From contig NZ_VOXD01000003.1 of NCBI RefSeq assembly GCF_008014675.1, positions 186,001-250,000 on the forward strand: a stretch of DNA of 64,000 bases, in the 5' to 3' direction. Under the pieces are notes generated by a model, which saw only the letters and a program-made list of their open reading frames with translations, did not search any database and was not told the origin of the DNA. Each line of letters opens with the position of its first letter. The stretch's first letter is position 1. The DNA comes from Neolewinella aurantiaca. GTDB lineage: Bacteria; Bacteroidota; Bacteroidia; Chitinophagales; Saprospiraceae. This document shows positions 1 to 64,000 of this stretch, in pieces. A program made the translations under genes and the position numbers.

Positions 1-343
1 CGAAATTGAAGACAAGTTCATTGGCAACGACGACATCGAGCAAATGTGTCTGCTCGGCCTCGGTATGCCGCAGCCTATCCTGCTGGTTTCCCTGAGCGAG
101 ATCGGGGAGGCGCGGCCGCGGGATGCAGTGCACGAAGCGTTGCGGGGCCAGCTTACTTTCGTGAACGCCAAGCTCGCGAGCTATAAAAAAGTTGCCGGCA
201 TAGTGATCGTCAAAGAGCCGTTTACGGTGGAGAACGACATGATGACCCCCACGCTGAAAATCAAGCGCTCGAAAGTACACAACCGGTATAAAGACCGGAT
301 GCTGGCCTGGATTGAGAGTGGGGATGCAGTGATTGAGGAGTAG
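1..343 (+). CDS. Acyl-CoA synthetase (AMP-binding), C-terminal fragment
   Basis: The reading frame is open from base 2, so this is the 3' end of a gene that starts before the window; about 113 residues are visible. The stretch runs from an ...EDKFIGNDDIEQ... segment through a strand-rich lid domain to LKIKRSKVHNRYKDRM near the end. The Lys in that last motif is where long-chain acyl-CoA synthetases of the ANL family carry the adenylation lysine in the mobile C-terminal domain. The family activates fatty acids (ATP + acid to acyl-AMP, then acyl-CoA) in the cytoplasm. The first ATG inside the frame is at 44 but the upstream residues fit the family, so it is not the start. Substrate cannot be judged from this fragment. 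Confidence 0.8.
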   Translation, partial: EIEDKFIGNDDIEQMCLLGLGMPQPILLVSLSEIGEARPRDAVHEALRGQLTFVNAKLASYKKVAGIVIVKEPFTVENDMMTPTLKIKRSKVHNRYKDRMLAWIESGDAVIEE

Positions 344-443
344 GTACTTGTTCTTCGACCTTCAGGCCGGCGGGAGATTTGGGCTTTTTGCTCTGCTCGC
401 CGGTCTCAGGGTCGGGGGACCAAAGATTATAAATAAACAACCA

Positions 444-1229
444 ATGCAAAAAGCAATATTGTTACTATTGGCCCTGGGCACTTTTGCCTGTAACGCCACT
501 CCGGATGAGGCTTCAGAAGCTACCTCTACCGAAACCACCACTCCCGCCTCCGACGACTGGATCACCCTCTTCGACGGTACCTCCACCGAAGGCTGGCGCG
601 GCTACAACGCCGAAACCATGCCCCCCGGCTGGGTCATTGAGGACGGCGTGCTCACCTTCGACGACGGCGCAAAAACCTCCGACGCAGAGTACGAGGGCGG
701 CAAAGACATCATCTACGCCGCCGAGGAATTTGACAACTTCGAGCTGCAGTTGGAGTGGAAGATTCCCCCCGGTGGCAACAGCGGTATCTTTTATCACGTG
801 AAGGAAGGCTACGGCGCTCCTTCGGAAGTCGCACCGGAATACCAGCTCATCGACGACGAGAACTATACCAAATACCACGACATTACAGCTTACAACAAAA
901 GCCTCGGCTATTCCGCCGATTTGCAGGATTGGCAATCCACGGGCGCCGATTACGCCATGTACCCCGCGCCGATGGATGAGCGGAACCTGAAGCCAGCCGG
1001 TGAATGGAATACTACCCGGATCATCTTTACGCCCGAACGCGCCGAGTATTGGCTCAACGGTAAGCAAGTCGTCTCTTTTGTCCCCTGGTCAGATGACTGG
1101 AAAGAACGCAAAAACAGCGGTAAATGGGACAACGCACCCGACTACGGAAAATTCAAAACGGGCTATATTGGCCTGCAGGACCATGACAGCGCGCTGTGGT
1201 TTCGGAACATCAGGATTAAACGACTATAG
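444..1229 (+). CDS. DUF1080 (3-keto-disaccharide hydrolase family) lipoprotein
   Basis: 261 residues starting at the ATG at 444; an in-frame extension to 333 overlaps the upstream stop region and lacks a signal peptide, so it is rejected. The N-terminus MQKAILLLLALGTFAC is a lipoprotein signal with Cys at residue 16. The body holds the DUF1080 landmarks: FDGTSTEGWRG (about 42-52), GGNSGIFYHVKEG (about 110-122), YQLIDDENY and the closing GYIGLQDHDSALWFRNIRI. The fold is a jelly roll; characterised members cleave 3-keto-glycosides made by a partner oxidoreductase. The next gene on the same strand, 120 bp away, is a Gfo/Idh/MocA oxidoreductase, which fits that two-step scheme. It probably acts in the periplasm or on a membrane. 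The family is clear; the substrate is unknown. Confidence 0.88.
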   Translation: MQKAILLLLALGTFACNATPDEASEATSTETTTPASDDWITLFDGTSTEGWRGYNAETMPPGWVIEDGVLTFDDGAKTSDAEYEGGKDIIYAAEEFDNFELQLEWKIPPGGNSGIFYHVKEGYGAPSEVAPEYQLIDDENYTKYHDITAYNKSLGYSADLQDWQSTGADYAMYPAPMDERNLKPAGEWNTTRIIFTPERAEYWLNGKQVVSFVPWSDDWKERKNSGKWDNAPDYGKFKTGYIGLQDHDSALWFRNIRIKRL

Positions 1230-1304
1230 TAGTCCTGAAATTAAGGTCCCGGAGGAACGAGGTCGTTACGCCGGGCAAGGTCGATCAAGTAAAGCACTCA
1301 CGGA

Positions 1305-1328
1305 GTCCGGTTTTTTTTGATTCCGGAC
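1305..1328. other. Small hairpin with T8 loop
   Basis: GTCCGG (1305-1310) and CCGGAC (1323-1328) enclose a loop containing eight T residues. It lies between the DUF1080 and oxidoreductase genes. It may be a weak attenuator or chance; the stem is only 6 bp. Confidence 0.3.
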
Positions 1329-1349
1329 AGCAAGTCCAAATTTCAACCA

Positions 1350-2723
1350 ATGAAAAGAAGAACATTCATAACCACTTCTGCCGCCGCCCTTGCGGCAGTA
1401 ACCCTGCCCGGCTGTGGCGGTTCCGCCACGGAAACTGCTACTGCGACCGTAGCGAAAAAACTAACTAACCTCCGGACCGCTCATATCGGAATCGGCAATA
1501 TGGGCCTCGAAGACCTGAAGGCCGTGGCCTCTCATGGTAAGGTGATCGTAACGGCGCTCTGCGACGTGGACGACAATTATCTCAGGGCCGCTTCCGAATT
1601 ATTCCCCGACGCAAAAACCTATAAAGATTACCGTGTGATGCTTACGGAGTTGGGCGATGACGTAGATGCAGTGATCGTTTCCACTCCGGATCACACCCAC
1701 GCGCCCGCTTCGATGAAGGCCATGGAAATGGGCAAGCCGGTGTACTGTCAAAAACCCTTGACGCACCACGTCTCCGAAGCGCGGGCGATGCGCAAAATGG
1801 CGGCCGACAAGGGCCTGACTACCCAGATGGGGATTCAGGTGCATTCGTTCTACGACTATAAACTGGCGACGCTGCTGATTCAGTCCGGCATCGTCGGTAA
1901 GGTGAAACGGGTACGCGCCTGGTCTCCAAAAAACTGGGGCACCGATGCCGCCGCGCCGGAAGGCTCAGACCCTGTGCCGGATACCCTCGACTGGAACCTC
2001 TGGCTCGGAACCTCCGCCGAACGGCCCTACAAAGCCGAAGTGTACCACCCCATGAACTGGCGTAAACTCGTGGATTATGGCTGTGGAACCCTCGGCGATA
2101 TGGGTGTCCATATCTTCGATACACCCTACAATGCGCTTGCGCTGGACGTGCCGAATACCATCAAGACCGAATGCCGCCCGCCCAACGGGTTCGGCTTCCC
2201 GGAAAACAACGTGGTAACCTACACCTTCCCCGGAACGAAGTATACCACCGATGAGTTTCAATGGGTTTGGTATGATGGCCCCGGCGTCCCGGATACGGAG
2301 CACCCTGAAATGCAACTCCCCGACGGAGAAACGCTGCCGGAACAAGGTGCGCTTTTCATCGGAACCGAAGGAACGCTTCTGTTGCCCCATTTCATGGAGC
2401 TGCCCCGTAAGATCGTGGACGGCAAATACGTCGACATCAGTACGGAGATCACCGCCGTAGAGAAAGAACACAATATGCCCGAGCCCGTGCGCGACTACGC
2501 CTCCGAGAGCCCGAAACATTACCACCAGTTTGTGGATGCCTGTCTCGGCGAAGGTGAGTGTACCGCGCCGTTCGACTACGCGGCACGGCTTACAGAAACA
2601 ATACTACTGGGGGTTATTGCAGGGCGGTTCCCTGGTGAAACGCTGCACTGGGACAACGCTTCCGCCCGTTTCCGGGAAGAAAAAGCGAATGCTTTTCTGG
2701 ACTCGCCCTACCGGACGTTTTAA
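1350..2723 (+). CDS. Gfo/Idh/MocA family oxidoreductase with Tat signal and lipobox
   Basis: 457 residues from the ATG at 1350; the longer frame from 1317 puts 11 odd residues before the export signal. MKRRTFI followed by a hydrophobic run and LPGC is a twin-arginine signal ending in a lipobox, so the enzyme is probably exported folded with its cofactor and lipid-anchored. The Rossmann motif HIGIGNMG lies near residues 45-52, the dinucleotide-domain QKP variant of the usual EKP near 145, and the catalytic-domain stretch GCGTLGDMGVHIFD near 255-268 carries the family Asp and His. Members oxidise or reduce sugars with NAD(P). Placed right after a DUF1080 protein, it likely makes or handles 3-keto-glycosides. 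Exact reaction is inferred from context. Confidence 0.88.
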   Translation: MKRRTFITTSAAALAAVTLPGCGGSATETATATVAKKLTNLRTAHIGIGNMGLEDLKAVASHGKVIVTALCDVDDNYLRAASELFPDAKTYKDYRVMLTELGDDVDAVIVSTPDHTHAPASMKAMEMGKPVYCQKPLTHHVSEARAMRKMAADKGLTTQMGIQVHSFYDYKLATLLIQSGIVGKVKRVRAWSPKNWGTDAAAPEGSDPVPDTLDWNLWLGTSAERPYKAEVYHPMNWRKLVDYGCGTLGDMGVHIFDTPYNALALDVPNTIKTECRPPNGFGFPENNVVTYTFPGTKYTTDEFQWVWYDGPGVPDTEHPEMQLPDGETLPEQGALFIGTEGTLLLPHFMELPRKIVDGKYVDISTEITAVEKEHNMPEPVRDYASESPKHYHQFVDACLGEGECTAPFDYAARLTETILLGVIAGRFPGETLHWDNASARFREEKANAFLDSPYRTF

Positions 2724-2731
2724 TGGCTACG

Positions 2732-2798
2732 GGGTTGTCCTCCGGAGCGCACGGGCTAAAGGGTGGTTTCAGTCACCTGATTCTCCGGAGGACAACCC
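2732..2798. terminator. 16-bp perfect inverted repeat after the oxidoreductase gene
   Basis: GGGTTGTCCTCCGGAG at 2732-2747 is matched exactly by its reverse complement at 2783-2798, with a loop of 35 bases. It starts 8 bases after the stop codon. No clear T tract follows, so it could end transcription, protect the 3' end of the mRNA, or be a remnant of a mobile repeat. Confidence 0.55.
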
Positions 2799-2855
2799 AT
2801 TGATTTACCGACCGAACGTACGTTGTATAACATACGTTTCACGGGAAAACCAAAA

Positions 2856-4037
2856 ATGGCAAGTACTGCGAAACGTCCCTTTTACCGCAAGAAAAAATTC
2901 CTGATTCCTGCTGTTCTGCTGGTGCTGTTGATCGTATTTCGGTTGTTACTACCCGGCATCGTGAAGAAGGAGGTCAATAAAGCCCTTGCCAACATTCCGG
3001 GCTATTACGGCCATGTAGAGGATATTGACATTGCGCTGTACCGTGGTGCCTACGCCATCGACGGGCTTTACCTCAACGTAGTGGACGGACAAACCCAAGT
3101 CCCTTTTCTTAAACTGCCACGAACGGACATTTCGGTGGAGTGGAAGTCGCTCTTCAAAGGGAAATTCGTTAGTGAGATTTACGTCTACAACCCCGAGCTG
3201 ATTTACCTGCTCGAAGACCAGGAAACCCTGACCGAAGCCGAAGCACCTGAGATAGAAGACTGGACCAAAGCAATTACCGATATTGTACCGGTGGACATCA
3301 ACCACTTTGAGATCATCGATGGTAAACTGGCCTACGTAGAAGTCAACACCGAACCGAATATCGACCTCCACCTTCATAGTTTACACATGACGGTAGATAA
3401 CCTGCGTAACGTAGTGGCCAAAGAAAGAACTTTACCCTCTCCCTTTCGGGCAACTGCGGTGTCTATCGGTAATGGTAATATGGTGCTGGAGGGGAATGTG
3501 AATGTGATCAAAGAAATTCCGGATTTGGACCTGACGTTTTCTTTGGAATCTATCGATGCTCCGGCCCTCAACGATTATACGGAGTATTACGCCGGAGTCG
3601 ACTTTGCGTCCGGGACCGTGAACATGTACAGCGAAGTGGCCATCGCGGATGGCTACATGAAGGGGTACTTCAAGCCAATGCTCGAAAACGGTAAGTTTCA
3701 TAGTAAGGAAGATGGCCTGCTGGAAACAGTTTGGGAAGGTTTGGTCGGGTTCTTTAAGTTCGTACTTCAGAACCAGAAAACGGACACTTTCGCGACCAAA
3801 GTCCCCCTGGAAGGGGACTTGAATGCAGTCACGGCGAGCATCTGGCCTACCGTTACCAGCATCTTCAAAAATGCGTTCATCAGTGCCTTCAAAGAGCAGC
3901 CCGACGAAGACATCGAATATCAGGATGCCTTTCAGGAGGGCGAAGAGGAAGAAATGACCGGCAAGGAGCGCCGCCAGGCGCGTCGTGCAGCCCGAAAAAA
4001 AGAAAAAGAGGAGCAAAAGGAAAAAGAGGCCGAATGA
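2856..4037 (+). CDS. DUF748 / AsmA-like membrane-anchored protein
   Basis: 393 residues from the ATG at 2856. A basic N-terminus (KRPFYRKKK) leads into a single membrane span, roughly residues 12-30, then a long periplasmic part rich in beta strand with DISVEWKSLFKGKFVSEIYVYNPELIYL, the pattern of DUF748/AsmA-like lipid-transfer or envelope proteins. The last 45 residues are highly charged (runs of Glu, then Arg/Lys/Glu) and look disordered or coiled. AsmA-like proteins bridge or organise the Gram-negative envelope; a specific role cannot be read here. It is followed by a convergent giant gene only 57 bp away, with a dispersed 18-bp repeat in the gap. Confidence 0.72.
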   Translation: MASTAKRPFYRKKKFLIPAVLLVLLIVFRLLLPGIVKKEVNKALANIPGYYGHVEDIDIALYRGAYAIDGLYLNVVDGQTQVPFLKLPRTDISVEWKSLFKGKFVSEIYVYNPELIYLLEDQETLTEAEAPEIEDWTKAITDIVPVDINHFEIIDGKLAYVEVNTEPNIDLHLHSLHMTVDNLRNVVAKERTLPSPFRATAVSIGNGNMVLEGNVNVIKEIPDLDLTFSLESIDAPALNDYTEYYAGVDFASGTVNMYSEVAIADGYMKGYFKPMLENGKFHSKEDGLLETVWEGLVGFFKFVLQNQKTDTFATKVPLEGDLNAVTASIWPTVTSIFKNAFISAFKEQPDEDIEYQDAFQEGEEEEMTGKERRQARRAARKKEKEEQKEKEAE

Positions 4038-4070
4038 ACGGAACACGCTTGTTCTTCCATCCGTCACCTT

Positions 4071-4088
4071 GCACCTGCGGCCGCGCCC
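4071..4088 (+). repeat. Dispersed 18-bp element, copy a
   Basis: Perfect match (18/18) to GCACCTGCGGCCGCGCCC, forward orientation, in the 57-bp gap between two converging genes. Confidence 0.85.
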
Positions 4089-4094
4089 GAGGAG

Positions 4095-7000
4095 TTATCT
4101 CATCAGAACGAAATCTCCCTTCACAACTTCTTCGTCTCCGTTGATCAGGCGAACCTCCACGTAGAAAACAAACACAGCCGGATTCATCGGTTTCCCGTTC
4201 AGCATTCCGTCCCAGCCGAAGTTGGGATTGTTGCGGGGGATGGAACCGTCGACGGTACTTAAATCAGTCGCTGAGTTGCCGGCGTCGAAAACCATCTCGC
4301 CCCAGCGGTCAAAAATCCTGAAGGCCGTTACGGCCTCTACTTCGTTTCCGACAAACGGGAAAATCAGGTCGTTCACGCCGTCGCCGTTGGGCGAGAAGGC
4401 GGAAGGAACGTAAACATCAGGCGCGGTTCTTACGCCGATGTTTATGCCATCGTCGCCCAGGCAGCCGTTGAGGTCGGTAATGGTTAGCGAAACAGATCTG
4501 TTGTCGAGGGGAAGTAGGTCAACCTCCGGACAATTGATGCAATCTACTCCCAGCCAGATGAAGCTGTCGACCACCACGATGTTGTAAGCCGGGTCGAGTA
4601 CGATGTTTTCTCCCAAATCAATTATGGTGTCACGACCAAAATCCACCGTGATTTCGCCTGGTTCGGCGATGCCCACCTGTTGCATTAGCATGCATCCGTT
4701 TGCATCCTCTACCGCAATGTTATACATGCCCGGCGAGAGGAAATTGAACTGCGGTTCGTCGCTGAACAGAAGGCCGTCGATGCTGTAGGAGTATGGTGGG
4801 GTGCCACCAACTACTGCGTCAAACCGGATGGATCCATTGTCTGCCCCAAAGCACTGGCTGTCGTTGGCCGTCAGGGCAATGGCAATAGGTTCTGGTTCGG
4901 GGACCAACAGACTATCGGTACCGGAGCATCCGTTAGCATCGGTCAGTGTTACGGTATACCATCCGCCGGTTAATTCTGTTTGTACGAGTCCGGTCTGGCC
5001 ATTGCTCCAGCGGATATTCTCAGGCGTTACGCCATCAGGAACGTTACTCACCTGAAGAGCTGCATTTGCTGCGCCAGAACAACTGACACCGCCGCCAGCG
5101 TGACCGGAAATGACGTCGATTTGGAACGTCAGCGTCGGACATGGATCGACAGGTGTACCCTGGCAAGGAATACAGATTGATCCATCGCAGTCGAGGGTCG
5201 TAGCTACATCGTTTTCGGTATTGGGGTTTCCGTCGTCACAAGGGACTATGGAGGCGGGGCCGCTGGTGCAATCCAGGGGCGTTCCGGAGCAGGGTTCGCA
5301 AATAGCTCCGTCGGCGGTGAGCACGGTTTCCGTATCGTTGATGGTGCAATCGTTGCCGTCGTCGCAGGGGAGGACCATCGTGTCATCGTCGTCGCAGTTG
5401 GCGGGTACGCCCGCACAAGGGATGCAAACCGATCCGTCGCAAAGGAGGAAAGTCTCCATATCGTTGATGGTGGATGGGTCGCCGTCGTCGCATGGTCTTA
5501 TGTCGGTGGGGCCGTCGTTGCAGTCGATGGGTGTTCCTGCGCAGGGCACGCAGATGGAGCCGTCGGCAGTGAGTACGGTTTCCATATCGTTGATGGTGCA
5601 ATCGTTGCCGTCGTCGCAGGGGAGGACCATCGTGTCATCGTCGTCGCAGTTGGCGGGTACGCCCGCACAAGGGATGCAAACTGATCCGTCGCAGAGTAGG
5701 ACGGTTTCCATATCGTTGATGGTGGATGGGTTGCCGTCGTCGCAAGGTCTTATGTCGGTGGGGCCGTCGTTGCAGTCGATGGGTGTTCCTGCGCAGGGTA
5801 CGCAGATGGAGCCGTCGGCAGTGAGCACAGTTTCCGTATCGTTGATGGTGCAATCGTTGCCGTCGTTACAGGGGAGAACCATCGTGTCATCGTCGTCGCA
5901 GTTGGCGGGTACGCCCGCACAAGGGATGCAAACCGATCCGTCGCAGAGCAGGAAGGTTTCTACATCGTTGATGGTGGATGGGTTGCCGTCGTCGCAAGGT
6001 CTTACGTCGGTGGGGCCGTCGTTGCAGTCGATGGGTGTTCCTGCGCAGGGTACGCAGATGGAGCCGTCGGCAGTGAGCACGGTTTCCGTATCGTTGATGG
6101 TGCAGTCGTTGCCGTCGTCGCAGGGGAGGACCATCGTGTCATCGTCGTCGCAGTTGGCGGGTACGCCCGCACAAGGGATGCAAACCGATCCGTCGCAAAG
6201 GAGGAAAGTCTCGATATCGTTGATGGTGGATGGGTTGCCGTCGTCGCAAGGTCTTACGTCGGTGGGGCCGTCGTTGCAGTCGATGGGTGTTCCTGCGCAG
6301 GGTACGCAGATGGAGCCGTCGGCAGTGAGTACGGTTTCCATATCATTGATGGTGCAATTGTTGCCGTCGTTACAGGGCTGCATCATTGTTTCGTCGTCGT
6401 CACAGTTTGCCGGTTCTCCTGCACAAGGGATGCAAACCGATCCGTCGCAGAGCAGGAAGGTTTCCATATCGTTGATGGTGGATGGGTTGCCGTCGTCGCA
6501 AGGTCTTACGTCGGTTGGGCCGTCGTTGCAGTCGATGGGTGTTCCTGCACAGGGTACGCAGATGGAGCCGTCGGCTGTGAGTACGGTTTCCATATCATTG
6601 ATGGTGCAATCGTTGCCGTCGTTACAGGGCTGCATCATTGTTTCGTCGTCGTCACAGTTTGCCGGTTCTCCTACACAAGGGATGCAAACCGATCCGTCGC
6701 AGAGCAGGAAGGTTTCCATATCGTTGATGGTGGATGGGTTGCCGTCGTCGCAAGGTCTTACGTCGGTGGGGCCGTCGTTGCAGTCGATGGGTGTTCCTGT
6801 ACAGGGTACGCAGGTGCTTCCGTCACTGTTGAGGACGGTTTCCATATCATTGATGGTACAGTCGTTGCCGTCGTTACAGGGCTGAGTGGTCGTGGTTCCT
6901 GAGCTGCACCCGGAAGCAACTCCCGCACATGGAATGCAGATAGAGCCGTCACAATCGAGTCGGGTTTCAACATCATCGATGGTGTTGGGGTCGCCGTCAT

Positions 7001-9602
7001 CGCAAAGGCGAAGGGTTGTTTCGCCGTTTGCGCAGTCTTGCACTTCTCCGGCGCAGGGGATGCAAATTTCGCCGGTGCATTCGTCAACTACTTCCACATC
7101 ATTGGCGGTACAATCAATAAAGTCGTTACACGGTCGGGTGAAAGTCCGATCGCAAGAAAGCAGAGGACTACCCGAGCAAGGCAGGCATACCTCGCCGGTG
7201 CAGGCGTCTATTTCGATGAAGTCGAACTCTGTACATGGATCTCCGTCATCACAGGGGAGTAGTTCCCGCATGCTACAGTCAGGGACGGGCTCGCCGGCGC
7301 AGGGAACGCAAATTTCTCCGGAGCAGGCATCTACAATTTCCACATCAGCCTGGGTGCAATCATTCTGGTCGTTGCAGGGCAGGGAGATGGTTTCGGAACA
7401 AGACTCCACTGGGAGACCCTGACAAGGAATACAGATGCTACCGTCGCACTCGAGGATTGTTTCTTCATCGTTGTCGGTGCACGGGTCTCCGTCGTCACAG
7501 GGGACTATAAGGGTGGGGCCGGAGGAACAGTCCAGCGGAACACCCTGGCAGGGGATACAAATGGAACCATCACAGTCGAGGATGGTCTGCTCGTCGTTAA
7601 TAGTACACGGGTCTCCGTCGTCACATGAGACGACCTGAGTCAGGCCGGAGGAGCAGTCGAGTGGAGTTCCCCGGCAGGGGATACAGACGGAGTCATCGCA
7701 ATCGAGGAGTGTCTGTTCATCATTGATGGTGCAGGGGTTGCCATCATCACAGGGAACTACCCTTGACGGCCCGGTCGAGCAATCGAGTGGAGTTCCCTGG
7801 CAGGGGATGCAGACGGAGTCGTCGCAATTGAGGAGTGTCTGTTCGTCGTTTTCAGTACAAGGGTCGCCGTCGTCGCAGGAAACCACTCGGGTTGGTCCGT
7901 TAGAGCAATCGATGGGCGTTCCCTGGCAGGGAATACAGATGTCGCCTGAGCAATCGTCTACGGTTTCCATGTCGTTGATGGTACAGTCGTTGCCGTCGTC
8001 GCACGGGCGAACGCTGGTGATCTCGCAGTCGAGTGCGGCACGGCCGGTACACGGAACACAGATGTCGCCTGAGCAATCGTCCACGGTTTCCATATCGTCC
8101 AGGGTACATGGGTCTCCGTCATCGCAGGGGCGTACGGAGGTCATTGTACAATCAGCGACTGGCGTTCCCATACAGGGGACGCAGACATCACCTGAGCAAT
8201 CGTCGATGGTTTCCATATCGTTCTCTGTGCAGTCCTGGCCATCATCACAGGGGCGAACGGAAACTTCGGTACAAGCAGGTAGATCGGTACCCATACAGGG
8301 AATGCAGATGTCACCGGTACAATTGTCTACGGTTTCCATATCGTTTTGCGTACAGTCGTCGCCGTCGTCACAGGGGCGAACGGAAACGTCGGTACAGGCT
8401 GGTAGAGGAGTGCCCATACAGGGAACACAGACATCACCGGTACAGTCATCGATGGTTTCCATGTCGTTTTCGGTACAAGGGGCACCGTCGTCGCAGGAGC
8501 GGGTGGCGGTTAGGCTACAAGCGGCTACGGGTGTTCCCATGCAGGGAATACAGATGCTGTCATCGCAGTCTATAGTCTCCATGTCGTTTTCAGTACACGG
8601 ATCTCCATCGTCACAGGGAACCACGGTGGTTTCTGTACAATTAGGGACACAGTCTTCGCAAATTATATCTGCCGTCCAGCCTCTGGCGGTGTTGGCACCA
8701 TCTGAAGTAAAAGTGATGTAAAGGCAGCCAGAGGGGTCGGTAGAAATGAACGGGCCGGGGATAGCGGTTCCGCAGACAGCTGAACCTATAAGAGGGTCTG
8801 CTGTACTGGTTCCGCTGTAAATGTTTAATTCATCGTCACATTGGACTCTGAAGGACGTAAAGTCCAGCATAACTGAAGTGCCGGGAATGTCCGGACAGAT
8901 GGTATAGTCTACGAAGGTGTTATTCTGGTAATTACCGGATTCACCTCCCGGATCAACAAAGGTTCCTCCACATACTGGTGGCTCATCACAGTTGAGGTAC
9001 TGGCCGGAACTGTTCCAGGAAAGAGAGAAACCGGTGTTGTTATTATCGTAATTATCTACCATCAGCCAGTAACCTTCGCCGGGGTTCACAATGAGTTCTC
9101 TGACCAGGCCGTTGCCGCCTGCGCCTTCTGAATTCTGGTTGTCGTTTGTAGAGAGTCCTGTACTTCCGTTGCCAAATGCCCCGGAGGCAGCCCAGGAGCA
9201 GCGAATCGGATCGCCAAGGTTACCGCATTCCATCGGGTTGTTGGGAGTGGTTGGTCCCCACACCGCAAAATCGTAATCCTGCCCCGCTCCGGCATCGGGA
9301 ACGATGAGAAAAGTGAGGACCGTTCCCGGAGGGGTCTGGTCGCTTAGCTCAAAAAAGTACCAGGCAGAAAGGTGCTCTCCGCCAGAGATGCATCCCTGGT
9401 TCGTTCCGCCCGAAAAATCATCTGATCCCGCTCCGACGGGATCGTAAACGATAGGACTACCGTCGCAGACGATTCCAGCATCTCCACAATCCTGACCCTG
9501 ACCGGATAAGGCCTGGAAAGAAAACAGAAAAAGTAGTAGTAGAAGTGTTTTGTAGCAGACGTAAAACGTACTGTTAAGGTATGAAACCTGATCCCTTGAC
9601 AT
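4095..9602 (-). CDS. Giant T9SS-exported protein with 28 Cys/Asp-rich repeats and gliding-type C-terminal domain
   Basis: 1,835 residues. Signal peptide near residues 17-35 (KTLLLLLFLFSFQALSG); the ATG at 9602 is the only Met before it. Next comes a CUB-like segment (about 210-320) with paired Cys. Residues about 322-1485 are 28 repeats of 41-42 residues with the pattern C-x8-PCDDGDPCTxNDxETxxxCxGxxCxPCxG. Then two SprB-like modules (WSNGQTG...GWYTVTLTDANGCSGTDS and a second with DANGC) and a C-terminal YVPSAFSPNGDGVNDL...FDRWGEMVF...WDG domain, the type B (CHU_C) signal for T9SS export and surface attachment. The DDGDPCTxND core resembles Asp-rich calcium loops, which is inference. Most likely a long surface or secreted adhesin. 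No porin-like partner gene is adjacent. Confidence 0.88.
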   Translation of the reverse strand: MSRDQVSYLNSTFYVCYKTLLLLLFLFSFQALSGQGQDCGDAGIVCDGSPIVYDPVGAGSDDFSGGTNQGCISGGEHLSAWYFFELSDQTPPGTVLTFLIVPDAGAGQDYDFAVWGPTTPNNPMECGNLGDPIRCSWAASGAFGNGSTGLSTNDNQNSEGAGGNGLVRELIVNPGEGYWLMVDNYDNNNTGFSLSWNSSGQYLNCDEPPVCGGTFVDPGGESGNYQNNTFVDYTICPDIPGTSVMLDFTSFRVQCDDELNIYSGTSTADPLIGSAVCGTAIPGPFISTDPSGCLYITFTSDGANTARGWTADIICEDCVPNCTETTVVPCDDGDPCTENDMETIDCDDSICIPCMGTPVAACSLTATRSCDDGAPCTENDMETIDDCTGDVCVPCMGTPLPACTDVSVRPCDDGDDCTQNDMETVDNCTGDICIPCMGTDLPACTEVSVRPCDDGQDCTENDMETIDDCSGDVCVPCMGTPVADCTMTSVRPCDDGDPCTLDDMETVDDCSGDICVPCTGRAALDCEITSVRPCDDGNDCTINDMETVDDCSGDICIPCQGTPIDCSNGPTRVVSCDDGDPCTENDEQTLLNCDDSVCIPCQGTPLDCSTGPSRVVPCDDGNPCTINDEQTLLDCDDSVCIPCRGTPLDCSSGLTQVVSCDDGDPCTINDEQTILDCDGSICIPCQGVPLDCSSGPTLIVPCDDGDPCTDNDEETILECDGSICIPCQGLPVESCSETISLPCNDQNDCTQADVEIVDACSGEICVPCAGEPVPDCSMRELLPCDDGDPCTEFDFIEIDACTGEVCLPCSGSPLLSCDRTFTRPCNDFIDCTANDVEVVDECTGEICIPCAGEVQDCANGETTLRLCDDGDPNTIDDVETRLDCDGSICIPCAGVASGCSSGTTTTQPCNDGNDCTINDMETVLNSDGSTCVPCTGTPIDCNDGPTDVRPCDDGNPSTINDMETFLLCDGSVCIPCVGEPANCDDDETMMQPCNDGNDCTINDMETVLTADGSICVPCAGTPIDCNDGPTDVRPCDDGNPSTINDMETFLLCDGSVCIPCAGEPANCDDDETMMQPCNDGNNCTINDMETVLTADGSICVPCAGTPIDCNDGPTDVRPCDDGNPSTINDIETFLLCDGSVCIPCAGVPANCDDDDTMVLPCDDGNDCTINDTETVLTADGSICVPCAGTPIDCNDGPTDVRPCDDGNPSTINDVETFLLCDGSVCIPCAGVPANCDDDDTMVLPCNDGNDCTINDTETVLTADGSICVPCAGTPIDCNDGPTDIRPCDDGNPSTINDMETVLLCDGSVCIPCAGVPANCDDDDTMVLPCDDGNDCTINDMETVLTADGSICVPCAGTPIDCNDGPTDIRPCDDGDPSTINDMETFLLCDGSVCIPCAGVPANCDDDDTMVLPCDDGNDCTINDTETVLTADGAICEPCSGTPLDCTSGPASIVPCDDGNPNTENDVATTLDCDGSICIPCQGTPVDPCPTLTFQIDVISGHAGGGVSCSGAANAALQVSNVPDGVTPENIRWSNGQTGLVQTELTGGWYTVTLTDANGCSGTDSLLVPEPEPIAIALTANDSQCFGADNGSIRFDAVVGGTPPYSYSIDGLLFSDEPQFNFLSPGMYNIAVEDANGCMLMQQVGIAEPGEITVDFGRDTIIDLGENIVLDPAYNIVVVDSFIWLGVDCINCPEVDLLPLDNRSVSLTITDLNGCLGDDGINIGVRTAPDVYVPSAFSPNGDGVNDLIFPFVGNEVEAVTAFRIFDRWGEMVFDAGNSATDLSTVDGSIPRNNPNFGWDGMLNGKPMNPAVFVFYVEVRLINGDEEVVKGDFVLMR
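5147..8639 (-). repeat. Coding tandem array of about 126-bp units (28 repeats)
   Basis: The Cys/Asp-rich part of the giant protein is a tandem array. The upstream (N-terminal) repeats have diverged; the copies at lower coordinates are nearly identical. Each unit carries about six Cys and a DDG/NDG acidic core. Confidence 0.9.
5271..6782 (-). repeat. Six 252-bp higher-order repeats inside the array
   Basis: Two 42-residue repeats (one starting CNDGPTD, one starting CDDD) form an 84-residue unit copied six times with exact 252-bp spacing: the phrase cagtcgatgggtgttcct recurs at 5521, 5773, 6025, 6277, 6529 and 6781. The copies differ at only a few bases, so amplification or homogenisation is recent. 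Confidence 0.9.
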
Positions 9603-9768
9603 GTATAAAGTTATTATCCCTAAGTAATTACGAAGGTAGGTAGAATAAACGGCCGGAAAGGCGCTTTGTAATTTTTTAGTCCAACAGTGTGCCTACGTGA
9701 GGGGTTATTGTTCTGGTTCGCAGGCTGGAAGACAAATTTAATTTTACGGGTTGTCCGTTCTCAACTTT

Positions 9769-9786
9769 GCACCTGCGGCCGCGCCT
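9769..9786 (+). repeat. Dispersed 18-bp element, copy b
   Basis: 17 of 18 bases match, forward orientation, intergenic, preceded by CTTT. Confidence 0.85.
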
Positions 9787-9953
9787 GGAACTACATCATA
9801 GCAACTGGAAATACTCCGCAGTAGTCTTTACTATCCGGAAATGAAGCCTTTCCTGGCAGGGCATCGGACTTTCGATTCAAGAGGAATCGACTGAATATAT
9901 CCTTGATAATTATGATTGTTCATTATTTTCAGAAAAAAATGAAAGTTTATTTT

Positions 9954-9961
9954 TATCTTTG
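9954..9961 (+). promoter_or_regulatory. Bacteroidota -7 box (TATCTTTG)
   Basis: Matches TAnnTTTG exactly, 23 bases before the ATG at 9985 in an AT-rich stretch. No clear TTG -33 box at the usual distance. Confidence 0.5.
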
Positions 9962-9984
9962 TAACGGTTTAATTCCATCACCTT

Positions 9985-10875
9985 ATGACCAGCCTTACAA
10001 AATACTCCTGGCTCACCTCCGCTGTTATTCTTAGCATTGGTTTTTTGTTTTTGCACTTTGGGCTGGTGAACTACGGAACTACCTTCTTCTTCATTTTCCC
10101 TCTGGCCGTTGGTTTTGCGCTGGGAACTCACCCAAAGGAGCAAAGAAGTTGGTTATCGCTTAGCCTTGCGGCGATCTTGTTTTTTGGTTTTTTGCTGGCG
10201 GGGCAATTGGAGGGGCTGATTTGTGTTGCAATGGCTTTGCCTATTTTTTTACTTGCTATGTGGATTGGGTACCTGATCCGGAAAGTGACGTCGGTGAGGA
10301 AGACAAAACGTACCCAGGATCATCTGGTCGTGTCTGTTATGCCCTTAGTTGTTTTGCTCGCGCTGGACCCCATTGAGCAGATGATTTTGCCAGAACCAGA
10401 AGTCGTTACGATCACTACCTCAGTTCTGCTCGATTACCCCGCCGAACTGGTTTTCGATCAGGTGAAGGCAATGGATAAACTGGATGCGGAAAAACCGCTC
10501 GGCATCCGGTTGGGGCTGCCTTCACCTTACCGTTGCGTATTGGAGGCCGATACCATTGGAGCTAAGCGTCATTGTTTGTTCGAGAACGGCTCGATTATTG
10601 CCGAAATTACCAGGTATGAAAAGGGGGAAGTTCTGGAAATGGACGTAGTAGACTACTCCCTCACTGGCCGCGAATGGTTTCGTTTTGTTGACGCCACCTA
10701 CACTTTTGCGCGGGAGAACGGACAAACCAAAATCACCCGAACCAGTTCGTATAAATCGTTGCTGAATCCGCGTATTTACTGGGAACCGCTGGAAGGGTGG
10801 GGGATCGAACAGGAGCACCAGTTTGTGTTGGCTTCTTTGCGCAAAAATCTGGAGGAATTTACAGCAGGTCAGTAG
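9985..10875 (+). CDS. Membrane protein with C-terminal SRPBCC-like domain
   Basis: 296 residues. About four membrane spans fill residues 8-140 (LTSAVILSIGFLFLHFGLV, FFFIFPLAVGFALG, WLSLSLAAILFFGFLLAG, LICVAMALPIFLLAMWIGYL), with another hydrophobic stretch near 112-125. The soluble rest (about 135-290) has the SRPBCC layout: VTITTSVLLDYPAELVFDQVKAMD at its start, a central beta sheet (CLFENGSIIAEITRYEKGEVLEMDVVDYSL) and a long final helix (EQEHQFVLASLRKNLEEF). SRPBCC domains bind hydrophobic ligands in a deep pocket. The gene ends 4 bp from a convergent neighbour. Ligand and role are unknown. Confidence 0.68.
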   Translation: MTSLTKYSWLTSAVILSIGFLFLHFGLVNYGTTFFFIFPLAVGFALGTHPKEQRSWLSLSLAAILFFGFLLAGQLEGLICVAMALPIFLLAMWIGYLIRKVTSVRKTKRTQDHLVVSVMPLVVLLALDPIEQMILPEPEVVTITTSVLLDYPAELVFDQVKAMDKLDAEKPLGIRLGLPSPYRCVLEADTIGAKRHCLFENGSIIAEITRYEKGEVLEMDVVDYSLTGREWFRFVDATYTFARENGQTKITRTSSYKSLLNPRIYWEPLEGWGIEQEHQFVLASLRKNLEEFTAGQ

Positions 10876-10879
10876 CGCT

Positions 10880-12340
10880 TTATTCTAACTCATAAACAGA
10901 CCACCATTTCATCCCATCCAGCAGGCCTTCCAGGCCCAGGTTATCGGCCCACGTCGGTCGGCTGGTATAGACGAGGCGTGCGCCGGCCGGAGGCGACGGC
11001 GTGCGGGTCAGTTGGGAATAGAGACAGACAGGAGTTTCACATTCAGGCCATTCCGCGCGATCTTCGGTTCGGTAGATGGTTACTTTGCCGGGGCGTTGGT
11101 AGAAGTGCATGGTCAGGTTAGCGTACGTGAACACGTGCCGGCCATCGGCCAGAATCGTTACCGGTTCAGTGTAGTTGTCCCAAACGAATTTATTGACGTT
11201 CACTTCACTGATCATAGGCCGGAACAGAACCAGGCTGAGTAATACCAGATTGACCCCCCAGAGAAATTTCACGCCGCGGGCTACCCACTTTTTATCGAAG
11301 AAGTCAGTGCCGTAGTTGCGCCGCAGCGCAACGGCTCCGGCCATCACCATAACGGGAAGGAAGGGGAGGAGCGGGAATAAAAACCGGACATCTTTGCGGG
11401 AGAGGAGGAAGTGAACCAGCAGAAAGGGGATCAGCACCCAGGTCATCGGGTCGCGCCGGAACCGCCACGCAAACCATAAGGGGGCGGCAATGTAGATTAA
11501 GCTCAGGGGAGGTACTCCTTTCTCGAAGACCATCTGGAAATAACCCCAAACCGGAGCCGAGCCAAATGTGGCAGCTTTGCCCTCGATCAGGTTAGAGCGG
11601 AGGTAATGCCAGGGGGCGATTACCCAGTCGTCGTAAAACCAGCGGTCGAGGAGTGTTCCGATGCCCAGCATTATCAATCCTCCGGCGATGACAAGCGCTA
11701 GTCGTGACCAGCGTTCCCGAGCTATAAAAATCAGCCAGGCTCCGAAGCCAACCACCATGATTGCTACCTGATACCGGAACAGGAAGGCGAGTCCGAAAAG
11801 TAAGCCGGCAGCGAAGCACGCTGCTGCTCCGCCCGTTTTAGCGGGCGTGAAAGTATCTTCTCGTTCGGGTACGGCAGCCGGGTAGAGCAACAGTCCGAAA
11901 GCGAAGGCCATCGCCGACCAGTTTTCGCCCGAGAAACGAATTCCGGAGTAAACAGAGCACCAGTTGAAAAGCAGGCCTAAGGCCAGCCAGCTGAGTAGGC
12001 GCCCGGTTGGCATTCGTTCGGAAAAACGTGCGTAGACTCTTGTGGCGAGAAACAGAAAACCTGCTGCAGAAAGCAACCGCAAAAGAAGAGCGAAATAGTA
12101 AGGGTTTACTTCGCCAGCTACGCCGCATAGCCGATAAAGCGCGTAAGCAATTGCGGGTTGGGTTGCTGGGCGCATCTGCTCTCCAAATTCCCAGGGTAGT
12201 TGTTCGGCATCGATGAAACCGAGTTTATAACCCGCAAATTCCAGGATCTGGAAGTGTTCGTCTCCCTGGTGAAAACCCACAGAGAACCAACAGGCGGTTA
12301 ACAGGGCGATGATGGTCAGGGTCAGGTGTTTTTTTGCCAT
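10880..12340 (-). CDS. GT22-like membrane mannosyltransferase (Alg9/PIG-B type)
   Basis: 486 residues with roughly ten membrane spans. After the first span the sequence HQGDEHFQILEFAGYKLGF...LPWEFGEQMRPATQP matches the luminal/periplasmic loop of GT-C glycosyltransferases of family 22, where the acidic DE pair is catalytic and the sugar donor is a dolichyl- or polyprenyl-phosphate sugar. Sugar transfer would occur on the periplasmic face of the inner membrane. The acceptor is not known; a cell-surface glycan or lipid is likely. A TACCTTTG box on the minus strand lies only four bases before the start codon, suggesting a leaderless or very short leader mRNA. It ends almost touching the convergent SRPBCC gene. 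Confidence 0.72.
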   Translation of the reverse strand: MAKKHLTLTIIALLTACWFSVGFHQGDEHFQILEFAGYKLGFIDAEQLPWEFGEQMRPATQPAIAYALYRLCGVAGEVNPYYFALLLRLLSAAGFLFLATRVYARFSERMPTGRLLSWLALGLLFNWCSVYSGIRFSGENWSAMAFAFGLLLYPAAVPEREDTFTPAKTGGAAACFAAGLLFGLAFLFRYQVAIMVVGFGAWLIFIARERWSRLALVIAGGLIMLGIGTLLDRWFYDDWVIAPWHYLRSNLIEGKAATFGSAPVWGYFQMVFEKGVPPLSLIYIAAPLWFAWRFRRDPMTWVLIPFLLVHFLLSRKDVRFLFPLLPFLPVMVMAGAVALRRNYGTDFFDKKWVARGVKFLWGVNLVLLSLVLFRPMISEVNVNKFVWDNYTEPVTILADGRHVFTYANLTMHFYQRPGKVTIYRTEDRAEWPECETPVCLYSQLTRTPSPPAGARLVYTSRPTWADNLGLEGLLDGMKWWSVYELE

Positions 12341-12344
12341 AAAA

Positions 12345-12352
12345 CAAAGGTA
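12345..12352 (-). promoter_or_regulatory. -7 box TACCTTTG immediately before the GT22 gene
   Basis: On the minus strand TACCTTTG is followed by TTTT and then the ATG at 12340. With normal Bacteroidota spacing transcription would start at or beside the ATG. Confidence 0.45.
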
Positions 12353-12454
12353 GGTTGCAAGGTTTTAAAGTCCTAAAACGGGTTGGGTATTTTCCCGGCG
12401 GGTCGCCAGTCCAATTCTTTTAGCCTGGCGAAGCCGGATAAAAGTTGGCCTGTC

Positions 12455-12510
12455 GACTCCCGACTCCCGACTCCCGACTCCCGACTCCCACCTCCCGACT
12501 CCCACCTCGG
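12455..12510 (+). repeat. 7-bp minisatellite (GACTCCC), eight units
   Basis: Five exact GACTCCC units are followed by ACCTCCC, GACTCCC and ACCTCGG. It is non-coding and could change copy number by slippage. Confidence 0.85.
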
Positions 12511-12660
12511 AAAGGAACTCAGTACCTCCAGCGAACGCCATACACCATCAGGTTTCAGTTGCCCACGATTTGCCGAATCTGTCGGCAATCGCTTTTTATT
12601 CATGAAAGTTCGCTGATCAACCCGAAGGAGGACGACCTTCACGGCCAGAACCGCAAGCAA

Positions 12661-13836
12661 ATGAAATCAACCGTCCTCCCCGTCATCGTTTTAGCGCAAT
12701 TCTGTTGTACATCCGTATGGTTTGCGGGCAACGCGGTGCTGACTGAACTGATAGAAACCTTCGGCCTGCCAACCTCTGCACTAAGCGGACTCACCTCGGC
12801 GGTTCAGTTCGGTTTTATTTGCGGAACCCTGGTTTTTGCGATGTTGGCCATAGCAGATCGCTTCTCGCCGTCGCGGGTGTTCTGTGTGTCTGCGCTTGCC
12901 GCAGCGCTGTGCAACTTTTGCGCAACGCTGGACGCCAATACCTTTGCGACTTTACTGGGCGGTCGCTTCCTGACCGGTTTTTTTCTGGCGGGCATCTACC
13001 CGGTAGGGATGAAAATTGCAGCAGATTATTTCCAGAAAGGACTGGGGCGCTCTTTGGGCTTTCTTGTGGGAGCACTCGTACTCGGAACGGCCTTTCCTCA
13101 TCTGGTGAAAGCGGTGGGCGGAGCCCTGCCGTGGAAAGCGATACTGTACTGCACTTCTGCGTTTGCAGCCGCGGGCGGACTCATGATTTTGGGGCTTGTG
13201 CCCGATGGCCCGTACCGGGTTTCCGGAAGCAGGCCCAAATTCACAGCCTTTATCCGGGTATTCCGCAACGGCCCCTTCCGGGCTGCTGCGCTGGGTTATT
13301 TCGGGCACATGTGGGAGTTGTACACATTTTGGGCCTTCATCCCAGTGTGGCTGGCGGCGTACTTTTCTGGTCAGATCTTGCCGGTCAACATTTCTTTACT
13401 GACGTTTTTGGTGATTGCTTCCGGGGGACTGGCCTGCGTACTCGCCGGGTATTTATCCGGCGCATTCGGGGTCAAGCGGGTGGCAGCCCTGGCGCTTGCC
13501 GTTTCCGGAGGATGCTGTTTGATCTCTCCTTTGGTGTTCGGTGCTTCCCCTTTCTTGTTTCTTCCTTTCCTCTTCGTTTGGGGAATGACGGTGGTGGCAG
13601 ATTCGCCTTTGTTTTCAACGCTTGTTGCAGAAAGTGCGGAGCAGGAAGTAAAGGGTACAGCACTCACGATCGTCAACTGTCTGGGGTACGCTACAACTAT
13701 TGTGAGCCTGCAACTACTCAGCGGAACGGACGGGTGGCTTGACGCCCGGTGGTTGTTCCTGTTGCTGGCTCCGGGGCCGCTTTTGGGGCTTTTTGGCTTA
13801 TTTTATGGTGGGGCCGCAGGTGCAAAGCGGGTTTGA
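12661..13836 (+). CDS. MFS transporter
   Basis: 391 residues from the ATG at 12661; a 72-residue extension upstream is Arg/Pro-rich, crosses a minisatellite and has no membrane segment, so it is not used. About 12 membrane spans. Between the second and third spans MLAIADRFSPSRVF is the MFS loop 2-3 signature in degenerate form, and GRFLTGFFLAGIYPVGMKIAADYF is typical of spans 4-5. The family moves small solutes by proton symport or antiport across the inner membrane; the substrate is not readable, though the pattern recalls CynX/NimT- and sugar-type members. The last residues GGAAGAKRV are encoded by a degenerate copy of the dispersed 18-bp element, which supplies the C-terminal tail. Confidence 0.82.
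   Translation: MKSTVLPVIVLAQFCCTSVWFAGNAVLTELIETFGLPTSALSGLTSAVQFGFICGTLVFAMLAIADRFSPSRVFCVSALAAALCNFCATLDANTFATLLGGRFLTGFFLAGIYPVGMKIAADYFQKGLGRSLGFLVGALVLGTAFPHLVKAVGGALPWKAILYCTSAFAAAGGLMILGLVPDGPYRVSGSRPKFTAFIRVFRNGPFRAAALGYFGHMWELYTFWAFIPVWLAAYFSGQILPVNISLLTFLVIASGGLACVLAGYLSGAFGVKRVAALALAVSGGCCLISPLVFGASPFLFLPFLFVWGMTVVADSPLFSTLVAESAEQEVKGTALTIVNCLGYATTIVSLQLLSGTDGWLDARWLFLLLAPGPLLGLFGLFYGGAAGAKRV
13806..13823 (-). repeat. Dispersed 18-bp element, copy c (in MFS C-terminus)
   Basis: 15 of 18 bases match in reverse orientation, with the 12-base GGCCGCAGGTGC core exact, inside the last codons of the MFS gene. Forms an inverted pair with copy d, 105 bases apart. Confidence 0.65.
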
Positions 13837-13928
13837 AAGATCCCCATGTCGGTACAGAGGCATAAGAAGCGTCCAACAATATACTTACGAGGCCTAACGG
13901 CGTGATTTGGTGGAGTTAACCGTTTTTT

Positions 13929-13946
13929 GCACCTGCGCCAGCGCCC
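13929..13946 (+). repeat. Dispersed 18-bp element, copy d
   Basis: 16 of 18 bases match, forward, preceded by a T run. Inverted partner of copy c. Confidence 0.75.
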
Positions 13947-14032
13947 TCAAAGCGGCCTAATCGTTTGGTTGTCAGTGCATACTAAAATACGTTAAGCTGA
14001 CGTTAAGGTCTGCGTAAAAGAAGCAGATGCCT

Positions 14033-14040
14033 TATATTTG
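14033..14040 (+). promoter_or_regulatory. Bacteroidota -7 box (TATATTTG)
   Basis: Exact TAnnTTTG about 140 bases before the serine hydrolase gene, giving a long leader. No clear -33 TTG. Confidence 0.45.
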
Positions 14041-14182
14041 CAGAACTTTAATTGAAACAGCATTGTTTACGCCAGCTTAATAAAACCAACACCAACCCGA
14101 TTTTAGCCATTTTCCTCACAACAGACCTGACCGTCTTTATTTAACTCATCCGGCCCCATTTGCACAGTTTTGGGCCGGTTTA

Positions 14183-15208
14183 ATGGCACTTATGTTTAAA
14201 CGTAGTTTCTTCTTCCTCCTGTCCGTCCTGACCATCCTCTTCATGAGCACTGTTCGGTACGACGGCGATCATACGATCAACCAGCAGCTAACCGAAGCCG
14301 GTGTCGTCACGCTCCCAACTTTCCTTTCACCTGCGGAAGAGTCTTCCTCTGTCCTTATCGATTCGTTCTTTAAGGAGGGTGTTTCTCTTGCTGATGTAGT
14401 GAAAGAAAAGGCAGTCCCCGCCCTCCGTGGCCGTACGGATGAGGAGCTCAAATCAGAACTGAAGCGTAAGCTCGAGGCTAACCCGACCTGGCGCAAACTG
14501 ATTCGGGAAAAGCGTATGTCTGTCGGCATCGTCGATATGTCCGATGACAGCAACGTGAAGTACGCCGCTCTCAACGGCCGGCACATGATGTACGCGGCAA
14601 GCTTACCGAAAATTGCTGTATTGGCAGCTGCTCACGACGCCATTGAGCGCGGAGAACTCAAGGAAACCGCCGAGGTGAAGCGCGATATGCTGCTGATGAT
14701 CGCTAAATCCAACAACGCTGCAACGACCAGGATGATCGACCGTGTGGGCTTCGCCCACATCGAGCGCACAATGACTGACCCTTCGCTCAAACTTTACGAC
14801 CCCGCTTTCGGCGGTGGCCTCTGGGTGGGTAAGCGTTATGCTGCCGGCGGCAAGCGTAGTCCGGACCCGATGAAGGGCATCAGCCACGCAGCAACGACCG
14901 AGCAAATCTGTCGGTACTTTTACCTTCTCGCCAACAACCAGCTCGTTAGCGAGGAAAGCAGTGAGAAAATGCGCCGCTACCTTGTGGACCCTCAGCTCCA
15001 CCACAAATTTGTCAATACCCTCGACCGTGTTGCTCCCGACGCCAAAGTGTACCGCAAATCGGGCTCGTGGAGCTCGTTTCATGCCGATGTGGCGATGGTG
15101 CAGGGGCCAGGCCGTAATTACATCATGACCGCTCTGGTCGATGATCCTGCCGGAGAGCAGATCTGCCGGGAACTGGCAGCTGTTCTTGACGGTATGCTCA
15201 AGCAATAG
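14183..15208 (+). CDS. Class A beta-lactamase-fold serine hydrolase
   Basis: 341 residues with an N-terminal hydrophobic anchor or signal (FFFLLSVLTILFMS). The three penicillin-recognising motifs are present: SLPK (Ser140, Lys143), SNN (176-178) and KSG (292-294). The region 41-110 before the catalytic domain is charged and helical. This set is shared by class A beta-lactamases and D-Ala-D-Ala-type serine hydrolases; I cannot place the omega-loop Glu166 equivalent with certainty, so activity on antibiotics should not be assumed. It would act in the periplasm on beta-lactams or peptidoglycan peptides. Start: ATG at 14183, or the ATG at 14192 three codons on. A long hairpin follows the stop. 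Confidence 0.78.
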   Translation: MALMFKRSFFFLLSVLTILFMSTVRYDGDHTINQQLTEAGVVTLPTFLSPAEESSSVLIDSFFKEGVSLADVVKEKAVPALRGRTDEELKSELKRKLEANPTWRKLIREKRMSVGIVDMSDDSNVKYAALNGRHMMYAASLPKIAVLAAAHDAIERGELKETAEVKRDMLLMIAKSNNAATTRMIDRVGFAHIERTMTDPSLKLYDPAFGGGLWVGKRYAAGGKRSPDPMKGISHAATTEQICRYFYLLANNQLVSEESSEKMRRYLVDPQLHHKFVNTLDRVAPDAKVYRKSGSWSSFHADVAMVQGPGRNYIMTALVDDPAGEQICRELAAVLDGMLKQ

Positions 15209-15256
15209 ACCATCAGCAAAAGGCAGTGCCCGGTACTGTCGCAGGTTGTAGTGTGA

Positions 15257-15291
15257 ATGCTCGCTTTGCTCTTTACCGGCAAAGCGAGCAT
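15257..15291 (+). terminator. 13-bp stem hairpin after the serine hydrolase gene
   Basis: ATGCTCGCTTTGC (15257-15269) pairs perfectly with 15279-15291 around a 9-base loop, followed by CTGTTTG. A likely intrinsic terminator with a poor T tract. Confidence 0.65.
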
Positions 15292-15431
15292 CTGTTTGCG
15301 GCAGTACTATCCACTCCCAACTAAAGTCTCTACCTTAGCGCAAACCGCTAATCCCCTGGCTAAAAATCAAACCTCTACAGCGCTTCATCAGTAAAGTTCT
15401 CCGCATTCGCCCCGGCGAAGGCAAGCTTGTA

Positions 15432-18206
15432 TTGCTGTTACAGGTTCAGATATTTCTGATCATTGGGGTCCTGCTGATTGCCAAGCCGGCGGGCAGCGGG
15501 ATATTTCTTTCTCGCTTTGGTTCCGGGGCTTTGCCCTATATGTTCATTGTTACGGCTTTGGCCGCCGCGGTTATCTCCACGGCGTACTCTCAGGCGTTGA
15601 AATACTTCACTATCCTGAGGGTAAACCTGTGGAGCCTGGGCATTTGCCTGCTGCTTTTGGCGGTCTTCGCGACCATCATACCTTACAGTTCTTCGCGCGA
15701 TGTTGTAGCGGTCGGGTTGTACCTCTGGGTGGCTTTGTTTGGTGTTCTTGCCGCGTCTCAGTTTTGGATGATGGCAAGCCTCGTTTTTGATGTACGGCAG
15801 GCCAAACGACTGTTCGGGCCGATTGGTGCCGGTGCTATTGCCGGCGGGATTGCCGGTGGCTACCTGGCCACCATCATTGCGGGTAATTTCGGAATCCGGG
15901 CTTTGTTGTTCGTAGCGATTGCGGCGCTGGTTCCGGTGATGCTCATCAGTATTTACATCTGGCGGAAATACATCAGTAAGCAGATGAGCCAGCTTTCGCG
16001 GAAAAAGAAGACTTCACAGTTACGGGAGTCTCCGCACCGGCTCATCCTCGGTTCAAAACACCTCATGTTGCTTTGTGGTATTATCGCAACGAGCGTCATC
16101 ACGGCCAAATTAGTCGACTATCAGTTTAGTGCACTTGCCGCAGAGCGTTATGCCGACGAAGATCAGCTTACTGCTTTTTTCGGTTTCTGGTTCTCCACTT
16201 TCAATGTAATCGGGCTGGGGATTCAGCTTTTACTAACCCAGCGTATTGTCCAGCGGCTTGGGGTTTCGGGGGCACTTATGTTTTTGCCGACGGGCCTTGC
16301 TGCCGGAGCCATTGCGATGTTTTTCGTGCCGGGGCTCGGAGCGGCCATTTTCAGCCGGCTAACGGACGGCAGCCTCAAACAAAGCCTGCATCGTGCCGGA
16401 GTGGAGATGCTCTTCCTCCCCGTCAGCACTGCGGTAAAGGGACGCATCAAGACTTACATCGATGTGCTCATCGATTCTGTGGCCGGTGGCCTCGGTGGGT
16501 TGCTGCTACTGATGCTGGTAGACGGCCTGGGCGTTTCTATTGTCGGTATCAGCGTACCGGTGCTTGTGTTCGTAACGGCGTGGTTTGTTTGCGTTTTGCT
16601 GGTGCGGGATGAGTACCTGGAGGCTTTTCGTGATCAACTGCGGCACCTGCGGCCGCAAAAAGAACCCCGCCGCCTCAAATCCCGCCATAAGGAAGTCCTC
16701 GCGGGTTTCATGCGCGTGCTTGAGGATGCCAAAATGAACCTCGACGACAAGCAACTTCTCTACGTTCTGGAGAGAACGGATGACCTGTCGGACGAAAAGT
16801 TCCACGAGCCCATCGTGAAGCTGTTAGGTCATGCTAAACCAGCGGTGCGGGCCAAGGCGCTGCGGAGTCTCGCTCTGCGGGATGGGCCCAACCTTCTCGA
16901 CCACATCATCCCGCTGATGATCGATGACGAAGTCGTCGTCCGGAACGCAGCGCTGGAGTATTGCATTTCTCACCACCTGGAGGAAACCCGGGAGTTGATC
17001 AAAGAGCAACTCAAAGATCCTGACCCCAATGTATCCGGTACTGCTCTGGTGCAACTACTCGTGGAAACCCGCTCAAACCCAGACATGCGTAAAGAGTGGG
17101 AACTGGAGAAACACTTTAATTTCCGCCGCGGAGAACTGCGCTGGCTCACCGGGCCCGACGCGGTGACATGGCGCCTGAAACTCCTCAAAGCAGCTGGCCG
17201 ATCGGGCAGCGAACTGGGGAAAGATTTCATCGCCGAAGAAATGGAGAGCCTCAACCTCGCCGTAGCCAAAGAGGCCATCCTTGCCGCCGGGGAAAGTCTC
17301 GACGAACGCTACCTGCTCCGGCTTATCGACTTTCTCTCCGAAGCACCTTACCGCCCGTACGCCAAATCTGCACTCGTGCAGTACGAGCTCGGTCTTGTCA
17401 ACCTTCTTCCGGCTTATTTCAAGAAACACCTCATCGATCTGGCCGATATCCGCAGGCTGCCCGCCGTCCTCGAACGCATCCCCAGTCAGCAAACTGTAGA
17501 CCTCCTCTTCGCCATGGTGGAGCGTTACAACCCCGAAGACCTCGAAGTACGCTTGGAGGTACTCAAGGCGCTCAACGCTATGCGCCGCGACTTTCCGCTG
17601 TTGCAAATGCCAACCAAAAAGGTGTTTCGGCAAATTCTTACCGAGACCAAGACTTACCAGACCACCATCAACAATCTTCAGGCGCAGCTTGCGCAGCGCA
17701 ACCAGGGGAGCGAAGAGCTTCAGGGAGCACGTAACGGGCTCCTTAATCTCCTCCACCAGCGCCAGGAAGGCAATCTGGATCGGCTGTTTCGCCTGCTGGG
17801 GCTTCGTTACCAGCCGGCCGACATCATTCCCATTTTTCGCGGCCTTCACGCCGCGAACCACCAGGAAAAAATCAGCGCGCTGGAGTTTCTGGATATACTG
17901 TTGGAGAACAATCTCAAGCGCCTCATAATACCGGTCGTGGAGCAAGGTATCCGTCTTGCGGAGATCGATGAACGATCAACCCTGATGGATGCCGAAGAGC
18001 TCAGGATCGCTCAGTTTCGCAACTTTCAACGCATCTTGCGGGGGCGTGATGTCCGGCTCAAACTTTCCGTCATCTACCTCATCGGGCACATGGGAGACGA
18101 AACTTTTATGCCGCTGTTGCGACTCAACCTCGAGAGCCCCGACCAGCGGGTGCGGGATATGGCGGGAAAGGCTTTCGATAAAATTTTGGGTGAAGTACTG
18201 AAGTAA
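15432..18206 (+). CDS. MFS-like (nucleotide-transporter type) membrane protein fused to HEAT repeats
   Basis: At least 924 residues. About 12 membrane spans lie within residues 1-400 and resemble Npt/ATP-ADP-translocase-type MFS proteins (LFLSRFGSGALPYMF, FDVRQAKRLFGPIGAGAIAGGIAGG). Residues about 405-924 are helical repeats of HEAT type (ALRSLALRDGPNLLDHIIPLMIDDEVVVRNAALEY is a clear unit, with the final units near 850-920). HEAT repeats usually bind protein partners. The start is uncertain: 15432 is a TTG, but the frame is open back to 15339 and encodes IRPGEGKLVLL, a stretch expected at the N-terminus of this family, with no ATG, GTG or TTG before it. A fragment of the 18-bp element lies at the junction of the two parts (copy e). 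Confidence 0.75.
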   Translation: MLLQVQIFLIIGVLLIAKPAGSGIFLSRFGSGALPYMFIVTALAAAVISTAYSQALKYFTILRVNLWSLGICLLLLAVFATIIPYSSSRDVVAVGLYLWVALFGVLAASQFWMMASLVFDVRQAKRLFGPIGAGAIAGGIAGGYLATIIAGNFGIRALLFVAIAALVPVMLISIYIWRKYISKQMSQLSRKKKTSQLRESPHRLILGSKHLMLLCGIIATSVITAKLVDYQFSALAAERYADEDQLTAFFGFWFSTFNVIGLGIQLLLTQRIVQRLGVSGALMFLPTGLAAGAIAMFFVPGLGAAIFSRLTDGSLKQSLHRAGVEMLFLPVSTAVKGRIKTYIDVLIDSVAGGLGGLLLLMLVDGLGVSIVGISVPVLVFVTAWFVCVLLVRDEYLEAFRDQLRHLRPQKEPRRLKSRHKEVLAGFMRVLEDAKMNLDDKQLLYVLERTDDLSDEKFHEPIVKLLGHAKPAVRAKALRSLALRDGPNLLDHIIPLMIDDEVVVRNAALEYCISHHLEETRELIKEQLKDPDPNVSGTALVQLLVETRSNPDMRKEWELEKHFNFRRGELRWLTGPDAVTWRLKLLKAAGRSGSELGKDFIAEEMESLNLAVAKEAILAAGESLDERYLLRLIDFLSEAPYRPYAKSALVQYELGLVNLLPAYFKKHLIDLADIRRLPAVLERIPSQQTVDLLFAMVERYNPEDLEVRLEVLKALNAMRRDFPLLQMPTKKVFRQILTETKTYQTTINNLQAQLAQRNQGSEELQGARNGLLNLLHQRQEGNLDRLFRLLGLRYQPADIIPIFRGLHAANHQEKISALEFLDILLENNLKRLIIPVVEQGIRLAEIDERSTLMDAEELRIAQFRNFQRILRGRDVRLKLSVIYLIGHMGDETFMPLLRLNLESPDQRVRDMAGKAFDKILGEVLK
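16643..16656 (+). repeat. Dispersed element, partial copy e (in MFS-HEAT gene)
   Basis: The first 14 bases of the element match exactly, forward, encoding HLRPQ in the linker between the membrane part and the HEAT repeats. Could be chance because it is partial. Confidence 0.5.
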
Positions 18207-18659
18207 ACAACGGGCGCATGCAGTCATATTGCTGTCTGCAATGGAAGAGGCCTTGGCTCAAAATGATCGCTTCTGTGTGCTTCCCCGGGCAGGTCCCGGG
18301 CGCGGCCGCAGGTGCAAAGTGAAGCCCCGATGGCTGTACCGTGTTTTCGTCGCCGGAATAGTTGTTTCTGCGCAAGGTTGCGGGACCCACTACCGGGGTT
18401 GACGCAGGAGGACTGAATTAAGAGATACCTTAACATAAAAGTCAGATAAAGTTCCGAAATTTGTCGTCTGCGTACCAAAATTCCCCTTTGCCGCTATAAA
18501 GCCGGATGTGCAAGATATTCAGCGCACACCAGCAGGATGTTTTTCCCTCCTCCGGGCAGGGCTGTTTCGTGTTTGAATTTGGATAGAGTTTGTCGTTTTC
18601 GCTGAAACCTTTTACACCCAATTGAAACCTCTGCGAGGGATCCCCATAAACCTGAAGAA
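18207..18659. other. 453-bp intergenic region
   Basis: Contains repeat copy f at 18298. No small gene or clear terminator seen; the sequence becomes AT-richer near 18420-18480. Confidence 0.45.
18298..18315 (-). repeat. Dispersed 18-bp element, copy f
   Basis: Perfect 18/18 match, reverse orientation, intergenic. Confidence 0.85.
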
Positions 18660-19865
18660 ATGCCTGATTTAAAACTCATTTTTCTCGCCGTGTTGTGTAC
18701 GGTGGGTACTGTTGTTCTTCAAGCCCAAACCAACGGCGCCCAGCACTTCAACAACAACGAATCGGCCTTCAACCCGGCCTTCACGGGTAAGAAAGGGGCC
18801 GTCCGCCTTTCGGTAAGCGACCGCAGCCAGTGGGGCGCAGCTACGGCGGCAGAATACTCCGCCCGGACTTTTACCTACGAAGAGACGATGCCCTGCTTCT
18901 TCCTCGACTACGGCTTCTTCTTCCACGAACGAACGGAAGGCGAGGGCCAACTGAAAACCACCGAATTTGGCGGCAGGGTAGCAGCGGCCTTTCCACTTTC
19001 CAGAAAGCGGGCCAGTAACCAGTATAACCTGAGGATAGGTTTCGGCCTCACGGCCGGGCAGCGATCCATCAATTTCGGAGATCTGACGTTTCTGGACCAA
19101 CTCAATCCTTTCTTCGGCCTGAACGATGCCGACGGCAACGCAAACCCTACCGGCTTCCAACCATCTTCGGGTGGCGGGCTCAGCCCGCGCTACACCACCC
19201 CGAGCCTTGGCTTTGCCTTGAAGGGCGGACTGAACCTGCAGAAAACGCGCTCTACCACTTTCGACGTCGGGGTGTCCGTACATAACCTCGGCTTTCTGGT
19301 TGGGCCGGACAGCCGGCAGACAGCTTCCCTGCTCGGCCTCGATAACGCCCTTGGTGAGCGTTGGGTGTTCTCGGGTGTGCTGGACCATGTCTTCGCGAAA
19401 GTGAACGGCCGCTACTGGTCGGTCCGGCCATTGCTGCTGGTACAGCAGCAGGCAGGCCTGGGCTATCTGGAAGCCGGAGCGGGTGTTTCCTGGAACAAGA
19501 ACATGCTCGTTGGGGCTTATTACCACCAGGCGAATCCGCAGTCTGCCGGAGCCAATGTCAACTGGACGAGCCTGCAAGTAGAGGTCGGTTCGATTCTGCC
19601 CGGTCCGCGCACCCAGCGACAGAAATCTCGTATTGACCTTGCTCTCAGCTATTCCTTTCAGTACGGACGGCTGAAGAACACCGTTCGTCCGCCCCTCGAA
19701 CTCACGGCCACCTTTAGCTTCGGGACCAGCGGCGCCTGCGCGCTGCTTGGCTACGACGTAGACGGCGAGGCCAACATGGCCCGCAAAAGCGGGACGAGCT
19801 GCCATAATTTCACCTCCGCCCGTAACCGCCTTTACGATAACATCTGGTACCGGGACGCCAGGTGA
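18660..19865 (+). CDS. PorP/SprF family T9SS outer-membrane protein
   Basis: 401 residues. Signal peptide LKLIFLAVLCTVGTVVLQAQ, then the PorP/SprF opening QHFNNNESAFNPAFTGKKGAVRLSVSDRSQWG (placement of the NPAFTG motif just after the signal is diagnostic). The rest is beta-barrel-like strands ending in ALLGYDVDGEANMARKSGTSCHNFTSARN. These proteins help export or anchor particular T9SS cargo, and are usually encoded beside the cargo: here an 1,803-residue PKD protein follows 185 bp downstream on the same strand. It is somewhat longer than most family members (about 300-350 residues). A long open frame on the opposite strand is a shadow. Confidence 0.88.
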   Translation: MPDLKLIFLAVLCTVGTVVLQAQTNGAQHFNNNESAFNPAFTGKKGAVRLSVSDRSQWGAATAAEYSARTFTYEETMPCFFLDYGFFFHERTEGEGQLKTTEFGGRVAAAFPLSRKRASNQYNLRIGFGLTAGQRSINFGDLTFLDQLNPFFGLNDADGNANPTGFQPSSGGGLSPRYTTPSLGFALKGGLNLQKTRSTTFDVGVSVHNLGFLVGPDSRQTASLLGLDNALGERWVFSGVLDHVFAKVNGRYWSVRPLLLVQQQAGLGYLEAGAGVSWNKNMLVGAYYHQANPQSAGANVNWTSLQVEVGSILPGPRTQRQKSRIDLALSYSFQYGRLKNTVRPPLELTATFSFGTSGACALLGYDVDGEANMARKSGTSCHNFTSARNRLYDNIWYRDAR

Positions 19866-20050
19866 GTCCTGCGGGGAATGCCACGTTACCTGAACCTGCA
19901 CGTAGCCATTTTACCATCACAGAGAAATCAGCATTTCAGACTATTCCCTCAGGACAGAAAATGCGAAAAAATCGTCCGTCGGGATTGACTACAGACCATT
20001 AGCTTCAGAATTTTCCGCTTTTCACCCAACCCATTCAAACGCTTTGAACT

Positions 20051-23000
20051 ATGTCTTTTACATTCAGGAAATTTACCGGGTTTTGCACGAATACCAGTCT
20101 TCTTACCCTGCTCTTAGTAGCCCTCGCCTGCACCGGCGTTCGCGCCCAGGATGTCTGCCCCGATGACGTTTGTGGAGACATTCCCGCCAGCTTCGCTGCC
20201 GCAAATATGGAGATCGTTTTTTGCGAAGGAGCCACCGTTATCCTGGAGAACACGTCGGCTCCCGGGCTCGATTTCTTCATACTCGATTGGCAGGACGGAG
20301 CGATAGACACGGTTTACGACTACTCCAACATCAGTCACGTTTACACACTGCCCGACGGAGAAGACGGTGAGTGTAAAGAACCCCGCTCTTTTGGTATCGA
20401 ATTTCGTGGAGTCAAGCAGTGTAATGATGGTTTCAGTTGCCAGTCGGGCAGGCTGGATTTTACCATCAGACCGCGGCCTCAGGCAAGGATGATCGTACCA
20501 ACGGAAGTTTGCTCGGGGCGTGAACTTACCTTCATGGACAACAGCTGTAACGCCAATAACTGGCGTTGGGACTTCGGCGATGGCTCCCCCATTTCCACCG
20601 AGGAAAACCCTACCCATACCTACGCCAGCCCGGGAGTCTACGTCGTCACCCTTACGGTAGACGGAATCTCGAGTTGCAGCAGCCTGAATACTTCCACCAG
20701 CCAAACGGTGGAAATTGTTACGCCCCCCAATGCACTTTTCGACCTGGACGATGATGATCTGGTGGCCTGCCGGGGCACCGAAATCACCTTCATCAACCGG
20801 TCCAACGAAGACACCAATATCCAGTGGAACATAAGCCCCGGCTCCGCCGGGGGCAGTAACTGGTCGTTCATCGATACGAGCATGAACGCGTTTTCGGATA
20901 CCATCGTCATCCGCTTCGAAGAGACCCGGACCTTCAACATCGAATTGGTGGGCAGCAACGCCTGTGATACCGAAAGGAGCGAAGTCGATATTGTTATCGA
21001 AGACGCACCAACGGTCAATTTGTTGCCAATGATCGGTGCCTGTGACCAGGTGAGCCTGACGCCTGCGGACCTTGATTACGAGGTAACCGGTAGTACTACC
21101 GACATCTGCTGGCGCTTCACGAACGGAAGCCTGGCTGATGTGTGTACCGAAGACTTCGGCAGCATTGACTTCACCGAATCGGGCACCGTCGAACTTGTCG
21201 TCACCAGCCTTTGTGGTGAAACGGTGCGCAGGACCGATGTAATCATCCAGTCAAGTGAAATACCGATGCTGACCGGCCTTTCACAATACTGTAGCGGCAA
21301 CGATCCTGATACCCTGCGCGCTAACATCCCCGGCGGAGTATGGATCGGAGACGGAATTATTGATGATGTCCTTGGTCTGTTTGATCCGGGTGATGCGGAA
21401 ATAGGGGACAACGTAATCACTTACCGGATCGACAACGGACTGTGTGTGAACGAAAATACCATCACGCTGAACGTGGTGGAAAGCGAAACCGTAACGGCTA
21501 CCGACGCATCTTTTTGTATTGACGGCGATCCTGCTGACCTCTCCGCGATCCCCGGCGGGGGAACATGGTCGGGAACGGGAATCACCGACGCAAACACCGG
21601 TACTTTCGATCCCGATTCCAGCGACGTCGGGATGTTCTTCCCCGATTATACCTATGTGGACGGCAACGGTTGTGTCGTCACCGTCAGCCCGGAAGTGAAC
21701 GTAATTCCCCTGCCTACGGCGACAACGACGGACACCGCCATTGCCTGTTTCGTGAACGAAGATGTCGAACTGATCGGGATTACGGAGGCAAACCCGGTGC
21801 CGGATGATGGCAACTTTGTATGGACACTCAACGGTACCGAATTGCCGGGAGGAACCTTCAATCCGGAAAGCGATTTGCCGGGCCCGGGCGTGTATGATCT
21901 CACCTTCACTTACGAAAGCGGCCCGTGTATGATTGCCGGAGCTACCAAACTTAACGTGATCGAAAACCCGGTGCTGATGCTCGACCCACAGGACAACGTC
22001 TGCATCAGTGAAGGAACGCTTCAGCTAAGTGCAAACCTCAGCGGCGGAATGTGGTCGGGGCCGGGCGTTGACCCTGCTACCGGCGAAGTTGACCTGATGG
22101 TGGCCGGTGGCGGAGACCATACGTACAACTATACCTTCCAACCGGGAGGAAGCTGCGAACAGACGACCAGCCAAAACGTAACCGTAGAAGACCCCGGCAG
22201 TTCCATCGAAGCCGGCGGCGACCAGGAGGCTTGCGAAGGCAACGATCTGATGCTGACGCTTACCGGAAGTTCGCCCGCTGGCGGAATGTGGTCCGGGCCC
22301 GGCGTTACCGATCCCGTAGCGGGAACGGTTGATCTGGACAGCCTCGTGCCGGGCGCCGATTATGAATTTATTTATTCCGTTTCGAGCGCGACAACGCCCG
22401 GCTGTGACGCTGCGGCAATGAAAACGGTGAGCTACTACCCACGGCCGGTGATCGATTTTGCGATGGCCGGAGCACCGTGTATCAACGAGGAGTTTTGCCT
22501 CTCCGTTCCTGCTGTTGCGGGGAACTCCGTCAGTTGGGGTTTTGGCGACGGAACGATGGGAACCGGGGCCGATATTTGCCATACCTACACGGCGGGCGGA
22601 AATTACGACCTCACTTTGCGCGTCACTTCTGCCCGGGGGTGTTTTGCCGATACCACCGTTTCCATTTACGTAACCACGCCGCCCGTTCCGTCATTTGCGC
22701 TGGACAGCAGCATGGGCTGTGCGCCCTTCGTTCTTGACCTGGAGGACGAAAGCACGGGCGATCAGTTGACGTCTGTCTGGATCGTCAATAACGACACCTT
22801 TCCCGGCGGCCAAAACCTGAACTATACCATCGATGGATTCTTTGCGGACACCACGATCGACATTGCGCTGATTGCAGAGAATTTTTGCGGGGCGCGGCCG
22901 CAGGTGCAAAGTGTGTTGGTGAGACCGTACCCAACGGTGAACTTCGGTCTGGACCTCGACGAAGACTGTTCCCCCTTCACGCCCCGGATCAGTAACGTAA

Positions 23001-25462
23001 CGCGGGGTAACCCCGTGAGCTGGCGCTGGGATATGGGGAACGGTACAACGGGGACCGACAGCATCCCTCCGCCCGCTACCTACACAACGCCGGATGATTC
23101 GGTGAGTACCTACGAGATTATGCTCATTGCCACCAATGATTGTGGCCGGGACACGATGACGCGTACCGTAACCGTTTACCCGCCGGACGTAGAGGCCTTC
23201 ATCGGCCTCGATACCATTGCGGGCTGCCAGCCGTGGACCTTCCAGCCTGAGAGTTTTTCGACGCCAGGCTCCGCCCTGGCCTGGGAAGTAACCAACTCGG
23301 CCGGGGCGGTGGTAGCAACCGGCAACAATGCTACCCCAAACTTCCAGCTCGATGAATCGGGAACCTACCGGGTTGTCCTGCAGGCCGCCCGCTGCGGCGA
23401 AGACGCTGATACCGTCTTCGTGGAAGTCCTGCCAGCGCCTGAGGTGAGCTTCGTCGCGGATATGCCGAGGATCTGTGAAGGAGAACTATTACAACTCACC
23501 AACACCTCCGTTGGTATTTCCGGAGGAGCGTGGAACTTCGGCGACGGGCGGACGAGCGAAGAGCTAAGCCCGCTGGTCGGGTACGATTCGGTCGGAACGT
23601 ATACTCTTTCCTTCACCGGTTTCTCGACGATCAACCAGTGCCCGGCCAGCGCATCGACAACCGTGGAGGTGGGAGGACTGCCAGAGTTGGCACTCATGGC
23701 AACGGATTCGTCCGGTTGCTCTCCCTTTACCACCAGCTTCAGTAATACGGCAGCGAACCCCGGTTCGCTAACCTACTCCTGGACCTTTGACGACGGTGCC
23801 AACGCCAGCAACGAAGCTACCCCAAACCACACATTTGAAGAGCCGGGAACTTACGTTCCACGCCTGCAGGTGACCGATGCAGCGGGTTGCCAAAGCGATA
23901 CTTTCCTGAGCAGAATCATTGTTCATCCTGACCCTGTACCTGCGTTTGCGCCCCTTAATGATCGCTTCTGTACCGGATACGACAGCCTCGTTCTTGCCGA
24001 TTCCTCCACCGGGGCAACGATGCTGGACTGGACCATCGGTGGCCAAAGCTACGGAGGAACCCCGCCCGTGGTTCCGTTCACTACCCCCGGCGACATCACC
24101 GTAAATCTCATAGCTACCAACGATTTTGGCTGCCAGGCTGATACGAGCGAAGTGTTCTCTGTTTTGCCCAGCCCGGAAGCAATGTTAGCGGCGACGCCGG
24201 ATTCTGTTTGTCTCGACGAACTGTCGGTTCTGGACGCCAGCGGGTCGAGCCCCCTGACTGACCTGCTGTGGGACCTGGGCGACGGCACCGGGCGAACCTC
24301 CATCAATTTCGGGCACCGATACGAATCCGCCGGAGCATACGACGTAAGCGTAATTGTGAGCGACGTTAACGGTTGCCCCGCAGATACGGCCTACGCCACG
24401 GTGGTTGTACACCCTCTTCCCGAAGCAGCCTTCTCCCTGGAAGAAAGCTTGCGCTGCGGTACACCCGCTCCGGTTCAGTTTACCAACGCAAGTACCGGTG
24501 CATTGTCTTACGACTGGATTTTTGGTGACGGGCAGTCGGCCACTACGCTTAACCCCGAGCACGTTTACACAACGGAAGGTCTTTACCAGCCGCGCCTCAT
24601 CGCTACGACAGCCTTCGGCTGTCGGGATACTGCAGAGGCCGAACTCGTTATTTCCGGCGATCCCGTGGCCAATTTTGCGCTGCCAGAACCAATCTCCTGC
24701 TCGCCCTATGCACTCAGTATCGAGGCAGACCCAACGGCGGCCATTCGTTATGAATGGTACATCAACGATGCCTTCAGCCCCAGCGTCGGGCAGCGTTTCG
24801 ATACCGTTCTGGCGGAGCCGGGCAGCTACGATCTCACGCTGATTGCGATCTACGACGAAGTATGCCGGGATACGCTGCGGGCCAGTAATTTCCTGCAGTT
24901 GCAACCTTCACCGGTCGCCGAATTCCGTTTTCAGGAAGACGAACTTCCGAACCGCCTGGGCGACGTTCACTTTACTTCCGAGAGTACCGGCGGCACGCAG
25001 TTGTTCTGGGACCTTGGGGACGGGACGACGAATACCGCCGCCAACTTTATCCACGAATACCGGATCAACCGGGATATTACCGTTACCCACGCCGTTACCG
25101 AAACCTACGGGCAGGGGCTTGTTTGCTCCGATACCATCCGGAAAGAGATAGAACCCGAGTGGATTACGACCTTTTTCGTGCCCACGGCCATTTCTCCGGA
25201 ATCCGGACCCGACGAGGTCCGCTCCTGGGGCGCAAAAGGCTTCGGCGTCGCTGAATACACGCTTGAGGTCTTCAGTAAATGGGGACAAATTGTTTACTCC
25301 ACCAGCGAACTGGAAGACTCTTCGCCGACCGGCCGCTGGGACGGGCGGAAGCCGGACAGTGATGAATTTATCCTGCAAGGAGCCTATACCTGGCGGGCGT
25401 CGGTACTGTACGTCAACGGAGTTCGGGACAGTTTCGTGGGGACGGTTACCGTAGTGCGGTAA
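20051..25462 (+). CDS. PKD-repeat surface adhesin with T9SS gliding-type C-terminal domain
   Basis: 1,803 residues. Signal peptide LLTLLLVALACTGVRAQ. Many PKD domains follow, with the WDFGDG...PTHTYASPGVYVVTLTV pattern at about 175-215 and similar WxFGDG / YxxxGxYxxxL units through to about 1,680; a run of Cys-flanked modules (GGxWSGxGxxDxxxGxFDP) lies at about 420-770. The C-terminus TTFFVPTAISPESGPDEVRSWG...FSKWGQIVYST...GRWDG is a CHU_C-like type B sorting domain, though it lacks the usual SPNGDGxND core. It would be exported by T9SS and held on the cell surface, probably for adhesion or gliding, with the upstream PorP/SprF protein as partner. A perfect copy of the dispersed element lies inside a domain linker. 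Confidence 0.87.
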   Translation: MSFTFRKFTGFCTNTSLLTLLLVALACTGVRAQDVCPDDVCGDIPASFAAANMEIVFCEGATVILENTSAPGLDFFILDWQDGAIDTVYDYSNISHVYTLPDGEDGECKEPRSFGIEFRGVKQCNDGFSCQSGRLDFTIRPRPQARMIVPTEVCSGRELTFMDNSCNANNWRWDFGDGSPISTEENPTHTYASPGVYVVTLTVDGISSCSSLNTSTSQTVEIVTPPNALFDLDDDDLVACRGTEITFINRSNEDTNIQWNISPGSAGGSNWSFIDTSMNAFSDTIVIRFEETRTFNIELVGSNACDTERSEVDIVIEDAPTVNLLPMIGACDQVSLTPADLDYEVTGSTTDICWRFTNGSLADVCTEDFGSIDFTESGTVELVVTSLCGETVRRTDVIIQSSEIPMLTGLSQYCSGNDPDTLRANIPGGVWIGDGIIDDVLGLFDPGDAEIGDNVITYRIDNGLCVNENTITLNVVESETVTATDASFCIDGDPADLSAIPGGGTWSGTGITDANTGTFDPDSSDVGMFFPDYTYVDGNGCVVTVSPEVNVIPLPTATTTDTAIACFVNEDVELIGITEANPVPDDGNFVWTLNGTELPGGTFNPESDLPGPGVYDLTFTYESGPCMIAGATKLNVIENPVLMLDPQDNVCISEGTLQLSANLSGGMWSGPGVDPATGEVDLMVAGGGDHTYNYTFQPGGSCEQTTSQNVTVEDPGSSIEAGGDQEACEGNDLMLTLTGSSPAGGMWSGPGVTDPVAGTVDLDSLVPGADYEFIYSVSSATTPGCDAAAMKTVSYYPRPVIDFAMAGAPCINEEFCLSVPAVAGNSVSWGFGDGTMGTGADICHTYTAGGNYDLTLRVTSARGCFADTTVSIYVTTPPVPSFALDSSMGCAPFVLDLEDESTGDQLTSVWIVNNDTFPGGQNLNYTIDGFFADTTIDIALIAENFCGARPQVQSVLVRPYPTVNFGLDLDEDCSPFTPRISNVTRGNPVSWRWDMGNGTTGTDSIPPPATYTTPDDSVSTYEIMLIATNDCGRDTMTRTVTVYPPDVEAFIGLDTIAGCQPWTFQPESFSTPGSALAWEVTNSAGAVVATGNNATPNFQLDESGTYRVVLQAARCGEDADTVFVEVLPAPEVSFVADMPRICEGELLQLTNTSVGISGGAWNFGDGRTSEELSPLVGYDSVGTYTLSFTGFSTINQCPASASTTVEVGGLPELALMATDSSGCSPFTTSFSNTAANPGSLTYSWTFDDGANASNEATPNHTFEEPGTYVPRLQVTDAAGCQSDTFLSRIIVHPDPVPAFAPLNDRFCTGYDSLVLADSSTGATMLDWTIGGQSYGGTPPVVPFTTPGDITVNLIATNDFGCQADTSEVFSVLPSPEAMLAATPDSVCLDELSVLDASGSSPLTDLLWDLGDGTGRTSINFGHRYESAGAYDVSVIVSDVNGCPADTAYATVVVHPLPEAAFSLEESLRCGTPAPVQFTNASTGALSYDWIFGDGQSATTLNPEHVYTTEGLYQPRLIATTAFGCRDTAEAELVISGDPVANFALPEPISCSPYALSIEADPTAAIRYEWYINDAFSPSVGQRFDTVLAEPGSYDLTLIAIYDEVCRDTLRASNFLQLQPSPVAEFRFQEDELPNRLGDVHFTSESTGGTQLFWDLGDGTTNTAANFIHEYRINRDITVTHAVTETYGQGLVCSDTIRKEIEPEWITTFFVPTAISPESGPDEVRSWGAKGFGVAEYTLEVFSKWGQIVYSTSELEDSSPTGRWDGRKPDSDEFILQGAYTWRASVLYVNGVRDSFVGTVTVVR
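22890..22907 (-). repeat. Dispersed 18-bp element, copy g (inside the PKD adhesin gene)
   Basis: Perfect 18/18 match, reverse, in frame within the adhesin, encoding GARPQV between PKD modules. Confidence 0.85.
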
Positions 25463-25475
25463 CCAGCGGATCGCT

Positions 25476-25501
25476 GTCCTTCAGGCTTCAGCCTGAAGGA
25501 C
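25476..25501 (+). terminator. 12-bp stem hairpin after the PKD adhesin
   Basis: GTCCTTCAGGCT (25476-25487) and its exact complement (25490-25501) enclose a 2-base loop, 14 bases after the stop. No T tract follows, so it may act by another route or protect the mRNA end. Confidence 0.6.
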
Positions 25502-25637
25502 GCCGGTGGGGGAACGGACAACCGTTTCCTTTTCAGGAAACACCGCTTTCTGAAATAAATAACACGTTTTGTTTTGAATTGTGCTTGTCGGTGGTCGAAT
25601 TTTACGATTATTTGTTTGACTTCACTCGCCAAAGCAC

Positions 25638-26768
25638 ATGTTTCAGAAAGCTATCCTCCATCTCGATATGGACGCGTTCTTCGCGTCCGTTGAGGTGATG
25701 AAAAACAGCCGTTTGGTCGGCTTACCAGTTATTGTTGGCGGCACGGGCGGGCGCGCTGTGGTCAGTTCGTGCAGCTACGAAGCACGGCACTTCGGTATTC
25801 ATGCGGGGATGCCGATGGCGATTGCGCTGCGGCGTTGTCCGGCGGCGAAGGTGGTACGCGGCGACTACGAAGACTACGAAAAGCACTCGGCCATCATCAC
25901 CGAGATCATTGCTGAAGAAGGCCCACTCTTCGAGAAGGCCTCCATCGACGAGTTTTACGTCGACATTTCGGGGATGGACAAATACATCGGCTGCGTGCAG
26001 TGGAGCAAGGAACTGCGGGAACGAATAGGGAAAGAGACGGGGCTGCCACTTTCTGCGGGCTTAGCTGTCAATAAATTGGTCGCCAAGGTAAGGGCAGGGG
26101 AGGCGAAGCCCAACGGATCAGGCTGGGTTGCCGACGGGGCCGAACGGGCCTTTCTCGCTCCGTTGCCCGTCCGTAAAATCCCGTCGGTCGGGCGGGAGAC
26201 GGCGCGTAAACTCAGCCTGTTGGGTATCCGCAAAACGGGGACCCTGAGCCAGGTGCCCATCAACCTGCTGGAGCGTGAGTTCGGTAAGCCCGGCCGGGAA
26301 CTCCACCGCCGCGCCAACGGCATCGATAACCGGCCGATCGTTCCTTACACCGATCGTAAATCACTTTCTTCTGAACACACTTTCCAGACCGACACCCTTG
26401 ACGTGGAAGCCCTGAAGCGCTGCCTCCGTGACCTTACGATGCGCCTTGGTTTCGACCTCCGCCAGGCGGGGAAACTCACCGCCCGGGTAACGGTGAAGAT
26501 CCGCTATACCGATTTTAATACCTATACCCGTAGCAAAAGGATCAGGTACACCGCTCACGATCAGCAGTTGCTGCCTGTCGTCGAGCGTTTGTTCGATGAT
26601 CTGTTTACGCGCCGGCAGTGTATCCGTCTGGTTGGTGTCCGTTTTGATCAACTCGCCGCGGGCCACACACAATTGGACTTGTTCAACGATACCGAGGAAG
26701 ACAGTGCGCTGCTGGCGGCGATGGACAAGATTCGGAAGCGGTTCGGGAAAGATGTATTGGGGAGTTAG
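25638..26768 (+). CDS. dinB: DNA polymerase IV (Y-family, translesion)
   Basis: 376 residues, the normal size. LDMDAFFASVE (residues 8-18) and SIDEFYVDIS (about 101-110) carry the catalytic acidic residues of Y-family polymerases, with SCSYEARHFGIHAGMPM in between and the thumb helix-hairpin-helix IPSVGRETARKLSLLGI near 178-194. The little-finger domain ends with RLVGVRFDQL. The C-terminus ...QLDLFNDTEED resembles a beta-clamp-binding QxxLF peptide (QLDLF). It copies past damaged bases in the cytoplasm. The gene stands alone; a long inverted repeat separates it from the convergent kinase gene. Confidence 0.95.
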   Translation: MFQKAILHLDMDAFFASVEVMKNSRLVGLPVIVGGTGGRAVVSSCSYEARHFGIHAGMPMAIALRRCPAAKVVRGDYEDYEKHSAIITEIIAEEGPLFEKASIDEFYVDISGMDKYIGCVQWSKELRERIGKETGLPLSAGLAVNKLVAKVRAGEAKPNGSGWVADGAERAFLAPLPVRKIPSVGRETARKLSLLGIRKTGTLSQVPINLLEREFGKPGRELHRRANGIDNRPIVPYTDRKSLSSEHTFQTDTLDVEALKRCLRDLTMRLGFDLRQAGKLTARVTVKIRYTDFNTYTRSKRIRYTAHDQQLLPVVERLFDDLFTRRQCIRLVGVRFDQLAAGHTQLDLFNDTEEDSALLAAMDKIRKRFGKDVLGS

Positions 26769-26939
26769 CTTGTTGGACCGTTGGATTGTTAGAACGTTGA
26801 TTTTTTTGGGGCTGCCGCGCGTACCGTTTGCTCTCTCCAGGCGAACGAGTGAAGCGAAGTGAGTGGTACCCGCGGCAGCCCAACGAACTAAAGAACCAAC
26901 GATCCAATAGACTAACGAACCAGGGATCTAACAAGCTGT
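26766..26939. repeat. Long imperfect inverted repeat between convergent genes
   Basis: GGGCTGCCGCG (26809-26819) pairs with 26871-26881, an inner GTACC/GGTAC pair adds to it, and outer arms beginning AGCTTGTT (26767) and ending AACAAGCT (26929 onward) extend the symmetry through GTTGGATxGTT-like words. The stop codon of the kinase gene lies in the right arm. Likely a bidirectional terminator. Confidence 0.6.
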
Positions 26940-27928
26940 AACTGATTCCTTCCCCGTATCAGGTTGTGTTCGGGATAGGCGATTTTATAGTACCGGTCTC
27001 CGGTCAGGTAGTCGGTCAGGAAGCGGGCGGCCATGAGGTAGGCGAGCAGTTCACCGGAACGGGGAAGAAGTTCGAGTTCTTCGGGGGTAAGGAAATCACG
27101 GGTTAGGGAGAGGTAGCCTTCGGTGATGGCCTCCGCTTTTTCTTTGTCGATGCCTATAATTTGCAGGTCAGCTTCGTCTTCGTTGGCGGTGGCGGCACCG
27201 GTCCGGATGGCGTCGCCGAAGTCGAAATGGACGACACCGCGCATGACGGTGTCGAGGTCTACGACACAACGACCGTTGCCTGCGGCATCGAACATAACGT
27301 TGTTGAACTTGGTGTCGTTATGAGTGACGCGGGTGCGGAGTTTTCCGGCAGCCCATACGCGCTGGATGATGGTCATCCGGTCGGCCAACGCGTAAACGTA
27401 GTCTATTGCTTTGCGACATTCCCTGACCCGGTTTTCGGAGTCGTTTTTCACAGCGATTTCGAAGGCTTCGAGGCGGGAGATGATGTTGTGGAAGTTGGGG
27501 ATGACATCGGTGATCTGCCCGACGGGGAAGTCGTCGAGGAAGCGGAAGAAGTGGCCGTAGGATCGGGCTCCGGCGTAGGCTTGCTCCGGGGTTTCCAGCA
27601 GATCGTGGGAGTGCAGGCCGGTCAGGAATCTGTAGACACGCCAGTAGTTGCCCGCTTCATCTTTGGTGAAGAGCTCTCCGGTTGTTGTGGGGATGATCCG
27701 GAGGGTTTGTTGCTCAGCTGCTTCGCCCGCTGAGCGGGCGATCTTTTGCCGGATGTGCCCGGTAACCAGGTTGATGTTGTTCATCAGACCGGTCACATCG
27801 GGGAACACTTCGTGATTGATGCGCTGCAGGAGGTAGTCGTCGCCGACCCGGTAGGAGTCGTTGATGTGGCCGGAGCCGAGCGGGGCGACAGCCCCGGAGA
27901 GGTTGAAGTGGGAGAGGATGTTTTGCAC
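26912..27928 (-). CDS. Sugar kinase of the APH/NahK type
   Basis: 338 residues. A glycine-rich start (PLGSGHINDSYRV) gives way to the phosphotransferase catalytic loop THNDTKFNNVMFD (about 200-212, Asp catalytic and Asn for Mg) and the DFG-equivalent VVDLDTVMRG (about 219-228). This is the pattern of NahK-like N-acetylhexosamine 1-kinases in the aminoglycoside phosphotransferase clan. Such kinases phosphorylate GlcNAc/GalNAc-type sugars freed from glycans; NahK-like genes are known to sit beside mucin-desulfating sulfatases in Bacteroidota, and here a sulfatase is divergent. Resistance to aminoglycosides is unlikely. The last codons run into an inverted repeat. Confidence 0.78.
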   Translation of the reverse strand: MQNILSHFNLSGAVAPLGSGHINDSYRVGDDYLLQRINHEVFPDVTGLMNNINLVTGHIRQKIARSAGEAAEQQTLRIIPTTTGELFTKDEAGNYWRVYRFLTGLHSHDLLETPEQAYAGARSYGHFFRFLDDFPVGQITDVIPNFHNIISRLEAFEIAVKNDSENRVRECRKAIDYVYALADRMTIIQRVWAAGKLRTRVTHNDTKFNNVMFDAAGNGRCVVDLDTVMRGVVHFDFGDAIRTGAATANEDEADLQIIGIDKEKAEAITEGYLSLTRDFLTPEELELLPRSGELLAYLMAARFLTDYLTGDRYYKIAYPEHNLIRGRNQLQLVRSLVR

Positions 27929-28160
27929 GGGGTAAATGTAGTGGATTCTTTGGCGGGTGGGGTGAAGTTTTGCTTTTGGAGACCGGAGGCGCGAAGACTT
28001 GCGGTAACTCCGCCTGCGGCTGCGTTCTCACAAGCGCTTCGAGATCCTCAGGTTATGCGCTGAAAGCGCGAAGGAGGGATGCGGATAGCTGAAGTTATGG
28101 CTGGCACCTGCGTGCCCAGAAATTGATGGCAGTTTGGGTAAACGACCTATATTCAGCCTT

Positions 28161-29735
28161 ATGAAAATATACCGCCTGGCTTTTGCCATTCTATTCCTCG
28201 CTTTTTTAGGCTGTTCAAACGACAAAGAACATGCTGCATCAGCACCCAACGTCCTCTTCATCCTTGCCGACGATCTGGGCTACCACGACCTCGGCGTCAC
28301 CGGCAGTACCTTTTACGAGACGCCGCACCTTGATGCATTGGCCCGCAGCGGCCTTCAGTTCACCCGCGCTTACACCTGCTCCCGCGTTTGCTCGCCGGCA
28401 CGGGCGAGCATCATGACGGGGCAGTTCACCGCCCGCCACGGGATCACCGACTGGATCGGCGCGAAAACGGGGACGGGCTGGCGCAAGTCCGGCCACTACG
28501 ACAAACTACTCCCCGCCGAATACATCCATGCGCTCGACACGGCCGATGTAACGATGGCCGAGGCTTTTCGGGACGCTGGCTACAACACCTTCTTCGCCGG
28601 TAAATGGCACCTGGGGGGCGAGGGTTCCGGTCCGCTGGAGCATGGTTTTGAGGTAAATGTAGGAGGCAACCACAAGGGCAGCCCTGCGGGCGGCTACTTC
28701 GATCCGTACACCAACCCCGACCTCCCCAACCGCCAGCCCGGCGAGCAACTCAGCCAGCGCCTCGCGCGGGAGACGGCCGACTGGATCGGGAAGCAGGAGG
28801 GCGAAGAACCCTTCTTCGCGATGCTGTCTTTTTACGCCGTACACGGGCCGCTGCAAACGAGCGAGGCCCAGTGGGCTCGCTTTCGGGCAAAAGCCGTGGA
28901 GGGCAAACCAGCCGCCAACGGCTTTACGATGGAGCGTCGCCTGCCCGTCCGGACGGAACAGGACCACCCTGTTTACGCCGGTTTGCTGAACGATATGGAC
29001 ACGGCCATCGGCATCGTGCTGGACAAACTCGAGGCCGCGGGGCTGCTGGACAATACCATCGTCGTCTTTACCTCCGACCACGGTGGTGTGGCCTCGGGCG
29101 ATGCATACGCTACCTCGAACCTGCCGCTGCGCGGCGGCAAGGGCTACCAGTGGGAAGGCGGCCTGCGGGTGCCGCTGTTGCTACGCTACCCGAAGATGGA
29201 AATGACGGGCAATAAGCTGGAGCAGGCGATTACGGGCGCGGATATTTTCCCGACGCTGCTTAGCCTTGCGGGCTTGCCTCAGCAACCGGAAGCACACGTT
29301 GACGGAGCGCCCTTTAACCCCTCTGCCGGGAAGGAACTGCAGGAGACACGCAAACTTTACTGGCACTATCCGCACTACGGCAACCAGGGAGGTGATCCGT
29401 CTTCGGTTATGATGGACGGAGATTACAAACTCATTCATTACTGGGAAAACGACGAAGATGAGCTTTACGATCTGGCAAAAGACCCCGCCGAACAAACAGA
29501 CATCAGCGGCGACCAGCCCGAAATAACTAAAGTTATGCGGGACGAACTGCTGGCATGGTTGGAAGGTGCCGGCGCCCGTTATCCCGACCCCGATCCAGAT
29601 TTCAGCGAGGAGCAATTCGAAGCCGTTGCGGCTTTCCGGCGGGATACTTTGCTGCGCCGGATGGAAGACCGTAGGGCGCAGATGTTCGAAGAAAACTGGC
29701 GTCCAAATGCAGACTGGTGGGGGAGTGAGCAGTAG
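28161..29735 (+). CDS. Sulfatase, lipoprotein (Cys-type formylglycine)
   Basis: 524 residues from the ATG at 28161; nine extra codons upstream have no signal sequence. Lipoprotein signal IYRLAFAILFLAFLGC. NVLFILADDLGYHDLG gives the calcium-binding Asp pair, and VCSPARASIMTG (about 83-94) is the C-x-P-x-R motif whose Cys is converted to formylglycine, the catalytic residue. GKWHLGG and FTSDHGG supply further active-site residues. It removes sulfate esters, most likely from sulfated glycans on the cell surface or in the periplasm. A formylglycine-generating (or anaerobic) maturase is needed but not in this window. Divergent from a NahK-like kinase, which suggests joint use of sulfated amino sugars. 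Substrate subfamily cannot be fixed by eye. Confidence 0.92.
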   Translation: MKIYRLAFAILFLAFLGCSNDKEHAASAPNVLFILADDLGYHDLGVTGSTFYETPHLDALARSGLQFTRAYTCSRVCSPARASIMTGQFTARHGITDWIGAKTGTGWRKSGHYDKLLPAEYIHALDTADVTMAEAFRDAGYNTFFAGKWHLGGEGSGPLEHGFEVNVGGNHKGSPAGGYFDPYTNPDLPNRQPGEQLSQRLARETADWIGKQEGEEPFFAMLSFYAVHGPLQTSEAQWARFRAKAVEGKPAANGFTMERRLPVRTEQDHPVYAGLLNDMDTAIGIVLDKLEAAGLLDNTIVVFTSDHGGVASGDAYATSNLPLRGGKGYQWEGGLRVPLLLRYPKMEMTGNKLEQAITGADIFPTLLSLAGLPQQPEAHVDGAPFNPSAGKELQETRKLYWHYPHYGNQGGDPSSVMMDGDYKLIHYWENDEDELYDLAKDPAEQTDISGDQPEITKVMRDELLAWLEGAGARYPDPDPDFSEEQFEAVAAFRRDTLLRRMEDRRAQMFEENWRPNADWWGSEQ

Positions 29736-29763
29736 CCGATCGGTAGCAAATAACAGAACAATA

Positions 29764-29781
29764 AGGCGCGGGCGCAGGTGC
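29764..29781 (-). repeat. Dispersed 18-bp element, copy h
   Basis: 16 of 18 bases match, reverse. Inverted pair with copy i, 171 bases apart. Confidence 0.75.
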
Positions 29782-29952
29782 AGGGGAGGTTGTTGGAATT
29801 TGTCTCATCCGGCACCGGGGCTGAGGTTTTAGCTAAGATACGGAGTATCCGTAGAGGTGCGTAAGAGGCCCTTGTGCTGCGCGTAAACGTCAGGTAACCA
29901 GGCTCTTTTGATTGCTGATCCCTTAGGCGATTTTTTCCGGAAAACCGTCTCT

Positions 29953-29970
29953 GCACCTGCGGCCCCGCCC
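29953..29970 (+). repeat. Dispersed 18-bp element, copy i
   Basis: 17 of 18 bases match, forward. Partner of copy h. Confidence 0.8.
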
Positions 29971-30067
29971 AAATAATGTCTGTTGTACGTCTTAACTTAA
30001 TTGAACGGTCACGTCGGTTCTGAAGAGAGCTTATATTAGAAAGTATAACGAAAACCTCCTTTACACC

Positions 30068-31855
30068 ATGACCCTTATCAACCTACGGAGCCTGCTCCCA
30101 CTTTGTACATTTCTCCTTTTTTCTTGCTCGTTACAGGGGCAACAACGCGCTACGGACTGCATAAACCCCACTGCTACCGCAGAGCTTGATGTCAACGGCG
30201 TTCATGCGCTCATCACCAACGGCGGCGACCTTTGGTTTGATGGCCAGAATGGCCGCTACGAAGTTACCGCGGCCGAAGACTCCCCGGGTGAAAACCCCGT
30301 AGTGGCCATTTTTGCCGGTGGCCTGTGGCTTGGCGCTAAGGACCCGGGAGGAGGCCTCAAGGTAGCCGCACAGCAGTACGGCCGGGGCTTTAGTGATGAA
30401 GGCTTTTTCGACTACTTCCCCGGTCCGCTAACCGAAGATGGCGCACCCGCCGAGGGCGATTGCTCCGACTGGGACCGCCTCTTCAAAATAAACCGAACCA
30501 GCGTCGATGTCTTTTTGGCCGTCTACGAAGAAGCCCTGGCTGAGGGTAATTTGCCGATTCCGGCGAACCGCATCCCTTTGGAAGTGCTGGGCTGGCCAGC
30601 TACAGGGAACCCGGAGTTCGAAAGCGTATACGGTTTTGCGCTGCCAGATACTCCGCAGGGACTGGCTCCGTTTTTCGATGTGGACCTCGACGGCATGTAC
30701 AATCCCCGCTTAGGAGATTATCCGCTCTTCTGCGGAGACCAGGCCATCTGGGCGGTTTTCAATGACGCCGGAGCTCCCCACGCCAATAGCAATACCCCGA
30801 CCCAGTTGCAAGCGGAAATACACCTGTTGGCTTATGCCTTTGCCTCCGAAGATAGTGTGCTTCACCGCACCACATTCTACGAGTATACAATCATCAACCG
30901 CGGGCAGGAAGACGCACTGGAACTGTACGCCGGGCACTGGATCGACTCGGATCTCGGGTGCTTTACCAATGATCTCATGGGCAGTTCTCCGGAGCACGAA
31001 TTGTTCTATATCTACAACCAGGACGGCACCGACCCGGAGACCTGTGAGGGCTTTGTAGAGGGCTACGGGAATACCGCGCCCGTCAACATTTTTCAGGTTG
31101 TTAGCTCTGATGTTGGTGGTGGAAATCCAGCAGTGGAAGATCCCTTAATGAGTTCGTTGATGAATGTCTACAACGCAGCGGTAGGTAGTCCCCTTCCGGC
31201 AACTACTTCCCCGGCTACCTCTGATGAATACTACAACTACCTGACGGGCCGCTGGCGGGACGGACATCCCGTTACCCGTTCGAGCCTGGGATATGATACT
31301 GTTGGAGATACAACCTTATTTGTCTTTGACGGAGGGGAGATAGAGGACGGCCTCTGGCGGCAGTGCAACGTCCCCGCTGAAATTGCCGACGTCCGCCAGG
31401 TCTACAGTACCGGGCCCTACAACTTGCAACCGGGAGCAGTCACCAGTTTTACCCTTGCCGTCACCACGATCTTTGGGGTAGACTACCCGGACGGAAGTTG
31501 TCCGGATACCGTAGCGATATTCGCCGCCGCCCAGGGCATAAAAGACTTCTACGACGACAGCTGTACCAGCTCTGTTCTCTCGGATACCAATGCGCCGCAA
31601 AGTCCGCAGGCCATTGGCCTGGAAGTGTTCCCTAACCCAACTGCGGGAGAACTCTCCTTCCGCTTACCCGGAACCACTCAAATCAGCGAAATAGAGTTGT
31701 TGGACGCAACGGGCAGGGTAGTGGCTAAATTCACAGGAACCGGCCATCAGCAAAGCGTTGACCTGCGGCAAGCCAGGCTGGCGCCAGGCTTGTACTTATA
31801 CCGTGTCGGTTTGGAGGGCGGTAAAACCGCAGCGGGGCGCGTGGTGGTGCTTTAG
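30068..31855 (+). CDS. T9SS-exported protein with type A sorting domain
   Basis: 595 residues. Signal peptide LLPLCTFLLFSCSLQGQ. The body (about 30-500) has no catalytic motif I recognise; it contains the phrases GGLWLGAKDPGG, FFDVDLDGMYNPRLGDYPLFCGDQAIWAVFND and HRTTFYEYTIINRG, seen in large Bacteroidota secreted proteins of unknown function. The C-terminal LEVFPNPTAGELSFRLPG...LDATGRVV...LAPGLYLYRV is a textbook type A T9SS sorting domain, which is cleaved and replaced by an A-LPS or other anchor. It therefore reaches the cell surface or medium. It ends 10 bp from a convergent Uma2 gene. Confidence 0.82.
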   Translation: MTLINLRSLLPLCTFLLFSCSLQGQQRATDCINPTATAELDVNGVHALITNGGDLWFDGQNGRYEVTAAEDSPGENPVVAIFAGGLWLGAKDPGGGLKVAAQQYGRGFSDEGFFDYFPGPLTEDGAPAEGDCSDWDRLFKINRTSVDVFLAVYEEALAEGNLPIPANRIPLEVLGWPATGNPEFESVYGFALPDTPQGLAPFFDVDLDGMYNPRLGDYPLFCGDQAIWAVFNDAGAPHANSNTPTQLQAEIHLLAYAFASEDSVLHRTTFYEYTIINRGQEDALELYAGHWIDSDLGCFTNDLMGSSPEHELFYIYNQDGTDPETCEGFVEGYGNTAPVNIFQVVSSDVGGGNPAVEDPLMSSLMNVYNAAVGSPLPATTSPATSDEYYNYLTGRWRDGHPVTRSSLGYDTVGDTTLFVFDGGEIEDGLWRQCNVPAEIADVRQVYSTGPYNLQPGAVTSFTLAVTTIFGVDYPDGSCPDTVAIFAAAQGIKDFYDDSCTSSVLSDTNAPQSPQAIGLEVFPNPTAGELSFRLPGTTQISEIELLDATGRVVAKFTGTGHQQSVDLRQARLAPGLYLYRVGLEGGKTAAGRVVVL

Positions 31856-31865
31856 TGGTTGACCA

Positions 31866-32447
31866 TTAGTCCTTTACCGGGAATACGACATCGTCGTAGA
31901 TAATACTTAGCGGGAGCTGTAAACCGAGCGTTCGCACTTCGACCTCGTGCTCAGGTTCGTAGTAGGAGCCGATGCGCCAGTACTGATTGGTGTTCCGGTA
32001 GAAGGTGTCTACCCGCATCCGGCGGCTGTCGATGAGGATGTATTCTTTGAAGCTTTCAAGCTGGCGGTAGGCGGTAAACTTGTCTGTACGGTCGTAATCA
32101 GCCGTACTTTCGGAAAGCACTTCTATGATCAACTCCGGATTAGTGAGTTTTGCGATTCCACCCTCTTCGTAGGTTGGCTTATTACACGTAACGGTCAAGT
32201 CGGGGAAAAAGTAGCTGTTCAACGTTTCGATGAAAACAGCATTTTCGCTATTCTTAACTTTACAGGAGTTGCGCTTCGACCATAAATTTCCGAAGACATT
32301 ATCAATAATATCATTGTGCGCGATGCTGCCTCCTGACATCATCCGAATCTCTCCGTCAAGGTATTCCAACTTGTACACCGACTCTTTGAGCAGAGCAAAG
32401 TACTCCTCTCTCGAGTAGCGACGTTTTTCCAGTTGTAAAGCTTCCAT
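31866..32447 (-). CDS. Uma2 / DUF820 family putative restriction-endonuclease-fold protein
   Basis: 193 residues. The family core is intact: RRYSREEYFALL at the start, FFPDLTVTCN (Asp of the PD-(D/E)xK fold), then PELIIEVLSESTADYDRTDKFTAYRQLESFKEYILID, with Glu and the Lys-containing helix. The fold suggests DNA cleavage but no member's biological role is well defined; the genes are common in cyanobacteria and Saprospiria-type Bacteroidota, often in many copies. The gene is single here with no toxin-antitoxin partner visible. Start codon ATG at 32447. Confidence 0.85.
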   Translation of the reverse strand: MEALQLEKRRYSREEYFALLKESVYKLEYLDGEIRMMSGGSIAHNDIIDNVFGNLWSKRNSCKVKNSENAVFIETLNSYFFPDLTVTCNKPTYEEGGIAKLTNPELIIEVLSESTADYDRTDKFTAYRQLESFKEYILIDSRRMRVDTFYRNTNQYWRIGSYYEPEHEVEVRTLGLQLPLSIIYDDVVFPVKD

Positions 32448-32518
32448 ATTTCTGAAACGATTGGGACGCTGGTAAAGTTACGGATTAGGCTGAGAAGGAA
32501 AGTGAGGATATTTACCGG

Positions 32519-32905
32519 TTACCTTCTAACTCCCTTCATAACTTTCCCCGTAAGCTTATGCGAATTAAGGTAAAAATGACGAGGGAACATTGCTGAAAAC
32601 AGCAGGGTGTCTCCCGACCAACTCAAATCAAAATAAGTAGCATGAGAAGGAGGTCCTAACCTTATTTCATGCCGGTAGCGATTGGTTTCTCCGGAAAGGG
32701 TATATCCTTCTATGCCGGGTTGAGTAGCCATCACGTTGCCAGTAGGCCCAATATAAAGGGATGTAATTGGCGGGCTTCCCATCTCTGCGCCTCCTTCTAC
32801 AATCTCCCAATGACCGTTCAGCTCCGGCTGTGCGAACTGCCAGATCAGGTAAAAGCCGAAAATTGTAACAAACAAAGCAAGAAACAAGTTGAAGTGATGG
32901 CGCAT
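32519..32905 (-). CDS. Small membrane-anchored hypothetical protein
   Basis: 128 residues: one N-terminal membrane span (FNLFLALFVTIFGFYLIWQF) followed by a small beta-rich domain (GHWEIVEGG...TSLYIGPTGNVMATQ...YFDLSWSGDTLLFSAMF), which looks like a lipocalin-like or DUF-type exported domain facing the periplasm. I do not recognise the family. Its first 51 codons, its start region and the DNA upstream are copied again 353 bp away as an inactive fragment, so the coding reality of this copy is supported by it alone being full length. Confidence 0.6.
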   Translation of the reverse strand: MRHHFNLFLALFVTIFGFYLIWQFAQPELNGHWEIVEGGAEMGSPPITSLYIGPTGNVMATQPGIEGYTLSGETNRYRHEIRLGPPSHATYFDLSWSGDTLLFSAMFPRHFYLNSHKLTGKVMKGVRR

Positions 32906-33456
32906 ACCCTGAAGATGCTGGCAACAAGGAGCGTGGCGGGTAAAAGGGGGTAGAATTGTCAGGGTTCAAAGGACTTTCAGGATCGATACAACAAATTCTG
33001 TAAGCCTTCAAATCCAAACCTTCCTAACCCCTGCTATGCAAAGCAAATCGCACATCAAATATCACATATCGAGAATCGCATATCGGTCACCCTTCAACTC
33101 CATATATAAAGGGACGTAATTGGCGGGCTTCCCATCTCTGCGCCTCCTTCTACAATCTCCCAATGACCGTTTAGCTCCGGCTGTGCGAACTGCCAGATCA
33201 GGTAAAAGCCGAAAATTGCAGCAAACAAAGCAAGAAACAGGCTGAAGTAATGGCGCATACCCTGAAGATGCTGGCAACAAGGAGCGTGGCGGGCAAAAGG
33301 GGTTAGAATTGTCAGGGCTCAAAGGACTTTCAGGATCGATACAACAAATTCTGTAAGCCTTCAAATCCAAACCTTCCTAACCCCTGCTATGCAAAGCAAA
33401 TCGCATATCAAATATCACATATCGAGAATCGCATATCGATCACCCTTCAACTCCAT
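32751..33456. repeat. 353-bp direct tandem duplication
   Basis: Unit 1 (32751-33103) and unit 2 (33104-33456) are nearly identical at a constant 353-bp offset: atataaaggg at 32751/33104, the start codon CAT at 32903/33256, and cacccttcaa at 33088/33441. The unit spans the 5' third of the small membrane gene, the intergenic DNA and the last 17 bases of the prolyl oligopeptidase gene, including its stop codon. Confidence 0.92.
33104..33258 (-). pseudogene. Truncated copy of the small membrane protein gene
   Basis: Starts MRHYFSLFLALFAAIFGFYL and runs about 51 codons in the same frame as the full gene before the duplication boundary; the remaining C-terminal domain is missing. A few residues differ from the intact copy (MRHYFS versus MRHHFN; FAAIFG versus FVTIFG), so the copies have had time to diverge slightly. 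It would encode only the membrane span and the first strands. Confidence 0.75.
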
Positions 33457-35614
33457 ACTTAACCGGGCTCTTGGTCTCGTAGAAGAAGAAGCTCCAGATG
33501 TCGGCCTGTTCCTCGATGGTTTTCGAGATTGGCTTGCCGGCCCCGTGGCCGGCGTCTACTGCTACGCGGATCAGGACGGGGTTTTCCCCGGCGTGCGCTT
33601 CCTGCAGGCGCGCAGCGTACTTAAACGAGTGGGCTGGAACTACCCGGTCGTCGTGGTCGGCGGTGGTGACCATCGTAGAGGGATATTCGGTGCCGTCCTT
33701 CAGGTTGTGAAGGGGAGAGTAAGCCTTGAGATAGGGGAACATGTCAGGGTCTTCGCTGCTGCCGTACTCGGGGATCCAGCCTTTGCCGACGGTGAATTTG
33801 TGGTAGCGGAGCATATCCATCACGCCCACGGCCGGGAAGGCTACGGCGAAGAGGTCGGGCCGCTGCGTCATGGCAGCACCTACCAGGAGACCACCGTTGG
33901 AGCCACCGGCGATCGCCAGCTTGTCTTTATTGGTGTACCCTTCAGCAATGAGCCACTCTCCGGCGGCGATGAAGTCGTCGAATACGTTTTGCTTGTTTTT
34001 CAACATCCCGGCTTTATGCCATTCTTCTCCGTACTCGCCGCCGCCCCGCAGGTTGGCCATGGCGTAAACTGCGCCGTTCTCCAGCATCGGAATGCGGAAG
34101 GCACTGAAGCTCGGGCTCAGGCTGATGTTGAACCCGCCGTAACCGTAGAGGTACGTCGGGTTCTTACCGTCCAGTTTGAGGCCTTTTTTGTGAACCAGGA
34201 ACATCGTTACCGGCGTACCGTCCTTACTGGTGTAGGTTACCTGGCTCTCTTCAAAGTCGGTTGGGTCGAACTTCAGGTCGGGCTGAAAGAATGGGCGGCT
34301 TTCACCTGATTCCACGTCGTATTCGAAAATGGTGTAGGGGTAGGTGAAGGAAGTGAAGCCGTAGTACAGCTTCTTTTCGTCTTTTTCACCACCGAAACCA
34401 CCGGCGTTACCGAGGCCGGGCAGCTGGATCTCCTTTTTGTCCTTCCCGTCAAAACCCATCTGGTACCAGCGATCGGTTGCTTTTTCGAGGTAGTTGGCGA
34501 AGAGGTAGCCACCTCCGGTGTTGACACCGGCCAGCAGGTTGTCGCCTTCGGGGATAATTTCGGTCCAGTCTTCTTTACCGGGCTTGTCCAGGTTGATCTT
34601 TACGAGGCGGTAGTTCGGGGCATCTACGTCGGTCATTACCCAGAAGTCGTTGCCTTCGTTGTGGATCATGCTGCTCTTCTGCGTTGTCTCGGGGAAGAGG
34701 GCGATGGGCTTTTTATTGGGCAGGTTCTTGCCATCGAGCGGCAAGTAGTACATCGCGAAGCCGTCGGTGCCGGGCGCTGCGTACATCACAAAGTAATCTT
34801 CCTCTTCGGTAGTACCGCCGTAGTGGTAGAAGGTGGGGTTGGTCTTGTCTTCGTAGATCAGCTTGTCGTCGCTCTGCGGTGTGCCGAGTTTGTGGTAGTA
34901 CACGCTGTGCATCAGGTTGTTGCCTTTCAGCGCTTCACCTTCTTTCGGGGCGGGGTAGCGGCTGTAGAAAAAACCGTCGTTGTACCAGCCGGCACCACCG
35001 AACTTAACCCATTCGAGTTCGTCTTCCAGGTCGGTATTGGTTTCCATGTCGCGAACATAAATCTTGCCCCAGTCGGAGCCGGCTTCGCTGCGGCGGTAGG
35101 CCATGTAGCGGTCGTTTTTGTCGCTGCCAAGCAGGCCGATGGCGGTGGTGCCTTCTTCGTTCATGGTGTTGGGGTCCATGAAGACTTTTTCTTCGCCGTC
35201 TTCACCCTTGCGGTAGTAGTAAACGGACTGGTTCTGCAAACCGTCGTTTTTGCTCCAGATGTAGTAATCGCCCACTTTATTGGGCGCGCCGATACGGGGG
35301 TAATTCACCAACTCGGTCATCCGGTCTTCGAAGGCTTTGCGGAAGGGGATTTTTTCGAGGTAACCAAAGGTGGTTTCGTTCTGGGCGGTTACCCAGCTCT
35401 TGGTGTCTTCGGCGTTGTCGTCTTCCAGCCAGTGGTAGTCGTCGCGGACTTCTACATCACCGTAAGTGTCGGTGTGTTCCGTTTTTTTTGTTTCAGTGTA
35501 GGTGACGGGAATTTTAGGGTAATCGACTGTTTTATTGGTCATAGCTTCTTTTGGGGTGTCGGAGGCACAACTTGCCAGCAGGCATAACAGCGCAAACAGG
35601 GGGAAGTTTTTCAT
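33440..35614 (-). CDS. Prolyl oligopeptidase family serine peptidase, lipoprotein
   Basis: 724 residues. MKNFPLFALLCLLASC is a lipoprotein signal with Cys at 16. Residues about 60-430 form the seven-bladed propeller that gates the active site; the alpha/beta-hydrolase part carries GGSNGG (nucleophile Ser near 560), DDRVVPAH (Asp near 645) and DAGHGAGKP (His near 690). It cleaves short proline-containing peptides; with this signal it would act in the periplasm or at a membrane surface, as in other Bacteroidota. The last codons and stop are duplicated downstream by the 353-bp repeat without harming the gene. It stands alone, with gene-free DNA upstream. Confidence 0.93.
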   Translation of the reverse strand: MKNFPLFALLCLLASCASDTPKEAMTNKTVDYPKIPVTYTETKKTEHTDTYGDVEVRDDYHWLEDDNAEDTKSWVTAQNETTFGYLEKIPFRKAFEDRMTELVNYPRIGAPNKVGDYYIWSKNDGLQNQSVYYYRKGEDGEEKVFMDPNTMNEEGTTAIGLLGSDKNDRYMAYRRSEAGSDWGKIYVRDMETNTDLEDELEWVKFGGAGWYNDGFFYSRYPAPKEGEALKGNNLMHSVYYHKLGTPQSDDKLIYEDKTNPTFYHYGGTTEEEDYFVMYAAPGTDGFAMYYLPLDGKNLPNKKPIALFPETTQKSSMIHNEGNDFWVMTDVDAPNYRLVKINLDKPGKEDWTEIIPEGDNLLAGVNTGGGYLFANYLEKATDRWYQMGFDGKDKKEIQLPGLGNAGGFGGEKDEKKLYYGFTSFTYPYTIFEYDVESGESRPFFQPDLKFDPTDFEESQVTYTSKDGTPVTMFLVHKKGLKLDGKNPTYLYGYGGFNISLSPSFSAFRIPMLENGAVYAMANLRGGGEYGEEWHKAGMLKNKQNVFDDFIAAGEWLIAEGYTNKDKLAIAGGSNGGLLVGAAMTQRPDLFAVAFPAVGVMDMLRYHKFTVGKGWIPEYGSSEDPDMFPYLKAYSPLHNLKDGTEYPSTMVTTADHDDRVVPAHSFKYAARLQEAHAGENPVLIRVAVDAGHGAGKPISKTIEEQADIWSFFFYETKSPVKYGVEG

Positions 35615-35774
35615 GGTGGCTTTTGGTTTGGTGTGCCGAATATACGGAGCGGGGTGGAGTGGTAGCTAACCCGGCTACTGACTAAGTTTCACTTTTTCGA
35701 TCTTTCAGGTGCGTAAGCAGGGTTTTTGCAAACCCGGTTTGCAATGATGGATACACTGCTGGGCATTTTTGGTT

Positions 35775-35814
35775 CCCTCTCCGTTCAGCCTTAGGCGAAA
35801 AATGGTGGAGAGGG
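35775..35814. other. Hairpin with 8-bp stem
   Basis: CCCTCTCC (35775-35782) pairs with GGAGAGGG (35807-35814) around 24 bases. Function unknown. Confidence 0.35.
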
Positions 35815-35872
35815 CGTACGGTGAGGTAAAGAATCAAAAACGGACAGTAGTGTGATTGATAGCTCAATTAAG

Positions 35873-35890
35873 CGGCGCGAACGCGGGTGC
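35873..35890 (-). repeat. Dispersed 18-bp element, degenerate copy j
   Basis: 14 of 18 bases match, reverse. Faces copy k, 69 bases away. Confidence 0.5.
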
Positions 35891-35959
35891 AAGGAGAAGT
35901 TTCGAGGCCAGGTCAAGTCTTCCGGTATGCTTCCTGTCCCCGCTCCTTCACCAGTCTTT

Positions 35960-35979
35960 GCACCTGCGCTCCGGCGCCC
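35960..35979 (+). repeat. Dispersed element, copy k (20 bp, with insertion)
   Basis: GCACCTGCGCTCCGGCGCCC keeps both ends of the element but is two bases longer. Forward, preceded by CTTT. Confidence 0.6.
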
Positions 35980-36847
35980 TTAGCTCAAGCCCGTAAGGTG
36001 CCGACGATTGCCTGATAGTAAAGCACTTGCTGAGAGGTGTTTTACCAGCTCAACAGAGCTGCTGAGAAGACAAACCCAATTTGACACCTGCTCTTCAATC
36101 CTTAACTGTTTTTGTGAATGGTGGATGAATCCGACGAAATTTTAGTGTCGGTAAGGTGACAATTGAGACTGGCTGTGCGGGTGCCGCTAAGATTGGCGGT
36201 GAAGGGGGCTGCCGGAGCATGCTATTGTAACCCCTGAATAGTGAACTCATGTCTTCTTTTTCAGGCAGATTGTTAGGCTCTACCTGCGTTGGAGAGCTCC
36301 GGTCGGTACCAAAAGTAAATACTGAAACGGATGATCCGGCCTGCGGGTGACCGAGTAATTTTCTGTTAGTTGAGCAGACTTTCCAGCAGGTTGTTTCATT
36401 GTTGGAGGCAGCGTACAGGTTGGAACATTCGTTATGAGTTTGTTAACTTACAACCTCAACAGGGGCAATCATACCAGCTCCTGACTTACAGTTATACCTC
36501 ACCCCTGCAAAAGCACATTGCGTAAAGTTGATCTACACATTGTGCTGGATCGAAGTGACACTAAAGACATTGCTGATATTCATACCTATACATGGATTTG
36601 AATTTAGCTGAGCTGCTGAATTTCACTAACTAACCACAAAATATCTTCCCGTTGTAGGGTAGGTATTCATATTTTATACTCGCTGATTAACTCCTGGAAA
36701 TTTACTGAGAACCTGTTCGCCTGAAATTACTTTCGGCATACTTAGTTGAATGGCCCACCCGGGTTAGACGACAGGTCGGGTATTTGTAGATACATTCACC
36801 AGAGCATTCATATTCATTCGAAACTTAACCAATTAAACCATTAAAAG

Positions 36848-39800
36848 ATGAGACGATTCTCACTAGTCTTAGGACTAATGCTTTTTGTCATGGGGATTAC
36901 CATGGCACAAAAGACTGTTACGGGACAGGTAACCGACGACGAAGGCGAAACTTTAATCGGGGTCAGCATCCTTGTTGAAGGAGCTGGTACAGGTACTGTG
37001 ACCGATCTGGACGGATCTTACAGCATTACCGTACCTGAAGGAAGCAGTGTCCTGATTTTCAGCTACACGGGCTTTGCGAACCAGAAGATTGACGTCAACA
37101 ACCGCTCCGTTATCGATGTGACGCTCGAACCTTCAGCTGCGATTCTGGAGCAGGTGATCGTTACCGCATACGGCGTTACCACTAAGGAGGCCTTTTCGGG
37201 GTCTGCAGATGTTGTTGGTGCTGAAGACCTTGCACTCAGAAACGTAACTTCTCCGATTGCGGCCATCGAAGGTAAAGCAACCGGTGTTCAGTTTACCTCT
37301 GCTTCCGGCGGCCCGGGTTCCTCTCCGGGAATCGTGATCCGTGGTGTCGGTACCCTGAACGGTAGTACTGATCCGCTCTTTATTGTAGACGGCGTTCAGT
37401 ACGAAGGTGACCTGAGTACCATCAACCAGGAAGACATCGAGTCTCTGACCATCCTTAAGGATGCATCTTCAACTTCTCTTTACGGTTCCAGAGCAGCCAA
37501 CGGCGTTGTACTGATCACCACCAAGAAAGGATCCAAAGCAGGAACTAAAGTGTCTGTATCGGTTAACCACGGTGCGGTTTCCAGAGCCGTTCCTCAGTAC
37601 GAAGAGGTAACTCCTGGTCAGTACTACGAAACGATGTGGGAAGCACTGAGAAACTCAAGCGCTGGCGGAGGAGATCCGGCATTCGCTTCTGCGAATATCT
37701 TCAACAGCCTGGGTTACAACCCGTTCGACGTTCCTAACGATCAGATTGTAGGAACAGACGGCCTCCTGAACCCAAATGCCAACCTGATCTATCAGAGCCT
37801 GGATTGGTACGATGCACTGGAGCAGTCTAACAGCACCAGAACTAACTACAACGTTAACGTATCGAGCGGTGGTGAATCTCACCGTGTATTTTTCTCTACC
37901 TCTTACCTCGAGGAAGGAGGCTACGTTAAGTCATCTGAGTACGACCGTTTGACCTCACGCGTAAACGCGGACTTCGACGCCAACAAATGGCTGAGCATGG
38001 GCGGTAGCGCAAACGTAACGCTGTCCAATGCTGCAGGACCCAGCTCTGCTGGTACGGGTAGCATCGTAAACCCATTCGGATTCGCGAAAAACATCGGTTC
38101 TATCTACCCTGTCTACATCAACGATCAGCAGGGTAACCTGGTGACGGATGCTGCAGGCAACCCGGTCTTCGATTCCGGAGAAGGTTTCCCTGAGTACAAC
38201 ATCGGTTCACGTCCTATCAACCAGGGGCGTCACGCACTTCAGGAACTGCTTCTGAACGACGAGCGGGACCGGGACAACACCTACGGTTTCCGTTTCTACG
38301 CCGATTTCCACCTTTTGGAAGGCTTAGATTTCCGCCTCAACTATGGTCGTGATATCAACGAAGGTCTTGAAAAAGAATACGAGAACAACATCATTGGTGA
38401 TGCACAGCCAACCGGACGCTACGGCGAGACCCGGTTCAGAAGACAGGTGGAAAACTTCAACCAGATCCTTACTTACCGTAAGAGTCTGAGCGATATCCAC
38501 AACTTCGACGTTACGCTGGGCCACGAAAGTTTTGACCGGAACTTCACGAGCAACAGCGGCCTGGCCGTTGATCAGACCGCAGAGGGCATTTTCGAGTTCG
38601 ATAACTTCGCTACTCCCATCAGCGTTGGTGGTTCTACCACCAACAAGAGAATCGAGGGGTACTTTGCCCGGGCAAACTACAACTTCGACCTCAAGTACTT
38701 CCTCAGCCTATCTGCACGTAGAGACGGATCCTCCGTATTCTCCAGAGATGCAAGATGGGGTAACTTCTACTCTGTTGGAGCATCCTGGCGTCTGGAAAGA
38801 GAGCCATTCATGCAGAACCTGACGTTTGTAGACCGCCTGAAACTTCGCGCATCTTACGGTGAGGTTGGTAACGATGACCTGTTGGACTTCTTCCTGTCTC
38901 AGCCGCGTTACGCGCTGTCTTCCAACGCCGGTAACCCGGCCATCATCTTCTCTGAGATTGGTAACGAACTGCTGCAGTGGGAAACCATCGAGAGTTTCGA
39001 CGTAGCCCTTGAGTTTACTTTGTTCAACAACTTCCTGGATGGTTCCATCGAGTACTACAAGAGAAACTCTTCAGACCTGCTCTACGACCTGCCGATCGCA
39101 CTCAGTAACGGTGCCAACTCCTTCCCCGGCAACATTGGTGATATGTACAACTCTGGGATCGAGTTAGGCCTTACTGCCAACCTCGTTACTACCCGTGATT
39201 TCCGTTGGGGACTTACCGTAACCGGTTCTACCTTCAAAAACGAAATCACCAGCCTGCCGGATCCATTCATCAATGGTTCTAAGCGTTGGGCCGAAGGACG
39301 CTCACGGTTTGACTTCTACTTGTTGCACGCCGCCAACGTTGATCCTGAAACAGGAGACCAGTTGTTCTTCAAGTACGCACTTGACGAGAGTGGCGAAAGT
39401 ATCCCCGTTCTCGATGCAGACGGAAACCACGAAAAAACCAACGACTGGCAGGACACAGAACTCGCCTACACCGGCGCAAGCTCTATCCCTGACATGCTCG
39501 GCTCGGTTTCTACCAGCTTGTTTTACAAAGGTTTCTCCCTGAACGTACTGATGAACTTCGGCATCGGAGGTGAAATCCTCGACAACGGATACGCTGCAAT
39601 GATGCACAGTGGCAACTACGGCAGCTCTTACCACCCCGACATCCTGAACGCATGGCGTGAGCCCGGTGACATCACCGACGTCCCAAGACTCGAGAACGGT
39701 AACGTGAACCTGGTTCGCACGCAGTCTACCCGATTCCTGACCGACGCCTCATTCGTGTCTCTTCGTAACGTAAACTTCGGTTACACATTTGATGACGCTA

Positions 39801-39973
39801 TTACCGACAAAATCGGGTTTGAAGGCCTGAGACTTTCTGTTACCGGAGAAAACCTTCTACTGCTCACCGAAAGGGAAGGTCTTGACCCACAGTACAACCT
39901 GGGTGGAACCCCATCTGGAAATGACTTTAATCCGGCACGGATTATCTCCGTTGGACTGAACGCAAACTTTTAA
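36848..39973 (+). CDS. SusC/RagA family TonB-linked outer-membrane transporter
   Basis: 1,041 residues. Signal peptide LVLGLMLFVMGITMAQ, then a carboxypeptidase-D-like domain (KTVTGQVTDDEGETLIGVSILVEGAGTGTVTDLDGSYSI, about 22-100), a TonB-box-like stretch (EQVIVTAYG) and plug domain with TSPIAAIEGKATGVQF and IVIRGVGTLNGSTDPLFIVDGVQ, SLTILKDASSTSLYGSRAANGVVLITTKKG, followed by the 22-strand barrel ending in FNPARIISVGLNANF. It imports oligosaccharides, peptides or similar across the outer membrane with energy from TonB. The susD partner lies 124 bp downstream; no glycan-degrading enzyme or regulator is adjacent, so the substrate is open. Confidence 0.95.
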   Translation: MRRFSLVLGLMLFVMGITMAQKTVTGQVTDDEGETLIGVSILVEGAGTGTVTDLDGSYSITVPEGSSVLIFSYTGFANQKIDVNNRSVIDVTLEPSAAILEQVIVTAYGVTTKEAFSGSADVVGAEDLALRNVTSPIAAIEGKATGVQFTSASGGPGSSPGIVIRGVGTLNGSTDPLFIVDGVQYEGDLSTINQEDIESLTILKDASSTSLYGSRAANGVVLITTKKGSKAGTKVSVSVNHGAVSRAVPQYEEVTPGQYYETMWEALRNSSAGGGDPAFASANIFNSLGYNPFDVPNDQIVGTDGLLNPNANLIYQSLDWYDALEQSNSTRTNYNVNVSSGGESHRVFFSTSYLEEGGYVKSSEYDRLTSRVNADFDANKWLSMGGSANVTLSNAAGPSSAGTGSIVNPFGFAKNIGSIYPVYINDQQGNLVTDAAGNPVFDSGEGFPEYNIGSRPINQGRHALQELLLNDERDRDNTYGFRFYADFHLLEGLDFRLNYGRDINEGLEKEYENNIIGDAQPTGRYGETRFRRQVENFNQILTYRKSLSDIHNFDVTLGHESFDRNFTSNSGLAVDQTAEGIFEFDNFATPISVGGSTTNKRIEGYFARANYNFDLKYFLSLSARRDGSSVFSRDARWGNFYSVGASWRLEREPFMQNLTFVDRLKLRASYGEVGNDDLLDFFLSQPRYALSSNAGNPAIIFSEIGNELLQWETIESFDVALEFTLFNNFLDGSIEYYKRNSSDLLYDLPIALSNGANSFPGNIGDMYNSGIELGLTANLVTTRDFRWGLTVTGSTFKNEITSLPDPFINGSKRWAEGRSRFDFYLLHAANVDPETGDQLFFKYALDESGESIPVLDADGNHEKTNDWQDTELAYTGASSIPDMLGSVSTSLFYKGFSLNVLMNFGIGGEILDNGYAAMMHSGNYGSSYHPDILNAWREPGDITDVPRLENGNVNLVRTQSTRFLTDASFVSLRNVNFGYTFDDAITDKIGFEGLRLSVTGENLLLLTEREGLDPQYNLGGTPSGNDFNPARIISVGLNANF

Positions 39974-39989
39974 CCCACGCTGACAATTT

Positions 39990-40062
39990 CTGCAGCCCAG
40001 CGGCAGACAGGGGCAAAAACGACTTTAACCGGCCGTTGTCACTGTTTGCCGCTGGGCTGCAG
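39990..40062 (+). promoter_or_regulatory. Strong hairpin between susC and susD
   Basis: A 21-base arm (39990-40010, beginning CTGCAGCCCAGCGGCA) pairs with 40042-40062 with a single G-T wobble; the loop is 31 bases. No T tract follows. It probably tunes relative amounts of SusC and SusD by partial termination or mRNA stabilisation. Confidence 0.75.
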
Positions 40063-40097
40063 GGACTGACAGAGAACCACTTTTAAAACTGATAATT

Positions 40098-41762
40098 ATG
40101 TTTTCTTATATAAAGTATCCGTTTCTGATTTTCACAGCGTTGATGATATTTTCCTGTGACGAAGATTTTCTGGAAACGAGACCGACTGATGCCATTTCAG
40201 CGGCCGATGCACTCGCTACTGAGGCAAACCTGTCTCTTGTAATCAATGGGATGCACCGTACTATGTACGCTCAGGGACAAACAGTTCTTCCCGGCGGTAC
40301 TGCAGTTGCCAGCTCGAACAGAGCAGGAGACCACTACTGGGTTCCTCTTGGTGACAACCTTGCCGGCGGTCTGATTCACAGCGCCAATGCCAACAACCTG
40401 GGATGGAGAGATGAAGCCCAGTGGACATCTCATACCGATCAAACTTCATTGACCGTAGAGACGCTCTGGTACCACCGCTATAATACCATCACGAACGCCA
40501 ACTCCATCATCAATAAAGTTGCTGAAGGGGAGTTGCCGGAAACGCCAACTTTGAATGAAATTGTTGGACAGGCTTACGCCTACAGAGCTTTTTCTTACCT
40601 TTCATTGGTTCAGCATTATTCCAAAGGTTACCTGATTGGCAATCCTTCTACTGATCCGGGTGTTCCCCTGCTACTCGCTACGGAAGCTCCTTTCGAGAGT
40701 GCACCACGTGGAACTGTACAGCAGGTTTACGATCAGATCAACGCTGACCTTGATGCTGCTATCAGCAGCTTTGAGAACGCATCGGCGCGCCCAACAGGTA
40801 GCGCTTTCGATAAAGCGAATCTCAACATTGACGTTGCATGGGGCCTCAAAGCCCGAACTGCACTTGCTACCGGAGACTGGGCTACTGCCGCCACTGCTGC
40901 GGTAAACGCACGCCAGGATTACCCGATCATGGGCGAAGATGACTGGAAAGCCGGTTTCAACACTACACTGCTTCCCGAAGTGATGTGGGGTAGCAACGTA
41001 ATTACTACCGAGACTACTTTCTTCCGCTCTTACTTCTACCTCGCTTCAAACACCTTTAACGGTAGCCAGGTAAGAAATAACCCAAAGATTGCTGACCGGA
41101 GATTGATCGACGCAGCTCCTGACACTGATTACAGAAAGGACATGTTCCTCGTGGATGCTCCTAACTCGAACCTTTCCGCTTCTAACGGAATGGGCGGTTT
41201 TGCCAACAACACGAATCCGCTGTACACCACAGAGGAAGAGTTTGAGGCTGAAATAGACCGCCTCGCAACTGTATGGGGCTGGACATCTGCTCACAATACG
41301 CACCCCTACATGCACGTGAAGCTGAGACAGCAACAGCCAGGAGGCATTGAGCCGGATGATATCATCTACATGCGGGCCTCTGAGATGTACCTGATCGAAG
41401 CTGAAGCTAAAGCGATGATGGACGACCTTTCCGGCGCCCAGGAAGCCATTCGCCCACTGGGCGAAGAGCGTGACAGCGCATACGACCCAACTGTCTTTGA
41501 CACCCAGGAAGAGTTCATCGAACACATCAAGTTCCAAAGAGGCATCGAGTTGTGGGGTGAAGGCTTCCTGTTCCAGGATAAAATCCGCTGGGACGACCCG
41601 ATCGACCACGCTGCAAACGGAGGTTCAGGTGCTTCTGAAGTACTGTACCAGGACGGATTCTTCCAGGAGAAGCCTTCCATGAATCCAAAGTGGGTTTTCA
41701 AAATCCCACTGTCGGAAATCAACGCCAACCCGAACCTTACTTCCGCGGATCAGAATCCGTAA
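40098..41762 (+). CDS. SusD/RagB family nutrient-binding lipoprotein
   Basis: 554 residues. Lipoprotein signal FLIFTALMIFSC with Cys near residue 17, followed by DEDFLETRPTDAISAADALATEANL, the standard SusD opening. The TPR-like helical core includes WYHRYNTITNANSIINKV and GQAYAYRAFSYLSLVQHYSKGY (about 150-175), and the C-terminus has ASEMYLIEAEAKAMMDD and the closing WVFKIPLSEINANPNLTSADQNP, both typical. It caps the SusC barrel at the cell surface and captures substrate. Placed directly after susC with a shared hairpin and followed by a strong terminator, so the pair forms a two-gene unit. Confidence 0.95.
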   Translation: MFSYIKYPFLIFTALMIFSCDEDFLETRPTDAISAADALATEANLSLVINGMHRTMYAQGQTVLPGGTAVASSNRAGDHYWVPLGDNLAGGLIHSANANNLGWRDEAQWTSHTDQTSLTVETLWYHRYNTITNANSIINKVAEGELPETPTLNEIVGQAYAYRAFSYLSLVQHYSKGYLIGNPSTDPGVPLLLATEAPFESAPRGTVQQVYDQINADLDAAISSFENASARPTGSAFDKANLNIDVAWGLKARTALATGDWATAATAAVNARQDYPIMGEDDWKAGFNTTLLPEVMWGSNVITTETTFFRSYFYLASNTFNGSQVRNNPKIADRRLIDAAPDTDYRKDMFLVDAPNSNLSASNGMGGFANNTNPLYTTEEEFEAEIDRLATVWGWTSAHNTHPYMHVKLRQQQPGGIEPDDIIYMRASEMYLIEAEAKAMMDDLSGAQEAIRPLGEERDSAYDPTVFDTQEEFIEHIKFQRGIELWGEGFLFQDKIRWDDPIDHAANGGSGASEVLYQDGFFQEKPSMNPKWVFKIPLSEINANPNLTSADQNP

Positions 41763-41818
41763 TTAAGGTTTATCCGGACCTGCCGAAGTGTTGTTCCAAC
41801 CATTCGGCAAAATGACTG

Positions 41819-41853
41819 GCCCCGCTGCTCGATACCGAGCAGCGGGGCTTTTT
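41819..41853 (+). terminator. Intrinsic terminator of the susC-susD unit
   Basis: A perfect 13-bp stem (GCCCCGCTGCTCG at 41819-41831 with 41836-41848), a 4-base loop and a five-T tract. One of the clearest terminators in the window. Confidence 0.9.
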
Positions 41854-41961
41854 GGTACACATGAAGAAGTAACTGAATTCTACCTCAACGGGGGGGGCTG
41901 AGGTTAAGTAAAATGAAACTGACCGTTGTTTTAAGGAGGAATAACCCTTACTTCAGAAAGC

Positions 41962-43407
41962 TTACCGCATCAGAGTAACCAGGCCCCGCAGCGTCTTCAC
42001 GGTGCCCCGCTGGTAGCGAATCTCAATTACGTAAACGTAGACACCGGATGCAGCATCTTTCCCGTCCCATAGCTCCGCATGGTCAGTGAATGGTGATTGG
42101 CCAAATTCTTTAACCATTCCTCCCCAACGGTCATAGATCCGGCCGCCCTGTACCTGAGCCCGTATCCCCGCCGATTTAAACACCCGAAACGTATCGTTGA
42201 TGCCGTCTCCGTTGGGAGAAAATCCGTTTGGGACAAATAAGGGTTCTTCGTCTGCACATCGCTGGTTGAAGGTTGAATCGGTCGGTATCAGGCAGAAACC
42301 ACAATCATCGTAAACGGCGAGCCCGTTCGGTACGCCGGCACAATCCAGGCAGGACTTATTGAAATTTGGGTTTGAAGGGCTCTGGCATACACCACAAGAA
42401 TCAACTACCGCAAGCCCGCCGGGAACCCCCAGACAATCGAAGCAGGTCCGATTAAAACGCGGGTCTTCCGGCAACAAGCAAAGTCCGCAGCGATCTGTAA
42501 GCGAAGTACCGTTCAATACCCCGGCACAATCGGTGCAGGCAGCGTTGAAGTCGGGGCTCGAGACGGACAAACATGTCCCGCAAGAGTCGATTACAAACAG
42601 CCCGTTCGGTACGCCCGCACAGTCAGCGCATGATTGGTTGAAGGCGGGGTCGTCGGGCTCCAGGCATACCCCGCAGGCATCGAGTAGTGCAGTGCCTCCG
42701 GCTACGCCTCTGCAGTCTACCGGTGGTAGGGTGGAGAGGGCGCAAACAGCATCAATGTCGGCTCCCGTTATGGCTCCCGCGCAGTCTCCTGCCTGATCAT
42801 CCTGCAGTTGGACGGCATCGAAACGCAACGCGCCTTCCTCAAATCCTGGCACGACAGCGTCTACATCGAAAGCCGTGGTTGAGCCGGCTATCAGACCTAC
42901 GGTATAGTAGCCGTCACCTTCTTCGTCCACGTGTCCTGCTGAAATTAGTGCAGAACGGGTAGAAGCGTTAACGGGCCGCAACGCGACCGAAGTCCGTTCC
43001 GCAGCGGTACCCACTTCGAATACCCAAAGATCGGGAGCGTTGCTCCCTGAATTGGCCATTTGGTTGTTGGTGAAACCAAGCCTCAGCGTACCTCCTTTTC
43101 CAAGAGAAAGGACGGACGTATTTATCATTATTTCTTCGGACCAGTCGGCAACGCCAAGAGAATTCTCTAACTCTCCGACCTGATTTCCGCAATTCTGATC
43201 GAAGAGCAAGACTACGTCCGCAAAGCTCAACCCATTCGGACAAACGGCACAGCCATTGTTGGGGAGCGCGTCGCAATCCGGATCATCGCAATCAATAAGC
43301 CCGTCGTTATCGTTGTCAATACCGTCAGCACACAAAAAAGATGTGTTCTCCTGCGCGAAGAGAGCCGAACCAAGGGAAAGTAGGAAACAAAGAAATAAAC
43401 AGCGCAT
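41962..43407 (-). CDS. T9SS-exported protein with five 31-residue Cys-rich repeats
   Basis: 481 residues. Signal peptide LFLCFLLSLGSALFAQ, then CADGIDNDNDGLIDCDDPDCD, an Asp-rich calcium-loop-like motif of the thrombospondin type 3 kind. A beta-rich domain of unknown type fills about 60-220 (LGKGGTLRLGFTNNQM; DLWVFEVGT). Next come five repeats of about 31 residues (DCAGVPNGLxVxDxCGxCLxPxDPxFNxxC). The C-terminus FVPNGFSPNGDGINDTFRVF...IYDRWGGMV...ELWDGKDAASGVYVY is a full type B gliding-motility sorting domain. It is likely a secreted surface protein. Transcription runs towards susD, with 199 bp between the stops. Confidence 0.87.
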   Translation of the reverse strand: MRCLFLCFLLSLGSALFAQENTSFLCADGIDNDNDGLIDCDDPDCDALPNNGCAVCPNGLSFADVVLLFDQNCGNQVGELENSLGVADWSEEIMINTSVLSLGKGGTLRLGFTNNQMANSGSNAPDLWVFEVGTAAERTSVALRPVNASTRSALISAGHVDEEGDGYYTVGLIAGSTTAFDVDAVVPGFEEGALRFDAVQLQDDQAGDCAGAITGADIDAVCALSTLPPVDCRGVAGGTALLDACGVCLEPDDPAFNQSCADCAGVPNGLFVIDSCGTCLSVSSPDFNAACTDCAGVLNGTSLTDRCGLCLLPEDPRFNRTCFDCLGVPGGLAVVDSCGVCQSPSNPNFNKSCLDCAGVPNGLAVYDDCGFCLIPTDSTFNQRCADEEPLFVPNGFSPNGDGINDTFRVFKSAGIRAQVQGGRIYDRWGGMVKEFGQSPFTDHAELWDGKDAASGVYVYVIEIRYQRGTVKTLRGLVTLMR

Positions 43408-43859
43408 GAGCAGAAATATTAGTGCTTCAATACCTGGAGAGTACGGAGAGGAACCTGAGCAACGGCAGGGGCCAGGGAATCAACTGCTACGCAGTTTTCC
43501 CTTGGCGGATAACTGATGTTCATACCTCGGGAAGAGCATTTTCCGGCAAGGAGATAAAAGGGTTGTGTTCGGGAAGGAAAGGGGCGGGCGCAGGGAGATT
43601 ACTTTTAATGTTGATCGTCGGGAGGACTATCCGTCGGTGATCATCTGGCTACAGAACAAGATAGAAGAAACCAAGCTGTACTTTGCGGCTGTCAGGTCAA
43701 TAAAGAGCTTGTAGGTCGCCTGTTTGACGAACCTGAGCTGACCGGGCTTTCCTCTCCGCAGGCTGTTCATCAGGTCAGGAAATAAAAAGAGCCCCGCTGA
43801 TCCGGGAGGGATCAACGGGGCTGCAAAAAGAAGTTCGTGGGATTCAGAGGGGTAAACCC
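43408..43859. other. 452-bp intergenic region
   Basis: Contains the rplT terminator at its right end and a very weak, degenerate trace of the dispersed element near 43583 (GGGCGGGCGCAGG). No gene seen. Confidence 0.45.
43784..43821 (-). terminator. Intrinsic terminator of rpmI-rplT
   Basis: On the minus strand a 13-bp stem with one wobble (43809-43821 with 43791-43803), a 5-base loop, then TCTTTTTATT. It lies 39 bases after the rplT stop. Confidence 0.88.
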
Positions 43860-44207
43860 TTATTTCTTCACGCTGTTCACTACTGCGGTAAAAGCTTCCG
43901 GGTGGTTCATAGCCAGGTCAGCAAGGACCTTACGGTTAAGACCAACACCAGCGGTGCTCAGACCGTGCATGAGACGGCTGTAGGTTGTTCCGTTCTGACG
44001 CGCAGCGGCGTTGATACGGGCGATCCAAAGGCGGCGGAATACGCGCTTCTTGTTACGACGGTCGCGGTAGGAGTAGCTCCATGCCTTCTCAACGGCATTT
44101 TTAGCAACGGTGTATACTTTGGAACGTGCGCCGAAGTAACCTTTGGCGGCTTTGAGGTAGCGCTTGCGGCGCGCGCGGCTTGCAACCGCATTTACTGAAC
44201 GTGGCAT
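43860..44207 (-). CDS. rplT: 50S ribosomal protein L20
   Basis: 115 residues from [19 protein letters not shown]; an upstream in-frame extension to 44309 is not part of the protein because the family starts [25 protein letters not shown] and [23 protein letters not shown] are hallmark L20 segments that bind 23S rRNA during early 50S assembly. rpmI lies upstream, but with a 148-bp gap that contains a 7-bp hairpin (44226-44232 with 44254-44260 on the plus strand), possibly a site for L20 feedback control. infC, the usual first gene of this operon, is absent. Confidence 0.97.
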
Positions 44208-44225
44208 ATAGCTCTGTTTTTGTAC

Positions 44226-44260
44226 AGTACGGAGACCGGTTGGTTCTTTAGGCCCGTACT
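44226..44260 (-). promoter_or_regulatory. Possible leader hairpin before rplT
   Basis: AGTACGG at 44226-44232 pairs with CCGTACT at 44254-44260. It lies 19 bases before the rplT start in the transcript, where autoregulatory L20 structures are found in other bacteria; this is inference. Confidence 0.35.
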
Positions 44261-44355
44261 CTCGTGAAAAATAGAGATTCCTCGCTGGGAATTTCTTGGG
44301 GTGAGACACTGACCAGGCAAATTAATAACGTGGCCAGAAGTAAGTTTGTCTCGGC

Positions 44356-44550
44356 TTACTTACAAAGGAGGCGCTTGATTCGCTTCTCGTCCGCTACAGA
44401 AACCATAGCTCCGTCACGAAGACGAAGTTTAGCTTTGTTGGACTTGTTGCGCATCATGTGCGACGTGTAAGCCTGGAAACGCTTCACTTTACCGGTACCG
44501 GTGATCTTAAAGCGTTTCTTTGCACTGCTGTGCGTTTTCATCTTGGGCAT
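44356..44550 (-). CDS. rpmI: 50S ribosomal protein L35
   Basis: 64 residues, full length. [31 protein letters not shown] is the conserved start and [22 protein letters not shown] the end. Part of the large ribosomal subunit. It is the first gene of the unit: upstream DNA is a divergent gap shared with grpE, so infC does not precede it. Its promoter must lie in 44551-44700, where TTAATCCGACTTAGATTTTG-like AT-rich DNA occurs on the plus strand, but no certain minus-strand box stands out. Confidence 0.97.
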
Positions 44551-44728
44551 GGCTCAAGTTTTTTATTAAGGGAGCGCAAAGGTACAGTAATACACCTTGT
44601 TTACCAAACTTTAATCCGACTTAGATTTTGATATTTAATCATCGGGGCAGAGCACCGGAGCTTCCACCTTACACCGGCGAATCGGACGGGTATTCATAAA
44701 GGTATAAAATTATGGCACCCAGCTTTCC

Positions 44729-44746
44729 GGGCGCGGCCGCAGGTGC
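44729..44746 (-). repeat. Dispersed 18-bp element, copy l
   Basis: Perfect 18/18 match, reverse. With copy m it forms a 17-of-18 inverted repeat around 81 bases; the loop itself holds a GGAGGG/CCCTCC pairing. Confidence 0.85.
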
Positions 44747-44827
44747 AGGGGCGAGGTGAATAGGAGCAGGGGAGGGTTGGCCCTGGCCCCTCCGGTAGGG
44801 GCGTACCGCTTTCGAAAAACTGGCCCA

Positions 44828-44845
44828 GCACCTGCGGCAGCGCCC
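44828..44845 (+). repeat. Dispersed 18-bp element, copy m
   Basis: 17 of 18 bases match, forward. Partner of copy l. Confidence 0.85.
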
Positions 44846-44943
44846 GAGAAGGCTGGCCTCTTGTCACTCTGAAGCCAGAAAGAGGCATTATCTGCGCCCG
44901 GGTTGAGGAATCATTGTCAGTTTTTGATGAGTTGACCTGACAA

Positions 44944-44976
44944 CTTGCCACCCCACCAAAAATGGCCCTACTTTTG
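44944..44976 (+). promoter_or_regulatory. Bacteroidota promoter of grpE-dnaJ
   Basis: A TTG at 44945-44947 is followed after 21 bases by TACTTTTG (44969-44976), an exact TAnnTTTG -7 box. The ATG at 44992 gives a leader of only about 10 bases. Confidence 0.7.
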
Positions 44977-44991
44977 CACCCTTAAACCGCA

Positions 44992-45600
44992 ATGAAAAAT
45001 TTTTTCAAAATGTCTAAGAAGAACAACGATCCGATCGTCGACGACGAACTGCTGAAAACCGCAGGTGCTGAACCCGAAGAGCATACCCTGTCTGACGAAG
45101 TGGAGGCCGACCTGGAAGATCACCTTGAAGAAGGTGCGGTTGCCGATGTCGACAATATGGTCGCCACCCTGGAAGCTCAGATTACAGAGAAAGACGAGCG
45201 CCACCTGCGCCTCTATGCTGAGTTCGAAAACTTTAAGAAGCGGAGCCGCAAAGAGAAACTCGAACTGATGGATACGGCCGGTCGCAAGACGATGATGGCG
45301 CTGCTGCCCGTCATCGACGACTTCGACCGGGCTGCGAAGCAGGCCGAAAGTGATCCCGATACCAAGAAGGTTTGGGACAGCGGCGTTGGTCTTATTGTCA
45401 AGAAGATGATGAAGACCCTCGAAGGCCAGGGCCTGAAGCCAATGGTTAGTACCGGCGAAACGTTTAACGCCGACTTCCACGAAGCAATTACAGAAATTCC
45501 TGCTCCGGATATGGCCGGTAAGGTGGTCGATACCGTCGAAAACGGTTACTTCCTCAACGAGAAAATCATTCGCCACGCCAAGGTGGTGGTTGGTAAATAG
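44992..45600 (+). CDS. grpE: GrpE nucleotide exchange factor
   Basis: 202 residues. The acidic, disordered N-terminus (about 10-60) leads to the long dimer helix (MVATLEAQITEKDERHLRLYAEFENFKKRSRKEK, about 62-95) and the beta-wing domain ending in GETFNADFHEAITEIPAPDMAGKVVDTVENGYFLNEKIIRHAKVVV, the GrpE signature. It releases ADP from DnaK so that folding cycles continue in the cytoplasm. dnaJ lies 51 bp downstream and a shared terminator follows dnaJ; dnaK is not in the window. ATG 44992 is used; an in-frame ATG at 45010 is possible. Confidence 0.96.
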   Translation: MKNFFKMSKKNNDPIVDDELLKTAGAEPEEHTLSDEVEADLEDHLEEGAVADVDNMVATLEAQITEKDERHLRLYAEFENFKKRSRKEKLELMDTAGRKTMMALLPVIDDFDRAAKQAESDPDTKKVWDSGVGLIVKKMMKTLEGQGLKPMVSTGETFNADFHEAITEIPAPDMAGKVVDTVENGYFLNEKIIRHAKVVVGK

Positions 45601-45651
45601 GGTTTCGTTAGAACCTGATTCATAGCGACTTACCCACAAGTAAAGACCAAC

Positions 45652-46806
45652 ATGGCAAAAAGAGATTATTACGAAGTACTCGGCGTTGAAAAAGGTGCCG
45701 ACGAAAACAAGATTAAGAAGGCTTACCGCAAGAAAGCGATGAAATATCATCCTGATCAGAATCCGGATAATAAAGAGGCGGAAGAAAAATTCAAAGAAGC
45801 CGCCGAGGCGTACGACGTACTTTCCGATGCAAACAAACGTGCCCGCTACGACCAGATGGGCCACCGTGCTTTCGAGCAGGGAGGTGGTTTCGGCGGCGGA
45901 GCCGGGGGTATGACCATGGAAGATATCATGGAGCAGTTCGGAGGAATGTTCGGCGGCGGAGCCGGAGGAAGTTTCTTCGGCGGCGGCGGCGGAGCCCGCC
46001 GGCAACCCCGCGGAGAGCGTGGCTCAAACCTGCGCATCAAGGTGTCACTTACCCTCGAGGAAATCGCCGCTGGTGTAACCAAGCGCATCAAAGTCAAGCG
46101 CCAAAAAGAATGTGGAACATGTGACGGATCAGGAGCTAAGGATGCCTCCAGTGTCTCAACCTGTACCACCTGTGGCGGAGCCGGTGTGGTGCGTCAGGTA
46201 CGCTCAACCTTTCTGGGGCAAATGGCAACGACTACTACCTGCCCAACGTGTACCGGGTCTGGTAAAATGATCAAGGCCAATTGTGGCACATGTAAAGGAG
46301 AAGGCCGGGTGTACGACGAAGACACCATCGAGGTAAACATCCCTGCCGGAGTAGAAGAAGGGCAGCAGCTCAGCATGCGCGGCAAGGGTAATGCCGGTCG
46401 CCGTGGTGGTCCTGCCGGAGACCTTCTCATCAATATTGAGGAGAAGCCGCACGAGTTCCTCCAGCGCGATGGCCAGAAGCTCATCTACGATCTTCACCTC
46501 AATTTTGCCGATGCAGCCCTCGGTACCTCCGTCGAAGTACCTACTATTACCGGTAAGGTGAAAATTAAAATCCCGGCGGGAACGCAGTCGGGCAAGATTT
46601 TCCGGCTCCGGGGCAAAGGGCTGCCAGCCCTGCAGGCCTACGGCACCGGAGACCAACTGATTCACGTCAACCTATGGACGCCCAAAAAGCTCACCAAGGA
46701 GGAAACATCTCTCCTGGAGCAGATGCGTGAAATGGACAACTTCAAACCGAAGCTGGAGAAAGGCGATAAAGGCTTTTTCGAGCGCATGAAAGAGTACTTC
46801 AGCTAA
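45652..46806 (+). CDS. dnaJ: DnaJ co-chaperone (type I)
   Basis: 384 residues, normal length. J domain at 1-70 with the HPD triad (YHPDQN), a Gly/Phe-rich linker (about 76-122), four zinc-binding motifs ([32 protein letters not shown]; about 160-225) and C-terminal client-binding domains ([36 protein letters not shown]). It delivers unfolded clients to DnaK and triggers ATP hydrolysis. Second gene of the grpE-dnaJ unit. Confidence 0.98.
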
Positions 46807-46827
46807 CGAAGCCTCTTTGAATTAACG

Positions 46828-46869
46828 GACCCCGACTGAGCCTTGCCCAGCCGGGGTCTGTTGTTTTTG
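46828..46869 (+). terminator. Intrinsic terminator of grpE-dnaJ
   Basis: GACCCCG (46828-46834) pairs with CGGGGTC (46852-46858), with partial extra pairing inside, followed by a T-rich stretch TGTTGTTTTT. It begins 22 bases after the dnaJ stop. Confidence 0.75.
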
Positions 46870-47033
46870 CGCGAAATCTTCAGCTATGTTATATACATTG
46901 TAATTCACGACGAAGCTGAGGCGTTATCGTGTGTGATAAACCGAACGACCACGGCAGAGGCACCGATGCGGTGATCAGGCCAGACAAAGCACAATTCCTG
47001 AGGTCAGGATGCACTCAGCCCCATAACATTACT

Positions 47034-47498
47034 ATGCACAGATTATTTTACTTCCTCGCCCTGACAACCCTGCTGAGTTCCTGCGGGCCAACCACCATTT
47101 ACGAACAGGATAAACCCCTGCCGGAAGCTGGTTGGGCCTATCAGGACTCGGCCCGCTTCGATTTTGCCATCCCTGCCACCGAACAGGCTTACGACCTGGT
47201 GTTGAAGCTGGAGCACGGCACGGCATTTCCCTACCAGAATTTCTACGTGAAACTTCATACCGGCTTCCCCTCGGGAAAACGGACTACAGAGGAGGTCTCT
47301 CTTCAGTTGGCAGGAGATTTTGGCGCATGGTTAGGAGATTGCAACAGCGAAGTTTGTGAACAGGAAATCACCATTCTGCGCAACGCTAAGTTTGCGGAAG
47401 CCGGAGCGTATTACCTCACTCTGGAACAATTTTCCCGGGAGCCGGTACTGGGGGCTATCGGATCGGTTGGGTTAGCAGTCAGGGAAACCATTGACTAA
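47034..47498 (+). CDS. gldH: Gliding motility lipoprotein GldH
   Basis: 154 residues from the ATG at 47034; 35 extra codons upstream carry no signal and are rejected. Lipoprotein signal LFYFLALTTLLSSC (Cys about 17). The GldH pattern follows: DSARFDFAIPATEQAYDLVLKLEHGTAFPYQNFYVKLHTGFPSGKRTTEEVSLQLAGDFGAWLG. GldH is needed for gliding in Flavobacterium and is linked to T9SS function and stability. It agrees with the four T9SS cargo genes here. It is a single gene, convergent with rpoD 49 bp away. Confidence 0.88.
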   Translation: MHRLFYFLALTTLLSSCGPTTIYEQDKPLPEAGWAYQDSARFDFAIPATEQAYDLVLKLEHGTAFPYQNFYVKLHTGFPSGKRTTEEVSLQLAGDFGAWLGDCNSEVCEQEITILRNAKFAEAGAYYLTLEQFSREPVLGAIGSVGLAVRETID

Positions 47499-47547
47499 GC
47501 CCGAATTGCCCGGTGGTCAACTCATCCACCCAGCTTAGGCCGGTCAG

Positions 47548-48414
47548 CTACCCAAGGTAGCTTTGCAGCAAATGCTTGTTGCGGCTACGGCGTAGCCGCC
47601 GGATGGCGCGCTCTTTTATTTGGCGTACCCGCTCTCGGGTCAGGTCGAAGCGTTCGCCGATTTCTTCCAGATTGAGCTGCTTTTCGCCATCGAGACCAAA
47701 ATAAGACGCCAGCACCATGCGCTCTCTGGGAGCCAGCATATTCAGGTTGGCGGTGATTTCTTTGGATAGAGACTCCGACATGATCTTCATGTCCGGGTTC
47801 GTTTCGTTGTTGGAGTCGAGGGTGTCCAGCATGGTGATGTCGGAGTCCTCGCCGGCCACCGGCGCGTCGAAAGAGAGATGCCGCATGCGGCCGCTGAGCG
47901 CCCGCTCCACATCGCTCAAGGATACCTGGAGCAGGTCGGCGAGTTCTTCGGGCTCAGGGTCCCGCTCGAACTCCTGCTGGAAGCTGGCGATGGCCTGGGT
48001 TACCTTGGTGTAGCCCGCTGCTTTATTGTTGGGCATCCGTACCAGGCGGCTGTACTCCACAATTGCCTGCATAATGCTTTGGCGAATCCACCACACGGCG
48101 TAGGAGATGAACTTGAAGCCCCGCGTTTCGTCGAAGCGCTTGGCGGCTTTGATGAGCCCTACGTTGCCTTCGTTGATCAGGTCGGCAAGGCTTAATCCCT
48201 GGTTCTGATATTGTTTGGCCACGGAGACGACAAAGCGAAGGTTAGCCTTCGTCAGTCGCTCAAGAGCAATTTGATCACCCTCCCGGATACGGGCAGCAAG
48301 GCTGGCCTCGTCCTCCGGCGTCAACAGGTCGATCTTTCCGATGTCGGATAAATACTTCTCAAGTGCGATGCTCTCGCGCGAAGTGATTTTATTACTGATC
48401 TTTAGTTGGCGCAT
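47548..48414 (-). CDS. rpoD: Primary sigma factor RpoD (sigma-70, Bacteroidota short form)
   Basis: 288 residues, the usual size of the Bacteroidota primary sigma, which lacks region 1.1. Region 1.2 begins ALEKYLSDIGKIDLLTPEDE; region 2 has NEGNVGLIKAAKRFDETRGFKFISYAVWWIRQSI (core binding and -10 recognition), region 3 FERDPEPEELADLL, and region 4 LNLEEIGERFDLTRERVRQIKERAIRRLRR (helix-turn-helix for the -33 element). It directs transcription from TAnnTTTG promoters such as those found in this window. Confidence 0.97.
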   Translation of the reverse strand: MRQLKISNKITSRESIALEKYLSDIGKIDLLTPEDEASLAARIREGDQIALERLTKANLRFVVSVAKQYQNQGLSLADLINEGNVGLIKAAKRFDETRGFKFISYAVWWIRQSIMQAIVEYSRLVRMPNNKAAGYTKVTQAIASFQQEFERDPEPEELADLLQVSLSDVERALSGRMRHLSFDAPVAGEDSDITMLDTLDSNNETNPDMKIMSESLSKEITANLNMLAPRERMVLASYFGLDGEKQLNLEEIGERFDLTRERVRQIKERAIRRLRRSRNKHLLQSYLG

Positions 48415-48533
48415 GGGCGTAATCCTTTACAAACGGGGAGAGGTTTATTTATAAGATGACCTTAAGGTAATAAAAGTTTCGCGCATAGAGCGTGAGTAGT
48501 GCAATTTTAGGAAAGCATTTAGATAAAATTGAA

Positions 48534-48629
48534 ATAGCCGCTGCCGTACATACCCCCTGTTTTGCTGTCGCCATTCGGTTTGATGGAATGGGGGAGAGCG
48601 GTACAAAGGGTACGTACAGCAGCGGCTAT
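48534..48629 (-). terminator. 22-bp stem inverted repeat after the peptidoglycan-binding gene
   Basis: 48534-48555 pairs with 48608-48629 with two mismatches, around a 52-base loop; on the minus strand it is followed by TTTCAATTTTATC. It starts 29 bases beyond the stop codon of the minus-strand gene at 48658. Confidence 0.7.
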
Positions 48630-48657
48630 TTACTTAAATGAAACCGCAATGCGGTTA

Positions 48658-50547
48658 CTAGCGGAGGCCGAGTTTACGCAGGGTCGGTGCGTTCATTCCC
48701 CCGATGGGGAGTCCGTTGTCACGCTGGTATTTAGCGAGTGCGGTTTTTGTTTTCGCACCCATAATGCCATCAGCTGTACCTGCATTGTAGCCGGCACGGT
48801 TGAGGGCGCGCTGTACCTGCTCGATGGTCGCTGCGGAGCCTTTACCCGGGCAAACTACTTCTACCCACTCGCTGAAGTTACCCTTGCCGGTCATTTCCTG
48901 GCGGGTGTAGCTTGTTGTTTTGGCGGCAACGTCCTCTTTGCTCTTGCACAGGCCGTCGGTTGGATCATAGCGGTAGCCGGTGGGGCAACCTGCGGTATAG
49001 TAGTTAGCGGGCATTCCTTCAGCACCCGCTGCGGTACCTGGGTTCGGGTTTACGGGGGCGTAGCCGCTGGCTTCAATGTTTCCTGCGCGGTCCGGGCCGG
49101 AGCCGAGGGTGTAGGGAAGGACGGAGCCGGGCAGTTGGCCTCCAGCACCCGGGTTCACGATGGTGGGCAGTGAGCTGACCGCATTGGGGTCGGTACTGCG
49201 GTTACCGTATGTGGTTGGTGCCATGAATACACCGCCAGGAACGATGTATTCTGCTCCTGCCAGGCCGCGGCGAACGCGGCGGGTGATCGTCTTGAATTCT
49301 GCGGGAACAAGTTCGTAACGGGTGTAGGCTTCGCGGGCAACCACACGTTTGGTAACCGTTTCGTACTTCGCTTCTACCTGGCGGGTAACCACTTTAGCTG
49401 GGCTGACAAGGCGTTGTACCTGAACATCGCGGTATTTAGCTTCAGAGGATTTCTCCGTGATGGTGGGGCCACCAACGAGAATCTGACGGGCGCCGTACAC
49501 AGCGGGCTCGTAGCTCAGGCGGACACAGTAGTCGTCTCCTCCCTGCTCGACGGCAGCAACGGTGTAACCTGCAGGACAGGCTTCAGCGATCACTTTATCC
49601 ACGGTCTGAGTTTGCGCGGGTACTTCCACCTGACAGAAAGAAACACAGTCTCCGGTTTCACACTCAACGGGAACCTGCTGGAAGGTCATGTAAGCAGGGC
49701 TTACTTCAACCGTTTCGGTTTCGGTCCGGAAGGAGCGTGGAATGCGGTCGAGTTTTACCCGGCTTTCGGTGGTGATGTAAGGTGCAATGGTACCAACCTG
49801 CATTTGCTGCAACAGGCGGGTGCCTTCGGCGCGGGCGGCATCAATACCGTTGGCTTTGATGTAAGCACTGCTGAACGGGCTGTCTGCATTGTCAGGGTTG
49901 AATAGCTTAGCTATATCGTTGTTGGTGTACAGCGAAGGAGTGTTGGCGTTCATCGGGCTGTTGGGCGCGTTGAGGAAGCCATTGGGGTTGTTGGGGTTAA
50001 AAGGGTCAGTGCTGGAATCGATGCCCTTACGGCTGTTGGGATCAAGTACATTGCCGTAGTTGGTAGAGTAGATGCCGGGGCGGGTGTCGTCGCTCATACC
50101 GTAGTACAGGTTGGCGTTGGTCACGGTTTCGTAGGTAGGCTGGCCAACGCGGTACTCAGTAGCGCCTTCTTCAACCAGTACCCGTTCGGTAACGGTTTCG
50201 AATTTAGCTGCCTCAACAACCATCTCTTCGTAAGCGGGAGCAACCATGACGCGCTCCTCTACGGTAGTGTATTCTGCGGGTACATCCACCAGGCGGTAAC
50301 CGGCAGCTTTTACCATTACCTCTTCGGTGTAGGTTTCATACTGTGGCTCAACAACGATCATATGCTCCGAGGCGCCGGAGGTGTTGATGCTTTCTGTTAC
50401 AGACTGGAATTGAGCGGGGATGTGGCACACTGCGTAGCATTTCCCGGCTACTTCGGGTGGGGTGCCGGAGGGCAACGGCAGTGTGTTTTGTGCAACAAGG
50501 AATGAAGTGGCGCAGGCAAGCAGGCCGGCCAGGTAAAGCTTGGTCAT
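48658..50547 (-). CDS. Exported protein with repeats and C-terminal peptidoglycan-binding domain
   Basis: 629 residues from the ATG at 50547; the upstream 27-residue extension is not a signal peptide, whereas TKLYLAGLLACATSFLVAQ is. The N-terminal third (about 60-140) repeats a V-P-A-x-Y-x-T-V-x-E-R-V-x-V pattern (AEYTTVEERVMVAPAYEEM; FETVTERVLV) and the same pattern returns at about 335-420 (AKYETVTKRVVAREAYTRYELVPAEF). Residues 560-629 are a PG_binding_1 domain: IEQVQRALNRAGYNAGTADGIMGAKTKTALAKYQRDNGLP. It probably attaches to the cell wall in the periplasm; no catalytic domain is visible. Its transcription unit seems to be single. Confidence 0.78.
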   Translation of the reverse strand: MTKLYLAGLLACATSFLVAQNTLPLPSGTPPEVAGKCYAVCHIPAQFQSVTESINTSGASEHMIVVEPQYETYTEEVMVKAAGYRLVDVPAEYTTVEERVMVAPAYEEMVVEAAKFETVTERVLVEEGATEYRVGQPTYETVTNANLYYGMSDDTRPGIYSTNYGNVLDPNSRKGIDSSTDPFNPNNPNGFLNAPNSPMNANTPSLYTNNDIAKLFNPDNADSPFSSAYIKANGIDAARAEGTRLLQQMQVGTIAPYITTESRVKLDRIPRSFRTETETVEVSPAYMTFQQVPVECETGDCVSFCQVEVPAQTQTVDKVIAEACPAGYTVAAVEQGGDDYCVRLSYEPAVYGARQILVGGPTITEKSSEAKYRDVQVQRLVSPAKVVTRQVEAKYETVTKRVVAREAYTRYELVPAEFKTITRRVRRGLAGAEYIVPGGVFMAPTTYGNRSTDPNAVSSLPTIVNPGAGGQLPGSVLPYTLGSGPDRAGNIEASGYAPVNPNPGTAAGAEGMPANYYTAGCPTGYRYDPTDGLCKSKEDVAAKTTSYTRQEMTGKGNFSEWVEVVCPGKGSAATIEQVQRALNRAGYNAGTADGIMGAKTKTALAKYQRDNGLPIGGMNAPTLRKLGLR

Positions 50548-50689
50548 AATGTAGGATGTTCTGAAAGGTAATGTAGTCTGAAGCAAAATAAATCCAGCCG
50601 AGCGCAACGGGCCAGACAGCATTCGCACCCCGAAGGTAAGAAACCTTGGGACAGATGCTAACGGAGCAGCCCGAAAATCTTAGAAAATA

Positions 50690-51388
50690 CTACTTGCGCT
50701 TAACGGCAGTGCTATCGAGTTGGATCTCGTTCACCTGATAGCTGACGTTGAAATCATCCAGAACTGCGTCCAGAATACGGTCGTCTCCAATAGTATATTT
50801 TTGCTTAAGACGGTGGCCGTAAAGCCCCGCCAGAGTAGCCCAGTAACGGGCCGTAAGGCCTCCCCGGAGGTCTTTGATGAGATCGTAGGTTGGGATGTCG
50901 AGCTCGCGCTCAATCATTGCCATCAAGACTTTCCCCTGGGTCTTCGACATCTTTTTCAGAGGGGCTTCGAACTTTTCTTCCAGCTCTTTTTGCAGTTTCT
51001 TATTGTAGCGTTTACGCTCGCTCTTTTTCATGTTCTGCGTCATGTACTCGGTCTCCCGGTAAATGCGGATGGCATCCACTGCGTACGGGTAGGCACGCTG
51101 TGCGTAAATCCGGTACCGACGGTACTGCTTGTATTCATCTTCGGTCTCGAATACCTCGGGGCTGCTTACTGAAACATCGCCAAGTTGGGCCACAATGAGG
51201 GTGTCCCCACAGTCGTCAACCATGTATGGGTAGTACTTTCCGTCCACTTTAGTGTAGCCGGTCTGTGCGGTGAGCACAGGTGCAAAGGCCACCAACAAAA
51301 GAGGCAGCAGCGACAGAAGCGGGAGTATACGGGCGCGGCCGCAGGTACCGGGAAAGGTTTTGAAAAGCAAAGTGGAAGGAATATGCAT
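50690..51388 (-). CDS. DUF4294 family exported protein
   Basis: 232 residues. Signal sequence ILPLLSLLPLLLVAFAPVLTAQ preceded by an unusual 20-residue N-terminus that includes GTCGRAR, encoded by a copy of the dispersed 18-bp element. The mature part has DDCGDTLIVAQLGDVSVSSPEVFETEDEYKQYRRYRIYAQRAYPYAVDAIRIYRETE and a charged helical C-terminus (ERKRYNKKLQKELEEKFEAPLKKMSKTQGKVLMAMIERE), matching DUF4294 of Bacteroidota; function unknown. There is no in-frame Met between 51388 and the hydrophobic core, so if the N-terminus is an insertion the gene has kept its original start codon upstream of it. Confidence 0.82.
   Translation of the reverse strand: MHIPSTLLFKTFPGTCGRARILPLLSLLPLLLVAFAPVLTAQTGYTKVDGKYYPYMVDDCGDTLIVAQLGDVSVSSPEVFETEDEYKQYRRYRIYAQRAYPYAVDAIRIYRETEYMTQNMKKSERKRYNKKLQKELEEKFEAPLKKMSKTQGKVLMAMIERELDIPTYDLIKDLRGGLTARYWATLAGLYGHRLKQKYTIGDDRILDAVLDDFNVSYQVNEIQLDSTAVKRK
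51331..51348 (-). repeat. Dispersed 18-bp element, copy n (in DUF4294 signal region)
   Basis: 17 of 18 bases match, reverse, within the n-region of the signal peptide. Confidence 0.8.
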
Positions 51389-51816
51389 AGATGGCCGGAA
51401 ACGATTGTTACTTAAAGATAAATGCTTTTAGATTAGCCTTAGGTGTAATTAGGATGTTAAAATTTAGACATCCCTCTCACATCAGGGACATTCAGAGCTT
51501 ACAAAAGGTCTGGCTTGCATAAAATGAGCATCTTTTTTCGCCTGCGTTACCTGAGGAGAGAAACACCGGCGTTGCGACTGTGCAGTCAAAGCAGATAACT
51601 CCCTCGGGCAAGCGTGGTATAGTCTTGTGCCTGGGTAAACCGAAGCGGAAGGGGAATGATCTAAGCGCACGCGGATGAGGCTTTCGTACAGGTGAGTTAT
51701 TCCACCAGCCAACCAGAAACATATTCTTACGACCCAGAAGACACTGTGGGCAGGGCGATAGGAGCCCGCTCTGCCGAAAGCTATCGCTTGCGCGTCAGTT
51801 GTTTAGCCAGTCGTGG
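51389..51816. other. 428-bp intergenic region
   Basis: Two overlapping minus frames of 76 residues exist but look random (no start context or domain). No terminator or repeat identified. Confidence 0.4.
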
Positions 51817-53157
51817 CTACTTTGCTGCCATCTCGGCCTGCAGTTTCTTCCCCTCCGCAATTTGCTCTTTCGTATCGCGGAGCGGCTGGCCAACCTTGTT
51901 TAATTCGAAGAGGTAAGTATCCCTCAGGGCTTCGAATTCAGGAAGGAGGCTGTCGGGCATATTTTTAGCGGGCGGGAAACGGAGTTTGGTATGATCGATC
52001 TGGCGGCCATCTTTCCAGAAACGGTAGCAAACGTGCGGCCCGGTAGCCAGTCCGGTTGAACCAACGTAACCAATGGTTTCTCCCTGGCGGACGCGGGTAC
52101 CGACGCTCTGGCCTTCCTCGAACTTCTGCATGTGCAGGTACTGGGTGGTGTACTGCTTGCTGTGGCGGACTTTTACGAAGTTACCGTTGCCTCCACGCCG
52201 GCCGCGCTCCACGATGACGCCATCGGCGGTTGCCAGGATAGGCGTGCCGCGTGCCGCGGCGTAATCGGTTCCCAGGTGCGGCTTGATGCGTTTCTGTACG
52301 GGATGAAAGCGACGTAAGTTGAAAGCGGAACTCATCCGGCTGAACCGAACGGGAGATTTCAGGAAGGTACTCTTCATCGGTTCACCGTTGAGACCGAAGT
52401 AGCCCTGATACGTAGAATCCGGGGAGCAGTACCAGAAAGCGTAGATGTCATCGCCACCGGTAGAGTAGCGGGCTGCTTTAACCATGCCAGGCGCAGCATC
52501 TTCGCCCTCAACGAATTTCTTCTCATAGATAAGCTGGAAGGCATCGTTGGGCTGAACGTGGTAGAAGTCCACCGACCACTGGAGCGCGTCTTCCATCCGG
52601 TCTGTGAGGGCGTGGCTAAGGCCGGCACCCGTCATCGCGTTCCAAAGGTTAGACTCAATTTTGCCTGCAGCAAGGGCGATTTCCGTTTTTACCGGCAGCC
52701 TGGTGCGTTCGCTGAGGTCGCCTCCTTTAAGGTCGAGCCGTACATATTCGTAAATGGAAGGCTGGTAGGCCAGGAAGTCGGGCCCTTCGGTATCCTCATC
52801 ATCGATGATGGTGTAAACACGTCCGGCCCGGAGGTCACGGACATCAAGCAGTTCGTTGAATGCGTTGGCGGCATCGAAGGTTTGCTGATTATCCAGTCCC
52901 TGCTGAAGCAGGATGTCGGAAAGCGTCTGCCCTTCAAGAATGGTATCCGTACGGAGAGATACAGTATCGGTAGCCAGCCCAAAGCGCAGGGTGGGGGTGA
53001 CGATGGGGAAAGCGTTTGTCGTAAGCTCCGGGTGGGGCGGCGGCGGCGCCAAACCTACCAGAGAGTAGACGATGGCTGCACAGACAAAGAGGCAAAGTGC
53101 GGAAACAAGTGCTACCCGGGGGAGGCGCAGTTTCCGCTTTCGATGCGGTAAATTCAC
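51817..53157 (-). CDS. M23 family peptidase with variant zinc site
   Basis: 446 residues using a GTG start at 53157. An ATG-started frame to 53304 exists, but a TATATTTG promoter lies inside it (53238-53245), so those 49 codons would not be transcribed. One membrane span follows the basic start (LRLPRVALVSALCLFVCAAIVYSLVG). Residues about 65-260 form the N-terminal helical/propeptide-like part with a LysM-like ILEGQTLSDILLQQGLD. The peptidase domain has HLGTDYAA and QYLHMQKF, but the usual H-x-H is HVCYRFW, with Cys for the second His. It would cleave peptidoglycan cross-bridges in the periplasm, if active. See the finding on the active site. Confidence 0.85.
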   Translation of the reverse strand: MNLPHRKRKLRLPRVALVSALCLFVCAAIVYSLVGLAPPPPHPELTTNAFPIVTPTLRFGLATDTVSLRTDTILEGQTLSDILLQQGLDNQQTFDAANAFNELLDVRDLRAGRVYTIIDDEDTEGPDFLAYQPSIYEYVRLDLKGGDLSERTRLPVKTEIALAAGKIESNLWNAMTGAGLSHALTDRMEDALQWSVDFYHVQPNDAFQLIYEKKFVEGEDAAPGMVKAARYSTGGDDIYAFWYCSPDSTYQGYFGLNGEPMKSTFLKSPVRFSRMSSAFNLRRFHPVQKRIKPHLGTDYAAARGTPILATADGVIVERGRRGGNGNFVKVRHSKQYTTQYLHMQKFEEGQSVGTRVRQGETIGYVGSTGLATGPHVCYRFWKDGRQIDHTKLRFPPAKNMPDSLLPEFEALRDTYLFELNKVGQPLRDTKEQIAEGKKLQAEMAAK

Positions 53158-53237
53158 GTTTTTTGTTTTAATCCTGGTCGCTCCGGAAAAGCCGGAAAAC
53201 CAATAGCTCTTTTTTCGAACCTTGTGTAGTTCTGGCG

Positions 53238-53245
53238 CAAATATA
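53238..53245 (-). promoter_or_regulatory. -7 box TATATTTG for the M23 gene
   Basis: Exact TAnnTTTG on the minus strand, about 80 bases before the GTG at 53157. Confidence 0.6.
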
Positions 53246-53446
53246 GCAATTGTTGCAAGAGTTTCTGAAATTGACGTTTTAAGCGACGGAGCAGGGCTAG
53301 CCATCGCGATTTATGCCGCTATGAACAACAAGATCAGTTCGGGCAACACCTGCTGTGGGGCTTTCCCTGCTCGGATATAACTCCGTCAGGCGCGCGCCGG
53401 GGTAATTTGCTCATGCTGCAATCAGCAGACATAAATACAAAACATC

Positions 53447-53454
53447 TATATTTG
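53447..53454 (+). promoter_or_regulatory. -7 box TATATTTG for the LysM gene
   Basis: Exact TAnnTTTG, 57 bases before the ATG at 53511. No TTG at the standard -33 distance. Confidence 0.55.
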
Positions 53455-53510
53455 TAACAACGTTAGATATCAAATATCAACCAACTTACTCTACCAAAAC
53501 GTATCCCAAA

Positions 53511-55574
53511 ATGAGAAATTTCTTCACCCTGATCGTGGCCATGTTGCTCACGGCAGGCTCGTTGCAAGCCGAGCAAATCTTTGTCCTCTTCGACGGTACC
53601 TGTGGGGACCGCGTGAAGTACGAACAGTCGGTTGCGCAGCAGCCACGGCTCGATTATTATGCATATCACTTCTCCTTTCAGGGTGGAGACCGGCTCTTGT
53701 TAGAAACTGGTGCAGAGGGAACTACGGTTCAGAACTTCCTGCCCCAGGGCTACATTTACTGTGGCGACCCGCGCCTCAGCCTCGAACTTGCTAACCGCGT
53801 GAACGGCGGCGTTGACCGGGTATTCATTTTGCTGCCAACGGCTAATAATCAGTACATCATTCAACCGGTAATCATGGCGTCGGTGTTGCAGCGTAACGGA
53901 GCATCTTTTTCCTACTTCAGCCCACTTACCGGCTTTCAGTTCGATACCGAAAACGGTATTATCGGTGAAAACCTCGCGGTAGACAACGAAGGGGCAAAGG
54001 TCTACTTCGAAGGCCGGGAAACAAGCCCCTGCGCTGGCTACTTTTTGTTCCGCCAGTTGAAGGTAGGAGCCTCTTACCCGGTTATCGATTATAAGATTTC
54101 TCCGGAAATCGGAGTTTTCGAACGTAGCCTCGGCAGCGACGGGATCAGTACTACTGGTGGAACGATCGTTGCCCGCGAGGTAAACGGCATGCCCGTTGCC
54201 AACTACCTGAGTTCGGTTTGTGCTTCTGCAACCACCATAGCCCAGAACACCGCAAACACCCCGGCCATAACACCCCCGGCTTACGGTGGCACCCCGCAAC
54301 CACAGGCTTATGGTACCCAACAGCCCGCTCCGCCCCAGCCGTACTACACTCAGCCTCAGGAGCAGCAAGTACAACCCGAGTCGGTTGCTTACGGCACAGC
54401 TTCCCAACAACCCTCCACGACCGTCACAACTGTAAACCACACCGTGGCAAAAGGCGAAACCCTTTACGCTGTATCCCGTAAGTACAACACAACGGTAGAT
54501 GCGGTGAAAACTGCCAACGGGCTAACCAGCAATACTTTGTTTCCCGGCCAGCAACTGGCAATCACTACTACAATGTCGGTCCCGGCCAATGAAGTAGCTA
54601 TGGCTCCTGCCCCTACCGTTCCTACCACTCCTTATAATGCCGGTAATGTTGCTTATTCAAATCCGGGAGCGGCCCAGCCAACTCCTTACAGTACAACCCC
54701 GGCAACCCCTCAGGCTTACGGCGCTCAGCAGACGGCACGTAGTGGTCAGGCAGCAGTCTACGGAGAGAACCTCCACATAGTACAACCCGGAGAGACGGTG
54801 GCGAGCATTGCACTGCGTTACGGATATACTTCGGCCAAATTCCGCGAGATGAACGACATCGGCGCCAATGAGGTCGTACGGATTGGTCAGCAACTGAAAA
54901 CAACAGACTGTAATTGTCCGGTGCAGGAGGCTGCGCCCGCCGAAGCAGCACCGGCAGCGTACGGCCAGCCCGCCGCAACGCCCCAGTCGTACAGCCAACC
55001 CGCCGCTACACCTCAGGCTTACGGTCAGCCCGCTACGGCCAGCCCGCAGGCTTACGGTAACGAGAGCGGAACTGCGCAGCCAGCAACACCGGCTTACCGT
55101 ACACCGCAGGGCTACCAGGCACCTCAGTCGGCTCCGGTTCCGGCAACGACCACTCCAAAGGTCGCCGCCCCGACTACAATCACGAACAATCCTAATTTTG
55201 GCCAGGTAGTACCCAATGCGTCTGCACCTCCGAGCTCAACTATGGGCCAACTGGAGGCGCGTGGCAGTACTGCGCCTGCGGCGCAGCCAACCAACGCCAA
55301 CCCTGCTACTTACAATGCGTACCCTGCACCTGCGCCCGCGCCCACGCAGTACCAGTCGCCCAACCCTGTTCCCAATGCATACGGAACTCCGGTAGGGGTA
55401 AATACCCAGCCGGCGGCGCAACCGACCAACCGCGCGTTTCACCTCGTACAGGAGGGCGAAAGCCTGTACTCGATTGCGCGCCGTTACGGGATTACTACCA
55501 ATCAGTTGCGGGCACTCAATAACCTGGACAACGGCAGCGTGATCGTTCCTTTCCAGAAATTGTACGTGAACTAA
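53511..55574 (+). CDS. Exported protein with three LysM domains
   Basis: 687 residues. Signal peptide FFTLIVAMLLTAGSLQA. A domain of about 200 residues (IFVLFDGTCGDRVKYEQ...) is followed by three LysM modules at about 310-352, 420-464 and 642-687, each with H-x-V-x-x-G-E-(T/S)-L/V and a closing GQQL/FQKL. Between them lie long Pro/Ala/Gln/Tyr-rich linkers with repeated QAYGQP-type words, which look disordered. LysM binds GlcNAc-containing peptidoglycan; the N-terminal domain is one I do not recognise, so this is probably a cell-wall-bound periplasmic protein. One linker is written by a copy of the dispersed element (PAPAPAP). Confidence 0.85.
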   Translation: MRNFFTLIVAMLLTAGSLQAEQIFVLFDGTCGDRVKYEQSVAQQPRLDYYAYHFSFQGGDRLLLETGAEGTTVQNFLPQGYIYCGDPRLSLELANRVNGGVDRVFILLPTANNQYIIQPVIMASVLQRNGASFSYFSPLTGFQFDTENGIIGENLAVDNEGAKVYFEGRETSPCAGYFLFRQLKVGASYPVIDYKISPEIGVFERSLGSDGISTTGGTIVAREVNGMPVANYLSSVCASATTIAQNTANTPAITPPAYGGTPQPQAYGTQQPAPPQPYYTQPQEQQVQPESVAYGTASQQPSTTVTTVNHTVAKGETLYAVSRKYNTTVDAVKTANGLTSNTLFPGQQLAITTTMSVPANEVAMAPAPTVPTTPYNAGNVAYSNPGAAQPTPYSTTPATPQAYGAQQTARSGQAAVYGENLHIVQPGETVASIALRYGYTSAKFREMNDIGANEVVRIGQQLKTTDCNCPVQEAAPAEAAPAAYGQPAATPQSYSQPAATPQAYGQPATASPQAYGNESGTAQPATPAYRTPQGYQAPQSAPVPATTTPKVAAPTTITNNPNFGQVVPNASAPPSSTMGQLEARGSTAPAAQPTNANPATYNAYPAPAPAPTQYQSPNPVPNAYGTPVGVNTQPAAQPTNRAFHLVQEGESLYSIARRYGITTNQLRALNNLDNGSVIVPFQKLYVN
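55326..55343 (+). repeat. Dispersed 18-bp element, copy o (in LysM protein linker)
   Basis: 17 of 18 bases match, forward, within a Pro/Ala linker before the third LysM module. Because Pro/Ala codons are GC-rich, chance contributes more here than elsewhere. Confidence 0.65.
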
Positions 55575-55694
55575 TGTTGTTGCCGGAGCCGTAATGATTA
55601 CGGGGAAGAATGCCCGGTACCCGGGAAAATAGCTTCTGTACCCTCGTTTTGTTACGTTCCGGAGCGAACATACAGCCTTACATATGGCTTTATA

Positions 55695-55727
55695 GACGGC
55701 GAAATCCTTTACCCGGGCTTCGCCGTC
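55695..55727 (+). terminator. 9-bp stem hairpin after the LysM gene
   Basis: GACGGCGAA (55695-55703) pairs with TTCGCCGTC (55719-55727), followed by TTTG. The stem is short and the T tract weak. Confidence 0.6.
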
Positions 55728-55734
55728 TTTGATT

Positions 55735-55742
55735 TACCTTTG
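55735..55742 (+). promoter_or_regulatory. -7 box TACCTTTG for the CNNM gene
   Basis: Exact TAnnTTTG followed by CACC, 39 bases before the ATG at 55781. Confidence 0.55.
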
Positions 55743-55780
55743 CACCAGACTAATCCCGGAGCGCTGCTCCTCCTTAAAAT

Positions 55781-56989
55781 ATGACCACCCTCCTCTTATT
55801 TGCGTTTTTCTCCATTGCCTTCTCCTTCATGTGTTCCATCTGGGAGGCGGTATTGCTGTCCATTTCACCCTCTTACGTACAAATCAAAGTCGCGGAAGGT
55901 GGCAGGACCGGCGAGCTGCTGCAGAAGTTCAAAAAGGACGTGAATGCACCCCTGACGGCTATTCTTTCTCTCAACACGGTTGCCCATACCGTAGGGGCAA
56001 TTCTGGTAGGAGCCAGCACCGGCGCCGCCTTCGGTGAGGGTGGTTTTACCATCCCCGGAATCGAGTATGTCGTAAGCTACGAGGTGCTTGTGAGTGTTGT
56101 AATGACGCTTGCAATCCTGATCCTTTCGGAAATTATACCCAAAAACCTTGGCGCAACTTACTGGAAACAGTTGGCCCCGTTTACGGTGAAGGCACTCAAC
56201 GTTCTGGTTACGATTTTTACCTGGACGGGCTTTATCTGGGTATCCGATAAAATCAAAAAGCTGTTGCTGCGCGGTGATGACCCCCACGGAACTGCACTGA
56301 GCCGGACCGAGTTCATTGCGATGGCCGAAGCCGGTACCGAATCCGGTGAACTCAAAATCGAAGAAGGGCGGATTCTGAAAAACCTGCTCGCTTTCGAATC
56401 GCTCACCGTTCACGACGTAATGACACCCCGAACCGTAGTGGTTGGTGCGCGTACCACGATGACGATTAACGAGTTCTACGAGAAATTTGATGGCAGCCCG
56501 TTCAGCCGCTACCCGGTTTTTGGGGAAACCCGCGATCAGGTAGAAGGTTACGTCCTCAAGGATATGGTCTATAAGGCTATCATCGAAGAAGCCGGGAGCG
56601 AGCCGCTCACTACACTGATGCGCGACCTTGTACCGGTACCACAAACCACGACGCTGCACAAACTCATCGACCTGATGCTGGAGCGCCGCGAGCCGATCGC
56701 AATGGTCGTCGACGAGTTTGGCGGTCTGGAAGGTTTGGTAACTATGGAAGATGCCATGGAGACTCTGTTGGGCCTCGAGATCATGGATGAAATGGATACC
56801 AGCAAAGATATGCAGGACCTGGCCCGCAACCGCTGGCGGAAACGTGCAGAAAGCATGGGGCTTGACCTTTCGGAAATGGAAGGAAATGCCATCGATGCCG
56901 TTGTAGACGGAAAGGTGAGCAAAGCCGTAAACGAAGCGGTGAACGATGCCGTAGACGCTGCGGTGAAAAAGGATGCTTCCGGATCGTAA
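55781..56989 (+). CDS. CNNM/DUF21 membrane protein with two CBS domains
   Basis: 402 residues. The CNNM (DUF21) domain fills about 1-175 with four membrane spans and LILSEIIPKNLGATYW in the last of them. Two CBS domains follow (about 205-330), with HDVMTPRTVVVGA, SRYPVFGETRDQVEGYVLKD and PIAMVVDEFGGLEGLVTMEDAMETLLG, typical of CorC/HlyC-like ion-handling proteins of the magnesium-efflux type. The usual C-terminal CorC_HlyC transporter-associated domain is missing: after residue 340 only a charged tail (VSKAVNEAVNDAVDAAVKKD) remains. Inner membrane protein; Mg or Na/Mg exchange is likely from family data. Confidence 0.85.
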   Translation: MTTLLLFAFFSIAFSFMCSIWEAVLLSISPSYVQIKVAEGGRTGELLQKFKKDVNAPLTAILSLNTVAHTVGAILVGASTGAAFGEGGFTIPGIEYVVSYEVLVSVVMTLAILILSEIIPKNLGATYWKQLAPFTVKALNVLVTIFTWTGFIWVSDKIKKLLLRGDDPHGTALSRTEFIAMAEAGTESGELKIEEGRILKNLLAFESLTVHDVMTPRTVVVGARTTMTINEFYEKFDGSPFSRYPVFGETRDQVEGYVLKDMVYKAIIEEAGSEPLTTLMRDLVPVPQTTTLHKLIDLMLERREPIAMVVDEFGGLEGLVTMEDAMETLLGLEIMDEMDTSKDMQDLARNRWRKRAESMGLDLSEMEGNAIDAVVDGKVSKAVNEAVNDAVDAAVKKDASGS

Positions 56990-57010
56990 TTAACGGACTG
57001 AAGTAGAATA

Positions 57011-57028
57011 CGGCGCGGCCGCAGGTGC
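57011..57028 (-). repeat. Dispersed 18-bp element, copy p
   Basis: 17 of 18 bases match, reverse, between the CNNM gene and the aminotransferase promoter. Confidence 0.85.
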
Positions 57029-57050
57029 AGAGAGGGCTTGCAGAACACCG

Positions 57051-57058
57051 TATCTTTG
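57051..57058 (+). promoter_or_regulatory. -7 box TATCTTTG for the aminotransferase gene
   Basis: Exact TAnnTTTG, about 130 bases before the ATG at 57188; the -33 region would fall on repeat copy p. Confidence 0.5.
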
Positions 57059-57187
57059 CTGTCGAACTCAGCAATCCGACTGGCCGTCGGTTTCCTCTAT
57101 TGTGCTGAAGTACGTTGGATGATGCCCCGATTGCCCGCAAATAATCCGGCAGGGTTGCTGAACATTTAAGATTACAGAATATTCCGT

Positions 57188-58402
57188 ATGCCAAGCGTAT
57201 CCCACCGTTCAGAAACGGTCCCGTTGTCGCCCTTCCGAAAGCTTATTCCCTACGCCGATAAGGCAAAGGCTGCAGGCCGGCATGTGTACCACCTCAATAT
57301 TGGCCAGCCAGACATTAAGACGCACCCCCGGGCAGTATCCCGCTTCCGGGAGTTGGACTGGGATGTACTCGAGTACAGCCCCAGCAACGGCATTGCCAGT
57401 TACCGCAAGGCCCTTACCGGCTACTACGCCCGTTTTGGAGTAACACTATCTGAAGACAATATAATGGTGACTACGGGAGGCTCCGAGGCCATCCTGTTCT
57501 TCATGTTGGCTTGTCTTGATCCCGGAGATGAGATTATCGTTCCGGAACCCTTCTATGCTAACTACAATGGCTACGCCCACATCGCCGACGTGAGGGTGGT
57601 GGCGATCACCAGTCATATCGAAGATGGCTTCAGTTTGCCCAGCCCGGAAGCTTTTGCCAACAAAATAACCCGACGTACCAGAGCCATCATCATTACCAGC
57701 CCCAATAACCCAACGGGAGCCTGCTACTCGGACGAAGAGATGGACAGCCTGGCAGCAATCGTAAAGGAGAATGACCTTTTTCTGTGCGCAGATGAAGTGT
57801 ACCGGGAGTTTGCCTACGAAACGGAGCTGCGCTCCGTTCTGCAGATTCCTGGCCTCGAAGAGCATGCTATCGTTATCGACTCTGTGTCGAAGCGTTACAG
57901 TGCCACAGGAGCGCGGGTGGGCGCGCTGGTGTGCCGCAACCCGGACATTCTCGCCGGCGTAGATCGTTTTGCCAAGCTTCGGCTGAGCCCTCCCGGTTTG
58001 GGGCAAATGCTGTCGGAGTGTATGCTTCAGGACGATGCGGCCTACCTCGCCGGCGTGAAAGATGATTACCGCGCGCGGCGGGATACTGTCTACCGGCGGT
58101 TACAGGAAATGCCGGGCGTATTCAGCTACCGGCCAGGAGGCGCTTTTTACTGCTTCGCCCGGTTCCCGATCGCTGACAGCGAAGATTTTTGCCGTTGGCT
58201 GCTCGAAGATTTCGAACACGACGGGGCCACTGTAATGCTGGCTCCCGGTCCCGGGTTTTACGCTACGCCCGGCTTAGGTAAAAGTGAATGCCGGATCGCC
58301 TACGTACTGAACGTGGACGACCTGGAAAAAGCGATGGATTGCCTCGCTGCCGCCTTGCGGGTGTACCCGGGGCGACTGGTAGAAAAAGTCGGCGTTTTGT
58401 AG
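57188..58402 (+). CDS. PLP-dependent aminotransferase, class I/II
   Basis: 404 residues. Fold-type I features: HLNIGQPDI near 40, TTGGSEAI near 100, SPNNPTGACYS (about 178-188), LCADEVYREF (about 202-211) and VIDSVSKRYSATGARVG (about 240-256), with the Lys in SKRYS forming the Schiff base and the final Arg in SECRIAYVL binding the carboxylate. It is of the aspartate/alanine/branched-chain type; the exact amino donor cannot be told. Cytoplasmic amino acid metabolism. It is bounded by inverted copies of the dispersed repeat (copies p and q). Confidence 0.9.
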   Translation: MPSVSHRSETVPLSPFRKLIPYADKAKAAGRHVYHLNIGQPDIKTHPRAVSRFRELDWDVLEYSPSNGIASYRKALTGYYARFGVTLSEDNIMVTTGGSEAILFFMLACLDPGDEIIVPEPFYANYNGYAHIADVRVVAITSHIEDGFSLPSPEAFANKITRRTRAIIITSPNNPTGACYSDEEMDSLAAIVKENDLFLCADEVYREFAYETELRSVLQIPGLEEHAIVIDSVSKRYSATGARVGALVCRNPDILAGVDRFAKLRLSPPGLGQMLSECMLQDDAAYLAGVKDDYRARRDTVYRRLQEMPGVFSYRPGGAFYCFARFPIADSEDFCRWLLEDFEHDGATVMLAPGPGFYATPGLGKSECRIAYVLNVDDLEKAMDCLAAALRVYPGRLVEKVGVL

Positions 58403-58421
58403 CGGAAAGCCAATATGGGGA

Positions 58422-58441
58422 GGCGGCTGTAAGGTGCCGCC
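58422..58441 (+). terminator. Small hairpin after the aminotransferase gene
   Basis: GGCGGC (58422-58427) pairs with GCCGCC (58436-58441), followed by GGTTT. Weak terminator candidate. Confidence 0.4.
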
Positions 58442-58513
58442 GGTTTAACATAAGCATTTCTCCTGAAAGGCCATTCTCTGAGGCGCAGCTACGTGCTTCG
58501 GAAAACCTCGCGT

Positions 58514-58531
58514 GCACCTGCGACCGCGCCC
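58514..58531 (+). repeat. Dispersed 18-bp element, copy q
   Basis: 17 of 18 bases match, forward, in the gap between convergent genes. Confidence 0.85.
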
Positions 58532-58541
58532 CGAAACTGTG

Positions 58542-59264
58542 TTAGTTGCTCAGTATTTCCCGTACCTGATCTTCGATCAATTCATCTACCCAGCGCTGGT
58601 ACTGTTTGCCGCTGGGGTGGAGGTTGTCGGTGGCGACAAGTGATGGATCATCGATGCCTTCCTGCGATATCGGCGTTATGTTGATAAACGGAATGCCATA
58701 GCTCTCCGTAATTTCCCGGCAGGCCGCATTGAATTGTCTTACCCCTTCGGAAATGTCGGGGTTGCCACCGCCAAAACCGGTGAAGGCATAATCCGGAATA
58801 GATACGACGAACACACGGTCGCGGTTGTTGCCGGCAAATACGATGGCCTGGTTGAGCAAGTCTTCGAATTCGGTCCGGTATTCGGTCAGGGACCTGCCCT
58901 GAAACTGATTGTTTACCCCGATGAGGAGAGATACAAGGTCGTACGTCGCGCGCAGATCGGAACGGGCACCGATGCCGTTAATGAGGTCACGGGTAGTCCA
59001 GCCGTTGGTCGCTACGATGTCGGTAGCGGAAGAGTACGATTTACCATCAGCACCGGTTTGCAACAGGTTGGCAGTAAGCAGTGCTGGCCAGCGTTCGTTA
59101 TCGGCAACGGCGGTACCGATGGTGTAGCTGTCGCCCAGGGCCAGAAAGCTGATGGTATCGGTAGTATCGGTTGGGGGGGTAATCTCTATGGGCATAAAAT
59201 CATCGTCATCGTTACAGGCGAAGATAAAGAGGGGAAGCCAGAGTAGGATTGTCAGGAGTTTCAT
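58542..59264 (-). CDS. SGNH/GDSL-type esterase lipoprotein
   Basis: 240 residues. Lipoprotein signal LLTILLWLPLFIFAC with Cys near 17, then an acidic spacer (NDDDDFMP). Block I GDSYTIG (Ser nucleophile, about 45-51), block III GVNN (about 116-119) and block V DNLHPSGKQYQ (Asp/His, about 214-223) are all present, so the catalytic set is complete. Members remove acyl or acetyl esters from lipids or glycans; with this anchor it works in the periplasm or outside. It is a single gene. Confidence 0.85.
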   Translation of the reverse strand: MKLLTILLWLPLFIFACNDDDDFMPIEITPPTDTTDTISFLALGDSYTIGTAVADNERWPALLTANLLQTGADGKSYSSATDIVATNGWTTRDLINGIGARSDLRATYDLVSLLIGVNNQFQGRSLTEYRTEFEDLLNQAIVFAGNNRDRVFVVSIPDYAFTGFGGGNPDISEGVRQFNAACREITESYGIPFINITPISQEGIDDPSLVATDNLHPSGKQYQRWVDELIEDQVREILSN

Positions 59265-59637
59265 TTAAAATATTTGATTTGTGCTAACCGGAAAAATGAT
59301 GTCGCATAGAGACAGTCAGACGATTTAAGGAACTCGGACGACTATGGAGGTGAACAGACCGGGACGTGCAGACTAGTTACGCACGATGTATTGCGTCCGG
59401 TTTCAGTTGAAGTCAGTATAACGAGGGCCAGAGGAGCTGAATGCTACCCGGATACTCCAGAGATGCGGGGGAAGAAATACCCGCCGGTGCGGGGGGAGTG
59501 GTATAATCTGGCTGTAATATTTAGCTTTTGTAGTGGCCCCTAGGAACAGTGGGCAAAACTACCGTGGCTGCAAAATGTTCAATGGCGGAACATTGGCCGG
59601 GGAGAACCTGATCTGCACATAAATCAAGAGCATAGCT
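59265..59637. other. 373-bp divergent intergenic region
   Basis: No gene, repeat or clear promoter box recognised; TATAATCTGG at about 59500 and TTAGCTTTTG at about 59520 are possible AT-rich promoter parts. Confidence 0.4.
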
Positions 59638-60675
59638 ATGTATCATTTCTGGGAAATAATCGTGAACGCTTACCGGGATTACGCGAACTACCTGTGGCAT
59701 GACATCACCCAGCCGCAGTGGTCATCGTATTTCTACGCGCTGATTCTGGTGTCGTTGGTGTTCTTCGTTCTTGAAGTTGTAGTTCCCTGGAGAAGAAATC
59801 AGGCCGTTTTGCGGAAGGACTTTTTTCTTGACCTGTTCTACATGTTTTTCAACTTCTTTCTCTTTTCACTGGTGGTTTACAATGCGGCTTCGAGTGTCGT
59901 GGTGGACATAATCAACAACGGAATCAGCTGGCTCACGGGAGGTTTTGATTTGCAGGCCAGCAACCCGATGCGGTTCTGGCCGCTGTGGGCAGTGCTGCTG
60001 CTAGGCTTCTTTGTCAGGGATTTTATTCAGTGGTGGGTACATCGGTTGCTGCACCGTTCCGATTTTTTATGGCGCTTTCACCAGGTGCATCACTCGGTGC
60101 AGGAAATGGGGTTTGCCGCTCACTTGCGCTACCACTGGATGGAGACAGTCGTTTACCGGACCATTGAATACCTGCCGTTGGCCCTTTTGGGGATCGGGCT
60201 CTACGATTTCTTCATCATTCATCTGTTCAGTTTAGCGTGGGGGCACTACAACCATGCTAACATCCGGCCGCCCTCGTGGATTACGGGCGGTATTGTGGCC
60301 GGACTAGTGGGCCTGGCGATGGGGAGTGGAAGCTTTGATTTTGCCGTCGTTGCTGACCCTAACTGGTTGACTACCCTTGCCGGAGGCCTGATCGGTTTCG
60401 GAGCGGGAGCAGTCCTGCTGGGGCCGGTTATGAGAATTATCTTCAATAGCCCGGAAATGCACCTTTGGCACCACGCAAAGTCACTCCCTGAAGAGCGGCG
60501 GTATGGTGTTAATTTTGGCCTTACCCTCGCGATCTGGGACTACATCTTCGGCACAAATTACCAACCCTACGATGATGCCGAGCTCGAGCTCGGGTTTGAG
60601 GGGGTAGAGAAATTCCCGGCAGGCTTTGTCGGGCAGTCGGTTGGGGTTCCTCCGTTGATGGGGGATGATGATTAA
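59638..60675 (+). CDS. Sterol desaturase / fatty acid hydroxylase family protein
   Basis: 345 residues with about four to five membrane spans. The di-iron histidine clusters are all visible: HRLLH (about 138-142), HQVHHS (about 151-156), HYNHAN (about 202-207) and HLWHH (about 277-281). This membrane di-iron family hydroxylates or desaturates lipids using O2. In bacteria, targets include fatty acids, carotenoids or hopanoids; the sequence alone does not choose. The gene is alone, convergent with a DUF5683 gene 49 bp away. Confidence 0.88.
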   Translation: MYHFWEIIVNAYRDYANYLWHDITQPQWSSYFYALILVSLVFFVLEVVVPWRRNQAVLRKDFFLDLFYMFFNFFLFSLVVYNAASSVVVDIINNGISWLTGGFDLQASNPMRFWPLWAVLLLGFFVRDFIQWWVHRLLHRSDFLWRFHQVHHSVQEMGFAAHLRYHWMETVVYRTIEYLPLALLGIGLYDFFIIHLFSLAWGHYNHANIRPPSWITGGIVAGLVGLAMGSGSFDFAVVADPNWLTTLAGGLIGFGAGAVLLGPVMRIIFNSPEMHLWHHAKSLPEERRYGVNFGLTLAIWDYIFGTNYQPYDDAELELGFEGVEKFPAGFVGQSVGVPPLMGDDD

Positions 60676-60724
60676 ACGGCAGAGATTTTTATTCGTTGGT
60701 TAAGTCGGGCGTATTAAGGGGGAA

Positions 60725-61438
60725 TTAACGTGCCATACTTTTCAGGCGCTCTACTTCACCGACTTCTCTGTTTAGTTTTCGCCCGCTTCCGAGTGGAATG
60801 GTAAGCCCGGCGGCCATCATTCCGTCGGGTTGTACGACCGGGCCGAGGCGTACACTCAGGTCATCCGATATATCGAATTCCTGGAGGTGTGCATCGGTAT
60901 AAGCTTCTACGGCCTGAAGCAAATAGCCCACAAAAATACCGATATAGGCGGTTTGGCGGGCTCTGTCGGCCGTTGCGCGCGCCTGGAGCAGTGCACTGTC
61001 AGAGACCAGGTCGGCGGGGAACTCGTCTTCGGTAACCACACAATCATCGGCCTGTCCGAGGCAACGGTTTTCGAGGGCAGTGGTGTACCTGCGGTAACTC
61101 GTTTGGTTGAAATCGGCGTATGCCACCAGGCCGAGCAGGCCACTATAAACCAACGGGACCTTCCACCAGCGCTTGTTGTAGACCTGGCCTCCGCCGGGGA
61201 TGGCCGCCCAGAGTAAAGCATTGCGTGGGTTCCTTTTCAGCTCTTTCAGGGTTGGCAGCGTATCAATGGCCACGACCGCCGCGGTATCGATTTCTACGGG
61301 GCCAGTGGTCTGTGCCGGCGCGGCCGCAGGTGCAAAAATAAGGACGAAGAGCAATGAGGGTAATATCGCTATCCTCAGGATAGCAGAAAATGTGCAAGTA
61401 CCGTAGCGGTTGAGATTAGTCATGTAAGGGAAAGACAC
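60725..61438 (-). CDS. DUF5683 family exported protein
   Basis: 237 residues. Signal region LRIAILPSLLFVLIFAPAAAPAQ; the APAAAPA stretch at its end is written by a copy of the dispersed 18-bp element. NPRNALLWAAIPGGGQVYNKRWWKVPLVYSGLLGLVAYADFNQTSYRRY is the DUF5683 core (two membrane helices), and a further hydrophobic segment (AYIGIFVGYLLQAVEAYTDAHLQEFDISDDL) follows. Family function is unknown, but it is regularly found right after parB in Bacteroidota, as here (55-bp gap). An ATG at 61423 (five codons on) is an alternative start. Confidence 0.85.
   Translation of the reverse strand: MSFPYMTNLNRYGTCTFSAILRIAILPSLLFVLIFAPAAAPAQTTGPVEIDTAAVVAIDTLPTLKELKRNPRNALLWAAIPGGGQVYNKRWWKVPLVYSGLLGLVAYADFNQTSYRRYTTALENRCLGQADDCVVTEDEFPADLVSDSALLQARATADRARQTAYIGIFVGYLLQAVEAYTDAHLQEFDISDDLSVRLGPVVQPDGMMAAGLTIPLGSGRKLNREVGEVERLKSMAR
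61316..61333 (-). repeat. Dispersed 18-bp element, copy r (in DUF5683 signal peptide)
   Basis: 17 of 18 bases match, reverse, coding APAAAPA at the cleavage end of the signal peptide. Confidence 0.8.
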
Positions 61439-61493
61439 GCTTTCGTCTGGTTACGTGGGTTGGGCAAAGAGGTTTAACTACCTGCTAACACCA

Positions 61494-62444
61494 TTACTCC
61501 ACGTATTTATAGAAGCTTTCCAGTTCTTCCTGGTTGGTGAATTTGATGGTAATACTACCGGATTTGGCCGTTTTGCCGTCCAACTTTACCTGTACCTGCT
61601 TCGTGCCGAAGAAGTCCTGAAAAGCAACCTTCACGGTCTTCAGGTCTTCGTTCTCGGGCTGGCGAACCGGGCGGGAGGTTTTCTTCTTTTTGTAGTTCTT
61701 GGCCTCTTCTTCAATTTTGCGGACGTTCCAGCTTTCACCTTTCGTGAGGATCTCGTTGAGGAACATTTCCTGAAGCGCAATGTCCTTTATGCCGAAGAAA
61801 GTCTTTGCGACCCCGATGCTGATCTTTTTCTCCCGGATGGCTTTCTGTACTTTAGGCGAGGTCTTCAGAATACCAAGATAGTTGGCAACGGTCGGCCGGC
61901 CCTTCCCAACCCGCTGGGCGAGTTGCTCCTGGGTCATATCGTAATCTTCTGACAGGCGGTAATAAGAATAGGCCACCTCCATGGGGTTGAGGTCTTCGCG
62001 CTGGATGTTCTCAATCAGCGCCATTTCCAACAGCTCCTGGTCGTTGGGTGTCCGGATAAAAGCAGGTACCTCGGTAAGGCCCGCCAACTGACTTGCACGG
62101 AAGCGCCGTTCACCGCTGATGATCTGGTAGGTTCCATCGCCCATATGGCGAACCGTCATCGGTTGAATGATGCCATGCACCTTGATCGACTCGGAGAGTT
62201 CCTGCAGGGGCTGTTCCTCGAATTCCTTTCGGGGCTGGTCCGGGTTGGCGTGAATTTTATCGACAGACAGATAGGCGAAATCTTTGCTGAGGGCAGCGAT
62301 GGTCTCCTTAGGAGCATCTGCGATTGCCTTGTCAAGGTTTTTCTCTTCTTTGCTGTCTAACCGCTTACCACCAAAGAGGGCGTCGAGGCCTGAGCCGATT
62401 TGAGCCTTACTTGCTTTTCGTGGGACGGGTTTTGCCTTAGCCAT
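61494..62444 (-). CDS. parB: ParB/Spo0J chromosome-partition protein
   Basis: 316 residues. After a basic tail, LSVDKIHANPDQPRKEF starts the ParB N-domain; ISGERRFRASQLAGL (about 110-124) is the CTP-binding/arginine motif and DMTQEQLAQRVGKGRPTVANYLGILK (about 170-195) the helix-turn-helix that reads parS. The C-terminal dimer domain ends in the characteristic GSITIKFTNQEELESFYKYVE. It loads onto parS and spreads as a CTP clamp for chromosome segregation. It is the first gene of a parB-DUF5683 unit; parA is not in the window. No good parS site was seen nearby. Confidence 0.96.
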   Translation of the reverse strand: MAKAKPVPRKASKAQIGSGLDALFGGKRLDSKEEKNLDKAIADAPKETIAALSKDFAYLSVDKIHANPDQPRKEFEEQPLQELSESIKVHGIIQPMTVRHMGDGTYQIISGERRFRASQLAGLTEVPAFIRTPNDQELLEMALIENIQREDLNPMEVAYSYYRLSEDYDMTQEQLAQRVGKGRPTVANYLGILKTSPKVQKAIREKKISIGVAKTFFGIKDIALQEMFLNEILTKGESWNVRKIEEEAKNYKKKKTSRPVRQPENEDLKTVKVAFQDFFGTKQVQVKLDGKTAKSGSITIKFTNQEELESFYKYVE

Positions 62445-62472
62445 ATCAGATCTTAATTTTTAGATGGGTCGG

Positions 62473-62505
62473 CAAAGATAACGAACATGGTCTAAGGAAA
62501 AACAA
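62473..62505 (-). promoter_or_regulatory. Promoter of parB
   Basis: On the minus strand a TTG (62503-62505) precedes TATCTTTG (62473-62480, exact TAnnTTTG) by 22 bases, giving a leader of about 20 bases before parB. Confidence 0.6.
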
Positions 62506-62647
62506 CAGCTACCGTAACGTTTGGGTAACACTTTGCATAAAGTTCCGAGAGCAATACCTTAGGGGTATTCGTAGGGCCGCTTCCGGGATATATCATTTCT
62601 TCGGGGGCGGTCTTTTAGATGGCGGTCTCTTCTTTGTCCACCTTCCG

Positions 62648-64000
62648 TTATCCCTGCTTAAGAATTACCGTACACAATGGCGGCACGGTCAGTTCGATGT
62701 GGTAAGGCCGTCCGTTCCACTCCGACGGTACGGCTTTGAGCGTTTTGATCTCGTAGTTGCCCGTTCCGCCGTACTGCGCGTCGTCGCTGTTGAGGAGCAC
62801 GGAGTATTTGCCTTTGGCCGGTACGCCTACCCGGTATTTGTTGCGGACAGTAGGGGTGAGGTTGTTGATCACAACAACCGTGTCGTCGTCCTTTTTCCCG
62901 CGCCGGAGGTAAGTCAGGATGCTGTTCTGGTGATCGCCCAAGTCGATCCATTCAAACCCTTTGGGGTCGTAGGCTTGTTCGTACAGGGCGGTGGTGGTCT
63001 TGTAAATCTTGTTGAGGTCGGAGAAGTATTTGCTCAGCGTTTTGTGCGGGGTGTACTTGGTCAGGCTCCAGTCGAGTCCTCGTTCGATGCTCCATTCGGT
63101 CGTCTGGCCGAACTCACCTCCCATAAACATCAGCTTGCTGCCCGGGTGGGTGTACATGTAGCCGTACATCGTCCGAAGGTTGGCGAAACGCTGCCATTCA
63201 TCTCCCGGCATCCGGTCAATCAGCGGCCCCTTGCCATGCACGACTTCGTCGTGGCTGAGCGGAAGCATGAAGTTTTCCGTAAAGGCATAGACAAGGCTGA
63301 AGGTCAGCTCGCCGTGGTGGTAGCTTCTGTGAACGGGGTCGTTCTTGAAGTAGGCCAGGGTGTCGTGCATCCAGCCCATCATCCATTTTTGCCCGAAGCC
63401 GAGGCCTCCGACATAGATGGGGCGTGATACTCCGGAGAAGCTGGTAGACTCCTCGGCGATTGTCATAGTATCGGGGTATTCCCGGTAAACTGCTTCGTTG
63501 AATTCGCGCAGGAAGGCAATGGCTTCTAGGTTTTCGTTGCCGCCGTATACGTTGGGGATCCATTCGCCGGCGTTACGGCTGTAGTCCAGATAAAGCATCG
63601 AGGCTACCGCATCGACCCGTAACCCATCCACGTGGTAGCGGTCTAGCCAGAAGAGGGCGTTGCTAATGAGGAAGGACCTGACTTCGTTACGCCCGTAATT
63701 GAAAATGGCACTCTTCCAGTCGGGGTGAAATCCCAGGCGTGGATCCTCGTGATCGAATAAGTGCGTGCCGTCGAAATCGGCGAGACCGTGTGCATCGGTA
63801 GGGAAGTGGCTCGGCACCCAGTCAAGGATAACACCGATGCCGGCTTTGTGCAGTTCCTGCACGAGGTACATGAAGTCCTGCGGGCCGCCAAATCGGCTCG
63901 AGGGTGCAAAGTAACCGGTAATCTGATATCCCCAGCTTGGGAAGTAGGGGTGCTCCATCACCGGGAGGAATTCCACGTGGGTGAAATTCATCTCTTTGAC
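62648..64000 (-). CDS. glgB: 1,4-alpha-glucan branching enzyme, C-terminal part
   Basis: The frame continues past the right edge, so only the last 450 residues are visible. GH13 motifs: [11 protein letters not shown]...[16 protein letters not shown] (branching-enzyme signature), [14 protein letters not shown] (Asp nucleophile), TIAEEST (Glu acid/base) and [11 protein letters not shown] (third Asp). The all-beta C-domain ends in [12 protein letters not shown]. It creates alpha-1,6 branches in glycogen in the cytoplasm. The first in-frame ATG in the window is internal (63991). No glgA or glgP is next to it here. Confidence 0.95.

Follow-up and report, generated by a model that had tools for sequence, protein, structure and literature searches.

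A dispersed sequence tag with lineage-specific spellings and same-strand spacing in Neolewinella, a candidate signal for DNA uptake

Copies of the tag in the window

The window, that is, the whole stretch of 64,000 nucleotides of Neolewinella aurantiaca DNA analysed here, contains a short GC-rich tag that occurs both between and within genes. With up to 3 mismatches allowed, 17 matches are present compared to 0.11 expected. At a cut-off of 16 bits, a profile of the tag detects 20 copies, 10 per strand, and these alternate perfectly in orientation; a 21st profile hit at 14327 (+), of 12.2 bits, falls under this cut-off and would break the alternating series.

The intergenic copies, given here as core coordinates with strand and score, include 4071..4087 (+, 38.0 bits) between convergent genes, 9769..9785 (+, 34.9 bits) between divergent genes, 18299..18315 (-, 29.9 bits), 57012..57028 (-, 39.3 bits), located 22 bp past gene 55781-56989, and 58514..58530 (+, 36.2 bits). 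Other intergenic copies form inverted pairs, namely, 29765..29781 (-, 34.4 bits) with 29953..29969 (+, 43.4 bits), 35874..35890 (-, 32.1 bits) with the weak copy 35960..35976 (+, 19.7 bits), and 44730..44746 (-, 40.6 bits) with 44828..44844 (+, 34.3 bits), the last of which has one counterpart in the same intergenic slot of a related genome, G008. In another inverted pair, the left half, 13807..13823 (-, 35.0 bits), lies at the 3' end of the MFS gene 12661-13836 (Pfam), and the right half, 13929..13945 (+, 38.1 bits), is intergenic. The PKD gene 20051-25462 (Pfam) carries 20130..20146 (+, 23.6 bits) close to its start as well as 22891..22907 (-, 41.2 bits) and 23936..23952 (+, 23.1 bits) further inside. 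The remaining intragenic copies are 5253..5269 (-, 24.7 bits) within the 1835-aa gene 4095-9602 (SprB/CHU_C, Pfam), 51332..51348 (-, 38.5 bits) close to the start of the DUF4294 gene 50690-51388, 55326..55342 (+, 34.3 bits) in the LysM gene 53511-55574, and 61317..61333 (-, 36.2 bits) in the N-terminal, signal-peptide-like part of the DUF5683 gene 60725-61423.

The four perfect copies, eight copies with one change and two copies with two changes that had been described previously are all located as claimed. Among the four copies described as weaker or partial, 13806 (3 changes), 35873 (32.1 bits) and 35960 (19.7 bits) hold up, and 16643 is a partial match of 13 bases that is absent among the profile hits of at least 12 bits; the copies at 5252, 20130 and 23936 (24.7, 23.6 and 23.1 bits) had been overlooked. 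The 18-mer itself is the core within a profile of ~40 bp that consists of a strong core and weaker flanks, and this core is bipartite, with a nearly free middle base. The palindromic centre GCGGCCGC, initially taken as a feature of the element, is incidental: no position of the core is less conserved than its middle base, and the palindrome is missing from the other dialects. The CTTT upstream of the copies belongs to a weaker arm of ~20 bp. An Rfam search of the window yields no family that reaches the threshold. A single conserved protein motif as the source of the repeats can be ruled out because the host genes are unrelated and the copies occur on both strands and in several frames.

Abundance, genomic context and spellings

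Across the genome (6 Mb), there are 1,042 copies of the 18-mer with up to 2 mismatches, 499 and 543 on the two strands, compared to a single match (0 and 1) for the reversed control; the background density of the 17-mer is 143 copies in 464 kb. Such abundance on both strands, from hundreds to thousands of copies, is a trait of uptake sequences of the DUS and USS type, and so is the genomic context. Among 151 copies assigned with our own simple gene finder, 88 are intergenic, in DNA that makes up 17% of the total, so that intergenic DNA is enriched, and 63 reside in genes. The intragenic copies are divided into 34 sense and 29 antisense, and the copies between tandem genes into 26 co-oriented and 25 anti-oriented with transcription. 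This lack of bias in the direction of transcription rules out a general role as an RNA signal, promoter or terminator. The ten longest motif-free gaps were examined, by gene layout, as possible mobile islands; the longest one (11.5 kb, C28) looks like a ribosomal-protein operon judging by gene sizes.

All 21 genomes of the genus carry some spelling, or dialect, of the tag, which is missing from 39 genomes outside the genus, where there are at most 14 matches (9 in the control). Four spellings are represented among the 21 genomes, three of which partly overlap, whereas the fourth is exclusive to G011, a genome with 929 copies of this unrelated spelling in which the common one is hardly present. 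G008 holds about 805 copies, and the spelling of G007, missed by exact words, was detected with spaced words and then counted. Lineage dialects of this kind are another trait of the DUS/USS type. In other genera, 80 kb of G021 and a pool of G033 and G034 DNA (60 and 20 kb) revealed no comparable signal. G021 contains an apparently tandem word.

At several of seven window slots aligned to orthologous sequences, relatives retain a copy at the same place, with substitutions; the motif aligns without gaps, and some flanks contain gaps. The 51332 copy is retained in all four relatives aligned there (G003, G008, G005 and G002), and the 61317 copy in G003, G008 and G005, with G002 having one in the same slot and G004 also having one at this place in the gene. 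The 57012 copy is retained with two changes in G008, the sole relative whose alignment spans the site. In a repetitive stretch where the alignments are of low identity, the counterparts of the 55326 copy differ from the core by 0-1 change in G006 and G008 and by three in G003 and G002. No counterpart of the 58514 copy was seen at its slot in the relatives compared. Across dialects, G011, G001 and G007 are mostly devoid of sites at the window's slots, with one site of G011 near the 57011 slot.

Exclusion of same-strand neighbours

Copies of the tag avoid each other on the same strand over about 3 kb, far more than they do on opposite strands. Pooled across four genomes and three spellings, there are 39 same-strand pairs at 0.3-3 kb compared to 167 expected, and 129 opposite-strand pairs, also with 167 expected, which amounts to mild depletion. 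G001 was left out of the pool due to its small numbers (3 same-strand and 5 opposite-strand pairs, 5.3 expected for each). The profile hits include some chance ones, as reversed-sequence controls indicate (3 vs 83 in G011 and 7 vs 125 in G019). The exclusion is equally strong for the shorter motif of G011, and the exceptions are one same-strand pair 27 bp apart in G019 and one at 189 bp in G001. Close inverted pairs, often with the copies 75-250 bp apart, are enriched.

Because avoidance is so much stronger on the same strand, neighbouring copies tend to alternate in orientation. In G019, 81 of 122 neighbours alternate, compared to a mean of 61 and a maximum of 84 in 10,000 permutations; alternation is weak in G001 (14/24). 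Two independent same-strand processes predict a frequency of alternation of 0.72, against 0.79 observed, and thus largely account for it, so that alternation is not a separate rule.

The DUS of Neisseria bergeri, compared in one genome and from 100 bp up only, behave differently: at 0.1-1 kb, repulsion is about equal on the same strand (48/80) and on the opposite strand (54/80). Neighbours are opposite in 129/197 cases there, probably mostly via close inverted pairs. Such spacing, independent of orientation, is not what is found for the tag.

Candidate explanations for the tag

The original prediction left the choice between REP-type elements and DNA-uptake or recognition sequences; the former are poorly supported by the sequence comparisons, and the latter appear to be the best fit. 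Dispersal of REP/REPIN elements by a RAYT-type Y1 transposase would explain a short, abundant repeat with frequent inverted pairs 75-250 bp apart, one of which folds strongly (z -5), in a genome with four Y1_Tnp matches. These matches sit on contigs other than that of the window, consistent with the earlier statement that the window encodes no REP transposase; none of the four loci has close copies on both flanks. Among the 41 Y1_Tnp loci found in the 13 genus genomes searched, the surroundings of 25, 77.5 kb in all, contain the 17-mer 20 times, which is about background, and G008 combines its large complement of copies with one weak Y1 match. The exception is the only Y1_Tnp locus of G011 (L236), with two inverted copies of that genome's own spelling 0.15-0.45 kb upstream. 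Moreover, the three single copies that were folded (z 0.12, 0.61 and 1.15) do no better than shuffles, that is, lack the palindromic stem of a REP unit; many copies are intragenic where REPs are extragenic; and the aligned orthologous sites, common to relatives, differ by substitutions. Taken with these observations, the REP explanation appears quite improbable.

The tag could also be bound by a protein that organises the chromosome into nucleoid loops, or by a repair protein for which it would be a long Chi-like site, the protein working unidirectionally along one strand over a few kb. Same-strand exclusion and near independence of the strands suit such a directional reader, as does the presence of the tag in every member of the genus, but the more than 900 sites of unrelated spelling in G011, with few common ones, are hard to account for without a drive, and the tendency of orientations to alternate along contigs suggests that there is no strong leading-strand bias. 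We know of no Chi as long as a site of 30+ bits, which also counts against a Chi-like role. According to a passage in PMC1939737, Karlin et al. took the even spacing of USS to indicate that these sites take part in replication, repair or compaction; on the whole, we consider a site of this kind unlikely, albeit the strongest of the competing explanations. Directional use and kb-range redundancy would fit also packaging or transfer-initiation sites, each of which would direct about 3 kb of DNA into GTA-like headful packaging or nick-initiated transfer, but no GTA is known to be sequence-specific in such a manner, and this possibility seems very remote. An otherwise ordinary uptake sequence could, finally, owe its spacing rule to nothing but deletion between close direct repeats, which predicts, as observed, an effect on same-strand copies only that fades with distance. 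Against this, the same DNA abounds in other direct repeats of 12-16 bp that lie no more than 3 kb apart, a weak argument given that they probably come from a few repetitive genes; the rule is no weaker for the shorter motif of G011, and the two strands do not clearly differ for the Neisseria DUS once close pairs are set aside. We regard the deletion scenario as somewhat less likely than the chromosomal binding site.

The reading that we favor, at somewhat better than even confidence, is that the tag is a genome-wide self-recognition signal of the DNA-uptake-sequence kind, a role that fits its distribution, dialects and site conservation as far as sequence comparison goes. A receptor would prefer DNA bearing the tag, so that uptake and recombination would repeatedly plant it via point mutation and gene conversion, and the spelling would track the receptor of each species. 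The same-strand spacing rule suggests that each site is read on one strand or in one direction: the reach of a site would be about 3 kb and limited to the strand that carries it, or to one direction, which would make a nearby second copy redundant in the same orientation but not in the opposite one.

The USS of Pasteurellaceae consist of a strong core and weaker flanking tracts and are more narrowly spaced than the tag. The tag shares with them this architecture, the combination of intergenic and intragenic copies and, judging by the passage on USS mentioned above, the even spacing, but differs in sequence and belongs to another phylum. The DUS of Neisseriaceae, described in PMC3630211 as thousands of short copies with species dialects, likewise resemble the tag in copy number, dialects, presence on both strands and close inverted pairs; unlike these, the tag has a core that is longer and bipartite and tolerates almost any base in the middle, its exclusion is almost confined to the same strand, and one congener uses an unrelated spelling. 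According to a passage of PMC1939737, uptake by Haemophilus influenzae was unaffected by how the strongest site was oriented, which counts against directional reading. In our literature search, uptake sequences were described for Neisseriaceae and Pasteurellaceae, and no such label was found for this bacterial group.

ComEC is present in all 21 genomes of the genus, which is weak evidence because 10 of the 14 control genomes encode it as well. The T2SSE profile, a search for the ATPases of the type IV pilus that, with a pilin receptor, mediates uptake of DUS and USS, produces no convincing match: 20 of the 21 genomes have some match and one has none, the best reaches 25.5 bits, and the cut-off of 24.9 is passed in 11. 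These matches, most of them in proteins of ~950 or ~650 aa, extend over less than 25% of the profile and, being weak and partial, suggest that the known uptake-sequence machine is missing from the genus. A search for the receptor did not find it. G011, the genome with the unrelated spelling, alone has a barrel and DUF5689 gene pair, in which a CarboxypepD_reg/Plug protein adjoins a DUF5689 protein; full-length homologs of the two were not found in the DNA searched, which covers the other genomes only to a small extent, and DUF5689 has no match in the other 20, the window's genome included. In another member of Bacteroidota, Riemerella anatipestifer, which shares ComEC, two genes resembling this pair encode proteins with barrel and DUF5689 domains reported to be essential for transformation (PMC8459023), a paper the main text of which does not use the term 'uptake sequence'.

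A bolder version of the uptake scenario, which we put forward tentatively and at less than even confidence, is that the tag is a Bacteroidota self-recognition signal read strand-wise or direction-wise by a pilus-free uptake machine, with strand-resolved exclusion as its fingerprint, and that a swap of the surface receptor, perhaps the barrel and DUF5689 pair as in G011, respells about a thousand sites. If an uptake role is correct, DNA self-recognition would have evolved independently in a third lineage, one that has dialects and apparently no pilus; receptor-motif switches could be followed as a natural series within a single genus, and the tag could help to identify the outer-membrane receptor for DNA in Bacteroidota. 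What is new here is that copies shun same-strand neighbours far more than opposite-strand ones, and this exclusion provides a quantitative test of whether tags are read single-stranded or one-directionally.

Abundance and anatomy of the motif

The 18-mer of the original prediction is indeed repeated across the window (17 matches with at most three mismatches versus 0.11 expected) and throughout the genome of Neolewinella aurantiaca (5,995,659 bp in 104 contigs), where copies with at most two mismatches number 499 in forward and 543 in reverse orientation, compared with 0 and 1, respectively, for the pattern read backwards. The motif statistics are based on 464 kb of this genome, made up of the window, contig C1 (1-300000) and contig C28 (1-100000). 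In a base profile built from 109 copies, the core spans 17 bp, GCACCTGCG-N-CCGCGCC, and its tenth base is almost free. A weaker arm lies upstream, rich in pyrimidines at about -21 to -14 and carrying AACC at -11 to -8, followed by C at -4 and T at -1, and some A is present at +20 to +22; the flanks more than about 25 bp out have no common sequence. Scanning the 464 kb at 12 bits with a profile derived from the very DNA scanned yields 151 matches, versus 1 in the reversed sequence and 0 with three shuffled profiles. Spacing variants within the core also exist: among the 20 candidates, 9 have opposite-orientation neighbours on both sides, 9 on one side and 2 on neither. The three single copies examined do not fold better than shuffles, and a close inverted pair does; no Rfam family reaches the threshold anywhere in the window.

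Although genes cover 83% of the DNA (by a simple purpose-made gene finder), 88 of the 151 matches lie between genes and 63 in genes. The motif is independent of transcription direction because copies in genes include 34 sense and 29 antisense, and those between tandem genes run with the genes in 26 cases and against them in 25. The longest motif-free gap of the sample, 11.5 kb (G000:C28:39622-51099), contains many short co-directional genes and, by gene sizes, resembles a ribosomal-protein operon.

Avoidance between copies on the same strand

Spacing was analyzed for 145 matches of at least 16 bits in the 464 kb. Successive copies are opposite in 112 of 142 cases, versus a mean of 72 (sd 5.9, maximum 97) over 10,000 label permutations, and the 20 copies in the window alternate without exception, with a chance of 2/C(20,10), about 1 in 90,000; a weaker match at 14327 (12.2 bits) would interrupt this series. 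Same-strand pairs are absent below 1,000 bp (uniform density predicts 22.7), depleted at 300-3,000 bp (17 versus 61 expected) and number 20 versus 22.7 expected at 3-4 kb. Opposite-strand pairs at 300-3,000 bp number 51 versus 61 expected, and close -/+ pairs, less than 300 bp apart, are in excess (16 versus 3.4). Treating each strand as a renewal process of its own, with same-strand distances as observed, produces 72% alternation compared with the 79% seen; therefore, alternation is mostly a consequence of same-strand exclusion, that is, of mutual avoidance of copies on the same strand.

In the congeners G005, G011 and G019, same-strand pairs at 300-3,000 bp number 6, 9 and 7 against 30.4, 30.2 and 45.3 expected, opposite-strand pairs number 20, 23 and 35 against the same expectations, and neighbours are opposite in 53 of 74, 55 of 78 and 81 of 122 cases, respectively. 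Pooled with the N. aurantiaca genome, these give 39 same-strand and 129 opposite-strand pairs, with 167 expected of each; G001, left out of the pool because of too few copies, has 3 and 5, with 5.3 expected of each.

As a control, we used 220 kb of Neisseria bergeri and its DUS12 (DUS, the DNA uptake sequence of Neisseriaceae). At 100-1,000 bp, there are 48 same-strand and 54 opposite-strand pairs (80 expected of each) and, below 100 bp, 57 opposite-strand versus 9 expected and 2 same-strand versus 8.9 expected, a mild repulsion that depends little on strand, plus a surplus of close inverted pairs. Thus, repulsion is approximately strand-blind in this one Neisseria genome but mainly same-strand for the motif described here, so strand-resolved exclusion is not common to every uptake sequence. 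An inverted pair of the Neisseria DUS was also seen in two Pasteurellaceae records, Spirabiliibacterium falconis (L148) and Pasteurella testudinis (L156).

Dialects and site history in the genus

The 17-mer was sought with at most two mismatches in 60 genomes (N. aurantiaca, 20 congeners and 39 of other genera). It is abundant within the genus only, with 1,329 copies in N. aurantiaca and 148 to 1,611 in 17 of the 20 congeners (reversed controls 3 to 38); counts are low in G001 (7), G007 (43) and G011 (10), and each of the 39 genomes of other genera has at most 14 (control 9 in the 14-copy genome). The spelling of G011 is agCatTGCTACTTTG-N-tAgccaaaa, with 929 copies; none of the other 20 genus genomes has more than 8. 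G001 and G007 spell the motif approximately as ttACCTGCGCtCCGcCGCcaaaa, with 745 and 489 copies, respectively, not exclusively (7 to 280 in the other genus genomes), and G019 favours GCACCCGCG-N-CCGCGCC, with C at that position in 67%. Some spelling is present in all 21 genus genomes; no comparable motif was found in samples of three other genera, G021 (80 kb) and the pooled G033 (60 kb) and G034 (20 kb). Stretches L092-L096 of G019 contain a second over-represented word, GCCTACCGCCTAC, perhaps in tandem, and in G005 a unit resembling GCAACCCCTGCAACAGGAGCGAAGCGACCCT, unrelated to the motif, is arrayed in tandem at L085:15589-15900 and near L090:17729.

Seven window sites, named by start position, were compared with stretches of five congeners. 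All four relatives that align at 51331 keep the motif; at 61316, three keep it by alignment, G002 has it in the same slot and G004 has it as well. At 55326, where the DNA is repetitive and alignment identity is low, G006 and G008 differ from the core by 0-1 change, and G003 and G002 by three. Only the G008 alignment spans 57011, and it retains the motif there with two changes; the slot 44729/44828 holds one copy in G008, and 58514 has no counterpart among the stretches compared. Where these sites align, the motif differs by substitutions and by no unit-sized gap, with gaps in some flanks. Slots are mostly not common to different dialects. Window positions 44001-44600, mostly without a confident gene, are 75-88% identical across the genus.

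Possible roles in uptake or transposition

The motif fits a driven signal for self-recognition, akin to uptake sequences: it is genome-wide, information-rich and respelled between congeners, shows no general transposase link, does not follow transcription and recurs, through point changes, at several places shared with relatives. The original prediction also entertained REP-type elements, and genes with the Y1 transposase domain (Y1_Tnp), sought as REP-type (RAYT) transposases, do exist in the genus, with 41 matches in N. aurantiaca and the 12 congeners G001-G012, which the search covered. However, the 25 loci examined carry the common 17-mer approximately at background (20 times in 77.5 kb at up to three mismatches, versus 143 in 464 kb). 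The single Y1_Tnp locus of G011 (L236:1071-1746, G011:C59) is the exception, as a REP reading would predict, with two copies of the G011 spelling in inverted orientation 0.15-0.45 kb upstream.

For an uptake-type signal, the spacing implies that redundancy concerns mainly a same-strand copy within about 3 kb. Such redundancy would be expected if, under drive, each site promoted the transfer either of the strand on which it lies or of the DNA on one side only; we infer the receptor and the direction of reading, as we do uptake. In Haemophilus influenzae, by contrast, turning the strongest site either way made no difference to uptake (PMC1939737). Among the literature matches listed, from a collection lacking most subscription papers, for uptake sequences in Bacteroidetes, Bacteroidota transformation, Lewinella, strand and spacing (matches off-topic) and REPIN/RAYT in Bacteroidetes, titles and abstract openings give no uptake sequence for the phylum.

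ComEC is encoded once in each of the 21 genus genomes. The search for the T2SSE ATPase in these genomes gave partial matches only, of at most 25.5 bits, which reach the cut-off of 24.9 in 11 of the 21; the best are in proteins of about 950 aa, presumably UvrA given their size. In Riemerella, transformation requires ComEC, DprA, a putative ComF, RecA and new proteins, among them a DUF5689 protein and a CarboxypepD_reg protein predicted in the outer membrane (PMC8459023). Within the genus, DUF5689 occurs in 1 of the 21 genomes, that of G011, the species with the unrelated spelling, a single case noticed after the fact and a lead rather than evidence. There (L300:5673-10601, G011:C115), a gene with three DUF5689 domains lies 99 bp behind a CarboxypepD_reg/Plug protein gene (Pfam scores below cut-off), a pair that resembles two Riemerella transformation genes.
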